Origin: Vibrio cidicii
GTDB lineage: Bacteria; Pseudomonadota; Gammaproteobacteria; Enterobacterales; Vibrionaceae
Direction of reading: 5' to 3'
Assembly (NCBI RefSeq): GCF_009763805.1
Contig: NZ_CP046804.1
Coordinates: 806,001-870,000, forward strand
DNA length: 64,000 nt
Position numbers and translations under genes: made by a program. Of the stretch, positions 1-64,000 are shown piece by piece. How positions within the stretch are numbered: the first letter of the stretch is position 1; every line of letters starts with the position of its first letter. A model generated the notes under the pieces. The model ran no database searches. It had not been told where the DNA came from and was given only the letters and a program-made list of their open reading frames with translations.

Positions 1-1
1 G

Positions 2-145
2 TTGGTGTTTGCGCATTTGATCTTGGCGAAATCCTTCGCTCAATTGGTATGGACAGAGTACACCGCGGCGGTGATTCCATTTATGCTGCTTGCCCTGTGT
101 GTGGTGGGCGTAAGGTACGCACAACGTGCAGATCAAAATGGCTAA
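2..145 (+). CDS. C-terminal fragment of a membrane protein (partial)
   Basis: An open frame runs in from the left edge and stops at TAA 143-145, giving 47 residues. The fragment is hydrophobic in the middle (a likely last membrane helix around PFMLLALCVVGV) and ends in a charged tail, ADQNG. It is followed by a strong bidirectional terminator, which supports it as the true end of a gene. The family cannot be named from so short a piece; an MFS or other permease is possible. Confidence 0.5.
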   Translation: MVFAHLILAKSFAQLVWTEYTAAVIPFMLLALCVVGVRYAQRADQNG

Positions 146-160
146 CACCAGCCATGAAAA

Positions 161-185
161 AGGCCTCCAAATTTGGAGGCCTTTG
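161..185. terminator. Bidirectional rho-independent terminator
   Basis: A perfect inverted repeat (AGGCCTCCAAA / TTTGGAGGCCT) lies between the convergent upstream membrane gene and asnS. It is preceded by an A-run and followed by a short T-run, so it can end transcription from both sides. Confidence 0.8.
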
Positions 186-206
186 TGCATTAAGCTTCTG
201 TTTACA

Positions 207-1607
207 TTAGAAGTTTGCAGAGCGTGGTGTACGTGGGAATGGGATCACGTCACGTACGTTGCCCATACCCGTTACGTAAGAAACCAGACGCTCGAAGCCT
301 AAACCAAAGCCTGCGTGTGGCACGGTGCCGTAACGGCGCAGGTCACGGTACCAGCTCATGTGCTCAGGATCGATACCCATTTCCACCATACGTGAGTCTA
401 GGACGTCTAAACGCTCTTCACGCTGAGAACCACCGATGATTTCGCCAATGCCAGGGGCAAGAACGTCCATCGCTGCCACGGTTTTACCATCGTCGTTGAG
501 ACGCATGTAGAACGCTTTGATGTCTTTCGGGTAGTTCTTCACAATCACTGGCGCTTTGAAGTGTTCTTCTGCAAGGTAACGCTCATGTTCAGAAGACATG
601 TCGATGCCCCATTCCACTGGGAATTCAAACTCGCGACCAGAATCCAGCAGAATTTGGATCGCATCAGTGTAATCCACTTGGGCAAAATCAGAAGAGACAA
701 ACTGCTCTAGACGGGTGATGGCATCTTTGTCGATACGGCTGGCGAAGAACTCAAGATCGTCACGACGCTCTTCTAGCACGGCTTTAAACACGTACTTCAG
801 CATATCTTCCGCAAGCTTCGCGATGTCGTTGAGATCAGCAAACGCCACTTCAGGCTCCACCATCCAGAATTCTGCAAGGTGACGGCTGGTGTTTGAGTTT
901 TCCGCGCGGAACGTTGGGCCAAATGTGTAGATCTTGCTCAGAGCACACGCATACGCTTCGCCGTTAAGTTGACCAGATACGGTTAGGAAAGTCTCTTTAC
1001 CGAAGAAATCTTCGTTAAAGTCGACATCGCCGTTTTCTTTGCGTGGCAGGTTAGCCAGATCCAGTGTGGATACACGGAACATTTCACCCGCACCTTCTGC
1101 GTCGGATGCCGTGATCAATGGGGCAGATAGCCAGTAGTAGCCTTGCTCATGGTAGAAACGGTGGATAGCCTGAGACAGCGTATGGCGAACACGAGCGACC
1201 GCACCGATGACGTTGGTACGTGGGCGAAGATGAGCCACTTCACGTAAGTACTCAATTGAGTGACGAGTTTTCGCCATTGGGTAAGTGTCAGCGTCTTCAA
1301 CCCAGCCAACCACTTTTACTTCTGTGGCCGCCAGTTCAAACGCTTGGCCAGACGCTGGGGACTCAACAACCTTACCGGTTACTTCAACAGAGCAGCCCGT
1401 GGTGAGCTTTAATACTTCGTCGTTGTAATTATTCAGATTATTTGGGACCACGGCCTGAATCGGGTCGAAACAAGAGCCGTCGTAGATGGCAAGAAAAGAG
1501 ATTCCAGCTTTGGAATCACGACGTGTACGGATCCAGCCGCGTACAGTGACTTCACTGTCTACTGCCAGCTTACCGCTTAATACGTCTTTTACAGGCGCGT
1601 AAGTCAT
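207..1607 (-). CDS. asnS: Asparaginyl-tRNA synthetase
   Basis: A 466-residue class IIb aminoacyl-tRNA synthetase, the usual length for bacterial AsnRS. It joins asparagine to tRNA-Asn in the cytoplasm. The N-terminal third is the OB-fold anticodon-binding domain (residues about 10-110, with [12 protein letters not shown]). The catalytic core follows, with motif 2 near [15 protein letters not shown] and motif 3 in the C-terminal [10 protein letters not shown]. The HAGFGLGF ending and the ENSNTSRH loop fit AsnRS rather than AspRS. The ATG at 1607 has a GGAGA about 13 bases upstream. A 10-bp inverted repeat lies in the leader region. Nothing odd is seen in the frame. Confidence 0.97.
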
Positions 1608-1638
1608 GTTTTAAATAATCTCCATTGAGGTAAACATT

Positions 1639-1689
1639 CAACCCAATGCTTTGCTTAGTTGTTCAAAGATTAAGCGAAACATTGGGTTG
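1639..1689 (-). promoter_or_regulatory. Long inverted repeat between MCP gene and asnS
   Basis: CAACCCAATG (1639-1648) pairs exactly with CATTGGGTTG (1680-1689), and the arms extend with partial pairing toward a loop of about 13 bases. It lies about 30 bases upstream of asnS and downstream of the chemoreceptor gene on the same strand. It has no clear T-run, so it may be a leader structure or an imperfect terminator. Confidence 0.4.
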
Positions 1690-1775
1690 GGTAGAATTTT
1701 ACAGATTCAACGAAACATATTACCTGTCAAATCGTCAGCATCAACCTTTAATGTTCATTCCAACAAAGAAATTAG

Positions 1776-3401
1776 CTATTTTGCTCTGACTTTGCTCTCT
1801 GTTAAGGAGAATTGGTTGAGCAGAAGCTCTAAACGCTCAGACAGTTGCTCAAGTTCGATACTAATGTTTCTTGCTTCAGTGGCAGAGCGTGAGGTGTCGT
1901 CCGCGTGTCTGGCGATGGTATCGACCGTGGTCTGTACCGACATGCAACTTGCGCCAGCCGATTCAGTTTGCATTTGGATATGTTTGGCGTGTTCGAGCAC
2001 TTGGTGCATCTCTTCCACCATGTTGCGGATGGTATCAGACAGTGCTTCGACTTCTAACGAACGTTGATGCGCATTCTCTGATACTTTCGCCACCGCTTGC
2101 AGCGATTCAGAGCTGCCTTGTTGGAAGTTGGTGATTATCGCGCCGATGTTGCCGGTAGCTTCAGAAGTGCGGGAGGCGAGGTTACGTACCTCATCGGCCA
2201 CCACCGCAAAGCCACGCCCTTGTTCACCCGCCCGCGCTGCTTCAATCGCCGCGTTGAGTGCCAGCAAGTTGGTTTGATCAGCAATACCGTGAATGACGCT
2301 CAAAATAGAAGAAACTTCATCGGTTTGCGCGTTGAGTTGGGTAATGCGATCGCGCACTTTATCAATATCACCCACCAAGTTCTTAATATCTTCACTGGCG
2401 TTGTGCGCCAATGAAGCGCTGTTGCTTGCGACATCGACAGTGTGGTTAACCAGTTTGGTCGTGTTAACGGTCGCTTGTTCGACTTCCGATTGCTGCTGCT
2501 GAACGCCTTCGATCGCCGATTGCACGGCTGTGGTTTCGCGCTGCTGGTTGTTAACCGCATCGTCGGTAGTCTGAGCGACTCGCGTCAAGCGGTTGGCAGA
2601 ATCAGCTAACGAATGTGACGTCTCTTGGACTTTATGCAGACTGTCTGTAACGGTTTCCATGAAGGAGTTAATCGATGTGGCCAGCAAGCCCACTTCATCG
2701 TTTTGTTTGGTGTCTAGTCGCTGTGAGAGATCTTTGCTTTCACTGACTTTGGTCATAAATTGCGACGTGAATTGAATAGGGCGCACTATGATGCGTCGGA
2801 TAAGGCTCATGGTAATCAAAAAGCCGACGAAAGCGATCGAAGACATGATAGCCATCGCCAAAAGTGCTTGCTTGTTAATCAGTGAATTAACATGGCTGAG
2901 GTTGTATTCCAACCGGATTGCACCTAATACTTCACCTTCCGGTGCCATGTGGCAGGCAACGCAGTTGGTACCACGATAGTTTTCACTGGATTTCATCGGC
3001 AGCGCCACCACAATACCTTGCCCCCAGCTCGCTTCAATCGGCTCTATCACCAATTCGCCCGCCAAAGCCCTAGCATCAATTTCATCAGTGGGCGTCTCAT
3101 TGGCATTTCCCGGCCCATAGAGCTTGCTGACGGCGTCTGAGCGCAGCACTTTGACTTGCTCTATGCCTTCTTGCGCCAAGGCTTTTTGCCGTAACGTCTC
3201 TTTTTGTGCCATGGTGCCTGTCAGCATCATCATGTTGAGGCTGTCAAAGTAGTTACTGGCTTTATCGTGCAGTTGTTCGCTCAACACGGAATTTATCAGT
3301 AGTTTCTGCTGATAGTATTGATACAGAGTAGACACAGCAAGGACGCAGCTAAAAACCGTAATGAGGGCTATCAGAAGTTTAAACGTAATGGTTGAGCGCA
3401 T
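1776..3401 (-). CDS. Methyl-accepting chemotaxis protein with periplasmic CXXCH haem-type motif
   Basis: A 541-residue inner-membrane chemoreceptor. Helix 1 spans about residues 5-27, a periplasmic domain about 28-178, and helix 2 about 179-201. A HAMP segment follows, then a long cytoplasmic coiled coil with the hairpin-tip sequence [20 protein letters not shown] that contacts CheA/CheW. The periplasmic domain holds CVACH at 147-151, a covalent c-type haem attachment motif; families with a similar N-terminal Tll0287-like/DUF3365-type domain sense redox or gas ligands. Haem binding is inferred from the motif only. The gene stands alone, not in a che operon. Ligand unknown. Confidence 0.9.
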
Positions 3402-3629
3402 AGGTTCTAATTATGTATGGATAAGACTCTGTTATTTTAGAAGGGATTAGAAAATGTCGCGAATGTGAGATTGTACGAATGTGATGCCATACAAAGTGTG
3501 GTTATTGTAAATGTGATGTGAGTGCGTTGTGAATGCTTTATTGACTGTGTGTGTTATTTGACACTATGTGAGCACGTTGGCATTTTGTACAGACAATGGC
3601 TTATCGCTGCTTTAGCCAAACCACGAGGT

Positions 3630-3654
3630 ATTTCTTGTCTGACAAGCAAGAAAT
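3630..3654. promoter_or_regulatory. Inverted repeat upstream of queD
   Basis: ATTTCTTG (3630-3637) and CAAGAAAT (3647-3654) form an 8-bp perfect inverted repeat with an inner CTTG/CAAG, about 40 bases before the queD start. It could be an operator or a leader hairpin. I do not see preQ1 riboswitch consensus elements here. Confidence 0.3.
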
Positions 3655-3693
3655 CCTTAGTATTGCGTCTCTTTTGAAAGCCCGAGAATTACG

Positions 3694-4053
3694 ATGAGAA
3701 CCGAATTATACAAAGAGTTCATGTTTGAAGCTGCCCATCACCTTCCACATGTTCCAGAAGGTCATAAATGTGGACGTTTGCATGGCCATTCATTCTTAGT
3801 TCGTTTGTACGTGGAAGGTGAAGTGGATCCGCATACAGGTTGGGTGGTTGACTTTGCTGAGATCAAAGCGGCATTTAAGCCCATTTATGATCGCTTGGAT
3901 CACTACTACTTAAACGACATTGAAGGGCTAGAAAATCCAACCAGCGAAGTGTTGGCAAAATGGATTTGGCAGCAGCTCAAACCATCTCTACCACTGCTGA
4001 GTAAAGTTGAGATTAAAGAAACCTGTACCGCAGGTTGTATCTACTCAGAATAG
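3694..4053 (+). CDS. queD: 6-carboxy-5,6,7,8-tetrahydropterin synthase (QueD)
   Basis: A 119-residue protein of the PTPS/QueD family, which converts dihydroneopterin triphosphate to 6-carboxytetrahydropterin in queuosine/preQ0 synthesis. The zinc ligands are visible: His15 or His16 in FEAAHHL and the pair HGH (His30, His32). Cys26 in [10 protein letters not shown] is the expected catalytic cysteine. The C-terminal [13 protein letters not shown] motif carries the conserved pterin-contacting glutamate region. Length matches bacterial QueD. It is monocistronic, followed by a strong terminator. Confidence 0.95.
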
Positions 4054-4066
4054 CTGAGACACGTTG

Positions 4067-4101
4067 ATAAAAAAGGCCTAGCGATTTGCTAGGCCTTTTT
4101 T
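4067..4101. terminator. Terminator between queD and the efflux operon
   Basis: AAAAAGGCCTAGC / GCTAGGCCTTTTTT forms a stable hairpin with A-run and T-run on either side. It serves queD and, on the other strand, the converging export operon. Confidence 0.85.
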
Positions 4102-4226
4102 ATCAACTCACCCATAGCTTACTGGTGTCAGACAGAGTTGATATTTCAAGTTAATGAAGTTTCAGTACTTTTGGGTAATGGCGTGTGTGCCTCTTTAAGC
4201 CAAAAGCCCTGAAACTTCGAGAAACT

Positions 4227-5598
4227 CTACTCCTTGATGAGGTCCGCACCGCCCAAACTTTGGTAAAGCGTGGCGAGATTGACCAATTGGTTGTAACGGT
4301 TTTCCAGTACGGAAGCCTTAGCGCTGCGCTCGTTTCTCTTGAGCATCGAGTAGCGTCGCGATATCAATCGCCCCATATTGGTATTGGCTGCGATAAATTC
4401 GCGCCACTTCAGCGGCATTGTCATACTGACTTTGCAACTTTTCGGCTTGGAAATGGTAATTCTCTTTTGCCGAGAGCGCATTCTCCACGTCAGCGAATGC
4501 CGCATACAAGGTTTGACGATACGCAATGATCGCAGCTTGATACTTCACGTCTGCAATGTCTCGGTTGAGCTGCATCTCATTCCAGTTGAGAAACGGTAAA
4601 GTCAGATCGGCCCCAAGCGTACCAAGCGGATCGCTTAGCAGTTTACGCAGTTCCGTCGAAGAGCCACCCAAAGCGCCTGTCAAGGTCAACGCAGGAAAGT
4701 AGCTGTTGTCACTGTAATCTTTTGTTGCTAGGGCGGACTTAAGCTCTAGCAGCGCTTGTTTAACATCGGGGCGACGGGCGAGCACATCGGCTGGCACGCC
4801 AGCAGCGATCTCGGGCAGGGCAGACTCAGGTAACGCGGGGATCTGCGCGGCCAGATCCTGTGGCGGCTGGTCGAACAACAGGCTGAAAGCATTCACGGCC
4901 TCGCTTCGTTGCTGCAAATAGTTGCGATGGGTCGCTTCTAAACCCGCCAAAGTTCGTCTGGCTTCCAGCACATGAATTTTGGACACAGAGCCGTGACGAT
5001 ACTGACTTTCACTTAGCGCAAGCGTTTCTTGTGCATCCTGAATGTCATGGCTGCTAAGTGCCACTCGCTGATTCAAATAGCCAATCTGCCAATAAAGCTG
5101 AGCGGTGGTCGCAACCAGGCTTTGCGCCGTTGCTTCGCGCTCCTCTTGCGTCGCCAGTGCGGTCCACATCGCGGCATCTTCCGCCGCCGCCAGTTTACCC
5201 CACAAGTCCAGCTCATAACTCACGCCCAGTTTGGCTTGGTAGTTTGCCGAACTGTCTCCGCCTTCAAGGGATTGACTGCGACTGGCCGCAAGGTTGGCTG
5301 ATAAGTCGGGGTGAGTGTCACTTACCGCCAGCCCGGCTTGTAACCTTGCTTGTTTCAGCGTCAAAGTGGCCAAAGCTAAATCATTGTTGCTAGCGAGTAC
5401 TTTCTCTACCCACTGTTCAAGCTGCGGATCTTGAAAACGCTGCCACCAATGGCTTACAAGTACGCTAGATGGCTGAGAGTAAGTTTGCCACTGCTCAGGG
5501 ATGTGCAGATTTTGTTCTGGCAAGGTTGAACGAGAAGCGCAGCCACCGAGCAACAGCAGAGAAAGCGCCAAAGTGCAATAACGTGGATTCATCATCAT
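4227..5598 (-). CDS. TolC/NodT-family outer membrane efflux lipoprotein (frameshifted in this sequence)
   Basis: Outer membrane factor of a tripartite exporter; the third gene of a macA-macB-OMF operon. The N-terminus has a lipoprotein signal with lipobox LLLLGGC followed by Ala (Cys about residue 20). Two OEP repeats follow, with typical DLWGKL and ADVLARRPDVKQA segments. As written the frame stops at LLDAQEKRAQR. Deleting one T from GTTTC at 4332-4336 joins it to ENERSAKASVLENRY and the conserved ending LVNLATLYQSLGGADLIKE, giving about 456 residues, normal for the family. The frameshift is of the GAAAC type seen throughout the window. The start overlaps nothing: macB ends directly upstream at 5599. 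Confidence 0.88.
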
Positions 5599-7557
5599 TT
5601 ACTCCCGTGCCAAGGCATCGATTGGATTGAGCTGCGCGGCATTTTTTGCTGGTAAATAGCCAAACAGAACGCCAATGAGGGTGGAACAGGCAAACGCAGA
5701 AATAATCGACGCCGCGGAATAAATCATGCTGAAACTGCTGCCGAAGGTAGCAAACAGCACACCGATCAAATACGCCACGCCGATACCAATCGCACCGCCG
5801 CATAAACAGACTAAAACCGCTTCAATCAAAAATTGACGTAGAATGTCGCTTTGCCTCGCACCAACCGCCATCCGTACGCCAATTTCGCGGGTACGCTCGG
5901 TCACTGAAACCAGCATGATGTTCATGACGCCTATCCCACCGACAATCAGCGAAATCACTGCGATGGCTGAGATGAGCAGCGTCATAGTCGCTGTGGTTTT
6001 CTGAATGTTTTGCGCAATGGTGTCGGTGTTAATGGTAAAGAAGTCCTGTGTACCGTGACGCATTTTAAGTAGGGCGATAATCGCCTGTTCAGCGGCATCG
6101 CTTGGGGTGTTATCGTTGACACGCACGGAAATGCGGTCGAGATAACTCTTACCAACCATGCGCGCACTGACAGTGGTGTAGGGCAGCCAAATGTTAAGAG
6201 AATCGCTGTTGCCAAAGGCACTCTCTTTCGCTTTCGTGACGCCAATAATGCGGATAGGCAAATTGCCGGCGAAGATCACCTCGCCAATCGGGTTTTGATT
6301 GGCAAACAGCGATTTCAGCGTGTTGCTGTCAATCACCGCTTCTTGCGCCATCGTGGTGATACTGGACTTGTCCCAAAATTGGCCTCGGCTGAGCTCATAG
6401 CCTCGCACACGAAAATAGTCTGGCCCGACGCCTTGCACCGATGCGGTGACGGCTTGATTGCCGTACTTCAGAGTGACAGAGGTATTGAGCGACGGAGTGA
6501 CACTGTCAACAAAAGACAACTGACTCAAGGCATCAGCATCGGCGGCGGTGAGGGTGCGCACTCGCCCAGAGCGCCGATCGCCAAAACCCTTGCCGGGCAT
6601 CACATCAATGGTATTGGTGCCCATGGAGGAGATGCTATCGAGGATCGACTTTTGCGAGCCGTTGCCAAGAGCGACCACAGAGACCACAGACGCAATGCCA
6701 ATGATGATGCCGAGCATAGTGAGAAATGTTCGTAGCCGGTGGTTCGACATCGCCAGCAGCGCCATTTTTAATGCTTCCCAAATATCGTCAAATAGCCTGC
6801 GGCTGCGAGCAAGTGCCGTTGCATTTTCTGCTTGCGCCAGTGCGTCTTGATTTTGGCTGACTTGTTGTTTTTTGGTGACGTTGTCACTCAAGATCTCGCC
6901 GTCTTTGATCTCAATGATGCGATCCGCGTGCTCAGCCACTTGCATGTCGTGGGTGACAAGGATAATGGTGTGGCCGAGATGATGCAGTTCTTGTAAAAGC
7001 CGCATCATTTCTTCGCCACTTTTACTGTCTAATGCACCTGTCGGCTCATCAGCGAGGATCACATCGCCGCCGTTGATTAAAGCGCGAGCGACAGAAACCC
7101 GTTGCTGCTGGCCGCCGCTGAGCTGATTGGGCTTGTGATCTAGCCGATCAGATAAACCAAGGCGATGTAACAGTGCCGCTGCGCGCTCTTGACGAGCGTT
7201 TTTGTCATAGCTAGCATAAATGGCAGGGATTTCAACATTACCAAGTGCGGTGAGATCGCCGAGCAGATGATAGCGCTGGAAGATAAAGCCAAAGTATTCG
7301 CGGCGCAGTCGGGCAAGTTCATCGCTGCCGAGCAACGACGTATTTTGCCCATTGATCCAGTATTCGCCCTCACTGGCTTGGTCAAGGCAACCCAAAATGT
7401 TCATCAAGGTTGACTTTCCTGAGCCGGAAGCGCCCACAATGGCGACCATCTCGCCGCGCTCAATGCAAAGGTTGATGTTGTTGAGTACCGTCAGGCTCTC
7501 CTCTCCGGCGGTAAAGCGGCGATAGACGTTGCGAATTTGCAGTAATGGCTGTGACAT
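5599..7557 (-). CDS. macB: MacB-type macrolide/peptide export ATPase-permease
   Basis: A 652-residue fusion of an ABC ATPase and a FtsX/MacB-type permease in the inner membrane. Walker A is GASGSGKST, the signature [15 protein letters not shown], and Walker [14 protein letters not shown], all in the first 230 residues. Helix 1 lies near residues 275-295, then a large periplasmic MacB_PCD domain, then three C-terminal helices. It couples ATP hydrolysis to a mechanical push that drives substrate through MacA and the outer membrane factor. Its start overlaps the macA stop at 7557. The transported substrate (macrolide, lipopeptide, toxin or siderophore) cannot be told from sequence. Confidence 0.93.
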
Positions 7558-8745
7558 CAGAAGCGTATCCCCTGTGGTCCCATACGACGACCTGATGAGG
7601 TCGCGCTTTGCCCTGGCATGCCGAGAATCACTTGTTCGCCTTCCGCTAAGCCTGAGATAATTTGTGCGTTGACTTTGTTGTTGATGCGGACAGTGACATC
7701 ACGCAGAACCTCTTTACCATTTTCCAAAACGGGCACTTGATAACGATCCTTGGCTCCGGGTTGGCGAATCAATACCTGCGAGGGGACCAACAAAGCATCG
7801 TTGGCTTGGTCCAGCACCACCGATACTTGCGCTGTCATACCAATACGCAGAACGCGATCCGGGTTGTCAACCTCAAATAGGCCGTGATAGTAGATGGCTT
7901 CATCGTTGCTGACTGACAGGTCTTTATCGTCGCCATCCATTAGCGTAGGGCCCGGTTCAATCGCACGCAAAGTGCCGTGATAGCGCTTGTTTCGGTTTGC
8001 CTAGAATGGTGAAATAGACGGGTAATCCGGGGTGGACATTGACCACATCGGCTTCGGAAATCTGTGCTTTGATGGTCATTTTGTCCAGCTTTGCCAGCTC
8101 AATAATGGTTGGCGTGGTTTGGTTGGCATTGACCGTTTGTCCCTCTTCCACCGCGCTATAAACAACGGTGCCGTCAAATGGGGCGCGAATGGTGGTGTAA
8201 CCTAAATCCAGTTTGGCGTTATCGACGCTAATTTTTGCGCGTTCCAGTTCGGCTTTCAGTTGCTCCAGCTCCGCTTTATAGATGGTTAACGACGCTTCGG
8301 CGCTTTCGTAATCCGAGCGTGAACTGGCGTTTTCTGCCAGCATGCCTTTTTGCCGGTTGTACTCAGCTTGGGCTTGCTGGATTTGTGCCTGTTTGGCGCG
8401 TATTTGCGCATTGAGGCTGTTTAGTGCTGCATTGGCTTCTTTAAGGCTGTTTTGCTGAGTCAGGCTGTCTATCTGCGCGACCAGATCATCCTGTTTCAGT
8501 TCGTCTCCTAACTGGACGGCGAGCTTTTCGATCTGCCCAGAAACTTGCGCGCCGACAGCGACCAACTTGGACGCTTGCAGCATGCCAGTTGCCAGCACCG
8601 TTTGTTCTATGTTGCCGCGACGGACGGTTTCGGTCGCAAAGCTCAAAGGCGATTGTTGCGGATAAAAAAAGTAGCCGACCGTGCTGGCGAGCAGGATGAT
8701 TGCCAGAAATATCAGCAGTTTTTTCTTGAGGGTGGCTTTTGACAT
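7557..8745 (-). CDS. macA: MacA-type periplasmic adaptor (frameshifted in this sequence)
   Basis: HlyD/MacA membrane fusion protein. One N-terminal helix ([20 protein letters not shown]), a lipoyl half ([14 protein letters not shown]), a coiled-coil hairpin around residues 95-180, the second lipoyl half ([15 protein letters not shown]) and beta-barrel and membrane-proximal domains. The frame breaks after FTILGKPKQ. Removing one T from GTTTC at 7989-7993 gives [18 protein letters not shown], the family's conserved stretch, and about 395 residues. A TTG at 8760 is an alternative start; ATG 8745 is preferred. First gene of the operon with macB (1-base overlap) and the outer membrane factor. Confidence 0.88.
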
Positions 8746-8860
8746 GGGCTTGTTTATCAACGTTGAGGTAGAAAAATCGTGAGCTCTATTTATAAGCCGA
8801 TCACAAATTGAAACAAGCCGTTAGCAGGTAAAACTAAGTAAAGAAAAGTAAAGCACAAAC

Positions 8861-8892
8861 AAAAAGCCCGACGTTTTCACATCGGGCTTGTG
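8861..8892. terminator. Terminator downstream of sdaA
   Basis: AAGCCCGA(T/C)GT pairs around a short loop (AAAAAGCCCGACGTTTTC then ACATCGGGCTT), with a T-run on the minus strand. It ends sdaA transcription and separates it from macA. Confidence 0.75.
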
Positions 8893-8907
8893 CATTAAAA
8901 GGGTGAA

Positions 8908-10269
8908 TTAGCAGATCACTTTGATCGCCAAACCGCCTTGTGAGGTTTCACGGTATTTCGCGTTCATGTCTTTACCGGTTTCCAACATGGTTTCGATAAC
9001 CTTGTCCAGAGAAACGCGGGGTGCAGATGAACGGCGCAAAGCCATGCGAGTCGAGTTGATCGACTTGACCGCTGCAATGCCGTTACGCTCGATACAAGGA
9101 ACCTGTACTTGACCTGCGACTGGGTCACAGGTGAGGCCAAGGTTGTGTTCCATAGCAATTTCAGCGGCCATACAGACTTGCTCAGGGCTGCCGCCCATCA
9201 GCTCAGCCAGGCCAGCTGCCGCCATAGAACAAGCAACGCCGACTTCACCCTGACAGCCAACTTCGGCACCAGAGATCGAAGCATTACGCTTGTACAGACC
9301 ACCAATCGCACCCGACGCAGCGAAGTAGCGAATGTAATCTTTCTCCGTCACGGTTTGGATAAACTTGTCGTAGTAAGCCAAAACTGCCGGGATGATACCG
9401 CACGCACCGTTGGTTGGTGCGGTGACGACACGGCCACCCGCCGCATTCTCTTCGTTCACGGCAAAGGCGTACATGTTGACCCAGTCAACCACCGCCATTG
9501 GATCGTTGGAGGTTTTTTCAGAGGTCAGCAGTTGTTGACGCAGCGCCGCCGCACGGCGTGGTACGCGCAGTGGCCCAGGCAGAATGCCTTCGGTATTCAT
9601 GCCGCGTTCCATACACTCACGCATTGTGCGCCAGATGTTGGCGAAGTAAGTGCGTGTTTCTTCATCAGAGTGCAGAGCGTGCTCGTTTTTCATGACGAGT
9701 GCGCTGATCGACAGACCGCTCTCTTTACACTGGTTGACCAACTCTTCTGCACTGGTAAACGGGTAAGGGACTTTGATCGAGCTTTGGGTCTCTTTGCCAA
9801 AGTTCTCTTCGTCTACGATAAAACCACCACCGATCGAGTAGTAGGTTTTCGAGTAGACTTTTTCATCGTCAATCCAAGCGTGGATCTGCATGCCATTTTC
9901 ATGCAGCGCGAGGTTAGTACGATGGAAGTTCATGCCGCCTTCACGAGGGAAGGAGACGGTATGACAGTGCATACCAACAGGCAGGCGTTCAGTTTCTTCT
10001 ACACGAGCGATAAAGCCCGGAATGGCGTCGATATCGACTTTCTCAGGGGTATTGCCAGCAAGACCCATGATAATAGCGACGTCGGTGTGGTGACCTTTCC
10101 CTGTCAGTGATAATGATCCATAGACGTCAACGGTGATTTTAGTGATGTCGCGCAATTTTCCCATTGAACGTAGGTCATCAATAAACTCTTTACCCGCCTT
10201 CATTGGTCCAACTGTGTGTGAGCTGGATGGACCAACGCCGATCTTGTAGATATCAAATACACTAATCAT
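8908..10269 (-). CDS. sdaA: L-serine ammonia-lyase (L-serine dehydratase), iron-sulfur type
   Basis: A 453-residue single-chain L-serine deaminase; converts serine to pyruvate and ammonia using a 4Fe-4S cluster. The beta (ASB-like) domain is N-terminal, with the serine-contacting [12 protein letters not shown] at residues 15-26. The catalytic alpha domain follows with [34 protein letters not shown] and [14 protein letters not shown], which supply the cluster cysteines. Length matches E. coli SdaA/SdaB (about 454). The neighbouring minus-strand serine transporter (10375-11628) lies upstream, suggesting a serine-catabolic unit. A long plus-strand open frame opposite this gene is a codon-bias shadow. 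Confidence 0.96.
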
Positions 10270-10285
10270 TTTGATTACCTCAAAA

Positions 10286-10318
10286 GTAAGCCTCCCGAGG
10301 GAGTGGGAGGCTTGGTCT
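10286..10318. terminator. Hairpin between serine transporter and sdaA
   Basis: AAGCCTCCC and GGGAGGCTT pair around a short loop, immediately upstream of sdaA and downstream of the transporter on the minus strand. It may attenuate read-through into sdaA. Confidence 0.6.
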
Positions 10319-10374
10319 TATGGTTATTTTTGTCTCTTTATTCTCATCGCAATTCTGACCGTAGCAACGTGAGA

Positions 10375-11628
10375 TTAAAGCGCGCCGTAGATTACAGAAG
10401 TAATAGACGCAAGACCACAGATAACTGTAAAAATCTGTACAGGCGCTGAAGTTTTGAACTTCGCCATTGCAGGCACTTTCTGCATTGCAAACACTGGCAT
10501 CAAGAACAAGATAGCGGCAATCATTGGCGCGCCCATGGTTTCAATCATGCCAAGGATGCTTGGGTTAACAATCGCGACAATCCAAGTGGTGATCACGATG
10601 AACACAAGAGACGCTTTTTCAATCTTGCTGATTGATGCGTTTGAACGAGATTTGAACAGACCAACCAAACCTTCATGCGCACCGAGGAAGTGGCCGAAGT
10701 AGCTAGAGGTGATCGCTGCAAACGCCACTAGTGGACCTAAGTAAGAGATCAGCGGAGACTCATGCACGTTTGCTAGGTAAGAAAGTACCGAAATGTTTTG
10801 CTCTTTCGCGGACGCCAGTTGCTCAGGAGACATAGAAAGTACCACTGAGAAAACGAAGAACATCACAAAGCCCATCAGCATCATTGCCGCGCCGCCAGTG
10901 ATAGCGTCGGTTTTCTTCACCGCTTCGTCACCGAACTGTTTGCGCTGCTCTTTAGAGAACTGAGAAATGATCGGGCTGTGGTTGAAGGAGAACACGATGA
11001 TTGGAATCGCTAGCCAAACCACGGTAGGCATCGCTGACCAATCCGGTGCTACTTCCATCATGGAAGTGTTCCACTCTGGGATCAGGTAGAAAGAGAGTGC
11101 CAGCAGAACAAAAACCAGTGGGTAAACCATCGCGGAAGTCGCTTTGAGCATCAGTTCTTTGCCAAATACCACGCCGGCGGTCATCGCTAGGATCAACGCA
11201 CCAGATAGCAGTGGACGTGGAATAGAAGCCATGCCCATTTGGTTGACGAGGAAAGAATCCACTGTGTTAGTGATACCAACACCGTAAATTAGAACGATTG
11301 GGTAGATAGCGAAAAAGTAGGCAAAAGTAATAAGGTTTGCGCCAGTCTTACCGAAATGCTCTTCTACAGTGTCTGTAATGTCTGCTTCAGGATTCTTAGA
11401 GGAAAGGACGAAACGCGCCAAAGATTTGTGCGCGAACCAAGTCATTGGTGCGGCGATCAGAGCCAACATAACTAATGGCCAGAAGCCGCCTGCACCTGCT
11501 TTAATTGGCAGGAACAGTACACCAGCACCGACAGCGGTACCAAACAGCGATAGGCACCAGGTGAAATCTTGGTAAGTAAACTTACTAGACGATCGTACGG
11601 CAGAAGCCGTATTAGAGGTTGTATTCAT
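10375..11628 (-). CDS. Serine/threonine transporter of the HAAAP family (SdaC/YhaO-like)
   Basis: A 417-residue inner-membrane permease with about eleven hydrophobic helices. The N-terminal FGTAVGAGVLFLPIKAG is the typical substrate-binding unwound-helix motif of hydroxy/aromatic amino acid permeases. SFNHSPIISQFSKEQR is also characteristic of the SdaC branch. It probably imports L-serine by proton symport to feed SdaA, which lies directly downstream on the same strand. An intergenic hairpin separates the two. The upstream 290 bases are AT-rich and hold the promoter. Confidence 0.9.
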   Translation of the reverse strand: MNTTSNTASAVRSSSKFTYQDFTWCLSLFGTAVGAGVLFLPIKAGAGGFWPLVMLALIAAPMTWFAHKSLARFVLSSKNPEADITDTVEEHFGKTGANLITFAYFFAIYPIVLIYGVGITNTVDSFLVNQMGMASIPRPLLSGALILAMTAGVVFGKELMLKATSAMVYPLVFVLLALSFYLIPEWNTSMMEVAPDWSAMPTVVWLAIPIIVFSFNHSPIISQFSKEQRKQFGDEAVKKTDAITGGAAMMLMGFVMFFVFSVVLSMSPEQLASAKEQNISVLSYLANVHESPLISYLGPLVAFAAITSSYFGHFLGAHEGLVGLFKSRSNASISKIEKASLVFIVITTWIVAIVNPSILGMIETMGAPMIAAILFLMPVFAMQKVPAMAKFKTSAPVQIFTVICGLASITSVIYGAL

Positions 11629-11915
11629 TTGTAATACTCATTTTTGGGAACAGGAAATAAGTCGGGTGCAATTTTGCAATTTTTTCTTGCAAGAAAAGTA
11701 GATCTAAATCATGTATTGGTTGAGCTTATTGAATGATATGTCAAAAACCGGTTTTTTATCACGAAAATGATGTGCTACACCTGATTATTGCTAATGCAAT
11801 CGATTAGAAAAAGTTATTCGAAGGGCGGTTTGTATAAATTTTTCTCACGTTAAACGTTTGCTTTATTTTTTCATGAGATAAATTAAGGCAACAAGATTAG
11901 CTGAGGTAATTTCGG

Positions 11916-12522
11916 TTAGCTTAATTTCACCAATTGCTGCTGCATGGCGTGAATGATTTGCGCCGTCATTCCCCAGATGAAATGATGCTGGTAGGGAATG
12001 GCGAACACGCGATGATGCGACTGATTGACGCGAAATTTGGCACTTTTCAACTGTTGGCGATCAAGAAGATGGCGCACAGGCACTTCAAACACCTCCTCGA
12101 CCTCGTTTCTGTCGATGCGCGTTTGGTAATCAGCGGCGACAAAAGCCAAGATTGGGGTCACTTTATAGCGGCTGACCGTCACCAGTTTCGGGCATCTGGC
12201 CGAATACAGAGATCTGTGATGGCGCAATGCCCACCTCTTCAAACGTCTCTCTGAGCGCGGTGGCCACTAGCGACGAATCGTCGGGTTCAAATTTTCCGCC
12301 GGGAAAACTGATTTGCCCCGGATGATGTTTGAGATGCGAAGCGCGTTTGGTGAGGATCACATTCAGCCCATGGCTACGCTCGACAAAACCGACCAATACC
12401 GCGGCTTTTCTCAGCTGAGTGGGATTGAGATGGGCCACGCGGCCTAAACTTTCGGCATGGTAACCAACCGGAAGGTGCAACTGAAACTTTTGCAGTAGTG
12501 TGTCTCTATTTAGCTCAAGCAA
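11916..12522 (-). CDS. nudL: Nudix CoA pyrophosphatase-like hydrolase (frameshifted in this sequence)
   Basis: NudL/YeaB-type Nudix hydrolase, about 201 residues once repaired. The Nudix box is split across GGKFEPDDSSLVATALRE then TFEEVGI, that is G-x5-E-x7-REvxEE-x-G form (residues about 73-96). The family's UPF0035 segment PGQISFPGG precedes it. The frame as written ends at QMPETGDGQPL; deleting one T from GTTTC at 12185-12189 gives QMPELVTVSRYKVTPILAF, the conserved continuation. Acts on CoA derivatives or other nucleoside diphosphate-linked compounds. The order pabB-nudL on one strand, 43 bases apart, is conserved in gammaproteobacteria, so co-transcription is likely. Confidence 0.88.
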
Positions 12523-12565
12523 AGTCGCACCTCGTGGTAATCGTTCGATGAAAATTTGACGGAAG

Positions 12566-13966
12566 TTACTCTAATATTGGCAGTATTTTTCCAAGTTTGT
12601 CGAGTGTCTCCTGATATTCCGCCTCACATTGGCTGTCTGCCACCACGCCGCCGCCCGCCCATGCGTACAATTTGCCTTGCTCGGCTACTAAAGTGCGAAT
12701 GGTGATGCTGGTATCCATGTGCCCATGACGACTGAGATAGCCAATACTGCCGCAATAGGCGCTGCGACGATGAGGCTCCAGTTCCTCGATGATCTCCATG
12801 GCACGAATTTTGGGTGCGCCAGTGATGGAGCCGCCGGGAAAACAGGCACGCAGTAAATCGGCGGCCGTGTAGGGCGAATTGAGCTTGGCGCGGATCGTGC
12901 TCACTAAATGATGCACTGCAGGAAAGCTCTCAATGTCAAAGAGCTTAGGCACATGCACGCTGCCGGGTTGTGCCACGCGGCCGATGTCGTTGCGCAGAAG
13001 ATCAACAATCATCAGGTTCTCCGCCTGATCTTTTTCTGCGCTGGCGAGCTCCTGTGCGGCCAGTTTATCTTGTGTTTCATCGAGGCTGCGCGGCCGAGTG
13101 CCTTTGATCGGTTTGGTTTCAATCACGTTCTCTTTTAGCTGCAAAAAGCGCTCAGGAGAGACACTTAGGATTGCGGCATGCTGCAAACGAATAAACGCAG
13201 AGAAGGGCGCTTGGTTGCTCTTTTCCAGCTTTTGGTATGCCTGCCACTCGCTACCTTGATACTCGGCGCAAAAACGTTGTGCGAGATTGATCTGGTAGCA
13301 ATCGCCACTGAGTAAGTACTGTTGCACTTGCTCAAACTTGGAGCGGTACTGGTCACGGCTCATATTGGAGTGCCATGCAGAGCGTAAGGCAAACGGCGTT
13401 TGCTTTGCTGCGCTTTGCTCACTGAGCCACTGCCAAGCGGCCTGCGGGTTGACGCCAACCAGTTGAGCTGTTTGAGTTTGATGATCCACTACCAGCGCCC
13501 AAGAGTAGAGACCAACCGCCATGTCGGGGGCGGTGATATCTTGGCTGGCCAGTGTTGGCATCTGCTCAATGCGCCGACCAAGATCATAGCTAAAATAGCC
13601 AAGCGCTCCGCCGATAAACGGCAAGTCTGCGTCAAAGCGCAGCGCAGGCAATAACTCACTTTGGTAGCGATCAAGCAATGCAAAAGGATCATCTTCATAG
13701 TAGCGAGTTTCGCCATCAATGCAGACGACGGTTTGTCGCCCTTCGGTCTGTAAGGTGGCCAGCGGATTGGCGACCAAAATATCAAAGCGGCTATCTATGT
13801 GCGTCTCGGACGCAGAACGCAATAGCATCGCCCAGGGAAGGTGTTGAATTGGCGAAAATAATGACTGAGCCAGATCGGATTGATAGCGTAATGCTTTGAC
13901 CGCAATGGTATTGATATCGCTGTTGTTCATTTGTTTAATTTGTGACAAAGAGTTTGATTGCTGCAT
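12566..13966 (-). CDS. pabB: Aminodeoxychorismate synthase component I
   Basis: A 466-residue chorismate-utilising enzyme. With the glutaminase PabA it makes 4-amino-4-deoxychorismate for folate. The C-terminal chorismate-binding domain carries PIKGTRPRS (catalytic lysine of PabB, which distinguishes it from many TrpE), FPGGSITGAPK, and YCGSIGYLS. The N-terminal PabB_N half has DLPFIGGALGYFSYDLGR. A second methionine 12 residues in (MNNSDINT) could be the true start; neither start has a clear ribosome binding site. Followed by nudL in the same direction. Confidence 0.94.
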   Translation of the reverse strand: MQQSNSLSQIKQMNNSDINTIAVKALRYQSDLAQSLFSPIQHLPWAMLLRSASETHIDSRFDILVANPLATLQTEGRQTVVCIDGETRYYEDDPFALLDRYQSELLPALRFDADLPFIGGALGYFSYDLGRRIEQMPTLASQDITAPDMAVGLYSWALVVDHQTQTAQLVGVNPQAAWQWLSEQSAAKQTPFALRSAWHSNMSRDQYRSKFEQVQQYLLSGDCYQINLAQRFCAEYQGSEWQAYQKLEKSNQAPFSAFIRLQHAAILSVSPERFLQLKENVIETKPIKGTRPRSLDETQDKLAAQELASAEKDQAENLMIVDLLRNDIGRVAQPGSVHVPKLFDIESFPAVHHLVSTIRAKLNSPYTAADLLRACFPGGSITGAPKIRAMEIIEELEPHRRSAYCGSIGYLSRHGHMDTSITIRTLVAEQGKLYAWAGGGVVADSQCEAEYQETLDKLGKILPILE

Positions 13967-14129
13967 AGCGTGTGATGGAAAGCAAGGGTATCATAAAACG
14001 AAATAATTTCGCTTACTTAGTTCGCTCAGCATGAAACACTAAGTCGGATTGATTTTGTTCGATTTTCCGCTCAACCTATGCTGAACACTAAATAAGTTAT
14101 ACGGAAGCATAACTATAACGAGGCATGCA

Positions 14130-15653
14130 ATGACAGTAATTCGCACGCAGGACGTGATCAGCAGTGTTGCTGACGCACTCCAATACATCTCTTACTACCA
14201 CCCTCTCGATTTCGTTCAAGCCCTTGAAAAAGCCTACCACCGTGAACAAAGCCAAGCCGCGAAAGACGCGATTGCGCAAATTCTGATCAATTCACGCATG
14301 TCGGCAGAAGGCAAGCGTCCTATCTGTCAGGACACGGGTATCGTGACCTGTTTTGTCAACATTGGCATGGGTGTGCAGTGGGATTCCACCGAAATGACGG
14401 TACAGCAGATGATCGATGAAGGCGTGCGTCAAGCCTACACCAACCCAGACAACCCATTGCGTGCGTCGGTGCTGATGGATCCAGCAGGAAAACGTATCAA
14501 CACCAAAGATAACACTCCGGCGGTGGTGCATATCAACATGGTTCCGGGTGATAAAGTCGAGATTCAGATCGCGGCCAAAGGCGGTGGCTCTGAGAACAAA
14601 ACCAAGATGGTGATGCTCAACCCGTCTGATGACATTGCGGAGTGGGTGGAGAAAACCTTGCCGCTGATGGGCGCGGGTTGGTGTCCACCGGGCATGCTGG
14701 GCATTGGTATTGGCGGTACGGCTGAGAAAGCGGCGGTACTGGCGAAAGAATCCTTGATGGAGCACATCGACATTCAAGAACTGATTGAGCGTGGCCCACA
14801 AAATGCCGAAGAAGAGCTGCGTTTGGATATTTTCAACCGTGTGAACCGCTTGGGTATTGGCGCGCAAGGTCTTGGCGGTTTGACCACGGTCGTAGACGTA
14901 AAAATCAAAACCGCACCAACACACGCAGCGTCTAAGCCTGTGTGCATGATCCCGAACTGTGCCGCTACGCGTCACGTCCATTTCACCCTTGATGGCAGTG
15001 GCCCCGCTGAGCTGACTCCGCCGAAATTAGAAGAGTGGCCAGACATCACTTGGGATGCGGGTGCCAGCGCACGTCGTGTCAATCTCGATACCGTAACCAA
15101 AGAAGAGGTTCAGCAGTGGAAAACAGGGGAAACCTTGCTGCTGTCAGGCAAGATCCTCACAGGCCGCGATGCTGCGCACAAACGCATTCAAACCATGCTG
15201 CAAAACGGCGAAGGTTTGCCTGAAGGGGTTGATCTCAAAGGTAAGTTTATCTACTACGTTGGCCCGGTGGATGCGGTGGGTGATGAAGTGGTTGGCCCAG
15301 CAGGCCCAACAACGTCAACACGTATGGATAAGTTCACCGACATGATGCTTGATGAAACGGGCATTATGGGTATGATTGGTAAAGCGGAACGCGGCCCTGC
15401 AACCGTTGAATCAATCAAAAACCACAAAGCGGTATACTTGATGGCTGTGGGCGGCGCCGCTTATTTGGTGGCGAAAGCAATCAAGAAAGCGCGTGTGGTT
15501 GCGTTTGAAGATCTTGGCATGGAAGCGATTTACGAGTTTGACGTGCAAGACATGCCTGTCACCGTGGCGGTTGATTCAAGTGGTGTCAATGCGCACCAAA
15601 TCGGTCCGGATACTTGGAAAGTGAAAATTCAGGAAATGGATTTGCACCAGTAA
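14130..15653 (+). CDS. fumA: Class I fumarate hydratase (4Fe-4S)
   Basis: A 507-residue oxygen-sensitive fumarase that interconverts fumarate and malate. N-terminal alpha domain with cluster cysteines in CQDTGIVTCF (about residue 68), CMIPNCAATRH and GWCPPGMLGIGIGG; the C-terminal beta domain holds GPAGPTTSTRMDKF and MGMIGKAERGP. Length matches the FumA/FumB type. It is preceded by a weak start region (ACGAGGCATGCA) and followed by a hairpin at 15697. Whether it is the aerobic FumA or the anaerobic FumB equivalent cannot be decided. Confidence 0.95.
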   Translation: MTVIRTQDVISSVADALQYISYYHPLDFVQALEKAYHREQSQAAKDAIAQILINSRMSAEGKRPICQDTGIVTCFVNIGMGVQWDSTEMTVQQMIDEGVRQAYTNPDNPLRASVLMDPAGKRINTKDNTPAVVHINMVPGDKVEIQIAAKGGGSENKTKMVMLNPSDDIAEWVEKTLPLMGAGWCPPGMLGIGIGGTAEKAAVLAKESLMEHIDIQELIERGPQNAEEELRLDIFNRVNRLGIGAQGLGGLTTVVDVKIKTAPTHAASKPVCMIPNCAATRHVHFTLDGSGPAELTPPKLEEWPDITWDAGASARRVNLDTVTKEEVQQWKTGETLLLSGKILTGRDAAHKRIQTMLQNGEGLPEGVDLKGKFIYYVGPVDAVGDEVVGPAGPTTSTRMDKFTDMMLDETGIMGMIGKAERGPATVESIKNHKAVYLMAVGGAAYLVAKAIKKARVVAFEDLGMEAIYEFDVQDMPVTVAVDSSGVNAHQIGPDTWKVKIQEMDLHQ

Positions 15654-15696
15654 GAATGTGACAAAGGACTGATTTCACTGGGTCCTATTTGACACA

Positions 15697-15724
15697 AGTG
15701 CAGCGCAAGCTGCACTTTGTCTTA
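15697..15724 (+). terminator. Terminator downstream of fumarase
   Basis: AAGTGCAGC-GCAA-GCTGCACTT is a perfect 9-bp hairpin followed by a T-rich TTGTCTT. Confidence 0.7.
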
Positions 15725-15781
15725 CTAGCAAACGGGTTCCATATGGCTTGGATATCCGCATAATCTGATCAGGAGAGCTCA

Positions 15782-15967
15782 ATGCCTCGTTTTATTCAAA
15801 TTCTACAAATCATTTTGGCTGTCGTTGTCGGTGGTTTGATCGGTTACGATCTGATTCTTAACGGCATCAGCATCTTTAACGACAAATACGTTACCGTCAC
15901 TTGCGTACTGTGGCTGATCTTAGAAATTGCTCTGTTTGTTATCTACAAACTGATTGAAGACGATTAA
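15782..15967 (+). CDS. Small membrane protein, 61 residues
   Basis: ATG 15782 is preceded by a good ribosome binding site (AGGAGAGCTCA). The product has two hydrophobic helices (residues about 6-24 and 38-56) joined by a short NDKYVTVT loop and an acidic end, IEDD. It lies between two terminators and so is a separate transcription unit. I do not recognise a family; its small size, good start and own terminator support it as a real gene. Confidence 0.75.
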   Translation: MPRFIQILQIILAVVVGGLIGYDLILNGISIFNDKYVTVTCVLWLILEIALFVIYKLIEDD

Positions 15968-15987
15968 ATCTTCGTGATTGTCTCTGT

Positions 15988-16018
15988 AAGCCTCTGATTT
16001 TTATCAGAGGCTTTTTTG
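15988..16018 (+). terminator. Rho-independent terminator
   Basis: AAGCCTCTGAT-TTTT-ATCAGAGGCTT then six T's: a strong terminator for the small membrane protein gene. Confidence 0.9.
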
Positions 16019-16109
16019 TTCATTTGCGATTAATATTGATAACGTTATGGTGCGCAATCAGATTTTAATCGGCGTAAAGCCACGACTAATCGCGAGGAGC
16101 TAAAGAAAA

Positions 16110-17487
16110 ATGAAGAATATTACCCGCGAAGTGAATGACCTCATCCATCGAAGCTTGGATTCACATTTGCGCGTCGCCGTGACAGGTTTGTCGCGTGCCG
16201 GCAAAACGGCGTTTATCACGTCCTTAGTCAATCAACTGTTGCACTCCTCGACTCACGACAATTTACCTTTACTGAGTTGCGCTCAAGACAAACGCCTGAT
16301 CGGCGCAAGGCGCGAGCCACAAAGTAACATGATGGTGCCCAGATTCGCCTATGATGAAGCGATGGAGCACATTTGCCAAACGATGCCGCAGTGGCCGCAG
16401 CCTACGCGGGATGTGAGCGAAATTCGCTTAGCGATCAAATATCGCCCACAAAAACGCAGCCGGAAATTACTCGGTAAAACCTCGGTCTTACATCTCGACA
16501 TTATCGATTACCCCGGTGAGTGGTTGTTGGACTTACCCCTGCTTGATCTGGACTTTAACGCTTGGTCAAACAGTCAATTTGCCGCTTTAAAAGGGCGACG
16601 TGCTGAACTGGCGCAAGATTGGCTCAATAAGTTGGCAGAGCTCGATCTTGAGGGAGACGTCAATGAAAAGCAGTTGCAGCAACTCTCCGAAAGCTACACC
16701 GACTATTTGCACCGCTGTAAAGAGGCTGGGCTGCATTGGGTGCAACCGGGACGCTTTGTTTTACCGGGGGAAACTGGCGGGCGCACCTGTTCTGCAGTTT
16801 TTTCCTTGTCGTTTCGATGCAGCAGCCGAGGTGAAGAAAAACAGCAATTTAGAGATGCTGAAAAAGCGTTACCAAGAGTACCAGCAGAAAGTCGTCAAAG
16901 GCTTTTACAAGCACTATTTTGCCACCTTTGATCGCCAAATTGTGCTGGTGGATTGCTTGCAGCCACTCAACGCGGGGAGTGAGTCGTTTTATGATATGCG
17001 CGAGGCACTTGAGCAGATCATGAAGAGTTTCCGCTACGGCAGAAGTGGGCTGCTCAAACGTCTTTTTGCCCCCAAAATCGACAAAGTGCTGTTTGCCGCC
17101 ACCAAAACAGACCACATAACGCCGGATCAACATGCAAATTTAGTCTCTTTGCTGCAACAGATGGTGCATCCAGCTTGGCAAACCGCCGCTTATGAAAACA
17201 TCGAGATCAGCTGCATATCCATGGCGTCGGTGCGTGCTACGCAGGCGGGTTTTATCGCCAATGGCAGTGAAAGTGTGCCCGCCATTCAAGGTCACACTCT
17301 GGATGGACGTTCACTGACGCTGTTTCCGGGTGAAGTGCCAAAGAAAGTCCCTGATGTCGATTTTTGGCAGCGCAGCGGCTTTGATTTCACCGCTTTTCGT
17401 CCTCTGTCTGCCGATTGGCAAGAGCCGCTACCACATATTCGCCTCGACAAAGCGTTAGAGTTTTTGCTGGGAGATAAACTGCAATGA
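16110..17487 (+). CDS. ycjX: YcjX-family P-loop ATPase/GTPase (frameshifted in this sequence)
   Basis: DUF463 (YcjX) protein, about 458 residues when repaired. The P-loop [10 protein letters not shown] is at residues 26-35 and the DxxG-type switch is [15 protein letters not shown]. The frame breaks after GRFVLPGE; removing one A from GAAAC at 16770-16774 continues as [14 protein letters not shown] and on to the natural end [10 protein letters not shown]. YcjX and YcjF accompany the phage-shock/envelope stress genes in many gammaproteobacteria, and the order ycjX-ycjF-tyrR is conserved. Its stop overlaps the ycjF start (ATGA). The exact nucleotide specificity and role are not established here. 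Confidence 0.9.
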
Positions 17488-18518
17488 GTGATTTCAAACC
17501 CAAACACGTTTTTGAGCAAACCCGCTTTTCTGCTGATCCTCAGCAGCCTGAGTTAACCGCGCAACAACAGTTTGCCGCGGCAGAAACGTTTGTTCCTGCC
17601 GCCAATGAAACGGCACAAGAAGAGCAATCGGCTGAATTGCAATTGGCCGAGGTTATCCGTCCGTCATCGTCGCGTCGCTGGTGGTTTGGCGGGCTATTTA
17701 GTGCCTTCGCTGGCTTGGTGGGCTGGCAGGCGGTGGATACGTTGCTGACGGCACTACAAGCGGGGGACTGGCTTACCTTAGGCTGGTCAGCATTTCTCTC
17801 CTTAGTGGCCGGGCTTGGGTTGTCTGCGATCGCGAAAGAGCTATGGAAGCTGCGCAAACTGCGCCATCTTTTTAGCTCGCAACAGCAAGCCGAGCAATTG
17901 CTCTCCAGTGACGGTGTGGGCAAGGGGAAAGCGTTTTGTCAGGAGATGGCACGGCAAAGTGGTATCCCTGCTGAAAACCCCGCGTACGATCGTTGGCGCA
18001 ACAGCGTCAACGCCACTCATAGCGATGTCGAAGTGTTGCAGATGTACGACGCAATGGTCGTTACCCAGCAAGATAAGTTGGCAATGCAACTGGTCTCGCG
18101 TCACGCCACCGAATCGGCAGCGTTGGTGGCGATCAGCCCTTTGGCTTTAGCTGACATGCTGCTGGTGGCTTGGCGCAATTTCAAGATGATTGATAACTTG
18201 TCGCAAGTTTATGGGGTGGAGTTGGGCTACGCCTCTCGCATCCAACTTCTGCGTCTCGTGCTGGCAAACATGGCTTTAGCTGGGGCAAGCGAGTTGGCGA
18301 TTGATGCTGGCGTGGATCTGATGTCGATGGATCTTGCGGGTAAGTTATCTGCGCGCGCTGGGCAAGGCGTCGGTGTGGGCATTTTGACCGCAAGGCTTGG
18401 CTTAAAAGCGATGGCGCTGCTTCGGCCAATTCCTTGGCAGCCGCAGACGCAAGTGAAACTATCGGCGATTCGCAAGGAGATTATCACTAAAGTCGCTTCT
18501 CTCGCTCTCAAACCTTAA
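17484..18518 (+). CDS. ycjF: YcjF-family inner membrane protein (DUF697/UPF0283)
   Basis: A 344-residue protein. The first 60 residues are cytoplasmic and rich in Gln, Glu and Ala. Two membrane helices follow (about 66-90 and 96-116). The C-terminal DUF697 segment includes [19 protein letters not shown] and a glycine-rich [16 protein letters not shown]. The start overlaps the ycjX stop by four bases (ATGA), indicating translational coupling. It probably works with YcjX at the inner membrane. Confidence 0.9.
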
Positions 18519-18604
18519 GCTTTCTTTATGGTTAGCTTGACGGTAGACCAAGCTTGGTAGAAACTACTGTCAACTTTTCGTGACAGTATGAATTAGGATA
18601 ATCT

Positions 18605-20143
18605 GTGCGTCTTGAAGTCTTTTGCGAAGACAGACTCGGCCTGACCCGAGAGCTGCTCGATATTCTGGTATCAAAAAACATCGACCTGCGGGGGATCGAA
18701 ATTGATATCAGTGGCATCATCTATCTCAATTGCCCCGACATTGATTTTGATACCTTCAGCTTACTTATGGCCGAGATTCGTCGCATTTCTGGTGTGAAAG
18801 ACGTGCGGAAGATCCAGTTTATGCCGATGGAGCGGCACAACACGGAACTTATCTCACTGGTTAACAATCTGCCCGATCCTGTGCTGGCGATGGATGTCAA
18901 AGGTGCGGTAGATATGGCGAACCGAGCGGCACTGGCACTGATTGGCAAAAACGAAAAAGAGGTGATCGGTGCCCCCATCAGCACCTTGCTGCCCAATCTC
19001 AAATTCAGCCGCTGGGCTGAAGGTAATCGCCAACGGGAAAGTATGGTGATTGATGGCTTAGATTACATGCTGGAATTTATGCCAGTGTATATCCAAGATG
19101 AAGCCAAAGAGTCTACCTTCGCCAGTACGGTTGTGATGATCCGCAGTGTTAAAGCAAACACCGTCGTCGGCGATACCCTACCGCTGCACAATGAGCTTGG
19201 CTTTGAACATTTTGTCGGTGTGTCGAATCGTCATAAAGCGCTCATCAGCCAAGCGAAGAAGTTAGCCATGCTCGACCAACCACTGCTCATTGAAGGTGAA
19301 ACAGGTACGGGCAAGGAGATGCTGGCGAAAGCGTGTCACAACCGTTCCAATCGCGCAGGCAAGCCATTTCTCGTGCTCAGTTGTGCTTCGATGCCCGACG
19401 ATGTCGCGGAAACCGAACTTTTCGGGCACGCACCTGGCTCGTTTAACCACCAACAGGGACACAAAGGCATTTTCGAGCAAGCCAACGGTGGTACGGTTTT
19501 TTTAGATGAAATTGGTGAGATGAGCCCTCACTTGCAAATCAAGCTGCTGCGTTTTTTGCAAGATGGTAACTTTCGCCGTGTTGGTGCTGAAGATGAAATG
19601 CATGTGGATGTACGCATCATCGCTTCAACCAAGCATCAATTATCAGCGTTAGCCGAAGCAGGTTCGTTTCGTGAAGATCTCTTCTATCGGCTGAATGTCC
19701 TCACCTTGACTATTCCGCCTTTGCGTAGCCGTTCAAATGACATCGCTGCTCTGCTGGATCTGTTTGTTGCCAAACATGCGCAGAAGCTGGGTATTCGCAA
19801 GCCGAGCTATGAAGAGGGGCTATTGGATGAGCTAATGGCTTATCAGTGGCCTGGCAATATGCGCCAGTTGGACAACATGGTGCTGCGTGCCTTGACCGAA
19901 ATGGAAGAGGAAGAGCTGAAAGCGGAATATTTCCACTTACCTCAGCCGCAAACGGTAGCAGGGGCGGCGACACAACTGAACTTAGATGGCTCTCTTGATG
20001 ACATTATGCGCGATTACGAAGCTCAGGTGCTTGAGCGTCTCTATCAATCATTCCCATCCAGTCGCAAACTGGCAAAACGACTGAATGTGTCACACACCTC
20101 GATTGCCAACAAACTCAGGGATTACGGAATAAGAAAAAATTAA
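18605..20143 (+). CDS. tyrR: Transcriptional regulator TyrR
   Basis: A 512-residue aromatic amino acid-responsive regulator. ACT domain (residues 1-75), PAS domain (about 78-190), AAA+ domain (about 205-430) with Walker A GETGTGKE and Walker B GGTVFLDEIGEM, and a C-terminal Fis-type helix-turn-helix (LAKRLNVSHTSIANKLRDYG). The GAFTGA loop that contacts sigma-54 is replaced by HAPGSFNHQ, as in TyrR proteins that act with sigma-70. The start is GTG 18605, with AGGA seven bases upstream. A likely target in this window is the transporter at 41211, which has TyrR boxes. A tight 2-base gap leads into the acetyltransferase. Confidence 0.96.
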   Translation: MRLEVFCEDRLGLTRELLDILVSKNIDLRGIEIDISGIIYLNCPDIDFDTFSLLMAEIRRISGVKDVRKIQFMPMERHNTELISLVNNLPDPVLAMDVKGAVDMANRAALALIGKNEKEVIGAPISTLLPNLKFSRWAEGNRQRESMVIDGLDYMLEFMPVYIQDEAKESTFASTVVMIRSVKANTVVGDTLPLHNELGFEHFVGVSNRHKALISQAKKLAMLDQPLLIEGETGTGKEMLAKACHNRSNRAGKPFLVLSCASMPDDVAETELFGHAPGSFNHQQGHKGIFEQANGGTVFLDEIGEMSPHLQIKLLRFLQDGNFRRVGAEDEMHVDVRIIASTKHQLSALAEAGSFREDLFYRLNVLTLTIPPLRSRSNDIAALLDLFVAKHAQKLGIRKPSYEEGLLDELMAYQWPGNMRQLDNMVLRALTEMEEEELKAEYFHLPQPQTVAGAATQLNLDGSLDDIMRDYEAQVLERLYQSFPSSRKLAKRLNVSHTSIANKLRDYGIRKN

Positions 20144-20145
20144 CC

Positions 20146-20724
20146 ATGATGGAAGAGAGTCAGTTAGGTCTACATAAAACAGAACAAGAATTTACGTTAC
20201 GCACGGCGACGATTGCGGACGCGCAGATGATTACCCACTATTTTCAGAATAACCGTGCATTTCTCAAACCGTGGGAGCCAGTGAGAGAAGAGGAGTTTTT
20301 CACTGTCGAAGGGTGGACAAAAAAGCTCATCAAACTGAAAGAACTGCATCGGATGAATTTGGGCTTTTACTGTTTGTTAATCGATGTTGAAACGCAGCAA
20401 ATGCTGGGTACCATCTCTTTTAGCAATGTCTCCCGTTTCCCCTTTCACGCCTGTTCTGTCGGCTATTCACTGGCCGAAAGTGCACAAGGGAAAGGCTACA
20501 TGCGTCGAGGGCTCAAACTCGCTTGCGAGTACATGTTCAAAATACAGAATATGCATCGTATTCAAGCGGCTTATATGCCTCATAATCAGCGCAGTGAAGC
20601 GGTACTCAACGCGCTGGGTTTTGTCAGAGAAGGGTATGCGCAAGACTACTTGTTGATTGATGGCGAATGGCGCGATCATGTTTTGATGTCGCTGACCTAC
20701 CAAGATTGGTCGCCTCGGAGCTAA
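20146..20724 (+). CDS. RimJ/RimL-family GNAT N-acetyltransferase
   Basis: A 192-residue acetyltransferase. The acetyl-CoA site is seen in SVGYSLAESAQGKGYMRRGL (Q/RxxGxG/A form), followed by NQRSEAVLNALGFVREGYA and the usual C-terminal WRDHVLMSL. It resembles RimJ, the N-acetyltransferase of ribosomal protein S5, in length and pattern. It begins two bases after the tyrR stop and ends two bases before the HD hydrolase start, so the three probably form an operon. Substrate not certain. Confidence 0.88.
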   Translation: MMEESQLGLHKTEQEFTLRTATIADAQMITHYFQNNRAFLKPWEPVREEEFFTVEGWTKKLIKLKELHRMNLGFYCLLIDVETQQMLGTISFSNVSRFPFHACSVGYSLAESAQGKGYMRRGLKLACEYMFKIQNMHRIQAAYMPHNQRSEAVLNALGFVREGYAQDYLLIDGEWRDHVLMSLTYQDWSPRS

Positions 20725-20726
20725 GC

Positions 20727-21315
20727 ATGCAAAGAATGGAAAAACAGTTGGCGCTGCTGATGGAGTTAGACAAGCTCAAATCGGTTTTGCGCCGCACACG
20801 GGTGAAAAGCGCGGATAAGCGGTTAGAAAACAGCGCCGAACACAGCTGGCATGTTGCGCTAATGGCATTGCTGTTTGCAGAAACACGCTAATGAGCCAGT
20901 GGACATCAGTCGCGTGGTAAAAATGTTGCTGCTGCATGATGTGGTGGAGATTGATGCGGGCGACACCTTTGTTTATGATGCCGCAGCTTCAGAGCAGCAA
21001 GCAGAAAAAGAGTTGGTTGCGGCGCAGCGTCTTTTTGGCATGCTGCCTGACGATCAGCGCGATGAGCTCTCAGCGTTGTGGCATGAGTTTGAAGAGGCGC
21101 AAAGTGCCGACGCCAAATTTGCCAAAGCGTTGGATAGGCTGATTCCCATGTTGCTCAATTTTCATAATCAAGGGCAGAGTTGGCGTGAACATAGCGTTAC
21201 ACGCGAGCAAGCCCTGACGATTAACCGGAAAATTGAGCTTGGTTCTCACGCTTTATGGGAAAAAGCGCAAGAAATTATTGAACAAGCGACCCAAAACGGG
21301 TGGTTAAAAGCGTAA
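20727..21315 (+). CDS. HD-domain hydrolase, YfbR/HDDC2-like (frameshifted in this sequence)
   Basis: About 195 residues when repaired. HD metal ligands are visible as SAEHSWHVALMA (first His), LLLHDVVEIDAGDTF (HD pair) and a distal KALDRLIPMLLNF (Asp). This pattern is that of the HD_3 family, whose known members are 5'-deoxynucleotidases. The frame stops at LLFAETR; removing one A from GAAAC at 20880-20884 gives LLFAEHANEPVDISRVVK. The ATG at 20727 lies two bases after the acetyltransferase stop. Function as a deoxynucleotidase is inferred from family only. Confidence 0.85.
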
Positions 21316-21324
21316 GGAAGATGA

Positions 21325-21798
21325 ATGTCTTATTTAGCTTTGGATGAATACCAAAGGAAATGGATTTTTACTCACCAGTCGATGCCAGTGCCGCAAGACG
21401 AGCTGATGCATATCCGACCAATGAGTCAGGCAAGAGCGGCACAATTTTGGAAAGAGAATATCAGCCCGCAAAGCCCGGACGCTGAGCGTCTTAGTAGCCA
21501 AGATTGGCCAATGAAAGCCAGCAACTGGCGAGAGGAAATTGATTGGATGGCAGCTTGGGAAGCGGATGATCCTCAATTACCTGATGCTATTTTGCAGCAT
21601 ATCGATTGGCAAGATGATGTTACCGTCTATTTTTGTTATGAGAAGTACAACATTATTGAGACTAAGTGGAGTACTTTCCGCAAACATTGGAAGAATTTTC
21701 TTTTTTACGACGATGGCCCAATTTTGCTCGGGCGACGCCGAAACCAAGCGCTGTGGTTTTCGACTGATGGAACGGTCAAACTGGGTGAGCGCAAATAG
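21325..21798 (+). CDS. DUF2947-family protein
   Basis: A 157-residue soluble protein rich in Trp (about 11 residues) and acidic residues, matching the DUF2947 family common in Vibrio. It starts nine bases after the HD hydrolase stop with an AAGGAAGATGA ribosome binding site, so it ends the tyrR operon. A strong terminator follows. Function unknown. Confidence 0.85.
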   Translation: MSYLALDEYQRKWIFTHQSMPVPQDELMHIRPMSQARAAQFWKENISPQSPDAERLSSQDWPMKASNWREEIDWMAAWEADDPQLPDAILQHIDWQDDVTVYFCYEKYNIIETKWSTFRKHWKNFLFYDDGPILLGRRRNQALWFSTDGTVKLGERK

Positions 21799-21810
21799 AC
21801 TTCATAGGAG

Positions 21811-21839
21811 AAAGCAGTGTGAAAACGCTGCTTTTTTTA
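21811..21839 (+). terminator. Terminator after DUF2947 gene
   Basis: AAAGCAGTG and CGCTGCTTT pair (one G-T) around a TGAAAA loop, followed by a run of seven T's. Confidence 0.9.
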
Positions 21840-22008
21840 TGCAGATAGTGAGCACTGACACATATGTAACAAGTTTTTAGCAAGGATTTGTTATTCATTG
21901 ATCTAACCCCAAAAACCTCGAGTCAGAAAAAGGCGATAATTCAACTTCGGTCCTGATAGAGTTTAAACTCTAGCGGTGGTTGTCGAATCTCAGGAAGAGA
22001 AGTTGTTT

Positions 22009-23428
22009 ATGCGTCAATATCTTAAGTACATTATTCCGATCCTCATTCCGGCGATTATTTTGCTTTTGCCACTCTCCGCTTTCCCCTTTGAAGGCATGAC
22101 GTTGGTGCAACAGCGCGTCATTGCCATCTTCCTGTTAGCGGCTCTATGTTGGGTATTTGAGCCGATCCCTATTTACGCCACCTCGGTTGTGATCATCGTG
22201 TTAGAACTGTTGTTGGTCTCGAACAAAGGCTTGTACCTGTTTCGAGTGGGAGAAGGGAGCGCTCAGTTTGGTAAGCTACTCTCCTACAACGAGATCATGG
22301 CGACTTTTGCCAGCCCGATCATCATGTTGTTTTTAGGTGGCTTCTTCTTAGCGATGGCGGCAACCAAATACCGTTTAGACGTCAACCTCGCTCGGGTGCT
22401 GCTCAAGCCTTTTGGTCAAGATCCTAAGTTCGTGATGCTAGGGCTTATGTTGATCACCGCTATTTTCTCGATGTTTATGTCAAACACCGCCACAACAGCC
22501 ATGATGCTTTCCATCTTAACGCCGGTCATCGCCGTGTTTGGGCCCAAAGATCCGGGGCGGATTGCGTTTGCGCTGTGCATTCCGGTCGCCGCCAACATCG
22601 GTGGCATCGGTACCCCGATTGGAACACCACCTAACGCCATCGCCTTGAAATACTTAGTTGGCGATAACCTGATCACTTTTGGGGAGTGGATGATGTTTGG
22701 CGTCCCTTTTGTGGTGATTATGATGGCGTTAGCTTGGCTTTTGATCAGCCGATTGTTTCCGGCAGAAATGCCAAAAATCGAGTTATCGATCAAAGGTAAG
22801 TTTCTGAAAACGCCGAAAGCGATTGTGGTTTACGTGACTTTTGGCCTAACCATTTTACTCTGGCTGATGGGCTCTGCGCATGGTATGAACTCATACACAG
22901 TCGCGCTTATCCCTGTCGCTATTTTCTCTATCACAGGCATTATCAACAAAGAAGATCTGAAAAAGATCTCTTGGGATGTGCTCTGGTTAGTTTCGGGTGG
23001 TATCGCCCTTGGCCTTGCATTGGACAAAACTGGCCTTGCTGCGCTGGTGGTGCAGAGCATTCCGTTTGACCTGTTTCTCACCCTTGGTAGTGCTGTTTGG
23101 CGCGGCTTTCCTTTGTCTTGCGATGGCGAACTTTATGTCGCACACCGCCACGGCCAACTTACTGATGCCGATTATGGCGGCGCTTGGCACGTCGATGGCA
23201 TCACTCAATGAACTCGGCGGCGAAGTGACTTTAATTTTGGTAGTGACTTTCGCGGCATCTCTGGGGATGTCTTTGCCAATCAGTACACCACCAAACGCGC
23301 TGGCACATGCGACAGGCAATGTGCAGAGCAATCAAATGGCTAAAGTCGGTGTGATACTCGGAGTTGTCGGGGTATTGCTCAGCTTTGTCATGGTTTGGGT
23401 ACTCCACGCAGTCGGACACATTGGTTAA
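22009..23428 (+). CDS. SLC13/DASS-family anion transporter (frameshifted in this sequence)
   Basis: Sodium-coupled di/tricarboxylate or sulfate transporter, about 472 residues, with roughly 11 hydrophobic helices. The two SNT-type substrate motifs are FMSNTATTAMML and FMSHTATANLLMP, each followed by a proline-rich loop (GTPIGTPPNAIA and LPISTPPNALAHATG). The frame breaks at PFDLF; deleting one T from GTTTC at 23073-23077 gives PFDLFSPLVVLFGAAFLC. ATG 22009 is preferred over GTG 21976 because AGGAAGAGAAG precedes it. The histidine kinase starts three bases after its stop, suggesting that transport and signalling are coupled. Substrate unknown; C4-dicarboxylate is plausible. Confidence 0.88.
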
Positions 23429-23431
23429 GCG

Positions 23432-24790
23432 ATGTACATGACAAAGCTTGAAGCCTTAGTTGAACGCTATTTCACCGATCCGCTACGTCAGGTAACTGTG
23501 GGGGCTGGGTCGGTGATCATTATGCAAAATGGCCATAATGACCGCCTCTATCTGGTTAAGTCAGGTGAACTGGAAGGGTTTTACACTGAGCTAGGTGAAA
23601 ATAAGCAGACGCGGATATTCTCTGCCTCTCCCGGTGCGTTTATTGGCGTGCACAGTTTTTTCTCAGGGACGTGGACGGCTTCCTCAACGGTGATCGCAAA
23701 GACAGACGCGACCTTGGCGTGGATTGACCGGCGCACAACGGCCATCGACAGCGAGCAGCATGGCCCGTTAACCAGCCAATTTATGCCTGTGATTGTCAAT
23801 GAGTTGTCACGCAGGCAAAGACGATTGACACAAGAGGCCGTGGCTAAAGAGAAAGCCTTGCAGCGGCTGCATATGGCAGAGCAAATGACCACCTTAGGCC
23901 AGTTGGCGGCAGGTCTTGCTCATGAGCTAAACAACGCGATTGGCGTGGTTAGCAGTAAGTCGCAGCGCCTTGAAAGCATCATCATGCAATTACTGCAAGA
24001 ACTGCATCCCGAGGCGAGCCAGTTTTTTGATTTTGGCTTATTACAGGGACAAAGTGTCCCCACCAGTGAGGCGAGAAACTGCGCCAAGCTGCTAGAGCAA
24101 ACATACTCGATTGAGCGCAATCAGGCTAAGGCGCTCGCCAAAGCGCTGCCTTATGGCATGCTGAACGCCCATTGGTTAAACAACCCCGACGAGGCCATCC
24201 GTTACTGGAGCATTGGCTGCGATTTGCATGATCTGCGTTTGGCTTCGCGTCATGCGGTGGGCATTGTCAAATCGGTGAAACAGCTTGGCCGTACCGATGC
24301 CGATCGCATCACCAAAGTGAATGTGAATGATACAGTTAACCAGGCATTGGCGCTGTTGCAAAGTGAGTTACGTCGTGTGGATGTTCGTCTGCGCCCATCC
24401 AATGTCGACACAATTTGGGCCTCCGATACAGAATTGGTGCAAGTGTGGGTCAACATCATCAAAAATGCCTGTGACGCTATGGCGATGACGCCAGAGCCTG
24501 CGCTTGACATCCGTGTACGCCAGGATGGCAACAAGATTTTGGTGACAATTGCAAACAACGGCCCCGAGTTGGATGAAGCGACTCGGCGCAAAATTTTTCA
24601 GCCGAATTTCACCACGAAGAAAGGTGGACTGTCGTTTGGTTTGGGCCTAGGGCTGGCAATTGTGCGGCGAATTGTGACTGGGTTAGGTGGGTCGATTGCG
24701 GTAAAAAGTAACCAAGAAGCGACCATTTTCAGAGTGAAACTGCCAGTGGAGGGAAATCATGGAGAAACTGAATCTCATTTGCGTGGATGA
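23432..24790 (+). CDS. Cyclic-nucleotide-binding-domain histidine kinase
   Basis: A 452-residue soluble sensor kinase. Residues about 10-130 form a CRP-like cyclic nucleotide-binding (cNMP) fold (ITMQNGHNDRLYLVKSGELEGF). A coiled coil leads to the H-box LGQLAAGLAHELNNAIG with the phospho-acceptor His164. The ATPase domain has the N-box VWVNIIKNACDAM and glycine boxes TIANNGPELDE and GLSFGLGLGLAIVRR. There is no membrane segment, so the adjacent SLC13 transporter may provide the membrane input. Its end overlaps the response regulator start by 32 bases. Ligand of the N-terminal domain unknown. Confidence 0.9.
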   Translation: MYMTKLEALVERYFTDPLRQVTVGAGSVIIMQNGHNDRLYLVKSGELEGFYTELGENKQTRIFSASPGAFIGVHSFFSGTWTASSTVIAKTDATLAWIDRRTTAIDSEQHGPLTSQFMPVIVNELSRRQRRLTQEAVAKEKALQRLHMAEQMTTLGQLAAGLAHELNNAIGVVSSKSQRLESIIMQLLQELHPEASQFFDFGLLQGQSVPTSEARNCAKLLEQTYSIERNQAKALAKALPYGMLNAHWLNNPDEAIRYWSIGCDLHDLRLASRHAVGIVKSVKQLGRTDADRITKVNVNDTVNQALALLQSELRRVDVRLRPSNVDTIWASDTELVQVWVNIIKNACDAMAMTPEPALDIRVRQDGNKILVTIANNGPELDEATRRKIFQPNFTTKKGGLSFGLGLGLAIVRRIVTGLGGSIAVKSNQEATIFRVKLPVEGNHGETESHLRG

Positions 24791-25235
24791 TCAGCGTGAG
24801 GTATTAAATGCCGTGTCGCAAGATTTAGAAACGCTGTCGGCTTGGTTGAATATTGAAGAGTGTGAATCGGGAAGCGAAGCGTTGGATCTGATTGATGAGT
24901 TGGATGCCGATGGCGAGTTTGTTGCCGTAGTGATTTCTGATCACGTGATGCCCGGTATGACAGGCGTAGAACTGCTACGGGAAATGCACGGTGATGTGCG
25001 CTTTCGGCAGACAAAAAAAATATTGCTCACCGGGCAAGCAACTCATAGCGACACCATTGCTGCTATCAATTCCGCTGGGATTGTGCGCTACTTTGAAAAG
25101 CCGTGGCAAAAAGCGGATTTGGTCAACTGTGTGCGCACGTTAGTCACTGAGTTTATTTTTGACCAAGGTTTGGATTACAGCGCTTGGCAGGAAGAACTCG
25201 ATCAAGCAGTGGTGTTGCAGCGCTTGCACCAATGA
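24759..25235 (+). CDS. Response regulator receiver protein
   Basis: A 158-residue receiver with acidic pocket CVDDQ (Asp10, Asp11), phospho-acceptor Asp61 in VVISDHVMPGMTG, Thr in LLTGQA and Lys in YFEKPWQ. After residue 125 there is only a short helix (FDQGLDYSAWQEELDQAV), with no DNA-binding or enzyme domain. It overlaps the kinase gene, so the pair is coupled. The output may be a protein interaction or another phosphorelay. It converges with the diguanylate cyclase gene, two bases away. Confidence 0.9.
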   Translation: MEKLNLICVDDQREVLNAVSQDLETLSAWLNIEECESGSEALDLIDELDADGEFVAVVISDHVMPGMTGVELLREMHGDVRFRQTKKILLTGQATHSDTIAAINSAGIVRYFEKPWQKADLVNCVRTLVTEFIFDQGLDYSAWQEELDQAVVLQRLHQ

Positions 25236-25236
25236 A

Positions 25237-26557
25237 TTAGGTCGCTGGTTGAATATTATTGCGTCCGGCATGCTTTGCTTCATAAAGTTTACTGTCTGCC
25301 AAACGCAATGATTCTTCCAGTGAGCCGTTTAGCAAGCAAAAACCACCGGAAATGGTGACATTTGGTGCTTGGTTGGCTTGCGCAATATCGGTGCGAATAC
25401 GTTCTAAGACAACCCGTGCATCTTCCGCAGTATTGGTCTGAATCAGCAGGAGAAACTCCTCTCCGCCAATGCGAAATGCATAGTCGCTTACTCGGATACG
25501 GCTTTTGATCACGTTGGCGACGCGACGTATCACCTGATCGCCGATGTCATGCCCGTAGCGATCATTAATCAACTTAAAGTGGTCAATATCCAACATGCCG
25601 ACAAAGTAGCGGCTGCTTGACGTAATTTTCTTTTCTATTTCCAGCAGATAGTGACGATTGTGCAGCCCTGACAGAGCGTCTAAATAGGTGATCTTTTTCA
25701 GTTCTGATTTGTCTTTGCGTAGCCGATACAAGTAGTAAGACACGCCAAGTGTTAAGGTGACAAGCAGCAAAAACAGATAGAAATATTTGGGGAGTAGATC
25801 CTCACTACGAACGACTTTCAACAGCAAGTTTTCCTTACCATTTAATACACCGATATTTTGATAGACCACAGTAAAGTCGTCATACTCCACGGTACCGGAA
25901 TGTTTGCGAGTGCGATTGAGCTCTTGCTGCAAAAGCGGGTGGGTATCCTCCAAATAGCTGTAGGAGGGAATGCCCAAATAGGAACTGGAATAGACAAAGC
26001 CATCCAAACCAAGCAGTAGCATGTCTTTTTGATCGACACTAGCGAATAGATTGAGATTGACAGTCAGAAACGAGATAGCCCTGTAAAATACCGTCGGCGT
26101 AGATGGGGGCAAATTCGAGAAAATGGCCTTGTTCTGCTTCAAGTAAAGTCTGCACTTGGGACTGATTGAGGTTACTGGTATAGAACCGATTGTAAGCAAG
26201 AATACGATCGTAATAGCGATAGTCTGGCTCTGGGATTTTGCTCACCACTTGCATAGCAACCACCAGATCTTGCTCACTGAGTAGGTGCTGAGCCAAGTCA
26301 TCAAACAGTTTAGGATAGATTGCATATTGTTTCACCACTTCGCTGTAGCGAAGCGAAAGGTAACTGGATACCAACTGCTTACGTAAGATTAATGTTTCCG
26401 CGGTTTCGCCAAGTTGACTCGACAAGCTCTGCAACTTTTCTTGTTTGATGTAGTTCATTGGCGTGTTAAAGAGAAAAATCACCGCCACCATGAGTAGCAG
26501 GCTTCTGAATTCAACCGTCGCTTTAGAAGGGGAGACCCCTGAATAATAGAGAACCAT
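25237..26557 (-). CDS. Membrane diguanylate cyclase, GGEEF (frameshifted in this sequence)
   Basis: About 439 residues when repaired. Helix 1 is near residues 15-32, a periplasmic sensor domain runs to about 265, and helix 2 (YFYLFLLLVTLTLGVSYYLY) leads to a GGDEF domain. The active site is GGEEF, with an inhibitory RxxD site five residues before it (RVSD). It should make cyclic-di-GMP. The frame breaks after DGILQGYLV; removing one A from GAAAC at 26067-26071 (plus strand) joins LTVNLNLFASVDQKDM. The sensory ligand is unknown. Confidence 0.88.
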
Positions 26558-26685
26558 AATGCCTGTGGACCAAGTATAACAGGGTCATAGTATCTGCCTA
26601 AAAAAACGCCAGCCAGACACGTTGAATTAAGTTTTTATGACAAGAGGGAAAAGTTAGATTGAGCTCACGGCTCATTTATAACGTC

Positions 26686-28399
26686 TTAGTCGACAGGTAT
26701 CGGGGCGAGCGTGTAGCGGCTGGCAGAGGCAATCGATAGAGGTTTGGAGAACCAATATCCTTGCAGATAGGTCGCGCCCATCTTGCGAAAGGTTTTGTAC
26801 ATTTCTGGCGTTTCGATCCCTTCAATCACCACATCGATTTTGTTTTTCTGGCATAGGTTGATTAAAAAGGCCAAATACTGTTTTGAATCACTGTTAGTGA
26901 CCGTTTCGCCATGCCATTGACTTGTCGATTTTGATTTGGCTCATTGGTAAGTCAAAGAAGGTGTTGAGCGAGCTGTACCCAGAGCCAAAATCGTCGAGTG
27001 AGAGATTAAACCCTAATTCTGCCAGCTGCTTTAGCTGTTCGATGGCCAAAAGATTGTTATCGAGGATCAGTGTTTCAGTCAGTTCGATGACTAAGTTTTT
27101 AGGCGCGATTTGATATTCGCTGACAATCTCGTGCACCCGGCTTGGAAAATTGCTGTTGAGCAGTTGCAGCACGGAAACATTGACGTTAACTCGAGTATTG
27201 CGCTGATGGCGTTGATTGTAATCGCGAATGAATTCGCAAGCTTTGCGCAAGACAAAGTAACCAAGGTCGACAATGAGCCCCTTGTTTTCCGCAACCGGAA
27301 TAAACTCGTCTGGGTATATTTCGCCAAATTCTTCGCTGCGCCAGCGAACCAAACTTTCAAAACTGGCGACGTCTAAACTATTGGCACAGACAATCGGTTG
27401 AAACTTAACCGCCAAAGATTGCGACTCAATCGCCGCTTTAAGTCCTTGCTCTATATAGAAAAAGCGATCCACCACTTGTTGGGTGGTTGCGCTGTAAACC
27501 GCAATACGATTGGCTTTTTTCTTGCTGGCAAACTGGCTGGTGCGGGTGGCTTTGCGCAGGATCTCTTCGGCACTGAGAGCGGCGTTTAATTTGGGATAAA
27601 TTCCCATACTGATGCCACAGCCAAGCAATTGCCCTTGCTCCATAACCGCATCGTGATAACGCGCTTTGATCTTCTCGCAGATATTGGTGAGTTGTCGATC
27701 GGTAAAATTGCCTTCTATCATGATGGCAAAGTCATCATCGCTGACCCGATAAAGCTTGCTGACTTGTCCGGGAAGATGGCTTACCGCAGTGAGCATACTG
27801 TGCACTACGTGATTGAGAATTTCGGTACCGTAGTGGCTTAAGTACGATTTGATCTCTTCAATTTGTATGTAGATCAAAGAATAGGGAAGAGTGGTTGCCC
27901 GAGAAAACTCGTCAATGTCCAGCAATAAACGGCTGCGATTGGCCATGCCTGAAGCATTATCATGAAAGGCCACTTGATGGATGTAACTTTCCATCAACTT
28001 GCGCTCTGAGATGTCTTTATGGCTACCAACCATAAAACTGCCATGTTCAGAGTGACGAGTTACCGCTGTGCCTTCAATCCAAACGTATTGGCCATTGGGC
28101 TTACGCACACGATATTCTGTCGTTACACGTGAATCGACCGATTCTAGATGCTCATCCACTTTGGATGAAAGGCGAGCTCTATCTAGCGGGTGAACGATCT
28201 CGAGCCAAGCCCCGAGTTCAATCACGCCAACGCTGATCCCGAATTGCTCGTAAAATTGATGATTGTAAAACACCATCACGCCTTGTTCGTCCATATGGAA
28301 TAGACCTTCACTAAATACATCAAAAATATGCATAAAGCGTCGTTCAAGAATATGATCAAAATCATCGCTGATTTTGTCTGGAGTTGGTGTTATATCCAT
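26686..28399 (-). CDS. PAS-GGDEF-EAL protein with degenerate GGDEF (frameshifted in this sequence)
   Basis: About 570 residues, soluble. PAS/PAC about 25-145 (RVRKPNGQYVWIEGTAV). The GGDEF domain (150-300) has SDDDF instead of GGDEF, so cyclase activity is unlikely. The EAL domain (about 315-565) reads FESLVRW at the signature but keeps NVNVSVLQ, ELTETL, LDDFGSGYSS, IKIDKS, VIEGIET and LQGYWFSKP, so phosphodiesterase activity is likely. The frame stops at DKSMAWRNGH; removing one T from GTTTC at 26903-26907 gives AWRTVTNSDSKQYLAFLINL and the end of the domain. Located beside a cyclase gene on the same strand. Confidence 0.88.
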
Positions 28400-28689
28400 A
28401 ATTTGAGTACTGCTCAGTCTGATCTCTCGTTAGGACAGAAAAAGGCATTCAATCTCGTTTAGTATTGATTTAATTACACTAAAGCTGCGCTGACTACTAG
28501 TGAATTTTTTATAAATTGTGTAAAAGCGCACGAGGTGATGAAAGAGCCATCAAGAGGATGATTATAAATAGAGTATTTAGCCTATTCAATTCATGTTAAC
28601 GATTAATGACGAATGTACGGCTAATTTAAATAGATGGCAGGTTATCTATGACTTTATTATCAATATAATTGAAATTTACTCGCTGAATT

Positions 28690-29566
28690 TTAAATTGTCA
28701 GTGCAAACCACAACAGTGCAGGCAAACTAAACAGACTGAAAAAGTTACCAAACAACACAATGGAAGCCACTTTATCGGGCTCAATATGAAACCGCTCTGC
28801 AAATAAGTAGTTCATTACTGCTGCAGGCAGCATAGTAAACAGAACCATCATTTGCATTTGTAGGGCTGGTAGCGGAACAACATAGTAGATAATCAAGAAA
28901 GCGATGAGGCCTGTGAGCAAAGACTGCAATGTGGCAATAACGCCGACTTTGAGCCCGTCAAGCTTAAGATTGACCATTTGTGCACCGAGTGACAGTAGCA
29001 TAACTGGAACGGCCGCTTGCCCGAGTAAGGCGGAGGCTTCGAGCAGTGGCTGCCAGACGATCACACCGCTCAGATTACACGTGACCGCAGCAAAAGCGGC
29101 GATAAATACTGGCATTCGGAAAATGTGCAGCAGGGAAACTGCCTTTACTTAAGAGCGCCAGTCCAAGGCTAATGTGGATGCATGCCGACATCACAAACAG
29201 CAGTACGGCACTGGATTGAGCCGCCGCGCCAAAAGTGTAGCTAAACAGTGGGATGGCTAGATTGCCACTGTTACGAAACATATGCGGTGGTGCCCAGGTT
29301 TTAAAAGGTAAGTGGTAAAAGCGGCACACAGGGATCATCACTAAGCCTGGAACCAAAACGGCGATGACGGACGCATAAATTAGTGGCAGTTGGTTTGCAT
29401 CCAGAGGCATGGTTGCTAGTGAAGAGAAGACTAAAGCGGGCAGGAAAACATCCATATTAATGCGGTTGATCGGCTTAAAGTCCGGTTTTAGAAAGTGACC
29501 AACGGCAAAGCCCGCGCCTGCTAAAGCGAACACGGGAAAGAGGATGCTAAAAACTTTGACAAGCAT
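28690..29566 (-). CDS. AEC (auxin efflux carrier) family transporter (frameshifted in this sequence)
   Basis: About 291 residues with roughly ten membrane helices. FRNSGNLAIPLFSYTFG is the crossover motif typical of AEC proteins, and the C-terminal half has LLEASALLGQAAVPVMLLSLG. The frame breaks at SKGSF; removing one A from GAAAC at 29135-29139 (plus strand) continues as LLHIFRMPVFIAAF. The start is placed at ATG 29566 (MLVKVFSILFPV), because the 34 residues upstream are polar and unlike the family. Substrate unknown; family members move malate, malonate or auxin-like acids. Confidence 0.8.
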
Positions 29567-29906
29567 TAAAGGTTCTCGAATCGGTATTTTTACCAAGCTA
29601 ACAGCCCGAATACTGTTCGTCATGCAAAAAAGTAAAAAAACATGATGTAAAACCACGATTAATTGCACTATTTATTTGTGGTTATTTTTTCTGTACATTT
29701 ACGTTGCTACTATTTACCCATTTCAATTAGTTGATTATATCCACTTCAAAATCTCTTCTCGCTGAGGTTGCAAAACTCTTGTTTATTTGTAAGCTCAAAA
29801 TAAACAACTCAGAACTGGCAACGACTATTCTATTTTTCCTCCTTAACTTTCGCTTGATTTTGGCAGCAGAAGTGGGAGTTAGACAGTAGCGAGAATCGCC
29901 TTAACT
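29567..29906. other. Intergenic region between divergent genes
   Basis: About 340 AT-rich bases between the minus-strand AEC transporter and the plus-strand HD-GYP gene. It should hold both promoters. A minus-strand frame extends 34 codons into it from the transporter. I see no RNA gene or clear operator. Confidence 0.5.
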
Positions 29907-31113
29907 ATGCAGTACAATCCTGAAAATTCAGTCAAAATCGACATCGCCAATTTAAGTATTGGGATGTTTGTTACCGCGATTCAAAACAGTGAAAAAGTGA
30001 ATCTAGCGCATCCTGGTCGGGTGCAGTCGCAAACAGCGATTGCTCGCTTGTTCGAAAGTGGCGTAAAGTTTGTCTGGGTCGATAAAAGCTTATCGGCGCG
30101 TAATTGTGTCATCACACCATCCATTGAAAGGCGCCAAGAGCCGCCCGAAGAAGAACCTGTCGCCTCTATTCCCGCTCGAAACTCGTCATGGGCGAGATTC
30201 AAGACAGAAGAAAGCCAAAAAGCTCATTGCAGAGGCAAAGGGCTTAGCACAAAAACTGCTGAATCAGACTTTCGAAGGTAAAGTCATTCTCGTCGATGAG
30301 ATTGACGATTGGGCAGAGGAGATGATCGAATCGGCTTTGGTTGATTCTGACGCGTTGCACTGCGTTTCAGCGCTACGGCAAAAGGATTCCTATTTGCTTG
30401 AACACTCTGTCAATGTTGCTTGCCTTCTGGTTACTTTTGGCAAGCATTTAGGTCTTGATCGTGACACTCTCAAACAAATGGCGATTGGCGGGATTATTCA
30501 CGATATCGGCAAAATTAAAGTCGATGATGCTATTTTGCACAAGCCTGGAAAATTGACGCCAGAAGAGTTTGAACACATGAAATTGCATCAAGTGTTTGCG
30601 GAAGAGATCATCGTGCACGTTGAGGGACTGAGTGACATCAGCCGCGATGTTTGCTTAATGCACCATGAGAAACTGGATGGTAAAGGCTATCCGAAAGGGC
30701 TTAAAGGTGATGAGATTCCGATGCATGGTCGAATGAGTTGCATTGTTGATATCTATGATGCGCTTACTGCCGATCGCTGTTACAAGCAAGGCATGAGCTC
30801 GGCGGAGGCATTTAAGATCATTCTCAGTTTGACGCCATTTCATCTCGACGCTGACCTTGTATACAAATTCATTAACTGTATCGGTATCTATCCGGTAGGC
30901 TCGATTGTGGAGCTAAGTGATGGTCGTGTTGGCATCGTTTGGAGTTCTAATGCGACTCAGCCACTTAAACCTGAAGTGAAATGTTTCTACTCGCGCAAAT
31001 ACAAACGTTATGTGGATGTTGCGATGGTGGATATTAAAAACAGTACACTCAAGATTGAAAGGGCAGTCGCTCCTTCTTCGTTAGAAGTGGACGCAAAGCC
31101 CTTTTATGACTGA
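29907..31113 (+). CDS. HD-GYP cyclic-di-GMP phosphodiesterase with DUF3391 (frameshifted in this sequence)
   Basis: About 401 residues when repaired. N-terminal DUF3391 (KIDIANLSIGMFVTAI, with VWVDKSLSA), then an HD-GYP domain: EHSVNVACL, GGIIHDIGKIKVDDAILHKP, HHEKLDGKGYPKGLKGDEIP and DIYDALTADRCYKQG. These contain the HD pair and the intact GYP loop, so hydrolysis of cyclic-di-GMP is expected. The frame breaks at SIPAR; removing one A from GAAAC at 30178-30182 gives PARTRHGRDSRQKKAKKLI. Cytoplasmic; the partner sensed by DUF3391 is unknown. Confidence 0.9.
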
Positions 31114-31239
31114 GTTCCGATACAAGTAATAAAGCTTAAGTGGGATCAATTCATTAAATAGTTGAATATGGGTCAAATCATACGCTAAATGTTTGGCCTA
31201 CACTCGCCACAGAATCATATTAAAAGACGATGAGTTTGT

Positions 31240-33994
31240 ATGCCTCGATTTCGTTTGTTTCACTTAACACTGCGCCGTCGCACTGCTTTGTACTTTAGCA
31301 TCGGCTTGACTGCCGTTATCCTCAGTACCTTGTTGATTACGCGTTATTTTTTTCTATACAGCATCAATGAACTTGAAGATTTAGAACTGGAACGCGCCAA
31401 CAAACAAGCGTTTTCCGTTATCCAAATGATGGCTAGGCAGTTAGAAGAGCGCTCGTTTCGACTGGGCGTATTGGGATGATACTTATCAACTTTTTACTGA
31501 GCGGAATATCGAAGAATACCGCGAACTCAACCTGTTTCAGGATACGCTTGATACGCTCGGGCTCGATATGATGGCGTTTGTCACCGTGCAAGGGGAGCTC
31601 ATTGAGTCACTTGTACGGGATGATTCTGCGGTAATCTCGCCTGATTTAGTCAAACAGGCGGTGCAAAATCAAAATGTTCAAAGCCATCTCCATGAGATGC
31701 GTCGTCAACTCGATGGAAAACAAAAAAGCCTTGCGGGGCTGGAGCGCATCGCCGGCAGAATCTGGCTTCTATCATTAACTCCCGTGCGTAATAGCGAAGG
31801 ATCCTCGGCGGTCGCTGGCTGGCTGATCTGGGGGCAAGATCTTTCAAGTCGTTTCCCTGGTGGTTTTGCAGACATCTTATCGTCTGAAAATGGGCTAGAC
31901 GTGGTGATGCCGGGATATGCTATTCCCAGCGAAGCTCACGCGACTGGCGCGGATAAGTGGTTGCAAAAAAACGCCCTGTATTTAACGGCTTGGACTCCAG
32001 TGACGGATTTGGCCAATCACAAGATTGCCTATCTAAAAACTCAGCAACCGAGAGTGTATTACCAGAAAGGCAGTGATCTGTTTGTCTACTTGATCGTGGT
32101 TGTTTCGTCGGTGACAGGACTTATCGCTGTAGCTACCTTCTTCCTGTTCAACAATCGTATTTCGACCCGTTTTGCTGATTTTGAACAGACGGTCATGCAG
32201 CTGTTCTCAAAATATCAGTTGGAGGACCTATCGAGCCGCCGCAGTGACGAGCTAGAGAGAATAACTCAGCTGGTGGAAGTATTGGCCGAGAATACCTCGC
32301 TGACCGAAGGCAAGCTGAATGACACATTACAGAAGTTGGATGCCCTGTATCAAAATCGCTCTATCGGTATGCTGTTGGTGGTGGACGGTGAAATCATCGA
32401 TGTAAACCAAGCGGCAGCCCAGTTGCTCGGCTACAACAAGCAGGATCTGCTTAACCAAGAGTTAAGGTGTATTTGCGCAGAAGATCAGCAAGGATGTAGT
32501 GAGGAGAAGATTAAGCACGCGGCAGAGAATGGCAAGACCCGTTTTGAAGCCTTGATGCAAGCCAAAGGCGAGCGAGAAATCGAATGCTTGGTCGAGTTGA
32601 CGCCAATTCATCACGAGAATCAACAAGCCTTGATGATTTCGCTCAGCGATTTGAGTGAGCAGAAAAAGCAAGAGCGAATGATTAAGGATCTGGTTGGACG
32701 TGATCCACTTTCAGGTTTGTACAACCGCCCGGCAATTTTGGCCAAGCTGGATAAACTGATTGAAACCGAGCCTACGCGTTTTTCGTTTTTGTACATTTCA
32801 ATTGAAAAACTCAAACAGATTTCAGAAGTGTACGGGCATTTGGTTTTCGATGATGCGGTTAAGCTCGTCGCCTCTGTGTTTGGTCGTGCCCTGAAAGGCT
32901 TTGAAGTCGGTCGCATCAGCGAATTTGAGTTCATTGCCATTATCCCAGAGGGGGAACAGTATGATGAGGCGCTTATGGGCGCTAATCGATTTATGGATAT
33001 TCTGGCCAAAACCCGTGAAGTCTCAGGGATTGAACTTGATTTAAACAGCAAAGTGGCCGTCATCGATCCCTCTCTTAGCGATCAGCCACTAGGCTATCTA
33101 CTCCAAGCAGCGGCCTATACCATCCAAACCTATCACCATGATCGCGTCACTGAGGTGATTCAAATTACCAAAGCGACGGCGGACAAGGCGCAACACGCGC
33201 TGATGATCAGTCGAGATATTGTTACTGCGGTGCGAGAAAATGCGATCATCGCCTACTACCAGCCTATTGTTGACACTGAAAGTGGCAAAGTTGGTGGGTT
33301 CGAAGCGTTAGCCCGCTGGATTCACCCTGAGCTGGGTTTCGTCTCGCCAGAGATCTTTATCCACTTAGCAGAGCAAAACCAACTGATTGTGGAGCTGGGG
33401 GAGTCTATAGTGCGCCAAGCATGTCGCTTCCTTTCTACCCTCAATCGTCAGCGTGAGGAAGCTGGTCTATTGCCGCTTTCCGTGCATGTGAATCTCAGTG
33501 CTATTCACTTTTATCATGCGAGGTTACCTGCTTATCTGCGCCAAGTTATGGCGGAGTTTGATATCGCCCCAGGGCTATTAGTGGTCGAGATTACCGAAAG
33601 TACCCTGCTTGGTATTGAATCCGAAACGTTGGATAGAATGACAGAGATTAAATCGTTGGGGGTCCAATTGGCGTTGGATGATTTTGGCACAGGTTACTCT
33701 TCGTTTAGTACCTTATGTTCTTTTCCGCTGGACATAGTGAAGTTAGACAAATCTTACATCGACCAAGTGGAAAACAACGATCGGGCCAGAACGCTGATCC
33801 GTAGCATTGCAGGGATGGCCAAAGAACTCGGTTTGACTACGGTAGCAGAAGGCGTAGAGACGGCCAGCCAGCTGCGCAAACTGAAAACGTGGAACATTGA
33901 CGAGATTCAAGGCTATTACTTCTACAAGCCGCTGCCCGAGCAAGAGGCAATGGAGAAATTTTGTGGTGACGCAAGAAATCAATTTGCCCGTTAA
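31240..33994 (+). CDS. CHASE4-PAS-GGDEF-EAL membrane protein (frameshifted in this sequence)
   Basis: About 917 residues. Helix 1 (residues 16-38), a periplasmic CHASE4 domain, helix 2 (FVYLIVVVSSVTGLIAVATF), a HAMP-like linker, PAS, GGDEF and EAL. The GGDEF signature is SEFEF, so probably inactive. The EAL domain is canonical: FEALARW, VNLSAIHF, VEITEST, LALDDFGTGYSSFS, VKLDKSYID, AEGVET and IQGYYFYKPL. The frame breaks at EERS; deleting one T from GTTTC at 31455-31459 restores FDWAYWDDTYQLFTER, the CHASE4 signature. It probably degrades cyclic-di-GMP in response to a periplasmic signal. Confidence 0.9.
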
Positions 33995-34045
33995 ATAGCT
34001 TCACTTGCCGCCGTTGATGATAGACCACAGCAACCATTCTAAGCC

Positions 34046-34088
34046 AAGAGAGGTTTCCAAAACGGAAATATCTCTTTGTTTTTTTTTC
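34046..34088 (+). terminator. Terminator after CHASE4-EAL gene
   Basis: AAGAGA-GG-TTTCC-AAAA-CGGAAA-TA-TCTCTT hairpin followed by a nine-T run. Confidence 0.85.
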
Positions 34089-34146
34089 AATAGTGGAAAT
34101 TATTAATAAAAGCTAATCTACTGAAAAATAAACAGGATAAGCCGTT

Positions 34147-35697
34147 ATGAGCCATAGTGAAGCGAGTCTGCGCCAGCGTCTACGGACTATAGTCAATGAT
34201 GCCAAATTGTCGGTAAAGCAGAAAAATCAGTTTCTTGCCTTAGAAGCTGAAGCGATGCTGGAGTACGTGCCAATTTCGCCCGCGCTGCAAGAGGCGATGG
34301 CGCAAGGGGTCGTTTGTGACATGTTTGAAGGGCATGCGCCGTTCAAGCCTCGCTACGTTTTGCCCGACTACGCTCGCTTTTTGCGTCAAGGCAGTGAATA
34401 TCTTGAGCTTGACCCCGCGCAAGACTTTGATGATGCACTCAATATGCTGACCATTTTGTATCATCACGTCCCTTCGGTGACCAATATTCCGGTTTATCTT
34501 GGCCAATTGGATGAATTGCTGCTGCCTTACCTTGGTGACCTCAGTGAAGCGCAGCTGTATAAAAAAATAAAATTATTTTGGATTATGCTCGATCGCACCT
34601 TGCCGGATGCGTTTATGCATGTCAATGTAGGACCAACAGACAACATTCTCTGCCGGACGATTTTACAGGTGGACGCCGAACTTAAGCAGATCGCGCCCAA
34701 TTTGACCTTCCTGTACGATCCGGCTGTCACGCCAGACGATCTGCTGCGACAGGCAACGGACAACATTTGCCAATGCAGCAAACCGCATATCGCCAACTAT
34801 CCTTTGCACGCGGCGGCATACGGCGACAGGCAATTTGGCATCGTCAGCTGCTACAACTCGCTGCCTTTGGCGGGTGGAGCGAACACCTTGGTTCGTCTCA
34901 ATCTGAAAGAGGTGGCGCAGCGCTCTGAGGATCCAGAGGATTTCTTCTCTCAACAACTGCCCCAGTTTGCAGAGTTGATGTTTGAGCTTATGGATGCGCG
35001 ATCCTCGTATCTGCATGAGCAATCGGGCTTTTTTGATAGTTTCTTGGTGAAAGAAGCACTGATTGATGAAGCCAAGTTTGCCCCGATGTTCGGCATTTAT
35101 GGTATGGCGGAAGCGGTAGAACTTCTGCTCAATAAACAAGGCCGCGAGCAAAAATATGGTCATAGCGAAGAGGCGAACGCACTTGGCCTGGCCATTTCTC
35201 AGCGCTTAGCGCAGCTAGTCGAGAGTCGCGAGGTCAAATATGGTTTGGCGGGGAAAGCGTTGCTGCACGCACAAGGCGGCATCAGTTTAGACCGTGACGT
35301 GACGCCGGGCGTACGTATTGCTTATGGTCACGAGCCCGATCCGGTCAGTTATGTTTTGGCCAATGCAGCGCATCACGCTTTTTATACTGCGGGCGTTAGC
35401 GACATTCTCACCATTGATGAGACGGTGAAAAATAATCCTGAAGCAATGTTTAATCTGTGCAAAGGGGCGCTGGCGGCGGGTTATCGCGAGTTTACCGCCA
35501 ACGTGGCAGGTAACGATCTGGTGAGAATCACTGGTTATATGGTGCGTCTATCAGATATTGCCCGCTATGCCCAACAGGGTTCACGCAGCAATACCACCTT
35601 TTTAGGTGCCGAAGCGGCAAGCAACACTGAGGTATTACAAAGAAAAGCGCGTGTCGTCAGCATGGAAACGACGCCACTTTACGACGCGCAACACTGA
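34147..35697 (+). CDS. yjjI: YjjI-family glycyl radical enzyme (DUF3029)
   Basis: A 516-residue member of the YjjI glycyl radical family. The C-terminal radical loop is RITGYMVRLSD with the radical Gly at about residue 463. A candidate active-site cysteine is in GIVSCYNSLPLAGGA; another is in NICQCSKPH. Family members are anaerobic enzymes activated by a partner radical SAM protein, encoded here seven bases downstream as yjjW. The reaction is not known with confidence (the E. coli pair is linked to nucleoside catabolism genes). I see no FNR box upstream. Confidence 0.9.
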   Translation: MSHSEASLRQRLRTIVNDAKLSVKQKNQFLALEAEAMLEYVPISPALQEAMAQGVVCDMFEGHAPFKPRYVLPDYARFLRQGSEYLELDPAQDFDDALNMLTILYHHVPSVTNIPVYLGQLDELLLPYLGDLSEAQLYKKIKLFWIMLDRTLPDAFMHVNVGPTDNILCRTILQVDAELKQIAPNLTFLYDPAVTPDDLLRQATDNICQCSKPHIANYPLHAAAYGDRQFGIVSCYNSLPLAGGANTLVRLNLKEVAQRSEDPEDFFSQQLPQFAELMFELMDARSSYLHEQSGFFDSFLVKEALIDEAKFAPMFGIYGMAEAVELLLNKQGREQKYGHSEEANALGLAISQRLAQLVESREVKYGLAGKALLHAQGGISLDRDVTPGVRIAYGHEPDPVSYVLANAAHHAFYTAGVSDILTIDETVKNNPEAMFNLCKGALAAGYREFTANVAGNDLVRITGYMVRLSDIARYAQQGSRSNTTFLGAEAASNTEVLQRKARVVSMETTPLYDAQH

Positions 35698-35704
35698 ATA
35701 ACTC

Positions 35705-36601
35705 ATGTCAGCTGTTCAGTTCAACAAGAAGGGGAAAGTGAGTCGTATCTTACCTTTCTCCTGTGTTGATGGGCCGGGAAATCGCCTGGTGATCTTCTTG
35801 CAAGGGTGTAATTTCCATTGCAAGAGTTGCCACAATCCTCACACAATCAACCACTGTCATCATTGCGGTGAGTGTGTTGAGCATTGTCCAACAGGGGCCT
35901 TGACCCAAGATGCCAACAACCAAGTTGTTTGGCGAGAAGAGGTATGCATTCACTGCGACACCTGCACCGACGTTTGCTCTTTTCACTCCAATCCAAAAAT
36001 CAAAGAGTGGAGCGTCGCGCAAGTGCTGGAGAGGATTCGGCAGCAACATCTGTTTATCAGTGGTGTGACCGTATCCGGTGGCGAGGCAACCTTACAGCTT
36101 CCGTTTGTTTTAGCGCTGTTCCAAGCGATTAAAACGGATAGGGCACTGGCTCATTTAAGCTGTTTTATCGACAGTAATGGTTCACTAACAACTCATGGCT
36201 GGGAAAAGTTAGCTCCTTACACCGATGGTGTGATGATTGACCTAAAAGCTTGGCAATCGGAAACTCATCAATGGTTAACAGGGCGCAACAATCATAGAGT
36301 CATACAGTCGATAACGCATCTTGTTGAAGTGAACATGCTACATGAACTTCGTTTGCTGCACATTCCGGGCAAAAGCGATTTAGACTGTGAACTAACCGCT
36401 TTGTGCGAATTGCTACAGACCTTGCCTAGCAATGTGCAGATCCGCCTCAATGCCTTTCAAACTCACGGGGTGAAAGGCGAAGCGCGAGCTTGGGCAAAAT
36501 GCGATTACGCAGAGATAGAACGCTTTGCCGCGCGTCTTCGTCAGCACATCGCTCATCCGATTATCTTGCCGTCGAAAACGGTGCTAGACCATCTCCGTTA
36601 A
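35705..36601 (+). CDS. yjjW: YjjW glycyl radical enzyme activase
   Basis: A 298-residue radical SAM protein. The SAM cluster motif CNFHCKSC is at about residues 34-41 (CxxxCxxC). Two inserted 4Fe-4S ferredoxin motifs follow, CHHCGECVEHC and CIHCDTCTDVC, typical of glycyl radical activases of the YjjW/HpdA type. TVSGGEATLQ is the SAM-binding GGE segment. It should abstract hydrogen from the YjjI glycine under anaerobic conditions. The 3' end overlaps the convergent LysR gene by 18 bases. Confidence 0.92.
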   Translation: MSAVQFNKKGKVSRILPFSCVDGPGNRLVIFLQGCNFHCKSCHNPHTINHCHHCGECVEHCPTGALTQDANNQVVWREEVCIHCDTCTDVCSFHSNPKIKEWSVAQVLERIRQQHLFISGVTVSGGEATLQLPFVLALFQAIKTDRALAHLSCFIDSNGSLTTHGWEKLAPYTDGVMIDLKAWQSETHQWLTGRNNHRVIQSITHLVEVNMLHELRLLHIPGKSDLDCELTALCELLQTLPSNVQIRLNAFQTHGVKGEARAWAKCDYAEIERFAARLRQHIAHPIILPSKTVLDHLR

Positions 36602-37495
36602 TCGCTGCTTAAGCCACACCAACGCCGGATCATTAAGGCTCTGCTTGTTGTACACCAAGCTGTAAGCCACTTGGCCATAGTCAAACGGCAAGGCTTTTTG
36701 CACTAACCCTTTTGCCTGCAAAGCGGTTTCTGCCCAGCGTTTTGAGCAGGTAAACAGCAGCGGAGAGTGATGGCACATGACCGCTGCCGAGCCGAAGTCA
36801 GCGAGTGAAATGACGATATCACGCGGCTGATGGCATTGAGTCAAAATGTGTTCAAAGTAGGGAATTGCCAACTCTTTCTCATGAATACCAATATGTTGGC
36901 AGGCTAGGTAACTGCCGATAGTCAAATTTTCTCCAACCAGCGGGTGGGCAGAGTTCATCAAGCAAACCATTTCATCGTCTAAAATTGCTTGCCAAACCAG
37001 TTCTTTATTCATCGTCGGTGGCTGACTGATGTCATGCGGCAGCAAAAGAAAATCCACTTGGCCGCGCAACAAAGAATCAAAACCGTGCTGTTCCTTGGCA
37101 TAGATGCTCATATTTACTTGCGGAGTTTGGCTTAGGATCTCGCTAAACAGGGGGGCAAACACTTCGAAAGTGCTCTCACGCATCGCCAGTGAAAACGCGC
37201 CGCTGTAACTGTCGGGCTGAAAGGTTCCCTGGTGAATCACGCCGTTCATGCTGGCTAAAATGCCATGAACCACAGGAGCGATACTTAGCGCATATGGCGT
37301 GGCAATCAGTTGTGTGCCCTCGCGATAGAAAAGTTCATCTTTGAGTAACGCGCGAAGCTGAGCGAGGATTTTGCTGACGCACGAAGGGGTAACACATAAT
37401 TGTTGCGCTGTGCAGGTCACGCTGGTGGTGGTGAGCAGCACATGCAAAACCGTTAAATGCTTCAAACTGATGCGAGAAAGAGAGATGTAATCCAT
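36584..37495 (-). CDS. LysR-family transcriptional regulator
   Basis: A 303-residue LTTR. The N-terminal winged helix-turn-helix is at about residues 8-65 (TAQQLCVTPSCVSKILAQL), followed by the linker helix and a periplasmic-binding-like effector domain (residues 90-300). The pattern TPSCVSKIL resembles the NodD/LeuO-like branch. It converges with yjjW and overlaps it by 18 bases. It could regulate the divergent oxygenase at 37700; target not shown. Confidence 0.9.
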   Translation of the reverse strand: MDYISLSRISLKHLTVLHVLLTTTSVTCTAQQLCVTPSCVSKILAQLRALLKDELFYREGTQLIATPYALSIAPVVHGILASMNGVIHQGTFQPDSYSGAFSLAMRESTFEVFAPLFSEILSQTPQVNMSIYAKEQHGFDSLLRGQVDFLLLPHDISQPPTMNKELVWQAILDDEMVCLMNSAHPLVGENLTIGSYLACQHIGIHEKELAIPYFEHILTQCHQPRDIVISLADFGSAAVMCHHSPLLFTCSKRWAETALQAKGLVQKALPFDYGQVAYSLVYNKQSLNDPALVWLKQRLTEMV

Positions 37496-37699
37496 AAAAT
37501 ACGGGCTTGAATAGGATATCGGGCATTAGAGCAGAATTTTCTGCGACTGCCAATGCGTGAATTCCCTCCCTAAGTACAGAAAGTCAAGCGTTTGGAATAA
37601 CAAGATAATTTAATCCAGACGACAATAAGGCTCATTTGTCTCTCAGCCCAACACTGACTATAAACAGCGCACCAAATTTGATGTCAAAATAGAGCCTAA

Positions 37700-38302
37700 A
37701 TGGACCCGTTGATCGATGCGCTAATCACTCAAGGCTATTTTATTTGGGATGATTTCTTAGAAAGTGAAGAGGTATTGCGTCTAAGAGACGCCATTCCAGA
37801 AAAATGGAAAGAAGCCCGAATCGGGAGAAACGATGATTTGATCAAAGTTGAACGTGTGCGCAGTGACAAAATTCAGTGGCTACAAGCTGGGAAGTCGCAA
37901 GCCGTTGATGAATACCTTGCCAAAATGGAAGAGATCCGCCTCGCGGTCAATCGCTATCTTTATCTTGGTTTGTTTGAATACGAAGCGCATTTTGCCAAAT
38001 ATGAGCAAGGCGATTTTTATCAAAAGCACCTTGATAGCTTTCGCGGGCAGGAAAACCGTAAACTGACCACCGTATTTTATCTCAATGATACTTGGCAGGA
38101 AGGCAACGGCGGTGAGTTGGTGATGTACGATTTGCAAGATCAGCATTTACAGACGGTTCAGCCCAAAGGCGGGCGATTGGTGGTCTTTCTCTCGGAACAG
38201 TTTCCACACGAGGTACTAACCAGCCATGTTGACCGCTTCAGTATTGCTGGCTGGTTTCGCATAAACGGTGTGCGAGACAATATGTTGGACATCTCTCGTT
38301 AG
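37700..38302 (+). CDS. 2-oxoglutarate/Fe(II)-dependent oxygenase (prolyl 4-hydroxylase-like)
   Basis: A 200-residue P4Hc-type oxygenase. The facial triad is His110 and Asp112 (KHLDSF) and His170 (FPHEVL), with Arg179 in DRFSIAGWF as the 2-oxoglutarate anchor. GGELVMYD and KGGRLVVFLS are the usual barrel strands. Related bacterial proteins hydroxylate proline in elongation factor Tu; the substrate here is not known. It is monocistronic and ends at a hairpin. Confidence 0.88.
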   Translation: MDPLIDALITQGYFIWDDFLESEEVLRLRDAIPEKWKEARIGRNDDLIKVERVRSDKIQWLQAGKSQAVDEYLAKMEEIRLAVNRYLYLGLFEYEAHFAKYEQGDFYQKHLDSFRGQENRKLTTVFYLNDTWQEGNGGELVMYDLQDQHLQTVQPKGGRLVVFLSEQFPHEVLTSHVDRFSIAGWFRINGVRDNMLDISR

Positions 38303-38329
38303 ACAAAACGTGAAGTGAATCTTCTCAAA

Positions 38330-38366
38330 ACGCCAAAGACCGAAAAACGATGGTCTTTGGCGTCTT
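38330..38366. terminator. Bidirectional terminator hairpin
   Basis: ACGCCAAAGACC and GGTCTTTGGCGT pair perfectly over 12 bp around a ten-base loop between the convergent oxygenase and HD-GYP genes. T-runs are short on both sides. Confidence 0.7.
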
Positions 38367-38378
38367 CAATCTGGCTTG

Positions 38379-39645
38379 CTAGTGGCTTTGAATCGAAATC
38401 TGATAGCAAGTATGGATATGTTTTTTAAGGGTCTTAAATACATCTGGGCACAATTTGCCGTCTTCGACCATTTGCGTCATTAATGCCTCTATTTCCTCTT
38501 GTTGCATTCGACCACGATACGGTCTGTCTTGCGACAACGCCTGAAACACGTCTGCCACTGCAATAATGCGTGATGGCACATCCAATTCGGCTTCCGTTTT
38601 GTGATATGGGTAACCGGACCCATCCAAACGTTTCGTGATGGTTAGAAGCCCATTCGGCAATCTTTGATTTTGGAAAAACTTTGTGCAGCGCCAGTTCAGT
38701 ATCAATCGTGTGTCGCTTGATGCGAGTGTACTCTTGATCGGTTAAGCGCCCTTGCTTGTGCAAAATTTCATCTGGTGTTTTCAGTTTACCGATGTCATGC
38801 ACCAGTCCGGCGATGAAAATCATCTCTTGTTCGTGTTCGGTCAAAGCGCTTTTTCCGGCCAGGAAACGTGCCACTTCCGCGACTTTCTGCGAGTGTTGGT
38901 AGGTAAACGGACTTTTGGCGTCGACAATGCGAGCGAGAAATAGCCCGAGCGTCATTAAATCTTGTACCGTCAACTGCTTTTGCAACCAGTCAATGTGATC
39001 AAAACCCAAGCCAATCGTCTCGATGTTTTCCGATTCCATGGCAAACCAGAAACCATCTGTCATGATAAGCGGCACCATCGCTTGGCACATATCAGGGTTA
39101 AACAGCGTTCCTGCGTGAGCCATGACGCTATCGGCGATCATCTCTTCGTGTAGCGTGACGAGATCAGAATGGCAGTCGGTCGCGTAGTGGGCACGTAAAA
39201 AATCCAATCGATCGGAAAGATAGAGAAGTGCGGCAATATCTTTGTCAAAGGGGTCAATATCGAGCTGTTCCAATTCATCCCAGCGGGTGTGGTGGTAAAG
39301 AATCGGTTTGGCAAATTGAGCCAAAATGTTGCATTGCTGCAGCGACTGATACCCCCGTATACAGTGTGCTTGTGCATCTTGAGGCATGAGTTTTTCTAGC
39401 AGCATCAAATGCTCTTTGGTTTCTGAAACACCGCAATCGTGCACCATTCCAGCGAAGTAGCTGAACTCTGCTTTGCGAATATCCCAGCCCATTTTTAATG
39501 CGCATTTGTAGGCGATGTAGGCGACTCGGTGATTGTGATGGGTGTCATCGACGCCAACGTAATCTAAGGCCCTAGCAACCCAGATCAGCGCTTGTTTTAG
39601 GTCTACTTCGAAGTGTGCAGTGCCTAAGGAGCATGTCTCGTTCAT
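38379..39645 (-). CDS. Tandem HD / HD-GYP domain protein (frameshifted in this sequence)
   Basis: About 421 residues. An N-terminal HD domain (DTHHNHRVAYIAYKCA, FAGMVHDCGVS) is followed by an HD-GYP domain (QHSQKVAEVARF, AGLVHDIGKLKTPDEILHKQ). As written the frame ends after NHHETFGW; removing one T from GTTTC at 38630-38634 gives NHHERLDGSGYPYHKTEAEL and VADVFQALSQDRPYRG, restoring the GYP loop. It is thus a likely cyclic-di-GMP phosphodiesterase with a second HD domain. Without the correction it would lack the motif that defines the family. Confidence 0.88.
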
Positions 39646-39978
39646 GATTTTTCCGACGTTACTTTGTAGTTATTATTTTTTGCGGCAATGCGTGTAAGCT
39701 TTGCGCATTTATCTTAACGATGATACAGGGAAGTGTTTGGAATTATTATCCTTGACAGGCGCTATTGTTGATTATTTTGATATGAGTAGTGTTTTATCAG
39801 TAGCTAAGTGTATCTTAGTTGTCACATTTCATTCATATCATGCAATAGTGCACGGGATTTCATAGATGATAAACGTCATGCGTCTCAGCGCAAAGGGATG
39901 AAAAGCGAAGAATAGACAGCTCGGATGAGTCGCACAAATAAGGCTGCCGCATTGGGTGTAGACTCGGCCGCAAACGAG
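39646..39978. other. Intergenic region, nothing recognised
   Basis: About 330 AT-rich bases between the HD-GYP gene start and the end of the binding-protein gene, both on the minus strand. It should contain the HD-GYP promoter. I see no hairpin with a T-run, RNA gene or convincing frame. Confidence 0.4.
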
Positions 39979-40722
39979 CTATTCGGGGCAAGGATTGTTT
40001 TCAAGCATGATTTCGTAACATCCCGACTGCTTCAATGCGTGGATCCCTTTCTCATAGATGGCTTGCAGTTTCTTCCCCCGTTCGGTGGGTTGAAACAGCA
40101 CATACATAGGGTCGCTGAGCAGTGGCTTTGGGTTGACCAAAATTGCTCTTGGGTCATTTTCCGTTACCCGGTTGACCATGTTGCGGCCAACTCGCTTTTC
40201 TGCAGGAATCGCGTCGACGCGCGCTCGGTGCAGTTTAAGAAAGTTTTCTTTTAGATCAGAGGCGATCACAGGTGTCAATCCGTTTTCTTGCATAAGTTGC
40301 GTGACGGTGTAGCCATCGACAGCGCCGAGTCGGTACTTAGCGAGATCAGCAAGCTCATTCCATTCTAAGTTGACCGAGTTGTGGTAAAACATCACAGTAT
40401 CGGCGTGAAGCAAAGGGGTCGTAGAGAGCAGGTAGCTTGCTCTTCGTTCCTCGGTGGCATACCAAGGGAATGTCGCATCGGCTTTGCCGTATTCGACCAG
40501 TTTGGCGCTGCGCATCCAAGGGTAGTAAGCAAAATCGACCTCCAAGCCCTGATCATTGTAAATTTTAAGCACTATTTTTTCTAAAATGCCGTCGTCAGCA
40601 GAGGTATAAGGTTGCCATTCACCCAATGCAAAACGCACGACATCATTCTGCTCGGCGTGCGTACTTGTGCTCATACTGGCTGCGAAGAAAACGAGTGAGG
40701 CTAAAAGTGAGTTACGTAGCAT
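39979..40722 (-). CDS. Periplasmic solute-binding protein, family 3-like
   Basis: A 247-residue exported protein with a Sec signal peptide (LLASLVFFAASMSTSTHA, cleavage after AHA-like site about residue 23). The body has the SBP_bac_3 pattern: FALGEWQPYTSADDGILEKI, FAYYPWMRSAKLVEYGKADATF and LGAVDGYTVTQLM. The C-terminus has CYEIMLENNPC, a possible disulfide. No permease or ATPase gene is adjacent, so it may be a stand-alone sensor or a transporter component encoded elsewhere. Ligand unknown. Confidence 0.85.
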   Translation of the reverse strand: MLRNSLLASLVFFAASMSTSTHAEQNDVVRFALGEWQPYTSADDGILEKIVLKIYNDQGLEVDFAYYPWMRSAKLVEYGKADATFPWYATEERRASYLLSTTPLLHADTVMFYHNSVNLEWNELADLAKYRLGAVDGYTVTQLMQENGLTPVIASDLKENFLKLHRARVDAIPAEKRVGRNMVNRVTENDPRAILVNPKPLLSDPMYVLFQPTERGKKLQAIYEKGIHALKQSGCYEIMLENNPCPE

Positions 40723-41041
40723 GATTTTGGATAAACCTCGTGAACACGAGCTTAGAAGCTGCCATATCCCAATCCAAAAGCGATTAAATTGTTATTTGAG
40801 TCTAGCAGTTATCTGTTTTTTTACTTATCGAGTTGACACTCTTTATCAGGACAAGAAAAGAAAACAAAGAGCTTGCTCACAAACCGTTAACATTCTGATT
40901 AGACAACCTTGTTTAGCAACAATGCGACTTTGCTTAAAACGCTGCACGCTTATTCTGGCCTACCTGTACAAGTGAGTTGGCTGACTACCCATCGAAATTT
41001 ATATGCAGCCTCATACGTTTCTTTTCTCAGTTATCTCTGTG

Positions 41042-41059
41042 TGTAAAAATAAAATTACA
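41042..41059 (+). promoter_or_regulatory. TyrR box, strong candidate
   Basis: TGTAAA-AATAAA-ATTACA matches the TyrR consensus TGTAAA-N6-TTTACA at 11 of 12 fixed positions. It lies about 150 bases upstream of the aromatic amino acid transporter start. tyrR itself is in this window. Confidence 0.75.
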
Positions 41060-41189
41060 CCATTGGTTTGAAATCATTACATTTATCTTGATCTCTAATC
41101 ATAGATACTACAGAATCACCATTAATCTAGCGTTTTGCAAGGTTGACTGGCGTTTTTTTACCATCAATCTCTGCAAGATATTCCTTATG

Positions 41190-41207
41190 TGTAAATAAAA
41201 GAATACA
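41190..41207 (+). promoter_or_regulatory. TyrR box, weaker candidate
   Basis: TGTAAA-TAAAAG-AATACA matches the consensus at 10 of 12 fixed positions and sits directly against the start codon of the transporter. Its position would suit repression or a leader role; it may also be chance in AT-rich sequence. Confidence 0.45.
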
Positions 41208-41210
41208 CCC

Positions 41211-42413
41211 ATGCATAGCTCAAAGATTTTTGGTAGTACTTTGATTATTGCCGGCACAACCATTGGTGCGGGTATGTTGGCTTTGCCACTGGCTTCCGCA
41301 GGTATCGGATTTTCCATCTCGTTGATGATCATGGTGTCATTGTGGGCGCTGATGGCTTTTACCGCTTTGCTAATGGTTGAAGTCCATCAAGAAGCGCAAA
41401 GTAACGCGACCTTGCATACCTTGGCAAAGCAAATTCTCGGCCCTAGGGGCAAATTGATTGCAAGCTTCTCGATGTTGTTTCTCTTCTATGCGCTTTGCGC
41501 TGCCTATATTGCAGGGGGCGGGGCACAATTTGCAACCCGAGTGACTCAGTGGTTTGGCGTGCAAGTTGATGGCGCGCTGGCGACTACGCTGTTTACACTA
41601 TTGGTTGCAACCATAGTGACGATTGGCACCAGTACGGTAGATAAAGTCAACCGGGTGCTCTTCACGCTCAAAATTATTGCCATGGTAGCTGTGTTGTTTT
41701 TCCTAGCGCCGAATGTGAGTCAGGCTTATTTGCTGAGTATGCCGCTCGAACAGGGTTTGGTCGTTGCGTCGATTCCGGTCATTTTCACCTCGTTCGGTTT
41801 TCATGGCAGTATTCCGGCGATTGTCCGTTACCTCGATGGTGATACTGGCTCTCTGCGTAAAGCGGTTTTGTTTGGCTCTTTGATCCCATTAGTCATTTAC
41901 ATCTTCTGGCAGATTGTGACGCTTGGGGTAGTAAAGCAAGATGATTTACTTGCTAACTCTGCGCTTAGTGGCTTGATTGCACAGCTAGCGATCACCGTAC
42001 ATCAGTCGCAACTGGGCACATTGGTGGGAGTATTTGCGGATCTTGCGCTTCTGACTTCCTTCCTTGGCGTTAGTCTGGGTCTGTTTGAGTTTCTTGGCGA
42101 CACGCTGAAAAAGCAGCAGGGAAACTCCAATCGTGTGATAGCCGCGGTTGTGACCTTTACGCCACCGTTGGGTTTTGCACTGTTCTATCCACAAGGATTC
42201 ATTACCGCGTTGGGTTATGCTGCGATTGCGCTGACCATATTAGCTATTTTCCTGCCAGTGGCTATGGTCAATAAAGTAAGAAAGCAGAATCCACAACGGG
42301 CATATCGCGTTGCTGGTGGCCAAGTTTCTCTGCTGCTGACTGGCGGGGTAGGTGTGTTGATTGTGATGGCACAACTTTTAATCAGCCTCGGTCTGTTACC
42401 TTCATTGGGATAG
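41211..42413 (+). CDS. tyrP: Aromatic amino acid transporter of the TyrP/Mtr type
   Basis: A 400-residue HAAAP-family permease with about eleven helices. GTTIGAGMLALPLASAGIGF is the substrate-binding motif of the TyrP/Mtr/TnaB branch, and FTSFGFHGSIPAIVRYLDGD the matching segment of helix 6. It should import tyrosine (or tryptophan) by proton symport. Two TyrR-box-like sites lie upstream, supporting control by TyrR. A terminator hairpin follows. TyrP versus Mtr is not settled by sequence alone; the TyrR boxes favour TyrP. Confidence 0.88.
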   Translation: MHSSKIFGSTLIIAGTTIGAGMLALPLASAGIGFSISLMIMVSLWALMAFTALLMVEVHQEAQSNATLHTLAKQILGPRGKLIASFSMLFLFYALCAAYIAGGGAQFATRVTQWFGVQVDGALATTLFTLLVATIVTIGTSTVDKVNRVLFTLKIIAMVAVLFFLAPNVSQAYLLSMPLEQGLVVASIPVIFTSFGFHGSIPAIVRYLDGDTGSLRKAVLFGSLIPLVIYIFWQIVTLGVVKQDDLLANSALSGLIAQLAITVHQSQLGTLVGVFADLALLTSFLGVSLGLFEFLGDTLKKQQGNSNRVIAAVVTFTPPLGFALFYPQGFITALGYAAIALTILAIFLPVAMVNKVRKQNPQRAYRVAGGQVSLLLTGGVGVLIVMAQLLISLGLLPSLG

Positions 42414-42422
42414 CAGAGCGAT

Positions 42423-42462
42423 AGGGGCGGTTAAGTTGGTACTTAACCTCCCCTGTTATTGC
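42423..42462 (+). terminator. Hairpin terminator after tyrP
   Basis: AGGGG-CG-GTTAAGT-TGGT-ACTTAAC-CT-CCCCT pairs over 12 bp; a weak T-rich tail (GTTATT) follows. Confidence 0.65.
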
Positions 42463-42670
42463 TGCTCTCCACTGCGTCTCTATTCTTTTGCATGAGGAAA
42501 ATAGATTAATTGCCTTCTAATTCACCCATTTGATTTAACCGCGATCAAATATCTTTGATTTTACCTTAATTTCTTCAGGATAACCTTCTAGTTAGCGCCT
42601 AGACTTATCCATGTGGGGAAATACAAATTGGTGCATGGCGTCAATTTGTGTATGGCAAAGGAGCAAAGAG

Positions 42671-43811
42671 ATGGACTTGTGGAGTGAATCAGCAAATTGC
42701 GCGTATTTTTATAATGCTTCATCATTAAATGATCAGCTCAAAGGCATACTGCATAGAATGCAAGTTCATGATGCCAGCATTGAGCGTATATCCTTTGCCG
42801 TCTTCGACGAAGAGCATGGGCTGCTAAAAACGTATGCTGACAGCAGCGCTTTAACGGAAACTGGCTCACTACCGCGCACATTTGGACGATTTCCCCGCCT
42901 TAACTCGCTGCGTCAACGAGAAAAGCTTCCGCATTATTGATGATCTTAACGAGCTCTCCCCGAGCGTGCATGTCAAAGCCTTGATCGATTCCGGTTACCG
43001 CTCTTCGATTGCCGCGCCCTGTTTTGAACAAGATAAATTTATCGGCTTTCTGTTTGTCAACTCGAGAAAGGTGGCGGCGTTTACCCAAGAATTGGTGGAA
43101 AAGATGAAGCCCTATTTTGACATCATCCAATTTGCCATTTTCTCCGAATATCAAATCGTGCATGCGATTGCTGAGTGCGCGGAGAAAACCCAAGCCTTAT
43201 CACCTTCTTACAACAAAGATTCTCTGGCGCATAAAGAAAGGATCAGTCGGTACACTCGCATTATTGCCAGTGAAACGGCAGAGGTATGGGGGTTTGATGA
43301 TGAAACCATCGAGCATTTGTGCCTTTTTTCTCGTTTCCACGATATTGGCAAGGTAAACCTCGCCATCGATCTTTTGTGTAAAACCGCCAATCTGGATGGC
43401 AGTGAAACGTCGAAAATGCGCAACCACATCGAAAGTGGCGTTGAGATAATGGACAAGATCATTGAGTCTCTGGGAAATCCGCACCATCCGAGCATCACAC
43501 TGTTGACGCAAGTGATGGCTTATCATCACGAGTTCCTTGATGGCTCTGGTTATCCATTTGGCTTGCAGGGTGAGCAAATCCCGCCAGTGGCACGAGTCGT
43601 GTCGGTGGCTAATATTTTTGACGCATTAACCACTCATAGGCCCTATCGGCAAGCTTGGTCTATCACCCATGCGTTGCTGGAAATGGAAAAAATGGTCGCG
43701 GAAGGAAAACTCGACAAGGCTTGTGTCAACGCTTTGAGAGAACATCAGGATAAACTAAAGCAGATCGTGGCACGTTTTCCTGAGCACGATCCCAAAGATG
43801 GCTTTTATTGA
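42671..43811 (+). CDS. GAF-type HD-GYP protein (frameshifted in this sequence)
   Basis: About 379 residues. ATG 42671 is preceded by GGAGCAAAGAG, preferred over an upstream ATG at 42611. Residues about 15-170 look like a GAF sensor (SIERISFAVFDEEHGLLKTYAD, then RSSIAAPCFEQDKFIGFLFVNS). The HD-GYP domain has FSRFHDIGKVNLAIDLL, HHEFLDGSGYPFGLQGEQIP and NIFDALTTHRPYRQA, so phosphodiesterase activity is expected. The frame breaks at SALTE; removing one A from GAAAC at 42857-42861 gives TELAHYRAHLDDFPALTRC. Confidence 0.88.
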
Positions 43812-43843
43812 TTCAGCACGCACGCAAAACAGGCTCTTTAAAT

Positions 43844-43891
43844 AGGCAAAAACGATTGAATGAATAGATTTAATCGCTTTTGCCTTTTTTA
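43844..43891 (+). terminator. Terminator after HD-GYP gene
   Basis: AGGCAAAA-ACGATT arm pairs with AATCG-CTTTTGCCT across a loop and is followed by a T-run. Confidence 0.8.
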
Positions 43892-43961
43892 TTGGTCAGC
43901 ATAGAATAGTCGTTAAAGAGGAAAAGATTTCTCATTCAGCTCGGATAAGAAGGTGATTACT

Positions 43962-44438
43962 ATGACTGACAAAACAAATTTAATTGGGCTTGAACAACAA
44001 GCAGCGCTGAATCTAGCCAAACAACTTAACACCTTACTGTCAAACTATCAGGTGTTTTACATGAATACTCGCGGGTATCATTGGAATATTAAAGGGCCGC
44101 AGTTTTTTGAATTACATGCGAAGTTTGAAGAGATCTACACTGATCTACAAACGAAAATTGATGAACTGGCTGAGCGTATTCTGACATTAGGTTTTACTCC
44201 CGTTCACGGCTTTAGTGACTACCTTGCGTACAGTGTGATCAAAGAGCATAAAAATGCCTTAACTGGTGAAGAGTGCGTCGCGGGTCTACTCAATGGCTTC
44301 ACGACAATCGTGCATCAGCAACGTGAACTGCTTAAACAGGCGAGTGAAGCGGATGACGAAGGGACCGCCTCGCAGATGAGCGACTACATTCGTGAGCAAG
44401 AAAAACTCGTTTGGATGCTTAATGCTTACTTGCAATAA
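43962..44438 (+). CDS. dps: Dps-family ferritin-like DNA-protection protein
   Basis: A 158-residue ferritin-like protein. The intersubunit ferroxidase site is visible: HWNIKGPQFFELHAKFEEIY (His, then the His/Asp-position residue and Glu), with the second helix carrying EIYTDLQTKIDELAERIL. It oxidises and stores iron and protects DNA from peroxide. ATG 43962 has AAGAAGG eight bases upstream and is preferred over GTG 43953. It sits alone after a terminator. It may equally be called a Dps-like bacterioferritin comigratory or DprA/MrgA type; the family is clear. Confidence 0.92.
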   Translation: MTDKTNLIGLEQQAALNLAKQLNTLLSNYQVFYMNTRGYHWNIKGPQFFELHAKFEEIYTDLQTKIDELAERILTLGFTPVHGFSDYLAYSVIKEHKNALTGEECVAGLLNGFTTIVHQQRELLKQASEADDEGTASQMSDYIREQEKLVWMLNAYLQ

Positions 44439-44586
44439 AAAGCCATAAGAGTAAGCGACAACTAGTGCAAGCTGGTCGCAAACGGCTTGCACAAAAAAAG
44501 GCTGTATAAATGACCAGTGTGGGTTGACGAAGTCGCATCAAGTACTATACTGGATGTATGAACAGGTTCTTGGAGGAGGTAACGCT

Positions 44587-44808
44587 ATGTTGTGGGAAAC
44601 CTTAGAACGTGTAAACAGGCTGCGTCAACAAGCCATGTCTAATCCTGATTTTGTTCAATCGGCAAAAGAGCATGAACAAGCTCTCAGTGAACAAGAGCAG
44701 GCAGTTTTTTGTCCTAAAACGAAACGCCGGATAAACAAACCGAAATCTCTGGCAGATATTTATCAACAAACAGAATTTGGCCATCGTGAACATCAGCAAC
44801 AACATTAA
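44587..44808 (+). CDS. Small hypothetical protein, 73 residues
   Basis: ATG 44587 follows an excellent ribosome binding site (GGAGGAGGTAACGCT). The product is hydrophilic and mostly helical, with Gln/Glu-rich stretches and a basic centre (CPKTKRRINKPKSL) and ends in EHQQQH. An upstream in-frame start (44524) is unlikely. I do not recognise a family. The strong start signal and the terminator just downstream support a real gene. Confidence 0.7.
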   Translation: MLWETLERVNRLRQQAMSNPDFVQSAKEHEQALSEQEQAVFCPKTKRRINKPKSLADIYQQTEFGHREHQQQH

Positions 44809-44830
44809 CGTCAACCCTAACTTTAGCTAG

Positions 44831-44858
44831 AGCCGCAAATTAAATTGCGGCTTTTTTA
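44831..44858. terminator. Bidirectional terminator
   Basis: AGCCGCAA-ATTAAA-TTGCGGCT followed by six T's, between the small plus-strand gene and the convergent unknown gene. Confidence 0.85.
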
Positions 44859-44864
44859 TGGCTG

Positions 44865-45414
44865 TTAGAAATCGGCTTTCTTGACAAAATAGGGATTATT
44901 GTATTTTTTCTCTGGTCCGAACTCTTTTAACACCAGACGGTTCCAAAGCGCCTTATCGAATTTCTCTTTTGGAATGGAAGGGTAGAGCGTCTCGACTTCT
45001 TCCCAAGCGAAACTCATGAACTCTTTCTTCTTGATCTGATTGTATTTTCTCGCAACTTGGTTGTGTTTCTTGATCCACTCTTTTTTATATTGGATGAGCA
45101 GTTTCTTGTGCCTGATCTAGTGGAAAGCGTGATAAAAATACTCGCTTATACGAGACTTTTCGATCCACCATGGTACGCATCGCCGTTTGAATATACTTAC
45201 CATGATGTGTAGTGGAGATTTCCGCTTCATCGACCAAAGGAATACACCATCCCTTAGGAAAAAAATCGGGCTTTTGATACTGCTGGTTGCGTACCGTTAG
45301 AGCGTTGTGCAGCACCAGGTCGGACGTACCGCGGAAAGTTTGTTGCCATTTAGCAATGCGAATTTGCAGTGAGCCAGGCAAGCGATATATATGAGTAAAT
45401 TTGTCTTCGTTCAT
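44865..45414 (-). CDS. Unrecognised protein, about 182 residues (frameshifted in this sequence)
   Basis: As written the frame from ATG 45414 stops after LDQAQETAHPI. Removing one T from GTTTC at 45101-45105 gives LDQAQELLIQYKKEWIKKH and the frame then runs on for 72 codons to TAA at 44865. The extension is Lys/Trp-rich (FMSFAWEEVETLYPSIP, then ALWNRLVLKEFGPEKKY) and ends at a terminator, so it is very probably real. No membrane helix or signal peptide. I do not recognise a family. The start is ATG 45414 rather than the in-frame TTG 45429. Confidence 0.75.
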
Positions 45415-45578
45415 GGACACAATACACAATAGTTGTTGATGTGATTGAAAATGAGAGTAACAACCTGTTTTTCATTGTAGTCAGTATTTTGCGAAAAACA
45501 TTTTACCTCACGCGACTAAACCCAAAATTTAGCGGCAACTTAAGCCGTATTGCCACGCGTTTAAATCGTTGAAGCTCA

Positions 45579-45594
45579 ACTATTGTACAATAGT
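45579..45594. promoter_or_regulatory. Perfect 16-bp palindrome, possible operator
   Basis: ACTATTGTACAATAGT is its own reverse complement over 16 bases. It lies about 165 bases upstream of the unknown minus-strand gene. The form suits a dimeric repressor; the regulator is not identified. Confidence 0.45.
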
Positions 45595-45738
45595 CGCCTG
45601 TTAGATGGCGAGAGAAAAGATGTTTCCAAGTATCAGCGGGATTGGATTGCGATAGGCAGAACTCCAGTGGGCAGGTGCAGTTTTAATGCGAAGATAAGCG
45701 GTCGCTTCGATGAAAGATGCAAGTGCATCAAGCAAGGT

Positions 45739-45765
45739 GCCAAGAGCCCTCAAGTGACTCTTGGC
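45739..45765 (-). terminator. Hairpin downstream of mdlB
   Basis: GCCAAGAG and CTCTTGGC pair over 8 bp around an 11-base loop, just beyond the mdlB stop. There is no T-run, so termination is uncertain. Confidence 0.4.
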
Positions 45766-45780
45766 GCGCTCGTGATAGTT

Positions 45781-47556
45781 TTAAGAGGCTTGTTCGAGTT
45801 GCTCCTCTTCCTGTTTCTCTATCTCTTTGATGTGTTGGTTCGCTTGTTGTAGTTGGTACATTTGCGCATAGCGGCCTTTCATTGCAAGCAGTTGTTTGTG
45901 GCTACCGGACTCGACTAAATCACCATGATGCAGCACGACTATCTGATCGGCATCGAGTATGGTGGAAAGACGATGGGCGATAACAACCAGCGTCATATCA
46001 TGACGCAGCTCCGCCAAGCTGCGTTGAATCAAAGCTTCGGTGCCTGAGTCAATGTTGGCGGTTGCTTCGTCCAAGATGAGAATTTTGGGCTTCGCAATCA
46101 ACACTCTTGCCATGGCCAACAATTGCTTCTGACCTGCAGAAAGATTGGTTTCACCTTGGCCAAGTTGGGTGTCAATACTCGCCGGGTAGCGTCGTACCTG
46201 TTCAGCGAGGCCCACTTGCTCTAGAGATTGCCAAATCATTTCATCGCTCACGTCGCGCCCTAGGGCAATATTTTCTCTGACGGATGTGGGCAAAATGTGC
46301 GGATCTTGCTGCACCATCGCAATGTCTCTGCGTAGTACTTCCTTACTGAGCGAAGAGAGCGGGCGTCCATCGATCTTTAATGTTCCCTCGCTCAGCGGAT
46401 AGAATCCCATCAGCAAGGAAGCCAAAGTACTTTTTCCGCTGCCGGTATGGCCGACTAAAGCGACAAAACTTTGATGAGGGACGTCAATATTGATCTCTTT
46501 GAGCACTTGCTGTTTGCCATCGTAGCTAAAATTGAGCCCTGCGATCTGGATGCTTCCCGTAGCAAGTGCTTGGTTGTCACTGCCGTAGGTTTGTTCCGGT
46601 GCGTCAATCATTTCAAAAATTCGCTCACTGGCCACTAAGGCTTGCTGAAGCAGTGTAAGTTGCTGCGTCATCTCAATCAAGGGTTCGGTGATACGGCCGA
46701 GATAGCTAATGAAGGCATACAAAACCCCGACACCAATCATTTCAACGCCGCTGTAACCGAAAATCGCCACCAGAGTAAGAAGAGTAATGCCCGAGAGTAA
46801 GTCCATTAAAGGGCGTAGTAGCACACCGTTGAGTGTGATGACTTTTTTACCTGCTTTCAGGTGCGCGTCAGTAAGCTGGTTGAATTGCTGATTAAAACGC
46901 TTCTCTTGGCGCATCAGTTGAATCACGCCCATGCCTTGAATCGATTCGCTGAGGTTGCCGTTGATGTCGGTTTGCAAATCGCGCATCAACCGATATGAAC
47001 TCGTACTAAGTTTTTGAAATAACGCCATAAAGGCTACGACGATCGGCAGCAGTACTAAAACCACCAAGGTGAGTTTCCAGCTTAAAATAAACATGACCGC
47101 CAACATCACCACAATCATGACCAAGTTTTTCACCACCGAGGCGATCAGCAGTTCGTAAAATTGTTGCAGGGATTCGGTGTCATTGGTTAAACGGGAAACC
47201 AGTTTGCCAGTCGGTGTATAGTCAAACGCTGACAGCGGCTGACGAATCACTTTATTGAACGCCTGACGTCGGATGGTCTTGATGATGTGCGTGGCCACAA
47301 TGTTGAATTGCAAACCTTGCAAATATTGAAAGAGCGCCGAGCAGATCAGCAGCCCGAGATAGCTCGCGATCAAGGTCAGTAAAACGGATTGGCTATAGTT
47401 ATCTTTGGTGATGTGTTCATCAATAAAATATTGAATTAACCAAGGACCGCCTGCATTGGCGAGTGCGGCAATAAACAAAAACAGCAGCCCAGTTAGCATC
47501 GCTTTGGGCTGAGCCAACGGATAAGCAAACAGACGTTTTAAGGTAGTGGATTTCAT
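45781..47556 (-). CDS. mdlB: Multidrug ABC exporter half-transporter, MdlB-type
   Basis: A 591-residue half-transporter. The six-helix membrane domain (residues about 15-310) precedes a nucleotide-binding domain with Walker A GHTGSGKST, signature LSAGQKQLLAMARVL and Walker B ILILDEATANIDS. The signature reads LSAGQ instead of LSGGQ, while the catalytic glutamate is present. It pairs with MdlA, encoded three bases upstream in the same operon. The C-terminus carries a Glu/Gln-rich extension (EIEKQEEEQLEQAS). Substrate unknown. Confidence 0.92.
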   Translation of the reverse strand: MKSTTLKRLFAYPLAQPKAMLTGLLFLFIAALANAGGPWLIQYFIDEHITKDNYSQSVLLTLIASYLGLLICSALFQYLQGLQFNIVATHIIKTIRRQAFNKVIRQPLSAFDYTPTGKLVSRLTNDTESLQQFYELLIASVVKNLVMIVVMLAVMFILSWKLTLVVLVLLPIVVAFMALFQKLSTSSYRLMRDLQTDINGNLSESIQGMGVIQLMRQEKRFNQQFNQLTDAHLKAGKKVITLNGVLLRPLMDLLSGITLLTLVAIFGYSGVEMIGVGVLYAFISYLGRITEPLIEMTQQLTLLQQALVASERIFEMIDAPEQTYGSDNQALATGSIQIAGLNFSYDGKQQVLKEINIDVPHQSFVALVGHTGSGKSTLASLLMGFYPLSEGTLKIDGRPLSSLSKEVLRRDIAMVQQDPHILPTSVRENIALGRDVSDEMIWQSLEQVGLAEQVRRYPASIDTQLGQGETNLSAGQKQLLAMARVLIAKPKILILDEATANIDSGTEALIQRSLAELRHDMTLVVIAHRLSTILDADQIVVLHHGDLVESGSHKQLLAMKGRYAQMYQLQQANQHIKEIEKQEEEQLEQAS

Positions 47557-47559
47557 TGC

Positions 47560-49302
47560 TTATGCCTCCTCCATGGCTTGTTCTAATTGCTGGTAGCGGT
47601 ACATTTCAGCATACCAAGCGTGATTATCCAGCAGTGCTTTATGCGAGCCCCTTTCCACAATATGGCCATGGTTTAGCACCACAATCTCATTGGCTTTTTC
47701 TAAAGCAGTCAGACGATGGGCGATCACGATCAGCGATTGGTGGCGATAATGTTGCTCCAAGTTGCGGAGAATTTGATGCTCTGTGCGCCCATCGACCGCA
47801 GAAAGTGCGTCATCTAAAATCAGAATTTCCGCATTGAGTAACATGGCGCGAGCGATGGCGATACGCTGTTTTTGCCCGCCAGAGAGTGTGATGCCTTTTT
47901 CACCCACTTCAGTGTCGTAACCATCAGGAAACTTAAGGATGTCGTCATGGATACAGGCCAGTTTTGCCGCGCGAAAGACCTCTTCTTTAGAAGCATTGGG
48001 GCTGCCCAAGGCAATATTTTCAAAGATAGAGCAGGAAAACAGAAACGGTGACTGGCTGACCACGGCAAACTTGCTGCGCCACTGTTCCAGGTCTGCCTTT
48101 TTCAGCGCGACTTGCCCATAGTGAATATCACCGTGCTGCATCTCTTGCTGACGTAGCAGCAGCGAAAGCAAGGTGGATTTACCACTGCCAACGGGGCCAG
48201 CAATGCCAAGCATTGAACCCGGAGCGACAGTAAAGTGGCATTGGCTGAGTGCGGCAGGCAGATCCGCGCTCCAATGGTAGCTCTCAATGTTGACATGCAG
48301 AGGCTGAGGCTCTTTCGAGAGCGATTGATTACCGCTCACGATCTCCGGCTTCTGCGCAAAGATCTCTTCTAGACGATTCCAAGCCGCAGAACCACGTTCG
48401 AGAATGTTGAACAAGAAAGCAAATGCCAGCATTGGCCAAATCATCAAGCCAAGATACATGGTGAAGGCGGTGAGATCGCCGAGCGTGATTTCTTGATGAT
48501 GCACCAAATACGCGCCGACACTGATACTGAGGAAAAAAGAGAGGCCGATCGTCAGTTGGATCGCTGGATCAAAACGGGCGTCGACACGGGCAACGGCAAT
48601 ATTTTTGTTGCCTGTATCTTCCACAACGGCGTCAAAGCGTTGCTGCTCTTGATTCTCAAGACCAAACGCGCGCAACATCCTCACGCCGTTTAATGACTCT
48701 TGGGTTAAATCCGACATATCGGAGAAGGCTTCTTGGGCGACTTTAAAACGTTGATGGAGAATGCGCACTATGTAGAAAATCGCAATGCCAAGAAAGGGCA
48801 TAGGCAGCAGGGCAACCAGCGTTAGCTTCCAACTGATCTGGGTGATCATGATGATCAATACGGCGATGCCGGTAATCAGTGAATCGGCGGCGGTGAGCAC
48901 TCCTTCACCAGCGGTCACCACCACGTTTTTCACATCGTTAGTGCCGCGCGCCATTAAGTCGCCCGTTTTATAACGTTCGAAGAAGCGGGGGGGCTGAGTG
49001 GATAAATGTTGATAAAGACGATTGCGTAATATGGTGCCAAGCTCAATGCTGGCGCCAAATAACCAGACACGCCACAAAATGCGGCAAACGTAAATAGCTA
49101 GCCAAACCAGCAGCAGCAGACCCAGCCACTGCATCATCTCATCGGTAGGCATGGTATCGGCAACAATCCCGTCAACGATATTGCCCACCGCTTTTGGGGT
49201 GATCAATTGCATTGCCGAGATCAGCATAAATAACAGTATTGAGCCGCAATAGTGTTTCCACCTCAGCCTAAAGAACCATCGTAATTGCCAGAAAATTTTC
49301 AC
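47560..49302 (-). CDS. mdlA: Multidrug ABC exporter half-transporter, MdlA-type
   Basis: About 580 residues, type I ABC exporter half. The start is GTG 49302 because AGGAGG (49308-49313) lies five bases upstream; an upstream GTG at 49317 would be inside that site. Walker A is GPVGSGKST, the signature LSGGQKQRIAIARAM, and Walker B ILILDDALSAVDG, in which Asp replaces the catalytic Glu. Together with the altered signature of MdlB this makes one of the two ATP sites of the heterodimer degenerate, as known for asymmetric exporters. First gene of the mdlA-mdlB operon. Confidence 0.92.
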   Translation of the reverse strand: MKIFWQLRWFFRLRWKHYCGSILLFMLISAMQLITPKAVGNIVDGIVADTMPTDEMMQWLGLLLLVWLAIYVCRILWRVWLFGASIELGTILRNRLYQHLSTQPPRFFERYKTGDLMARGTNDVKNVVVTAGEGVLTAADSLITGIAVLIIMITQISWKLTLVALLPMPFLGIAIFYIVRILHQRFKVAQEAFSDMSDLTQESLNGVRMLRAFGLENQEQQRFDAVVEDTGNKNIAVARVDARFDPAIQLTIGLSFFLSISVGAYLVHHQEITLGDLTAFTMYLGLMIWPMLAFAFLFNILERGSAAWNRLEEIFAQKPEIVSGNQSLSKEPQPLHVNIESYHWSADLPAALSQCHFTVAPGSMLGIAGPVGSGKSTLLSLLLRQQEMQHGDIHYGQVALKKADLEQWRSKFAVVSQSPFLFSCSIFENIALGSPNASKEEVFRAAKLACIHDDILKFPDGYDTEVGEKGITLSGGQKQRIAIARAMLLNAEILILDDALSAVDGRTEHQILRNLEQHYRHQSLIVIAHRLTALEKANEIVVLNHGHIVERGSHKALLDNHAWYAEMYRYQQLEQAMEEA

Positions 49303-49852
49303 CTGCGCCTCCTGCACCTGCTGTTGTTATTTGTACCAGATTTCCCTAATGGCAAAGTTTGCGTCGGCGTCTTGCAAAGAGTGCTTGGTGATCACGCGAT
49401 GCCGTACAAGATCGCGTTGAGCTTGGCACTCTCAACCGATTTCCGTTCAGAGAGTCTGGACTTTACACCCGGAGCTGAAAGTAGGTCGAACAGCCTTTAA
49501 ACCGGGATAAGAAAATGTTGAGTTGTGTGGCTATGAGACAAGAAATGGCGTTGAAAGCAAGTTTCTGCGCAAAAATGTCTCTAATTTATTGTTATGTTGA
49601 AATTAATTTTTGCCCAGTACGACAGAAACAATGCGCTGTTTTGGCGTAACTCGTTCGGTTTATTTTGCATTCTCAGCAAAAATTCCATTGAGGATGATGG
49701 GCTGGAACCTTCAATTATTGTGTTTCATCCATCGAATACAAGATGATTTTTATCCTGAGCAAAAAAACGACACAATGTTACTTATTGATAACATCAAAGG
49801 GTCAGAATATGTGATCAAATGCTGATAATCGATGAGGTTTAAGGAAAATATA

Positions 49853-49915
49853 ATGAAAGCGAAGAGAAGCGGCGAACAGACAACTGAGGAAGGCAACAAA
49901 AAAACACAAAGATAG
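49853..49915 (+). CDS. Candidate 20-residue peptide
   Basis: ATG 49853 has AAGGAAA upstream at suitable spacing. The frame encodes a highly charged peptide, MKAKRSGEQTTEEGNKKTQR, and ends shortly before a strong terminator. It may be a short translated frame in a small transcript or may be chance. No family recognised. Confidence 0.3.
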   Translation: MKAKRSGEQTTEEGNKKTQR

Positions 49916-49933
49916 AGAGTCAATAGAGAGAGT

Positions 49934-49965
49934 AAAAAGCAGCGAGGTGATCGCTGCTTTTTTTG
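49934..49965 (+). terminator. Rho-independent terminator
   Basis: AAAAAGCAGCGA-GGTGA-TCGCTGCTTTTTTT: 12-bp stem with a T-run. No annotated protein gene ends just upstream other than the 20-codon candidate, so it may end a small RNA. Confidence 0.85.
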
Positions 49966-50272
49966 CTCACTTCAGCGAACGATTTGATATCGTCGATGCT
50001 TACAATAGCGACAGAATAGCTGGTGATTTCATTTATAAAATGTCGCAAAAGTGAATCAGATAAGCAAAAAAACTGCTTAACTTGCTCTTTTTATCCATTT
50101 GCAAGTTTACGCTTCAAAAGGTTAAAAAATAGTACTATTACATATATCTATCTGATAGTTAATTATTAAATACTTAGAGCCAGCCTCTCCTCTGTGGGAA
50201 AAATTTTAATTCACAGCAACAAAAAAGCAGCTAGGATTATATTAAACGAATTGTATAAATGTGGCTGCAAAG

Positions 50273-51280
50273 ATGATTTTGAGAAAACACGTGCTCATTG
50301 CCGTTTTACTCGTTGTACTTGCTGTTGTGGCTATCGCGGGGGCGCGGTGGAAACACACTGAGTCGAACCCGTCTACTCCCGTGGTATTAAAAATCGGTGT
50401 GTCGCAGACACCATTATCTGCCCCTTTGATTATTGCCCAGCAGCGTGGGCTGTTTGCAAAATATGGTGTGAAGGTGGATGTGGTGCCCTGTTACGGAGGG
50501 GTGGAGTGCGCCCGTTTTCTGTTTGAGCAAAATGTCGATTTTGCCACGGCATCAGAATCGGTAGTGATGTTCGAAAGCTTTAAACGTGACGATTTTGTCA
50601 TGTTGGCCAGCTTCGTTGAGTCAGGATTTGATCTTAAACTTCTCACCTTAGCTGAAAACGACATTTATCAAATCTCAGGTTTGAACGGGAAAAAGGTTGG
50701 GGTGGTAAAGGCCAGTGCCAGTGAGTTTTTCTTGGACTCTATGCTCATGTCCAGTGATGTCCCCGGGACAAAAGTGGAAAAAGTGTACGCCCCTTTCACG
50801 AGATTGGATGACATTCTGATCAGCGGTGAGGTCGACGCGGTTTCAGTGTGGGAGCCACTGGGTTACCAATTGCAAAACAACCCACGGGTTGATGTGGTCG
50901 ATCTCAGTATTCCCGGCATTTACCAGCTGTCATTTAACTTATTGACGACAAGGGAGAATGTTACCCGCTATCAGGATGAGAGCATCAGGATTCTGCTGGC
51001 GCTGGAAGAAGCCGAAGAGTGGATTCAAGCTCACCCGTTGGAGGTACAAAAACGGGTGGCCAATTCCTTGAATATCCCTCTGGGACAACTGTCTTGGTCT
51101 TGGAATGATTACATCTACCGACTCTCTTTGGGTAATGGGCTACTCTCTAATTTACAAGTTCAGGCTCGTTGGGCGCTTGAAAAAGGTTTAGTCACAGGGC
51201 CAATGCCCGATTATCGTAAGATTGTTGATCGGCATATATTAATACAAGCGCAAAGGCGTAAAGGATTAGACGTGAAATGA
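50273..51280 (+). CDS. NMT1/THI5-like ABC substrate-binding protein
   Basis: About 335 residues. A single N-terminal hydrophobic segment (VLIAVLLVVLAVVAIAGA) has no lipobox and could be a signal peptide or an anchor. The body is of the NMT1/SsuA family: LKIGVSQTPLSAPLIIAQQRGLF, FATASESVVMF, LNGKKVGVVKASASEF and VDAVSVWEPLGY. Family ligands include nitrate, sulfonates, thiamine precursors. No permease is adjacent; the gene is coupled by ATGA to a diguanylate cyclase, so it probably serves signalling. GTG 50261 is an alternative start. Confidence 0.85.
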   Translation: MILRKHVLIAVLLVVLAVVAIAGARWKHTESNPSTPVVLKIGVSQTPLSAPLIIAQQRGLFAKYGVKVDVVPCYGGVECARFLFEQNVDFATASESVVMFESFKRDDFVMLASFVESGFDLKLLTLAENDIYQISGLNGKKVGVVKASASEFFLDSMLMSSDVPGTKVEKVYAPFTRLDDILISGEVDAVSVWEPLGYQLQNNPRVDVVDLSIPGIYQLSFNLLTTRENVTRYQDESIRILLALEEAEEWIQAHPLEVQKRVANSLNIPLGQLSWSWNDYIYRLSLGNGLLSNLQVQARWALEKGLVTGPMPDYRKIVDRHILIQAQRRKGLDVK

Positions 51281-52582
51281 CATTAGGTTCGTTTTCATAC
51301 AAACTCACTTTGCTTTTCTTCTCCACCGTGTTGTTGGTCGGAGTGGTGACTCATTCATTGTGGAATGTGATTGAAGAGCAAAAGAACATTGAAAACGAAA
51401 TGGAGATTATTACTCAAGCTCAGTTCAACTTGGAACTTCTGCGCAATCAACTCTCGCTTTATCTGCAATACAAAGACGATGAAAGTTTTACGCAACTGAC
51501 TCTTGCGCAGAACAAAATGACGGAGCAAATCCACAATACTAAGCGTTTTCAAAAGGTCATGACTAATTTAGAACGCATGAACAACACTTTGGAAAGGCTG
51601 TTACTGCATGAGAAAAATCTCGCTGGAGCCAATCTGCAGGCGAAAGAAACTGCTGCACTCCCGTTACAACATGATAGTGCAGAGTATGGACGAGGAGTTA
51701 TCTGCTTTGCAGCGTAATGTTCTCGAAGAGCGACTGAACAAGTTGCGCCAAGCGGTATTTACCAGTGGTTTTTCACTGGCTTTTTTTACCCTATTGATCA
51801 GCAGCGTCACTTACTTGATGTTAAAGCGCTTTCGTAAAGGCTTTAAGGTACTGCGTTTAGGGCTAGATGAAATGCGCAGCGGAAATATGGAGAGCCGGAT
51901 CACCTCGACAGAACTGGATGAAGAGTTCGCGGTCATGGCAAATTGTTTTAATTCGATGAAAGACTCCCTACAACAGAGCACCGTTACTCGCGAGCATTTA
52001 GAGCAAGAAGTGTTGCGGCAAACGGCGGAGCTTCGTGAACAGAAAGAGCAGTTGGTATACCTATCAGAGAAAGACCCGCTGACTGGGTTGAATAATCGAC
52101 GCGCCTTTATGGCGGCGGTAGAAAATGCCACAGCGAAAGCGAATCGTACTGGATTAAAAATGGCCTTGCTGTTTATTGATTTAAATAAGTTTAAAGAGAT
52201 AAACGACACCTTCGGCCACTATGCGGGAGACGAAATACTACGTCAAGTGGCGCGCCGCATGGAGGTTTGCTTTCGCAACACCGACATTTTGGGGCGTATT
52301 GGTGGTGACGAGTTTGTCGTGTGTCTCGATTTACTGAAAGACTACAATGGCGTACTGCCAAAAGCAGAAAAGTTTGCTCGCATGGTCAGTGAGCCGATCG
52401 ATTTCAACGGAGAAAAGCTGCACGTTTATCCAAGTATTGGCATCAGCTTTTATCCTGATCAAACCCGCTCCATCAACCACTTGGTGAAGCTGGCTGATGA
52501 AGATATGTACCGCGCCAAAAATAGTGAGTCGGTGCTCATTTGGAGCAGTTATCTCTTCCCAGAAGAAAAGCAAATTTCTTAG
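51277..52582 (+). CDS. Membrane diguanylate cyclase with HAMP, GGDEF (frameshifted in this sequence)
   Basis: About 434 residues. Helix 1 at residues 10-28, a mostly helical periplasmic domain, helix 2 near 165-185, HAMP, coiled coil (REHLEQEVLRQTAELREQKEQ), and a GGDEF domain with intact GGDEF and an RxxD inhibitory site (RNTD) five residues before it. The frame breaks at QAKE; removing one A from GAAAC at 51646-51650 gives QAKELLHSRYNMIVQSMDEE. The start overlaps the binding-protein stop (ATGA), so the two are made together; the binding protein is the likely input. Confidence 0.88.
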
Positions 52583-52615
52583 CAGCGCCAGAGCGCTTTG
52601 CTGCACAGTAAAGCG

Positions 52616-53593
52616 TTATTGTGTAGCAAAAAACTCACGGCGGAAACGGGCGATTTGCTGCTGATAGTAGTTTTGCCACTGCTGCTCATCCCAACTCGCG
52701 TAGCGTCTGGCTCTCTGCTCTTCCAAGCTGGCTTTCAGTTGCGCCAAGGCTCGTTGGTAGTCTTCCACTTGTTTCTCTTGTTCACGCTCCTGCTGAGCTC
52801 GAAAAGCAATCTCGCTTGATTGCTCATCGCTAAGATACTTTTGGGCCAAAGTTTGGCGGATCTGTTCTCTTTCGTCTGCAGAATAGTGGCTAGGAATCAA
52901 ACTTAGTGCTCGCTCGTAATGAGTTTGCTTATCCTCAAACTCAAGCACGTCGCCCTGTTGTTGCCAGCGCTCGATCAAGCTTTGATATTGCTCAACAAAC
53001 TGACTGGCTTCGATTTGTGTTAGTGGCACACTGTCTAAGCGAAACTCCAATATGGCAAATTGATCGGCCAAAAGGACAGTGCTCAGTGGGCCCCAAATCT
53101 CCAGCGCATTTTGCTTAAACATCTCGATCCGCTGGGAGAGACTATCGAGCGACTCCAGTGGCATGTTTGCCTGTGCATCCTGCCATTGTCGGCTGCGTTG
53201 GCGGAAGTTTTGAAGCAGTTGAAACCACTCGACAGAGAGCAAGGTTTGAAGTTGAGCAAGCTGCTTTTCACAATTCTGTTTATGCACACATTCGCGCCAA
53301 AAACTTTCTAATTGTTCACGTAAAACGCGGCCTTGTAGTTCGCGTAGCTTGTGAGGATCAAGCAGCAAATTTGCGGGTTGAGCGGCTTTCGCTGCAAAAG
53401 CCAAAGGCAGATTTGTCTCTGCGATGTTGTGGGGAACTGAGTTTGCGCTGCTTTCCGGCGCGGCGTCAGTAGGGGAAATGAGAGCAGGTGAGGCTAGCCG
53501 CTCACTTTGTTTTTTGCTCTGTGGCCAAAGTTGCCAGACGACAATCAAGCTCGCCACAAGGGCGAGCAGGAAAAAAGCACGTGTCCGATTCAT
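52616..53593 (-). CDS. Lipase chaperone-like steric foldase (Lif family)
   Basis: A 325-residue protein anchored by one N-terminal helix (AFFLLALVASLIVVWQLW), then a Ser/Pro/Ala-rich linker and a long, almost entirely helical, Gln/Glu-rich periplasmic domain. This layout and length match lipase-specific foldases; the classical RxxFDY motif is not obvious, so the assignment is moderate. Its ATG overlaps the stop of the upstream sphingomyelinase (TAATG), so the two are translated together. The client is thus probably the sphingomyelinase, not a lipase. Confidence 0.65.
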   Translation of the reverse strand: MNRTRAFFLLALVASLIVVWQLWPQSKKQSERLASPALISPTDAAPESSANSVPHNIAETNLPLAFAAKAAQPANLLLDPHKLRELQGRVLREQLESFWRECVHKQNCEKQLAQLQTLLSVEWFQLLQNFRQRSRQWQDAQANMPLESLDSLSQRIEMFKQNALEIWGPLSTVLLADQFAILEFRLDSVPLTQIEASQFVEQYQSLIERWQQQGDVLEFEDKQTHYERALSLIPSHYSADEREQIRQTLAQKYLSDEQSSEIAFRAQQEREQEKQVEDYQRALAQLKASLEEQRARRYASWDEQQWQNYYQQQIARFRREFFATQ

Positions 53594-54918
53594 TACTTAA
53601 TCACCGCGCTTACCGGAAAATGGTCGGAAAGATTGTAATGCTGCCACAATCTGGCATCGGTGGAACGGGGCACGTCAACGCGGTTATCATTCGATGTTTT
53701 GCTCGCATGTTCTGCGCTAAGCAACACATAGTCAAGATACTCGACATTCTCACCGCCAGAGAGTGCTTCACCAGCAAAATCATTGATGCGCGGATCGAAA
53801 GTCGACGCCGTATAGCCTGAGTATTGGGGCTCTAGCGCATTCAAGTTCACTAACATCTGTTGGTAATCGCCCGGGAACTTCAGTTTGTTGACGTTGAAAT
53901 CACCGCTGTAAACCACAGTTTCATCGGTAGGAATGTTCAGTGATTGTGCCAATGCACGGATCTGTTTGAACTGGCGCTGACGATATTCGCGCGCAGTATC
54001 GGTATCAAACGAAGCTGTGTGGGTGGCAAACACATGGTATGCCTGACCGTTTTTGATCACTTCAACATAGTTAACCCCTTTGTCCGCAAAGCAATCAGTG
54101 CCACTGCAATCAGGGAAGACGTACTGTGCTTGATTGACAATAGGATAGCGACTCACGATCACCACACCGCCATCGTAGATATTGATGCCATCTTTATCGA
54201 GCATCTTGCTTTGATAAGGATATTCTTTGGCCAGTTCTCGTAAAAAAGCGCTGCGGCCGCTGGCAAACACTTCTTGCAAGGCTAAGACGTCGTAGCCTTT
54301 CACGTGGTCGGGAAGAATTGAAAAGCGATCGCCGATGTGCGATGCCACGCCGGGCAAGGCCCAAATATTGTAGGTCATCATTTTTAAGGTGTGCCCGCTT
54401 GGTTCGACTTGCTCGTCCACTTTGGCGGGCGTGATGGTGTAGTAGAGATCATCATAGCGGGCAGTGGCGTCGGATTTGAGTCCCAGTTCGGTGTTGGCTG
54501 TGCCAAAGGCATCACTGCGAAAACGGTGCACTTCTCTATCCTGTTGCAAAGAGAGCGGAACATCGGCCGCACTCACGCCGTATTCAATGGAAGAGTTGTA
54601 CCAGTGCCCATTCATGGTTTGGTGTAGTGTGACACTTTCACCTTGCGAGTTGGTGACGACGGTATCAAATTGGTAGTACTCGCCCGATTTGACGCCCGTC
54701 CAACGATTAAAACTGATCACTGCTTTGGTTTCCCAAGGGCCAATTTGGTCTGTGTGTTGCAGCCACTCGTCGCCTAAAGTGAGGCGATCTGAGCCGCTGT
54801 GTTGTACTTGAATCGTCAAGGTTTGGTCGCTGTTATTGGTTAGGTAGACATCGGTATCGGCCAAAACAGGAGCGCTGCACAACAAAGGCAGTAAGGTTCG
54901 CCAAGTGAAAATATCCAT
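53593..54918 (-). CDS. Secreted neutral sphingomyelinase C / phospholipase C (DNase I-fold)
   Basis: A 441-residue exported phosphodiesterase with a Sec signal peptide (LLPLLCSAPVLA, cleaved about residue 20). Residues 21-155 form a beta-rich N-terminal domain. The catalytic domain shows the metal- and acid-base motifs MMTYNIWALPG, LALQEVFASGRS, YSGDFNVNKL, VEYLDYVLL and LSDHFPVSAV, as in bacterial SMase/beta-haemolysin. A cysteine pair (PDCSGTDCF) could form a disulfide. It should hydrolyse sphingomyelin in host membranes and act as a haemolysin. First gene of a two-gene unit with the foldase-like protein. Confidence 0.9.
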   Translation of the reverse strand: MDIFTWRTLLPLLCSAPVLADTDVYLTNNSDQTLTIQVQHSGSDRLTLGDEWLQHTDQIGPWETKAVISFNRWTGVKSGEYYQFDTVVTNSQGESVTLHQTMNGHWYNSSIEYGVSAADVPLSLQQDREVHRFRSDAFGTANTELGLKSDATARYDDLYYTITPAKVDEQVEPSGHTLKMMTYNIWALPGVASHIGDRFSILPDHVKGYDVLALQEVFASGRSAFLRELAKEYPYQSKMLDKDGINIYDGGVVIVSRYPIVNQAQYVFPDCSGTDCFADKGVNYVEVIKNGQAYHVFATHTASFDTDTAREYRQRQFKQIRALAQSLNIPTDETVVYSGDFNVNKLKFPGDYQQMLVNLNALEPQYSGYTASTFDPRINDFAGEALSGGENVEYLDYVLLSAEHASKTSNDNRVDVPRSTDARLWQHYNLSDHFPVSAVIK

Positions 54919-55101
54919 TTACATTATCCTATCTGTTTGAAATCGATGGATAATCTAGAAGATAGCGATGACAGTTATGTTATAAAGTTGTGACAAATAT
55001 AAATAATTGCTTGAATCGGAGTGATTTATAAACCAAAGGGCGGCGTTAGCTAAGCGCGAAATAGCCACCGCGCTTAGCTAGGAGGGGATAACTTGGGTTA
55101 T

Positions 55102-55788
55102 CTAAACGCGGTTATCGCCAGTACTAAAGGCGATAGTCTGACTGATAGCGGTTAAGCTGCGACCACTCTCTTGCTGCCACTTGGCAAATGCGAGGTTGAC
55201 GGCTTGCTGGCTCTTTTTTGTCTCTTTGCCACCTTCAATCACCTTACAGTTGCGCAGATACGCCTCTACATCACCAGAAAGAATAAAGGTGTCGACCCCG
55301 AGTTGACGAAGGCTGTACGGCCCAGTGTTGCCGCCCAGTCGACTGCCGTGTTTTTTCAAAAACGACCATAGCCCCGTGATGTCATCTTTGGGCCAGTTGG
55401 CGACCATTTGACCGAATGAGCCGTGCTGCGTTGAGACACTATGGATCATTTGCGCGTTTTCACGAATCGAGATCACTTTCGCATGGTGACGGATAATACG
55501 TGTGTCACTGGCTTTGTCGTCCCACTGTTCGTCGGAGAGCATCAGCAGTGGCTCAATCCGAAAGCCGAAAAATACCTCCTCGAAATTGGGCCATTTATTG
55601 CGCACCACCTGCCATGAAATGCCGCTTTGAAAAATCTTCATACTGAAAGCGGATAACCAGCGATCATCACTGATGGCGGCGATCGCTTCGGTATTGAGCG
55701 GTGTGGTCAGTAGTGCTTCGAGCTGCGCTTCGCCTCCTTTGCGCTCGGCAGCGCGCTGATAAATATCGGCAAATTTTTCTAAAGGCAT
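55102..55788 (-). CDS. DNA-3-methyladenine glycosylase I-family protein (Tag-like)
   Basis: A 228-residue helical protein of the Tag superfamily (SAFSMKIFQSGISWQVVRNKW, FFGFRIEPLLML, SLRQLGVDTFILSGDVEAYLRN). It is longer than E. coli Tag and lacks its first zinc-binding Cys, so its substrate may differ. ATG 55788 is preferred because GGAGAA lies upstream; the frame stays open for 23 codons further. It excises alkylated bases if it follows the family. Confidence 0.8.
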   Translation of the reverse strand: MPLEKFADIYQRAAERKGGEAQLEALLTTPLNTEAIAAISDDRWLSAFSMKIFQSGISWQVVRNKWPNFEEVFFGFRIEPLLMLSDEQWDDKASDTRIIRHHAKVISIRENAQMIHSVSTQHGSFGQMVANWPKDDITGLWSFLKKHGSRLGGNTGPYSLRQLGVDTFILSGDVEAYLRNCKVIEGGKETKKSQQAVNLAFAKWQQESGRSLTAISQTIAFSTGDNRV

Positions 55789-55866
55789 AATCGATTCTCC
55801 TTTGCATGTTGAGCGTATGGTATGACGAGCTTCAATCCGTTTCGCGAAGGCTTGCAAAATCTCGAG

Positions 55867-56919
55867 TTACTCAGCAAGTGTCGCCGTTTTTCGGTACTGA
55901 CTGGGTGTCATGCCAGTGAGGCGAGAGAACTCGCGATTAAAGTTGGACTTGGTCTGAAAGCCACAGTTCATAAATATTTGTGTGATCGGAGCATCGCTGC
56001 TGTGCAGCGCCTGTTTGGCGTGTTCGATACGGTATTCGTTAATGACACGAGAGATGTTTTTCTGCTTCACTTGGTTCACCGCGCTGGAGATCTGTTTGGC
56101 AGGAACACACAATTTGCGAGACAGCTTTGACAGCGTCAACTCAGGATCTAGGTAGGCGTGTTTAGTTTTCATCAGTTCATCGAGTGCGATGACAATGGTT
56201 TGCGCTTGCTGCGCGCTGAGGCTGGAGACGCTATTCAGCGGTGTTTCGAGTTTGCTTTCTTTGTCCGAAAGTTCATCGGCCTCATCATGGTTTGCGGTGT
56301 TCATCGCGACCAGAATCACCGCCAAAGAGAGAACAGGGAGCAACACCAAGTGCCCGATGCTTAAGATAAACGGAGCCAACGCGCCTTGGTTGTAGGTAAA
56401 GTCGAGCGACATGGCACCGTCAATCAGCGCGGAAAAAAGCAGCATCCAGCCCGCAATATTCTCAGCTCTTTTCACGCTTTCCCAACTGCTGAGGGAAACA
56501 TGGATCAGCACTGTTTCTTTGGCGGAGTAGCGCACCAACGCAATGCCGTAAACCAGATAAATGGCGGTGAGAATTTCATCCAGCGGTAAATACCAAAGCG
56601 GCTGAGTGGCCACGCTGACGAGTACCAAAAGTGGCCCAGCCGCATGCTTGGCGGCAAATTGAGTCAGTGTTTGCGTGTGGCTGAAATGGGTAAAGGCGTA
56701 CCAAGCAAATACTGGAATGCAGGAAGCAAACAGGGGTTGAAGTAGAGCAAAGAGCGGCAGATTGAAACTCCAACGCAGTCCAACCAAGCCCGTTGTCAGA
56801 GCGCAAAGGATGAGAAACCAGCAGGCGGTTTTAGCTTGCTCGGCAAAGCGCACATATAAGGTGATCGCGAGTAACGCGAGCAGCAAAGAGACAACAAAAG
56901 GAATAGGAATGGCGAGCAT
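55867..56919 (-). CDS. AraC-family regulator with N-terminal membrane domain
   Basis: A 350-residue protein. Residues 1-205 contain about seven hydrophobic helices, and the last 100 form an AraC helix-turn-helix pair (LTLSKLSRKLCVPAKQIS, then ITQIFMNCGFQTKSNFNREF). Membrane-integrated AraC proteins are unusual but occur as a group in marine gammaproteobacteria. It lies next to the Tag-like gene on the same strand, 11 bases past that frame's upstream edge, so it may be followed by it in one transcript. Signal unknown. Confidence 0.88.
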   Translation of the reverse strand: MLAIPIPFVVSLLLALLAITLYVRFAEQAKTACWFLILCALTTGLVGLRWSFNLPLFALLQPLFASCIPVFAWYAFTHFSHTQTLTQFAAKHAAGPLLVLVSVATQPLWYLPLDEILTAIYLVYGIALVRYSAKETVLIHVSLSSWESVKRAENIAGWMLLFSALIDGAMSLDFTYNQGALAPFILSIGHLVLLPVLSLAVILVAMNTANHDEADELSDKESKLETPLNSVSSLSAQQAQTIVIALDELMKTKHAYLDPELTLSKLSRKLCVPAKQISSAVNQVKQKNISRVINEYRIEHAKQALHSSDAPITQIFMNCGFQTKSNFNREFSRLTGMTPSQYRKTATLAE

Positions 56920-57106
56920 GAAATGTCCTGTTTTGGCTTTGCGCAGTGCCAGTCAATAGAGTGTTTTAGCATAACGCTTTGAATCTGAACAATATAGCCC
57001 TAAAGAACCAATACCGGTTTTGCCACGTGCTAAAACCGGATTTAGGACGCTTTCGCCCAGCTCATTGGCCACTATAAGCACATCACAGATTAAAAGGAGA
57101 AGCGTG

Positions 57107-57439
57107 ATGCGGTTCTATATTTTGGCTTGGCAGAAGTACGCGGACTTTGCAGGGCGAACATCGAGAGAAGAGTTTTGGATGTTTATGTTGTTCCATCTAT
57201 TACTGACTTTGTTGTGCATTGGCTTGGATATCGCTTGGCAAAATGGGAGCTTGTTTGACCTGCTGTACAGCGTCGCAACATTACTGCCGTTACTCGCGAT
57301 TACGGTGCGACGTTTACATGACATAGAGCGCTCTGGCTGGTGGTGTTTGGTTTTTCTTTTGCCCATTTTTGGCCCTTTACTACTGCTGTATTGGCTAACG
57401 CTGAAAGGGCCTGTTGCGACAGAGAGGAGCGCAGGATGA
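57107..57439 (+). CDS. DUF805-family inner membrane protein
   Basis: A 110-residue protein with four hydrophobic segments and the DUF805 pattern WQKYADFAGRTSREEFWMF at the start and VRRLHDIERSGWW in the middle. ATG 57107 has AAGGAGAAG upstream and is preferred over a distant in-frame start. Its stop overlaps the next gene's start (ATGA). Function unknown. Confidence 0.9.
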   Translation: MRFYILAWQKYADFAGRTSREEFWMFMLFHLLLTLLCIGLDIAWQNGSLFDLLYSVATLLPLLAITVRRLHDIERSGWWCLVFLLPIFGPLLLLYWLTLKGPVATERSAG

Positions 57440-57933
57440 AGCCTTATCTGACTCTGCTGTTATTGCTCGCTCCGCTAGCATGGGGACAAGATCAAATGAC
57501 ACACAACTTACCGCAAGGCGCACTCGGGGTTGTTTCTGTCGGGAAAATGAACCAAGGCGAGTTGATCTGGCTGCGTGGCCGTGTCGGAGATGGACGCTAC
57601 ACACATATGAATGAGCAAGGTCAGCATTGCACGCTCTCAGTGCCCGTCGCAGTGGGGCAGATAGGCGACAGCGGGCTTGGAATTGAGGAAACTGCTGGGC
57701 TGTCAATCATTGTCATGAGCGATAAGCTCAATCACGCTTTACTCAGTGGTGAAAGGATACTGAGCGATCAATGGCAGATTGTTTTTTGGCCGCGAAAAGG
57801 AGCAGCGAAATTACCGCAGGCGGATGGTTATATTGTGCAAGGGATTGAGGCCAAAGAGAGTTTTGTGCTCAATTCCAAGCGGCGTTGGGTCTCTTGGCTG
57901 ACCGGAGATTCACGTTTGCTGCGCTGTTGGTGA
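57436..57933 (+). CDS. Exported hypothetical protein
   Basis: A 165-residue protein with a Sec signal peptide (MKPYLTLLLLLAPLAWG, cleaved near residue 17). The mature part is beta-rich (GALGVVSVGKMNQGELIWLRGRVGDGRY). No lipobox. The start overlaps the DUF805 stop by ATGA, so the two are coupled. No family recognised. Confidence 0.75.
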   Translation: MKPYLTLLLLLAPLAWGQDQMTHNLPQGALGVVSVGKMNQGELIWLRGRVGDGRYTHMNEQGQHCTLSVPVAVGQIGDSGLGIEETAGLSIIVMSDKLNHALLSGERILSDQWQIVFWPRKGAAKLPQADGYIVQGIEAKESFVLNSKRRWVSWLTGDSRLLRCW

Positions 57934-58027
57934 GAGAAGCGGTAAGTGCAGACCATTGGTGGATAGACTTTAATGATACTTTGCGTTATACAACATGCTT
58001 CCCATAATCGTTTTTGCGAGGCAGTGC

Positions 58028-58669
58028 ATGTTTGAGAGTTTTGGTGTGATTAATATTTGGACCTATATGCTGGGGCTGCTGATGATCATTTTGGCCCCCG
58101 GTCCCAACTCTATCTATGTGCTCAAATCTAGCTCAACTTTTGGCATCAAAACCGGCTACAAAGCGGCGATGGGTGTACTGGTTGGTGATGCGATTTTGAT
58201 CCTGCTCTCTTATTTAGGTGTGGCGTCTTTGATCCAAACCTCACCGCTGCTGTTTACCATCATTCGTTATCTGGGCGCGGCTTATCTGCTCTATTTGGGC
58301 TTCAAACTGATCCAACAATATTGGCAAAAGCCTGAGTTCGATGATCAAGGTGTTGCGCGTCCGCGCAAAGTGGAAAAGGTGTTTGCTAAAGCGCTCACCT
58401 TGAGCCTCACCAATCCGAAAGCGATCTTGTTTTATGTCTCCTTCTTTATTCAGTTTATTGATTACACCTATGAACACACTTGGATTTCGTACCTGATCCT
58501 TGCCACGATTTTGGAGGTGTTCAGCATTGTCTACCTGAGCGTGTTGATTTTTGTCGGTACCTCGCTCACGCAGCTGTTTAAGAACAATCAGACACTGAGC
58601 AAATTAGGCAACGGATTGCTTGGGCTGCTGTTTATGGGGTTTGCAGCGCGACTTGCCAGTTTAAGTTAA
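58028..58669 (+). CDS. LysE/RhtB-family amino acid exporter
   Basis: A 213-residue inner-membrane exporter with six helices. The N-terminal LGLLMIILAPGPNSIYVLKSS is the LysE signature (PGPN), and GYKAAMGVLVGDAI and LTNPKAILFYVSFF are conserved. The closest type is LeuE/RhtB, which exports leucine and related amino acids. ATG 58028 is preferred over a start 11 codons upstream. A strong terminator follows. Confidence 0.9.
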   Translation: MFESFGVINIWTYMLGLLMIILAPGPNSIYVLKSSSTFGIKTGYKAAMGVLVGDAILILLSYLGVASLIQTSPLLFTIIRYLGAAYLLYLGFKLIQQYWQKPEFDDQGVARPRKVEKVFAKALTLSLTNPKAILFYVSFFIQFIDYTYEHTWISYLILATILEVFSIVYLSVLIFVGTSLTQLFKNNQTLSKLGNGLLGLLFMGFAARLASLS

Positions 58670-58683
58670 GCACCTAAAGATAA

Positions 58684-58715
58684 AAAACAGCCAGCATTTC
58701 GCTGGCTGTTTTAGT
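58684..58715. terminator. Bidirectional terminator
   Basis: AAAACAGCCAGC-ATTTC-GCTGGCTGTTTT between the exporter and the convergent Hsp70 gene. Confidence 0.9.
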
Positions 58716-58733
58716 TGCGAGATAAGCGACAGC

Positions 58734-61542
58734 TTAGTGACTGACCAAATGAAGACCGCTAGGAAGAGCATCGCCAAACACGCGTTTAGACTCGCTTTCA
58801 GAAAGCGCTTTGACCTCTTCGACCAAGCTTATCCACGCATCCGGCACTCGGCTCTGTTTCAGTTTGGTGAGCACTTGTTGGCGGAAATCTTCAGAGATAT
58901 CAAACAGACGATCACCTGTTTTACGACAAATCATCACCGCAGCGAAGGCGATCATCGGTTCTTTTTGCCAGTTTTGATCCAATAGCTTCGGTAACCATTG
59001 TTCCGCTTGCTCACGTGGAATGACACGATGTTGGCTTGCGTAGAGCGGTGTACGAGAGGCCAAACGGCCGATTGCCCACCAGTGTGCTTGTTCAAATTGG
59101 TTTTGATTCAGTGCTTTGCTCAAAAACCAACTGGTTAGCAAAACTTTGTCTTCCACTTCAAGATGCTCTAGAGACGCGGCCAGTCGAACCATGGCTTCGT
59201 AGCCCATATCTTGAGCGGCTTTTGCTGTTTGTGGGTTTTTCATCGCGCCAGGGTGCAAGTACTTGGCAATGTCGGCAAGCAGCGTTTCTTGTTGCTCTTG
59301 GTTTAAACCACCAGCAATACGGCGCCAGAATACCCACCAATCGGTCCAACCTTGATGATTTTGGAACTGGATTCCTTGTTGGTAGAGCCCCCACACTTGC
59401 TCGATACGCCAAGAATCGGTGGCATCACCAAAACCCGGGCGAAGAGAAAAGCCCGCTAAGCGCAGCCAGTTCTTTTCGTGTTGTTCAGAGCGGCGACGAC
59501 GTTTTCGGCCTTGTGCAAAGGCGTCAAACAAGTGGCGTAGGGTGGTGAAGTCCCATTCATCTCGCTTGCCAAGTTTGCGTTCAAGCTCTTTCGCTAACAC
59601 TTTGATCTCATTGCCTTCGCCACTTTTCTTGTTGCCACTATAGAGGCGAGTAATGAGTTCTTTGCACTCATTCAATCGTGGGTGAAGTGTGGCGTTCTCT
59701 TGTTCTTCGGCTTTTTTGTTGCGAACTTCAAACTCCAGTGCCCAACGTTTGTCCTCTTCTTCGACACTGACACACTCCATCTTCAGGGTGCCGACTTCGG
59801 TCAATTGACAGGCGAGTTGAACTTCCACACGCTCTTTCTGGTTTGCTTCTAATTCTGCGCCTTCCCCCTGCAATGTAACGATATACGGGGGAAGTGGGGT
59901 GAAGATATCAGGGTCGATGTCCGCCATGACGCCGTTCTGAATCGCCACATGGTGCGACAAGGCATCGTGCGTTGAAGTAAGCAGGTTAAAGCGTACAGGT
60001 TCACCAAGGGTGAGCGAGAAGCGTCGCCCAGTGAGACGAATTTCTTGTCCTTCTTCGGTGCCTTTTGCAAGCAAACAGAGCGCTTTGCCCATTTTGTTTT
60101 TTTCTTGCAGATGCAAAAAGTAAGACCGAGCAGAACCGCCGCCGATTTTTAGTTGTGCACCGCGGCGGGCCTTGGCAAAGGCTACGGCCCCTAATGCCAC
60201 CGACCAATCTGGATGCGGGTTATCAAGGACGGTGACCGGTGCGCCGCGCCAGCGACCGAGCAACTCGGTCATCCGCGCCGTGACGAGGTCACTGTTAAAC
60301 ACGCCGCCGTTCAACAACAGACCTACCGGAATGGCAGGTTGCTCACCCTCTGACTCTCCTAACGCAGCATGAGAGACTTGTTGGTGCTGAGATAAAAACT
60401 CGGCCACGTGTTTGCTCACTGCAGGATCAGCAACATAAGGCAAACCAAATTCGACCACGGCGCTGCGGCGTTTATCCGGCGTTTGAGTAAAATCAGAAAG
60501 CGGGAAGAAGCCGTCGAGGGCGATTTGATGAACTTCCTGTTTGTTCAAAGCGATGCTCTTGGTGCCGCCAAGCAGTTTGGAACCGCTGCCCAGCATGGTG
60601 ATCTTCACTTCTTCAGGTGCCTTGCTCGAGAGGAGTTGCTCTTTGGCTTTGCGTGTTTGTTGAATCAGTTTGGTGAGGCTGGCCGCATTGAGTTTCTTGC
60701 TTTGATTAAAGCGCTGCTCCGCTAAATGCGCGAGGGCCAAATCTAGGTTATCGCCGCCGAGCATGAGGTGTTCACCCACCCCGATGCGATCCAAGGCGAG
60801 TGCATCTTGGTTAAATTTTGCTTCAATCAAGCTTAAGTCGGTGGTGCCGCCACCGACATCGCAAACCAAAATCAGCGGGATTTCTTTTAATAACTCTGCG
60901 GCACTGTGCTGGTGGCGCGCATACCAGTCGTAGCAAACCGCTTGAGGCTCTTCGAGCAGAAGCACTTGGCTTAAGCCTGCCAGTTGAGCGGCTTCTAGGG
61001 TCAGCTTACGTGCAGTTTCATCAAACGATGCCGGTACGGTGACCACCACCTCTTGCTCTTCGAGCAGATTGCCCGGGTGGCGATGATTCCATGCTTGGCG
61101 AATGTGATTAAGGTAACTGGCACTGGCAATAACAGGGGAGACTTTCTCAACATCGCTGACCCCGGCCCAAGGCAGTATTTCTGAATGGCGATCAACCGCT
61201 TGATGAGAAAGCCAGCTCTTCGCGCTTGAAACCTGACGCCCTTCCACCTTCGCGCCCAGTTTCGCGTGCCCATTCACCAATGATCACATTCGCAATGTCG
61301 CCAGGCACATTTTGGTTTTCCCACGGTAAGGTGAGATCGGCAGGCGCGATTTGCCCGTTGGCAGGGTGGTAGCGAAAAGAGGGAAGCAGCGGTTTACGAA
61401 TCACTTCACCGGGGCCGATAAGCTGGTCAATATCGAAAAGGGAGACGTTGGATTGTTGTAAGTTCTCGGTCAGTTCGCAAAACGCGACCACCGTGTTCGT
61501 GGTGCCTAAGTCAATGCCGACAAGATAGCGAGGAGATGCCAT
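58734..61542 (-). CDS. Hsp70-family protein with C-terminal DUF3731 (frameshifted in this sequence)
   Basis: About 935 residues when repaired. The N-terminal actin-like ATPase domain has VGIDLGTTNTVVAF (phosphate 1) and LVCDVGGGTTDLSL (phosphate 2). No canonical DnaK substrate-binding domain is seen; instead there is a long helical DUF3731 region (residues about 560-930, with RRRRSEQHEKNWLRL). The frame breaks at GEWARE; removing one T from GTTTC at 61259-61263 gives WARELGAKVEGRQVSSAKSW. It follows a second Hsp70 gene and a DUF2760 gene on the same strand. A chaperone role is inferred from the ATPase only. Confidence 0.9.
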
Positions 61543-61559
61543 GACAAACCCTTGATTGA

Positions 61560-61592
61560 TTTAAAAACGGCACCCTTCGGATGCCGTTTGCT
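61560..61592 (-). terminator. Hairpin between the two Hsp70 genes
   Basis: On the minus strand, AAACGGCA-TCCGAAGGG-TGCCGTTTTT forms a stem with a T-run. It may attenuate transcription into the distal Hsp70 gene. Confidence 0.7.
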
Positions 61593-61600
61593 TTGTTCGA

Positions 61601-63508
61601 TTATTCTGCCAGAGAGGCATCGTCACGCACGTCAAATTCCACGTGCCATTTTTGACCATTGTCCGCCGCAATCGCTTCGAGGTAGAGCGTGCCAAGTTCA
61701 GTCACGCGTGAGGCCAATGTCACCGGCACCACTTCGCCTTCACGGCGACCTTCGGAAACCGGCAACGTTACTTGAATTTCTGGTAACTCTTCAAGCTCAT
61801 CTTGGCCCCAATGGTCCAAATGTGTTCCCGCAAGATCGTCGCGACGAACCGTTGAGCCAAAGAATTGGAAGTTCACTGGTTGGCCGATGATCAAACCAAA
61901 CTGCTGGCTGGGTACGTCGACACTGGTGCCTTCTTCCATGCCAAACGGAGCCACACACAGTGCTTCCATTGGAGGAGCCATACCCGGAATGGCAGGCATT
62001 GCGCTCTCGATACCGACGTAATAACTAGAAGCAATACCACCGCGGATACGTACACCTTGACCACGACGCACGGCGCCATAGTAAGCCGCGCCGCTCGCCA
62101 CCGCGAGATCCAAATCGACGCCGGTGAGTCGTTTTGCCATCTCTGCCCCAGCGTCAAGCAACCATTCGTTGATGGTCTCTTCTAAACGCTCTGCCAATAG
62201 CGATGACTTCAGCACACCACCATTAAACAAAATCGCGGTCGGTTTGATGAAATCGACAGCAGCTTGTTGAGCCATGCCAGGCATTCCGCCAACAAACGGG
62301 TTGTAATCTTGTGCAGGTAGCGCTTCACCGTTGGCATTGGCTTGCTTCGACAAGAAAGCCGCAATGTGGCGAGTGATGCCTGCGTCTTGTGCATAAGGCA
62401 AGCCCATCTGGGTCAGTGCACCGCGGTTACGTTGTACTGGGTGTTCGGTGATCGCGACTTTAGGGAAGAAGCCATCGACGAGCATTTGCTGCACTTCTTG
62501 CTGCGTCAGCTCGGTTTTCAGTGTTGCGCCGAGCAACTTAGAACCGCGGCTTGGCACGACAATCGGTACCGATTGCAGTTCGGCATCATTGAGCAGCGCT
62601 TCTTTCGCGTCACGACAAGCGTGCGTCATGGCTTGTACTTGCCAAGGTTGCAGTTCTTTGCCTTCCTGAGCCAGCTTCATCTTCAAGCTGTAGGCGAGGG
62701 CAAGATCCATGTTGTCACCGCCCAGAAGAATGTGTTCTCCGACAGCGATACGTTTGAGGGTCAGATTGCCTTCTTCTTCGGTCACTTCCACCAAAGAAAG
62801 GTCAGTGGTACCACCGCCGATGTCCACCACCAGCACGATATCACCTACGGTGACTTCATCGCGCCATTTGTCATTGCTGTTGTCGATCCAGTTATAAAGC
62901 GCCGCTTGAGGCTCTTCCAACAAGGTAAGATGGACAAAACCCACATTGCGCGCTGCTTCTGCAGTCAGATCGCGCGCCGCAGGATCAAACGACGCTGGTA
63001 CCGTAATGGTCACGTCTTGCTCTGATAGCGGGTGATTTGGCTGTGCGTGATCCCACGCCTGCTTTAGATGCTCTAAATAAAGCTCGGTGGCGCGCAATGG
63101 TGAGACTTTTTCAATCTCTTCTGGGCTGCCTGCAGGCAAAAACGCATCACGGCGATTCACGCCACCATGGCAAAGCCAAGATTTCGCACTGGCCACCAAA
63201 CGCAAAGGCGTTTTGCCGCCCAGATTACGGGCGATCGCACCGACAAGGGCAGTCGGTTCTGTCGTCCATGGCAACACGCGTGATGCAGGGTTCATCTCAT
63301 GCTCATGCGGCTGGTAAAGAAAAGAACCAAGCTGGTTGCGAGACTCAACGGTGCCCGGCGCCGTCAATTGTGGAATAGCCATCACTTGTACGCGAGCGTG
63401 CTCGTCTTGTGTATCGAGGAAAGAGAGCACGCAGTGGGTGGTGCCAAGGTCAATACCGATACTGAATTTGGCGGCTTGCTCAGCCGCAGGTGTATTATGC
63501 ATTTCCAT
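61601..63508 (-). CDS. Hsp70-family ATPase
   Basis: A 635-residue DnaK-like protein. ATPase motifs are IGIDLGTTHCVLSFLD (residues about 17-32) and LVVDIGGGTTDLSLVEV. The adenosine motif region is FNGGVLKSSLLAERL. After residue 500 there is a short beta-rich segment but no EEVD end or lid. It is 1 base overlapped with the upstream DUF2760 gene and 58 bases before the larger Hsp70 gene. The pair, with DUF2760, recurs in Vibrio and Shewanella. Client unknown. Confidence 0.92.
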   Translation of the reverse strand: MEMHNTPAAEQAAKFSIGIDLGTTHCVLSFLDTQDEHARVQVMAIPQLTAPGTVESRNQLGSFLYQPHEHEMNPASRVLPWTTEPTALVGAIARNLGGKTPLRLVASAKSWLCHGGVNRRDAFLPAGSPEEIEKVSPLRATELYLEHLKQAWDHAQPNHPLSEQDVTITVPASFDPAARDLTAEAARNVGFVHLTLLEEPQAALYNWIDNSNDKWRDEVTVGDIVLVVDIGGGTTDLSLVEVTEEEGNLTLKRIAVGEHILLGGDNMDLALAYSLKMKLAQEGKELQPWQVQAMTHACRDAKEALLNDAELQSVPIVVPSRGSKLLGATLKTELTQQEVQQMLVDGFFPKVAITEHPVQRNRGALTQMGLPYAQDAGITRHIAAFLSKQANANGEALPAQDYNPFVGGMPGMAQQAAVDFIKPTAILFNGGVLKSSLLAERLEETINEWLLDAGAEMAKRLTGVDLDLAVASGAAYYGAVRRGQGVRIRGGIASSYYVGIESAMPAIPGMAPPMEALCVAPFGMEEGTSVDVPSQQFGLIIGQPVNFQFFGSTVRRDDLAGTHLDHWGQDELEELPEIQVTLPVSEGRREGEVVPVTLASRVTELGTLYLEAIAADNGQKWHVEFDVRDDASLAE

Positions 63509-64000
63509 TACAGCTCAACCTCAGCGGGTGCGATGATCGAAGCGTCGTAGTTTTCCGCCAGTTTAGGTAGCGACATCGCAGAAGCCTTCCAACCTTTGTG
63601 GATTAAGGTGCCGTTAAATGGCGCATTACCCGTTACGTTTCCGACTAAACGGATCGCTTGAGGGTTAAAACCTTCTTCAACCACAATGCGGCTCTCTTCG
63701 TCTTCGTTGCGGATCGCTTCGAGCGTCACGTACTCTTTCAGTACTTTTTGACCACCGCTATGAATAACACGCGCTGCAGCGCCCACTTCTTCATCAGAGA
63801 ATGCGGTGAGATCTTCTTGTAGGAAGTCAATCAAGCGAGCTTCTTGCTGCATGATGGAAAGCAGTTGCATCGCAGAATCAGTGGATGCGGTGGCAAGCTT
63901 AGATTGGACTTCCACCACTTTTTCAATCACTTTTTCAACTTCAACGATTTTCTCTACTTCGACGATTTTTTCGACCGGTTTTTCGACTTCAACGATTTTT
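63508..64000 (-). CDS. DUF2760-family protein (partial, runs off the right edge)
   Basis: The minus-strand frame is open from the window edge. The visible part has a Glu/Val/Lys repeat (units such as EKIVEVEKPV and EKIVEVEK) that forms a coiled-coil-like stretch, then the DUF2760 domain (residues ending with GNVTGNAPFNGTLIHKGW and NYDASIIAPAEVEL). The true start lies outside the window; a GTG at 63930 is internal. The stop overlaps the Hsp70 start, indicating translational coupling. Family function is unknown; its constant place beside these Hsp70 genes suggests a partner. Confidence 0.85.
   Translation of the reverse strand, partial: KIVEVEKPVEKIVEVEKIVEVEKVIEKVVEVQSKLATASTDSAMQLLSIMQQEARLIDFLQEDLTAFSDEEVGAAARVIHSGGQKVLKEYVTLEAIRNEDEESRIVVEEGFNPQAIRLVGNVTGNAPFNGTLIHKGWKASAMSLPKLAENYDASIIAPAEVEL

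What the first reader, a model, noticed from the sequence alone, without database searches (positions are those of the whole stretch)
4332..61263. Sixteen frameshifts, all one extra base inside a GAAAC/GTTTC pentamer: a strand-symmetric DNA-level signature at GAAC/GTTC
Seen directly: genes break at GTTTC 4332, 7989, 12185, 23073, 26903, 31455, 38630, 45101, 61259 and at GAAAC 16770, 20880, 26067, 29135, 30178, 42857, 51646 (first base of each). In every case deleting one A/T from the triplet restores a continuous protein with the conserved family sequence across the joint, and the repaired span becomes a multiple of three. I found no frameshift at any other sequence. Random sequencing or mutational errors would hit many contexts, and real gene decay would include stops and deletions. 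Because GAAAC and GTTTC are both affected in coding sense, the cause is not ribosomal. Established: some Dnd systems put phosphorothioate at GpsAAC/GpsTTC on both strands, and only at a fraction of sites. Inference: the organism's GAAC/GTTC sites are partly modified (phosphorothioate or another backbone/base change) and a single-molecule base caller adds a base there. Intact GAAC sites exist too, e.g. in the fumarase gene near 14778, so the effect is partial.
Basis: partly seen in the sequence, partly recalled or inferred. Interest (0 to 1): 0.92.

Follow-up and report, generated by a model that had tools for sequence, protein, structure and literature searches.

The report
Sulfur-DNA marks misread as frameshifts
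In this genome of a likely Vibrio species, about 3% of GAAC/GTTC sites carry one extra A or T compared with a close relative, which splits dozens of genes including one that is essential in other bacteria; these are likely sequencing misreadings of sulfur-modified DNA, predicted to be made by the Dnd defence genes that the genome carries, so unpolished genome assemblies may record where this hidden mark lies.

Summary
All 16 pentamers are present; 15 align to a close relative, G098, and all 15 are one-base insertions. Over 283 kb, 49 of 1653 GAAC/GTTC sites of G098 read GAAAC/GTTTC here, against 1 of 35,060 sites in the 17 other two-base-run classes and 0 of 1606 in reverse. The insertions ignore genes (58 of 59 coding; other single-base indels 14 of 60) and split the only pheT locus found, so they are not living mutations. 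The genome carries dndB-E and dndF-H; no dndC, dndB or Dnd-linked methyltransferase was found in G098. Affected sites show the flank preference published for Dnd phosphorothioate sites (A/C before, G/T after: 32 of 49 versus 296 of 1382, p=1.3e-10; PMC9521924). A second dnd-positive species, G010, shows the same signature. Best reading: partial phosphorothioation at GpsAAC/GpsTTC, misread as +1 in an unpolished single-molecule assembly. Sulfur and platform were not testable. Sixteen other dnd-positive genomes of the genus, nine of the order and one E. coli pair lack the signature.

The parts
4332..4336 (-). GTTTC at a frame break in an outer-membrane efflux-type gene (TIGR01845); an intact copy exists in the relative
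7989..7993 (-). GTTTC at a frame break in a periplasmic efflux-adaptor gene (MacA-like, TIGR01730); an intact copy exists in the relative
12185..12189 (-). GTTTC at a frame break in a CoA pyrophosphatase gene
16770..16774 (+). GAAAC at a frame break in a gene of 458 codons in the relative, no NCBIfam match at 1e-20
20880..20884 (+). GAAAC at a frame break, gene of 215 codons in the relative, no NCBIfam match at 1e-20
23073..23077 (+). GTTTC at a frame break in a DASS-family anion symporter gene
26067..26071 (-). GAAAC at a frame break in a GGDEF (diguanylate cyclase) gene
26903..26907 (-). GTTTC at a frame break in a gene like c-di-GMP phosphodiesterases
29135..29139 (-). GAAAC insertion site; the relative's tetramer here is diverged; gene of 323 codons, no NCBIfam match at 1e-20
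30178..30182 (+). GAAAC at a frame break in a gene weakly like NosR-family response regulators (below cut-off)
31455..31459 (+). GTTTC insertion site; the relative's tetramer here is diverged; gene of 917 codons in the relative, not scanned
38630..38634 (-). GTTTC at a frame break in a gene weakly like NosR-family response regulators (below cut-off)
42857..42861 (+). GAAAC at a frame break, gene of 379 codons in the relative, no NCBIfam match at 1e-20
45101..45105 (-). GTTTC at a frame break in an MSHA-operon transcriptional regulator gene
51646..51650 (+). GAAAC at a frame break in a GGDEF (diguanylate cyclase) gene
55839..55843 (-).
61259..61263 (-). GTTTC in the overlap of two minus-strand open frames (58734-61280 and 61192-61542); not aligned to the relative, so unchecked by comparison

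Best explanation
The extra bases are most likely read errors rather than mutations: the Dnd enzymes encoded about 136 kb upstream of the window are predicted to put sulfur into the DNA backbone (phosphorothioate, GpsAAC/GpsTTC) at a small, sequence-biased share of GAAC/GTTC sites, and a single-molecule, probably nanopore, base caller would then count one A/T too many there. Shown here: the insertion is confined almost wholly to GAAC/GTTC, hits about 3% of such sites on both strands, ignores genes and essentiality, is absent from the one close relative compared, in which no dndC or dndB was found, and follows the -1/+1 flank rule published for Dnd sites. Inferred: that the sulfur is present, that DndBCDE makes it, that the assembly rests on nanopore reads without short-read polishing, and that a site shows up only if most molecules carry the mark on both strands.
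For: Motif-bound: 49 of 1653 GAAC/GTTC sites against 1 of 35,060 sites in 17 control classes; 0 of 1606 in reverse; highest of 136 tetramer classes. Not living mutations: 58 of 59 coding against 14 of 60 other indels (p=3.6e-19); the only pheT locus found is split in two frames. Machinery: dndE, dndD, dndC (split), dndB over curated or strong scores, plus DndF, DndG, DndH, in a stretch without aligned counterpart in G098; no dndC, dndB or TIGR04096 match in G098. Flanks: M at -1 in 42 of 49 versus 646 of 1382 and K at +1 in 38 of 49 versus 658 of 1382, as published for Dnd sites in Salmonella and in E. coli carrying its dnd cluster (PMC9521924). Share: 3% here; 3.9% of GTTC and 4.4% of GAAC flagged by nanopore in Salmonella (PMC9069010). 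Recurrence: G010, another dnd-positive species, 13 of 16 +1 frame-break zones hold the pentamer (3.3 expected) and 8 of 11 single-hit sites obey the flank rule versus 173 of 924 (p=1.7e-4).
Against: Of 18 dnd-positive genomes of the genus with at most 5 contigs only G000 and G010 show it; the other 16 give 4 of 43 zones (4.8 expected), nine of the order 1 of 34, and an E. coli dnd-positive pair had three plain indels and none at GAAC. This fits polishing or another platform but that was not checkable. At -2 the paper reports C; here G is raised at -2 (23 of 49) and C is not (10 of 49), while G at +2 (26 of 49) does match. Weak deviations also at -7, +4, +5, +6, +19. EcoWI-seq finds 12% of sites modified, more than the 3% here. 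TIGR04096 methyltransferase accompanies dnd in 17 of 18 of these genomes, so presence alone cannot tell sulfur from methyl.
Confidence: 0.85

Rival explanations
1. Another mark at GAAC/GTTC causes the misreading, for instance adenine methylation by the Dnd-linked methyltransferase (TIGR04096) or a mixed methyl and sulfur mark.
For: TIGR04096 lies beside dndB and accompanies dnd in 17 of 18 genomes tested. PMC9069010's Discussion notes that methyl and sulfur marks can share GAAC/GTTC.
Against: GTTC holds no adenine, so adenine methylation would mark one strand only, yet both orientations read +1. Only about 3% of sites are hit, low for a methyltransferase (established knowledge). The flank rule matches data from E. 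coli given the Salmonella dnd cluster (PMC9521924).
Confidence: 0.08
2. Ordinary single-molecule homopolymer errors, with no modification, that happen to favour GAAC/GTTC.
For: Homopolymer indels are the classic error of such assemblies (PMC10687267 passages); a few plain homopolymer indels also separate G000 and G098.
Against: Other two-base runs are almost untouched (1 of 35,060); only +1 and never -1 at the motif; a flank rule identical in -1/+1 to Dnd sites; seen in 2 of 18 dnd-positive and 0 of 8 dnd-negative genomes of the genus, though the platforms are unknown.
Confidence: 0.05
3. The extra bases are real: gene decay, or a mutagenic effect of the sulfur mark or its restriction partners in living cells.
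For: The change is tied to a motif and to dnd, so a mutagenic route is conceivable.
Against: No selection against coding sites (58 of 59 coding, 1322 of 1448 unaffected sites coding); the only pheT locus found is split; dndC itself is split, though its activity would be needed.
Confidence: 0.015
4. Programmed frameshifting or recoding at GAAAC/GTTTC.
For: Genes are broken at one recurrent pentamer.
Against: The relative reads GAAC/GTTC in continuous frames at nearly the same places; both coding orientations are affected.
Confidence: 0.005

Closest known systems
Dnd phosphorothioation of the Salmonella enterica Cerro 87 / E. coli B7A type (GpsAAC/GpsTTC)
   Same: dndB, C, D, E with dndF, G, H; target GAAC/GTTC on both strands; small share of sites; M before and K after (PMC9521924 passages and one section). 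E. coli shows a similar convergent gene order.
   Different: Here sulfur is inferred, not measured; C at -2 is not seen; a TIGR04096 methyltransferase sits beside dndB, absent from the E. coli region shown.
Nanopore error-based detection of phosphorothioate (ELIGOS, PMC9069010)
   Same: Errors of native nanopore reads at GAAC/GTTC reveal the mark; 3.9-4.4% of motifs flagged (Results part 1 and Discussion read).
   Different: That work compares reads with an unmodified control; here one fixed error, +1, appears in a finished public assembly.
Modification-mediated nanopore consensus errors in Listeria (PMC10687267)
   Same: Motif-bound consensus errors tied to a lineage-specific defence system (passages read).
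   Different: There mismatches at GCAGC or GCTGG; here one-base insertions at GAAC/GTTC with a Dnd system. 'Phosphorothio' occurs 0 times in that main text.

Membership tests
Dnd phosphorothioation system | DndC, DndD, DndE modification core | tested here: met
   dndE 94.1 bits (cut-off 71.85), dndD 496.8 (245.85); dndC C-terminal piece 342.7 (290.4), N-terminal piece scanned apart
Dnd phosphorothioation system | DndB regulator | tested here: met
   TIGR03233 466.1 bits, cut-off 328
Dnd phosphorothioation system | DndFGH restriction partner | tested here: met
   PADLOC DndF 5e-230, DndG 1.6e-186, DndH C-terminal part 2.5e-132
Dnd phosphorothioation system | DndA or a cysteine desulfurase such as IscS | not tested
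   no search made
Dnd phosphorothioation system | sulfur in the DNA backbone | not testable with these tools
   needs LC-MS or iodine cleavage
Dnd phosphorothioation system, GAAC/GTTC type | small share of GAAC/GTTC sites on both strands, A/C at -1 and G/T at +1 | tested here: met
   read through the insertions: 49 of 1653 sites; 32 of 49 versus 296 of 1382 with both flanks
Dnd phosphorothioation system, GAAC/GTTC type | C at -2 and G at +2 over-represented | tested here: inconclusive
   G at +2 in 26 of 49 (0.26 of unaffected); at -2 G rather than C is raised
Modification-mediated single-molecule sequencing error | error bound to a motif and absent from a relative lacking the system | tested here: met
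Modification-mediated single-molecule sequencing error | error disappears in amplified DNA or short reads | not testable with these tools
   no reads held
Modification-mediated single-molecule sequencing error | recurs in other genomes with the same system | tested here: inconclusive
   2 of 18 dnd-positive genomes of the genus with at most 5 contigs (window genome included), 0 of 9 in the order, none in one E. coli pair; platforms unknown

The most novel reading that the evidence does not exclude
Unpolished public assemblies are base-resolution maps of the Dnd epigenome: each +1 at GAAC/GTTC marks a site that carries sulfur on both strands in most cells, so Dnd target choice can be read across species without any wet-lab work, and the Dnd complexes of this genus and of Salmonella obey one extended rule, M-GAAC-K.
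Probability: 0.6. Interest if true: 0.75.

Novelty: new variant of a known kind. Interest (0 to 1): 0.63.

Why it matters
How Dnd chooses its small share of sites is called unknown in PMC9521924. If assembly errors record the chosen sites, the question becomes testable on archived sequence from many species. It also warns that dnd-positive genomes assembled from single molecules alone can hold about a thousand false insertions (59 in 282.8 kb scale to 991 in 4.75 Mb), including one in dndC, which hid part of the modification system from a first search here.

Tried and rejected
The first test for a Dnd enzyme, with Pfam PF01507, listed two other loci and not dndC; the dedicated model found it. 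The frame-break scan was too strict at first (6 zones in G000, all 6 with the pentamer) and was rerun with lower thresholds; the picture stayed the same. E. coli: 204 of 5426 genomes match dndC-dndD; one pair was compared, chosen because its match was one base longer than its peers', and it was negative. Order-wide (394 genomes) and class-wide (369 genomes) dndD searches were used to look for split dnd genes; one split dndD in the fragmented G766 was not followed up. The 11 dndC-positive genus genomes with many contigs (29 over the cut-off, 18 scanned) were not scanned. A longer or bipartite methyltransferase motif was sought within 20 bases of 59 sites: besides -2 to +2 only weak deviations at -7, +4, +5, +6, +19 of 40 positions, no second half-site. 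Gene names were sought for 30 of the 58 coding sites only. Literature searches listed no title on phosphorothioate-caused insertions in assemblies; the library holds open-access papers only and I opened five papers (PMC9069010, PMC9521924, PMC10687267, PMC12506013, PMC10853773), most of them as passages.
Full report
What was checked. The window is 64 kb of a 4.75-Mb, two-contig genome, G000. Its nearest named relatives, judged by one protein, are Vibrio (76% identity at best), so the genus name is inferred. A relative, G098, is 97% identical over a 2.4-kb test stretch. I took 400 kb of each and aligned them; 282.8 kb aligned in 27 blocks at 92.5-97.4% identity, 55,990 bases of the window among them.

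The pattern is real and motif-bound. Taking every two-base run with good flanks, 49 of 1653 GAAC/GTTC sites of G098 are GAAAC/GTTTC in G000 (1384 the same, 220 otherwise different). In the other 17 classes the same kind of change occurs at 1 of 35,060 sites. In the reverse direction it occurs at 0 of 1606 GAAC/GTTC sites. Of 112 single-base insertions 59 lie in these pentamers; of 52 single-base deletions none do. Both strands are hit (GAAC 19 of 785, GTTC 30 of 868).

They are not living mutations. Coding status was judged ab initio in G098 (open frame of at least 80 codons, codon score above 4). Of the 59 insertions 58 are coding, as are 1322 of 1448 unaffected GAAC/GTTC sites. Of the 60 other single-base indels with good flanks only 14 are coding (p=3.6e-19). 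One insertion splits pheT, which the family search found at a single locus, in two frames; that gene is essential in well-studied bacteria (established knowledge). A cell is unlikely to live with these changes, so they most likely arose in reading the DNA.

The machinery is there. On one strand lie dndF, dndG, dndH, an HNH gene, an unnamed gene and a DndB/DpdB-like gene; facing them dndE, dndD, dndC, dndB, then a TIGR04096 methyltransferase and a PLD-helicase gene (C2:653.7-675.3 kb). dndC is itself in two frames beside a GTTTC, and the methyltransferase beside a GAAAC. The whole lies in a stretch without aligned counterpart in the G098 piece, and whole-genome searches of G098 gave no dndC (beyond chance-level scores), dndB or TIGR04096 match. 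E. coli records show a similar convergent order. A first search with a general Pfam model did not list dndC.

The flanks point to Dnd. With sites turned to read GAAC, affected sites have A or C before them in 42 of 49 cases (unaffected 646 of 1382), G or T after them in 38 of 49 (658 of 1382), and both in 32 of 49 (296 of 1382; p=1.3e-10). With all 59 sites it is 36 of 59 versus 379 of 1716. EcoWI-seq of Salmonella, and of E. coli carrying its dnd cluster, found M at -1 and K at +1 at phosphorothioate sites (PMC9521924; passages, one section). At +2 the published G is also raised here (26 of 49), but at -2, where the paper reports C, G is raised instead (23 of 49): a partial match. Native nanopore data of Salmonella flagged 3.9% of GTTC and 4.4% of GAAC (PMC9069010, Results part 1), near the 3% here; EcoWI-seq gives 12%. 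A consensus insertion would need most reads to err, so a lower share is expected (inference).

Does it recur? I scanned for places where coding changes frame as a +1 insertion would make it. In G000 44 of 66 such zones hold the pentamer (12.1 expected), in G010, another dnd-positive species, 13 of 16 (3.3 expected). G010 sites also follow the flank rule (8 of 11 versus 173 of 924, p=1.7e-4), and its dndD is in two frames with a GTTTC close by. Against this, the 16 other dnd-positive genomes of the genus with at most 5 contigs show 4 of 43 (4.8 expected), nine dndD-positive genomes of the order 1 of 34 (their motif is unknown), G098 2 of 20 (1.9 expected) and seven dndC-negative genomes 0 of 15. 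So the signature was seen only with dnd, but most dnd genomes scanned lack it. I read this as polishing or another platform, which I could not check since these genomes bear no metadata. One E. coli dnd-positive assembly with frameshifted dnd genes differed from its peer by three plain indels and none at GAAC, a negative result.

What is left open. The sulfur is not shown and the platform is inferred. A methyl mark by the linked TIGR04096 enzyme is not excluded, as that gene accompanies dnd in 17 of the 18 genomes tested; the lack of an adenine in GTTC, the low occupancy and the flank rule speak against it as sole cause. The literature searches listed no report of phosphorothioate leaving insertions in assemblies; the nearest are error-based read mapping (PMC9069010) and Listeria mismatch errors linked to a defence system (PMC10687267, passages).

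Noticed in passing
G000 C2:877155 (outside the window): A single insertion turns GTAC in the relative into GTAAC; GTAC is the minor Dnd motif named in PMC9521924. One case only.
   Followed up: no
G000 C2:641930-643381 (L115:1930-3381, minus strand): A Cas10-like type III CRISPR effector gene (PADLOC 2.8e-124) lies in the same unaligned stretch as the dnd genes.
   Followed up: no
G000 C2:669.9-671.9 kb: TIGR04096 Dnd-associated methyltransferase, split in two frames beside a GAAAC; present in 17 of 18 dnd-positive genomes of the genus tested.
   Followed up: partly
G010 C2:1206615-1208598: dndD of a second dnd-positive species is in two frames, with a GTTTC at 1207448 near the joint, and its second piece holds one TAG.
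   Followed up: partly
NZ_OZ259269.1, E. coli K12a, 3983309-4026706: dndD and dptF are annotated as frameshifted; against its peer the indels lie in plain G and T runs, not at GAAC.
   Followed up: yes
G000 and G010, genome quality figures: Contamination 3.23 (G000), and completeness 95 with contamination 5 (G010), in two-contig assemblies hinted at frame breaks; G206 has contamination 5 and no signature.
   Followed up: partly
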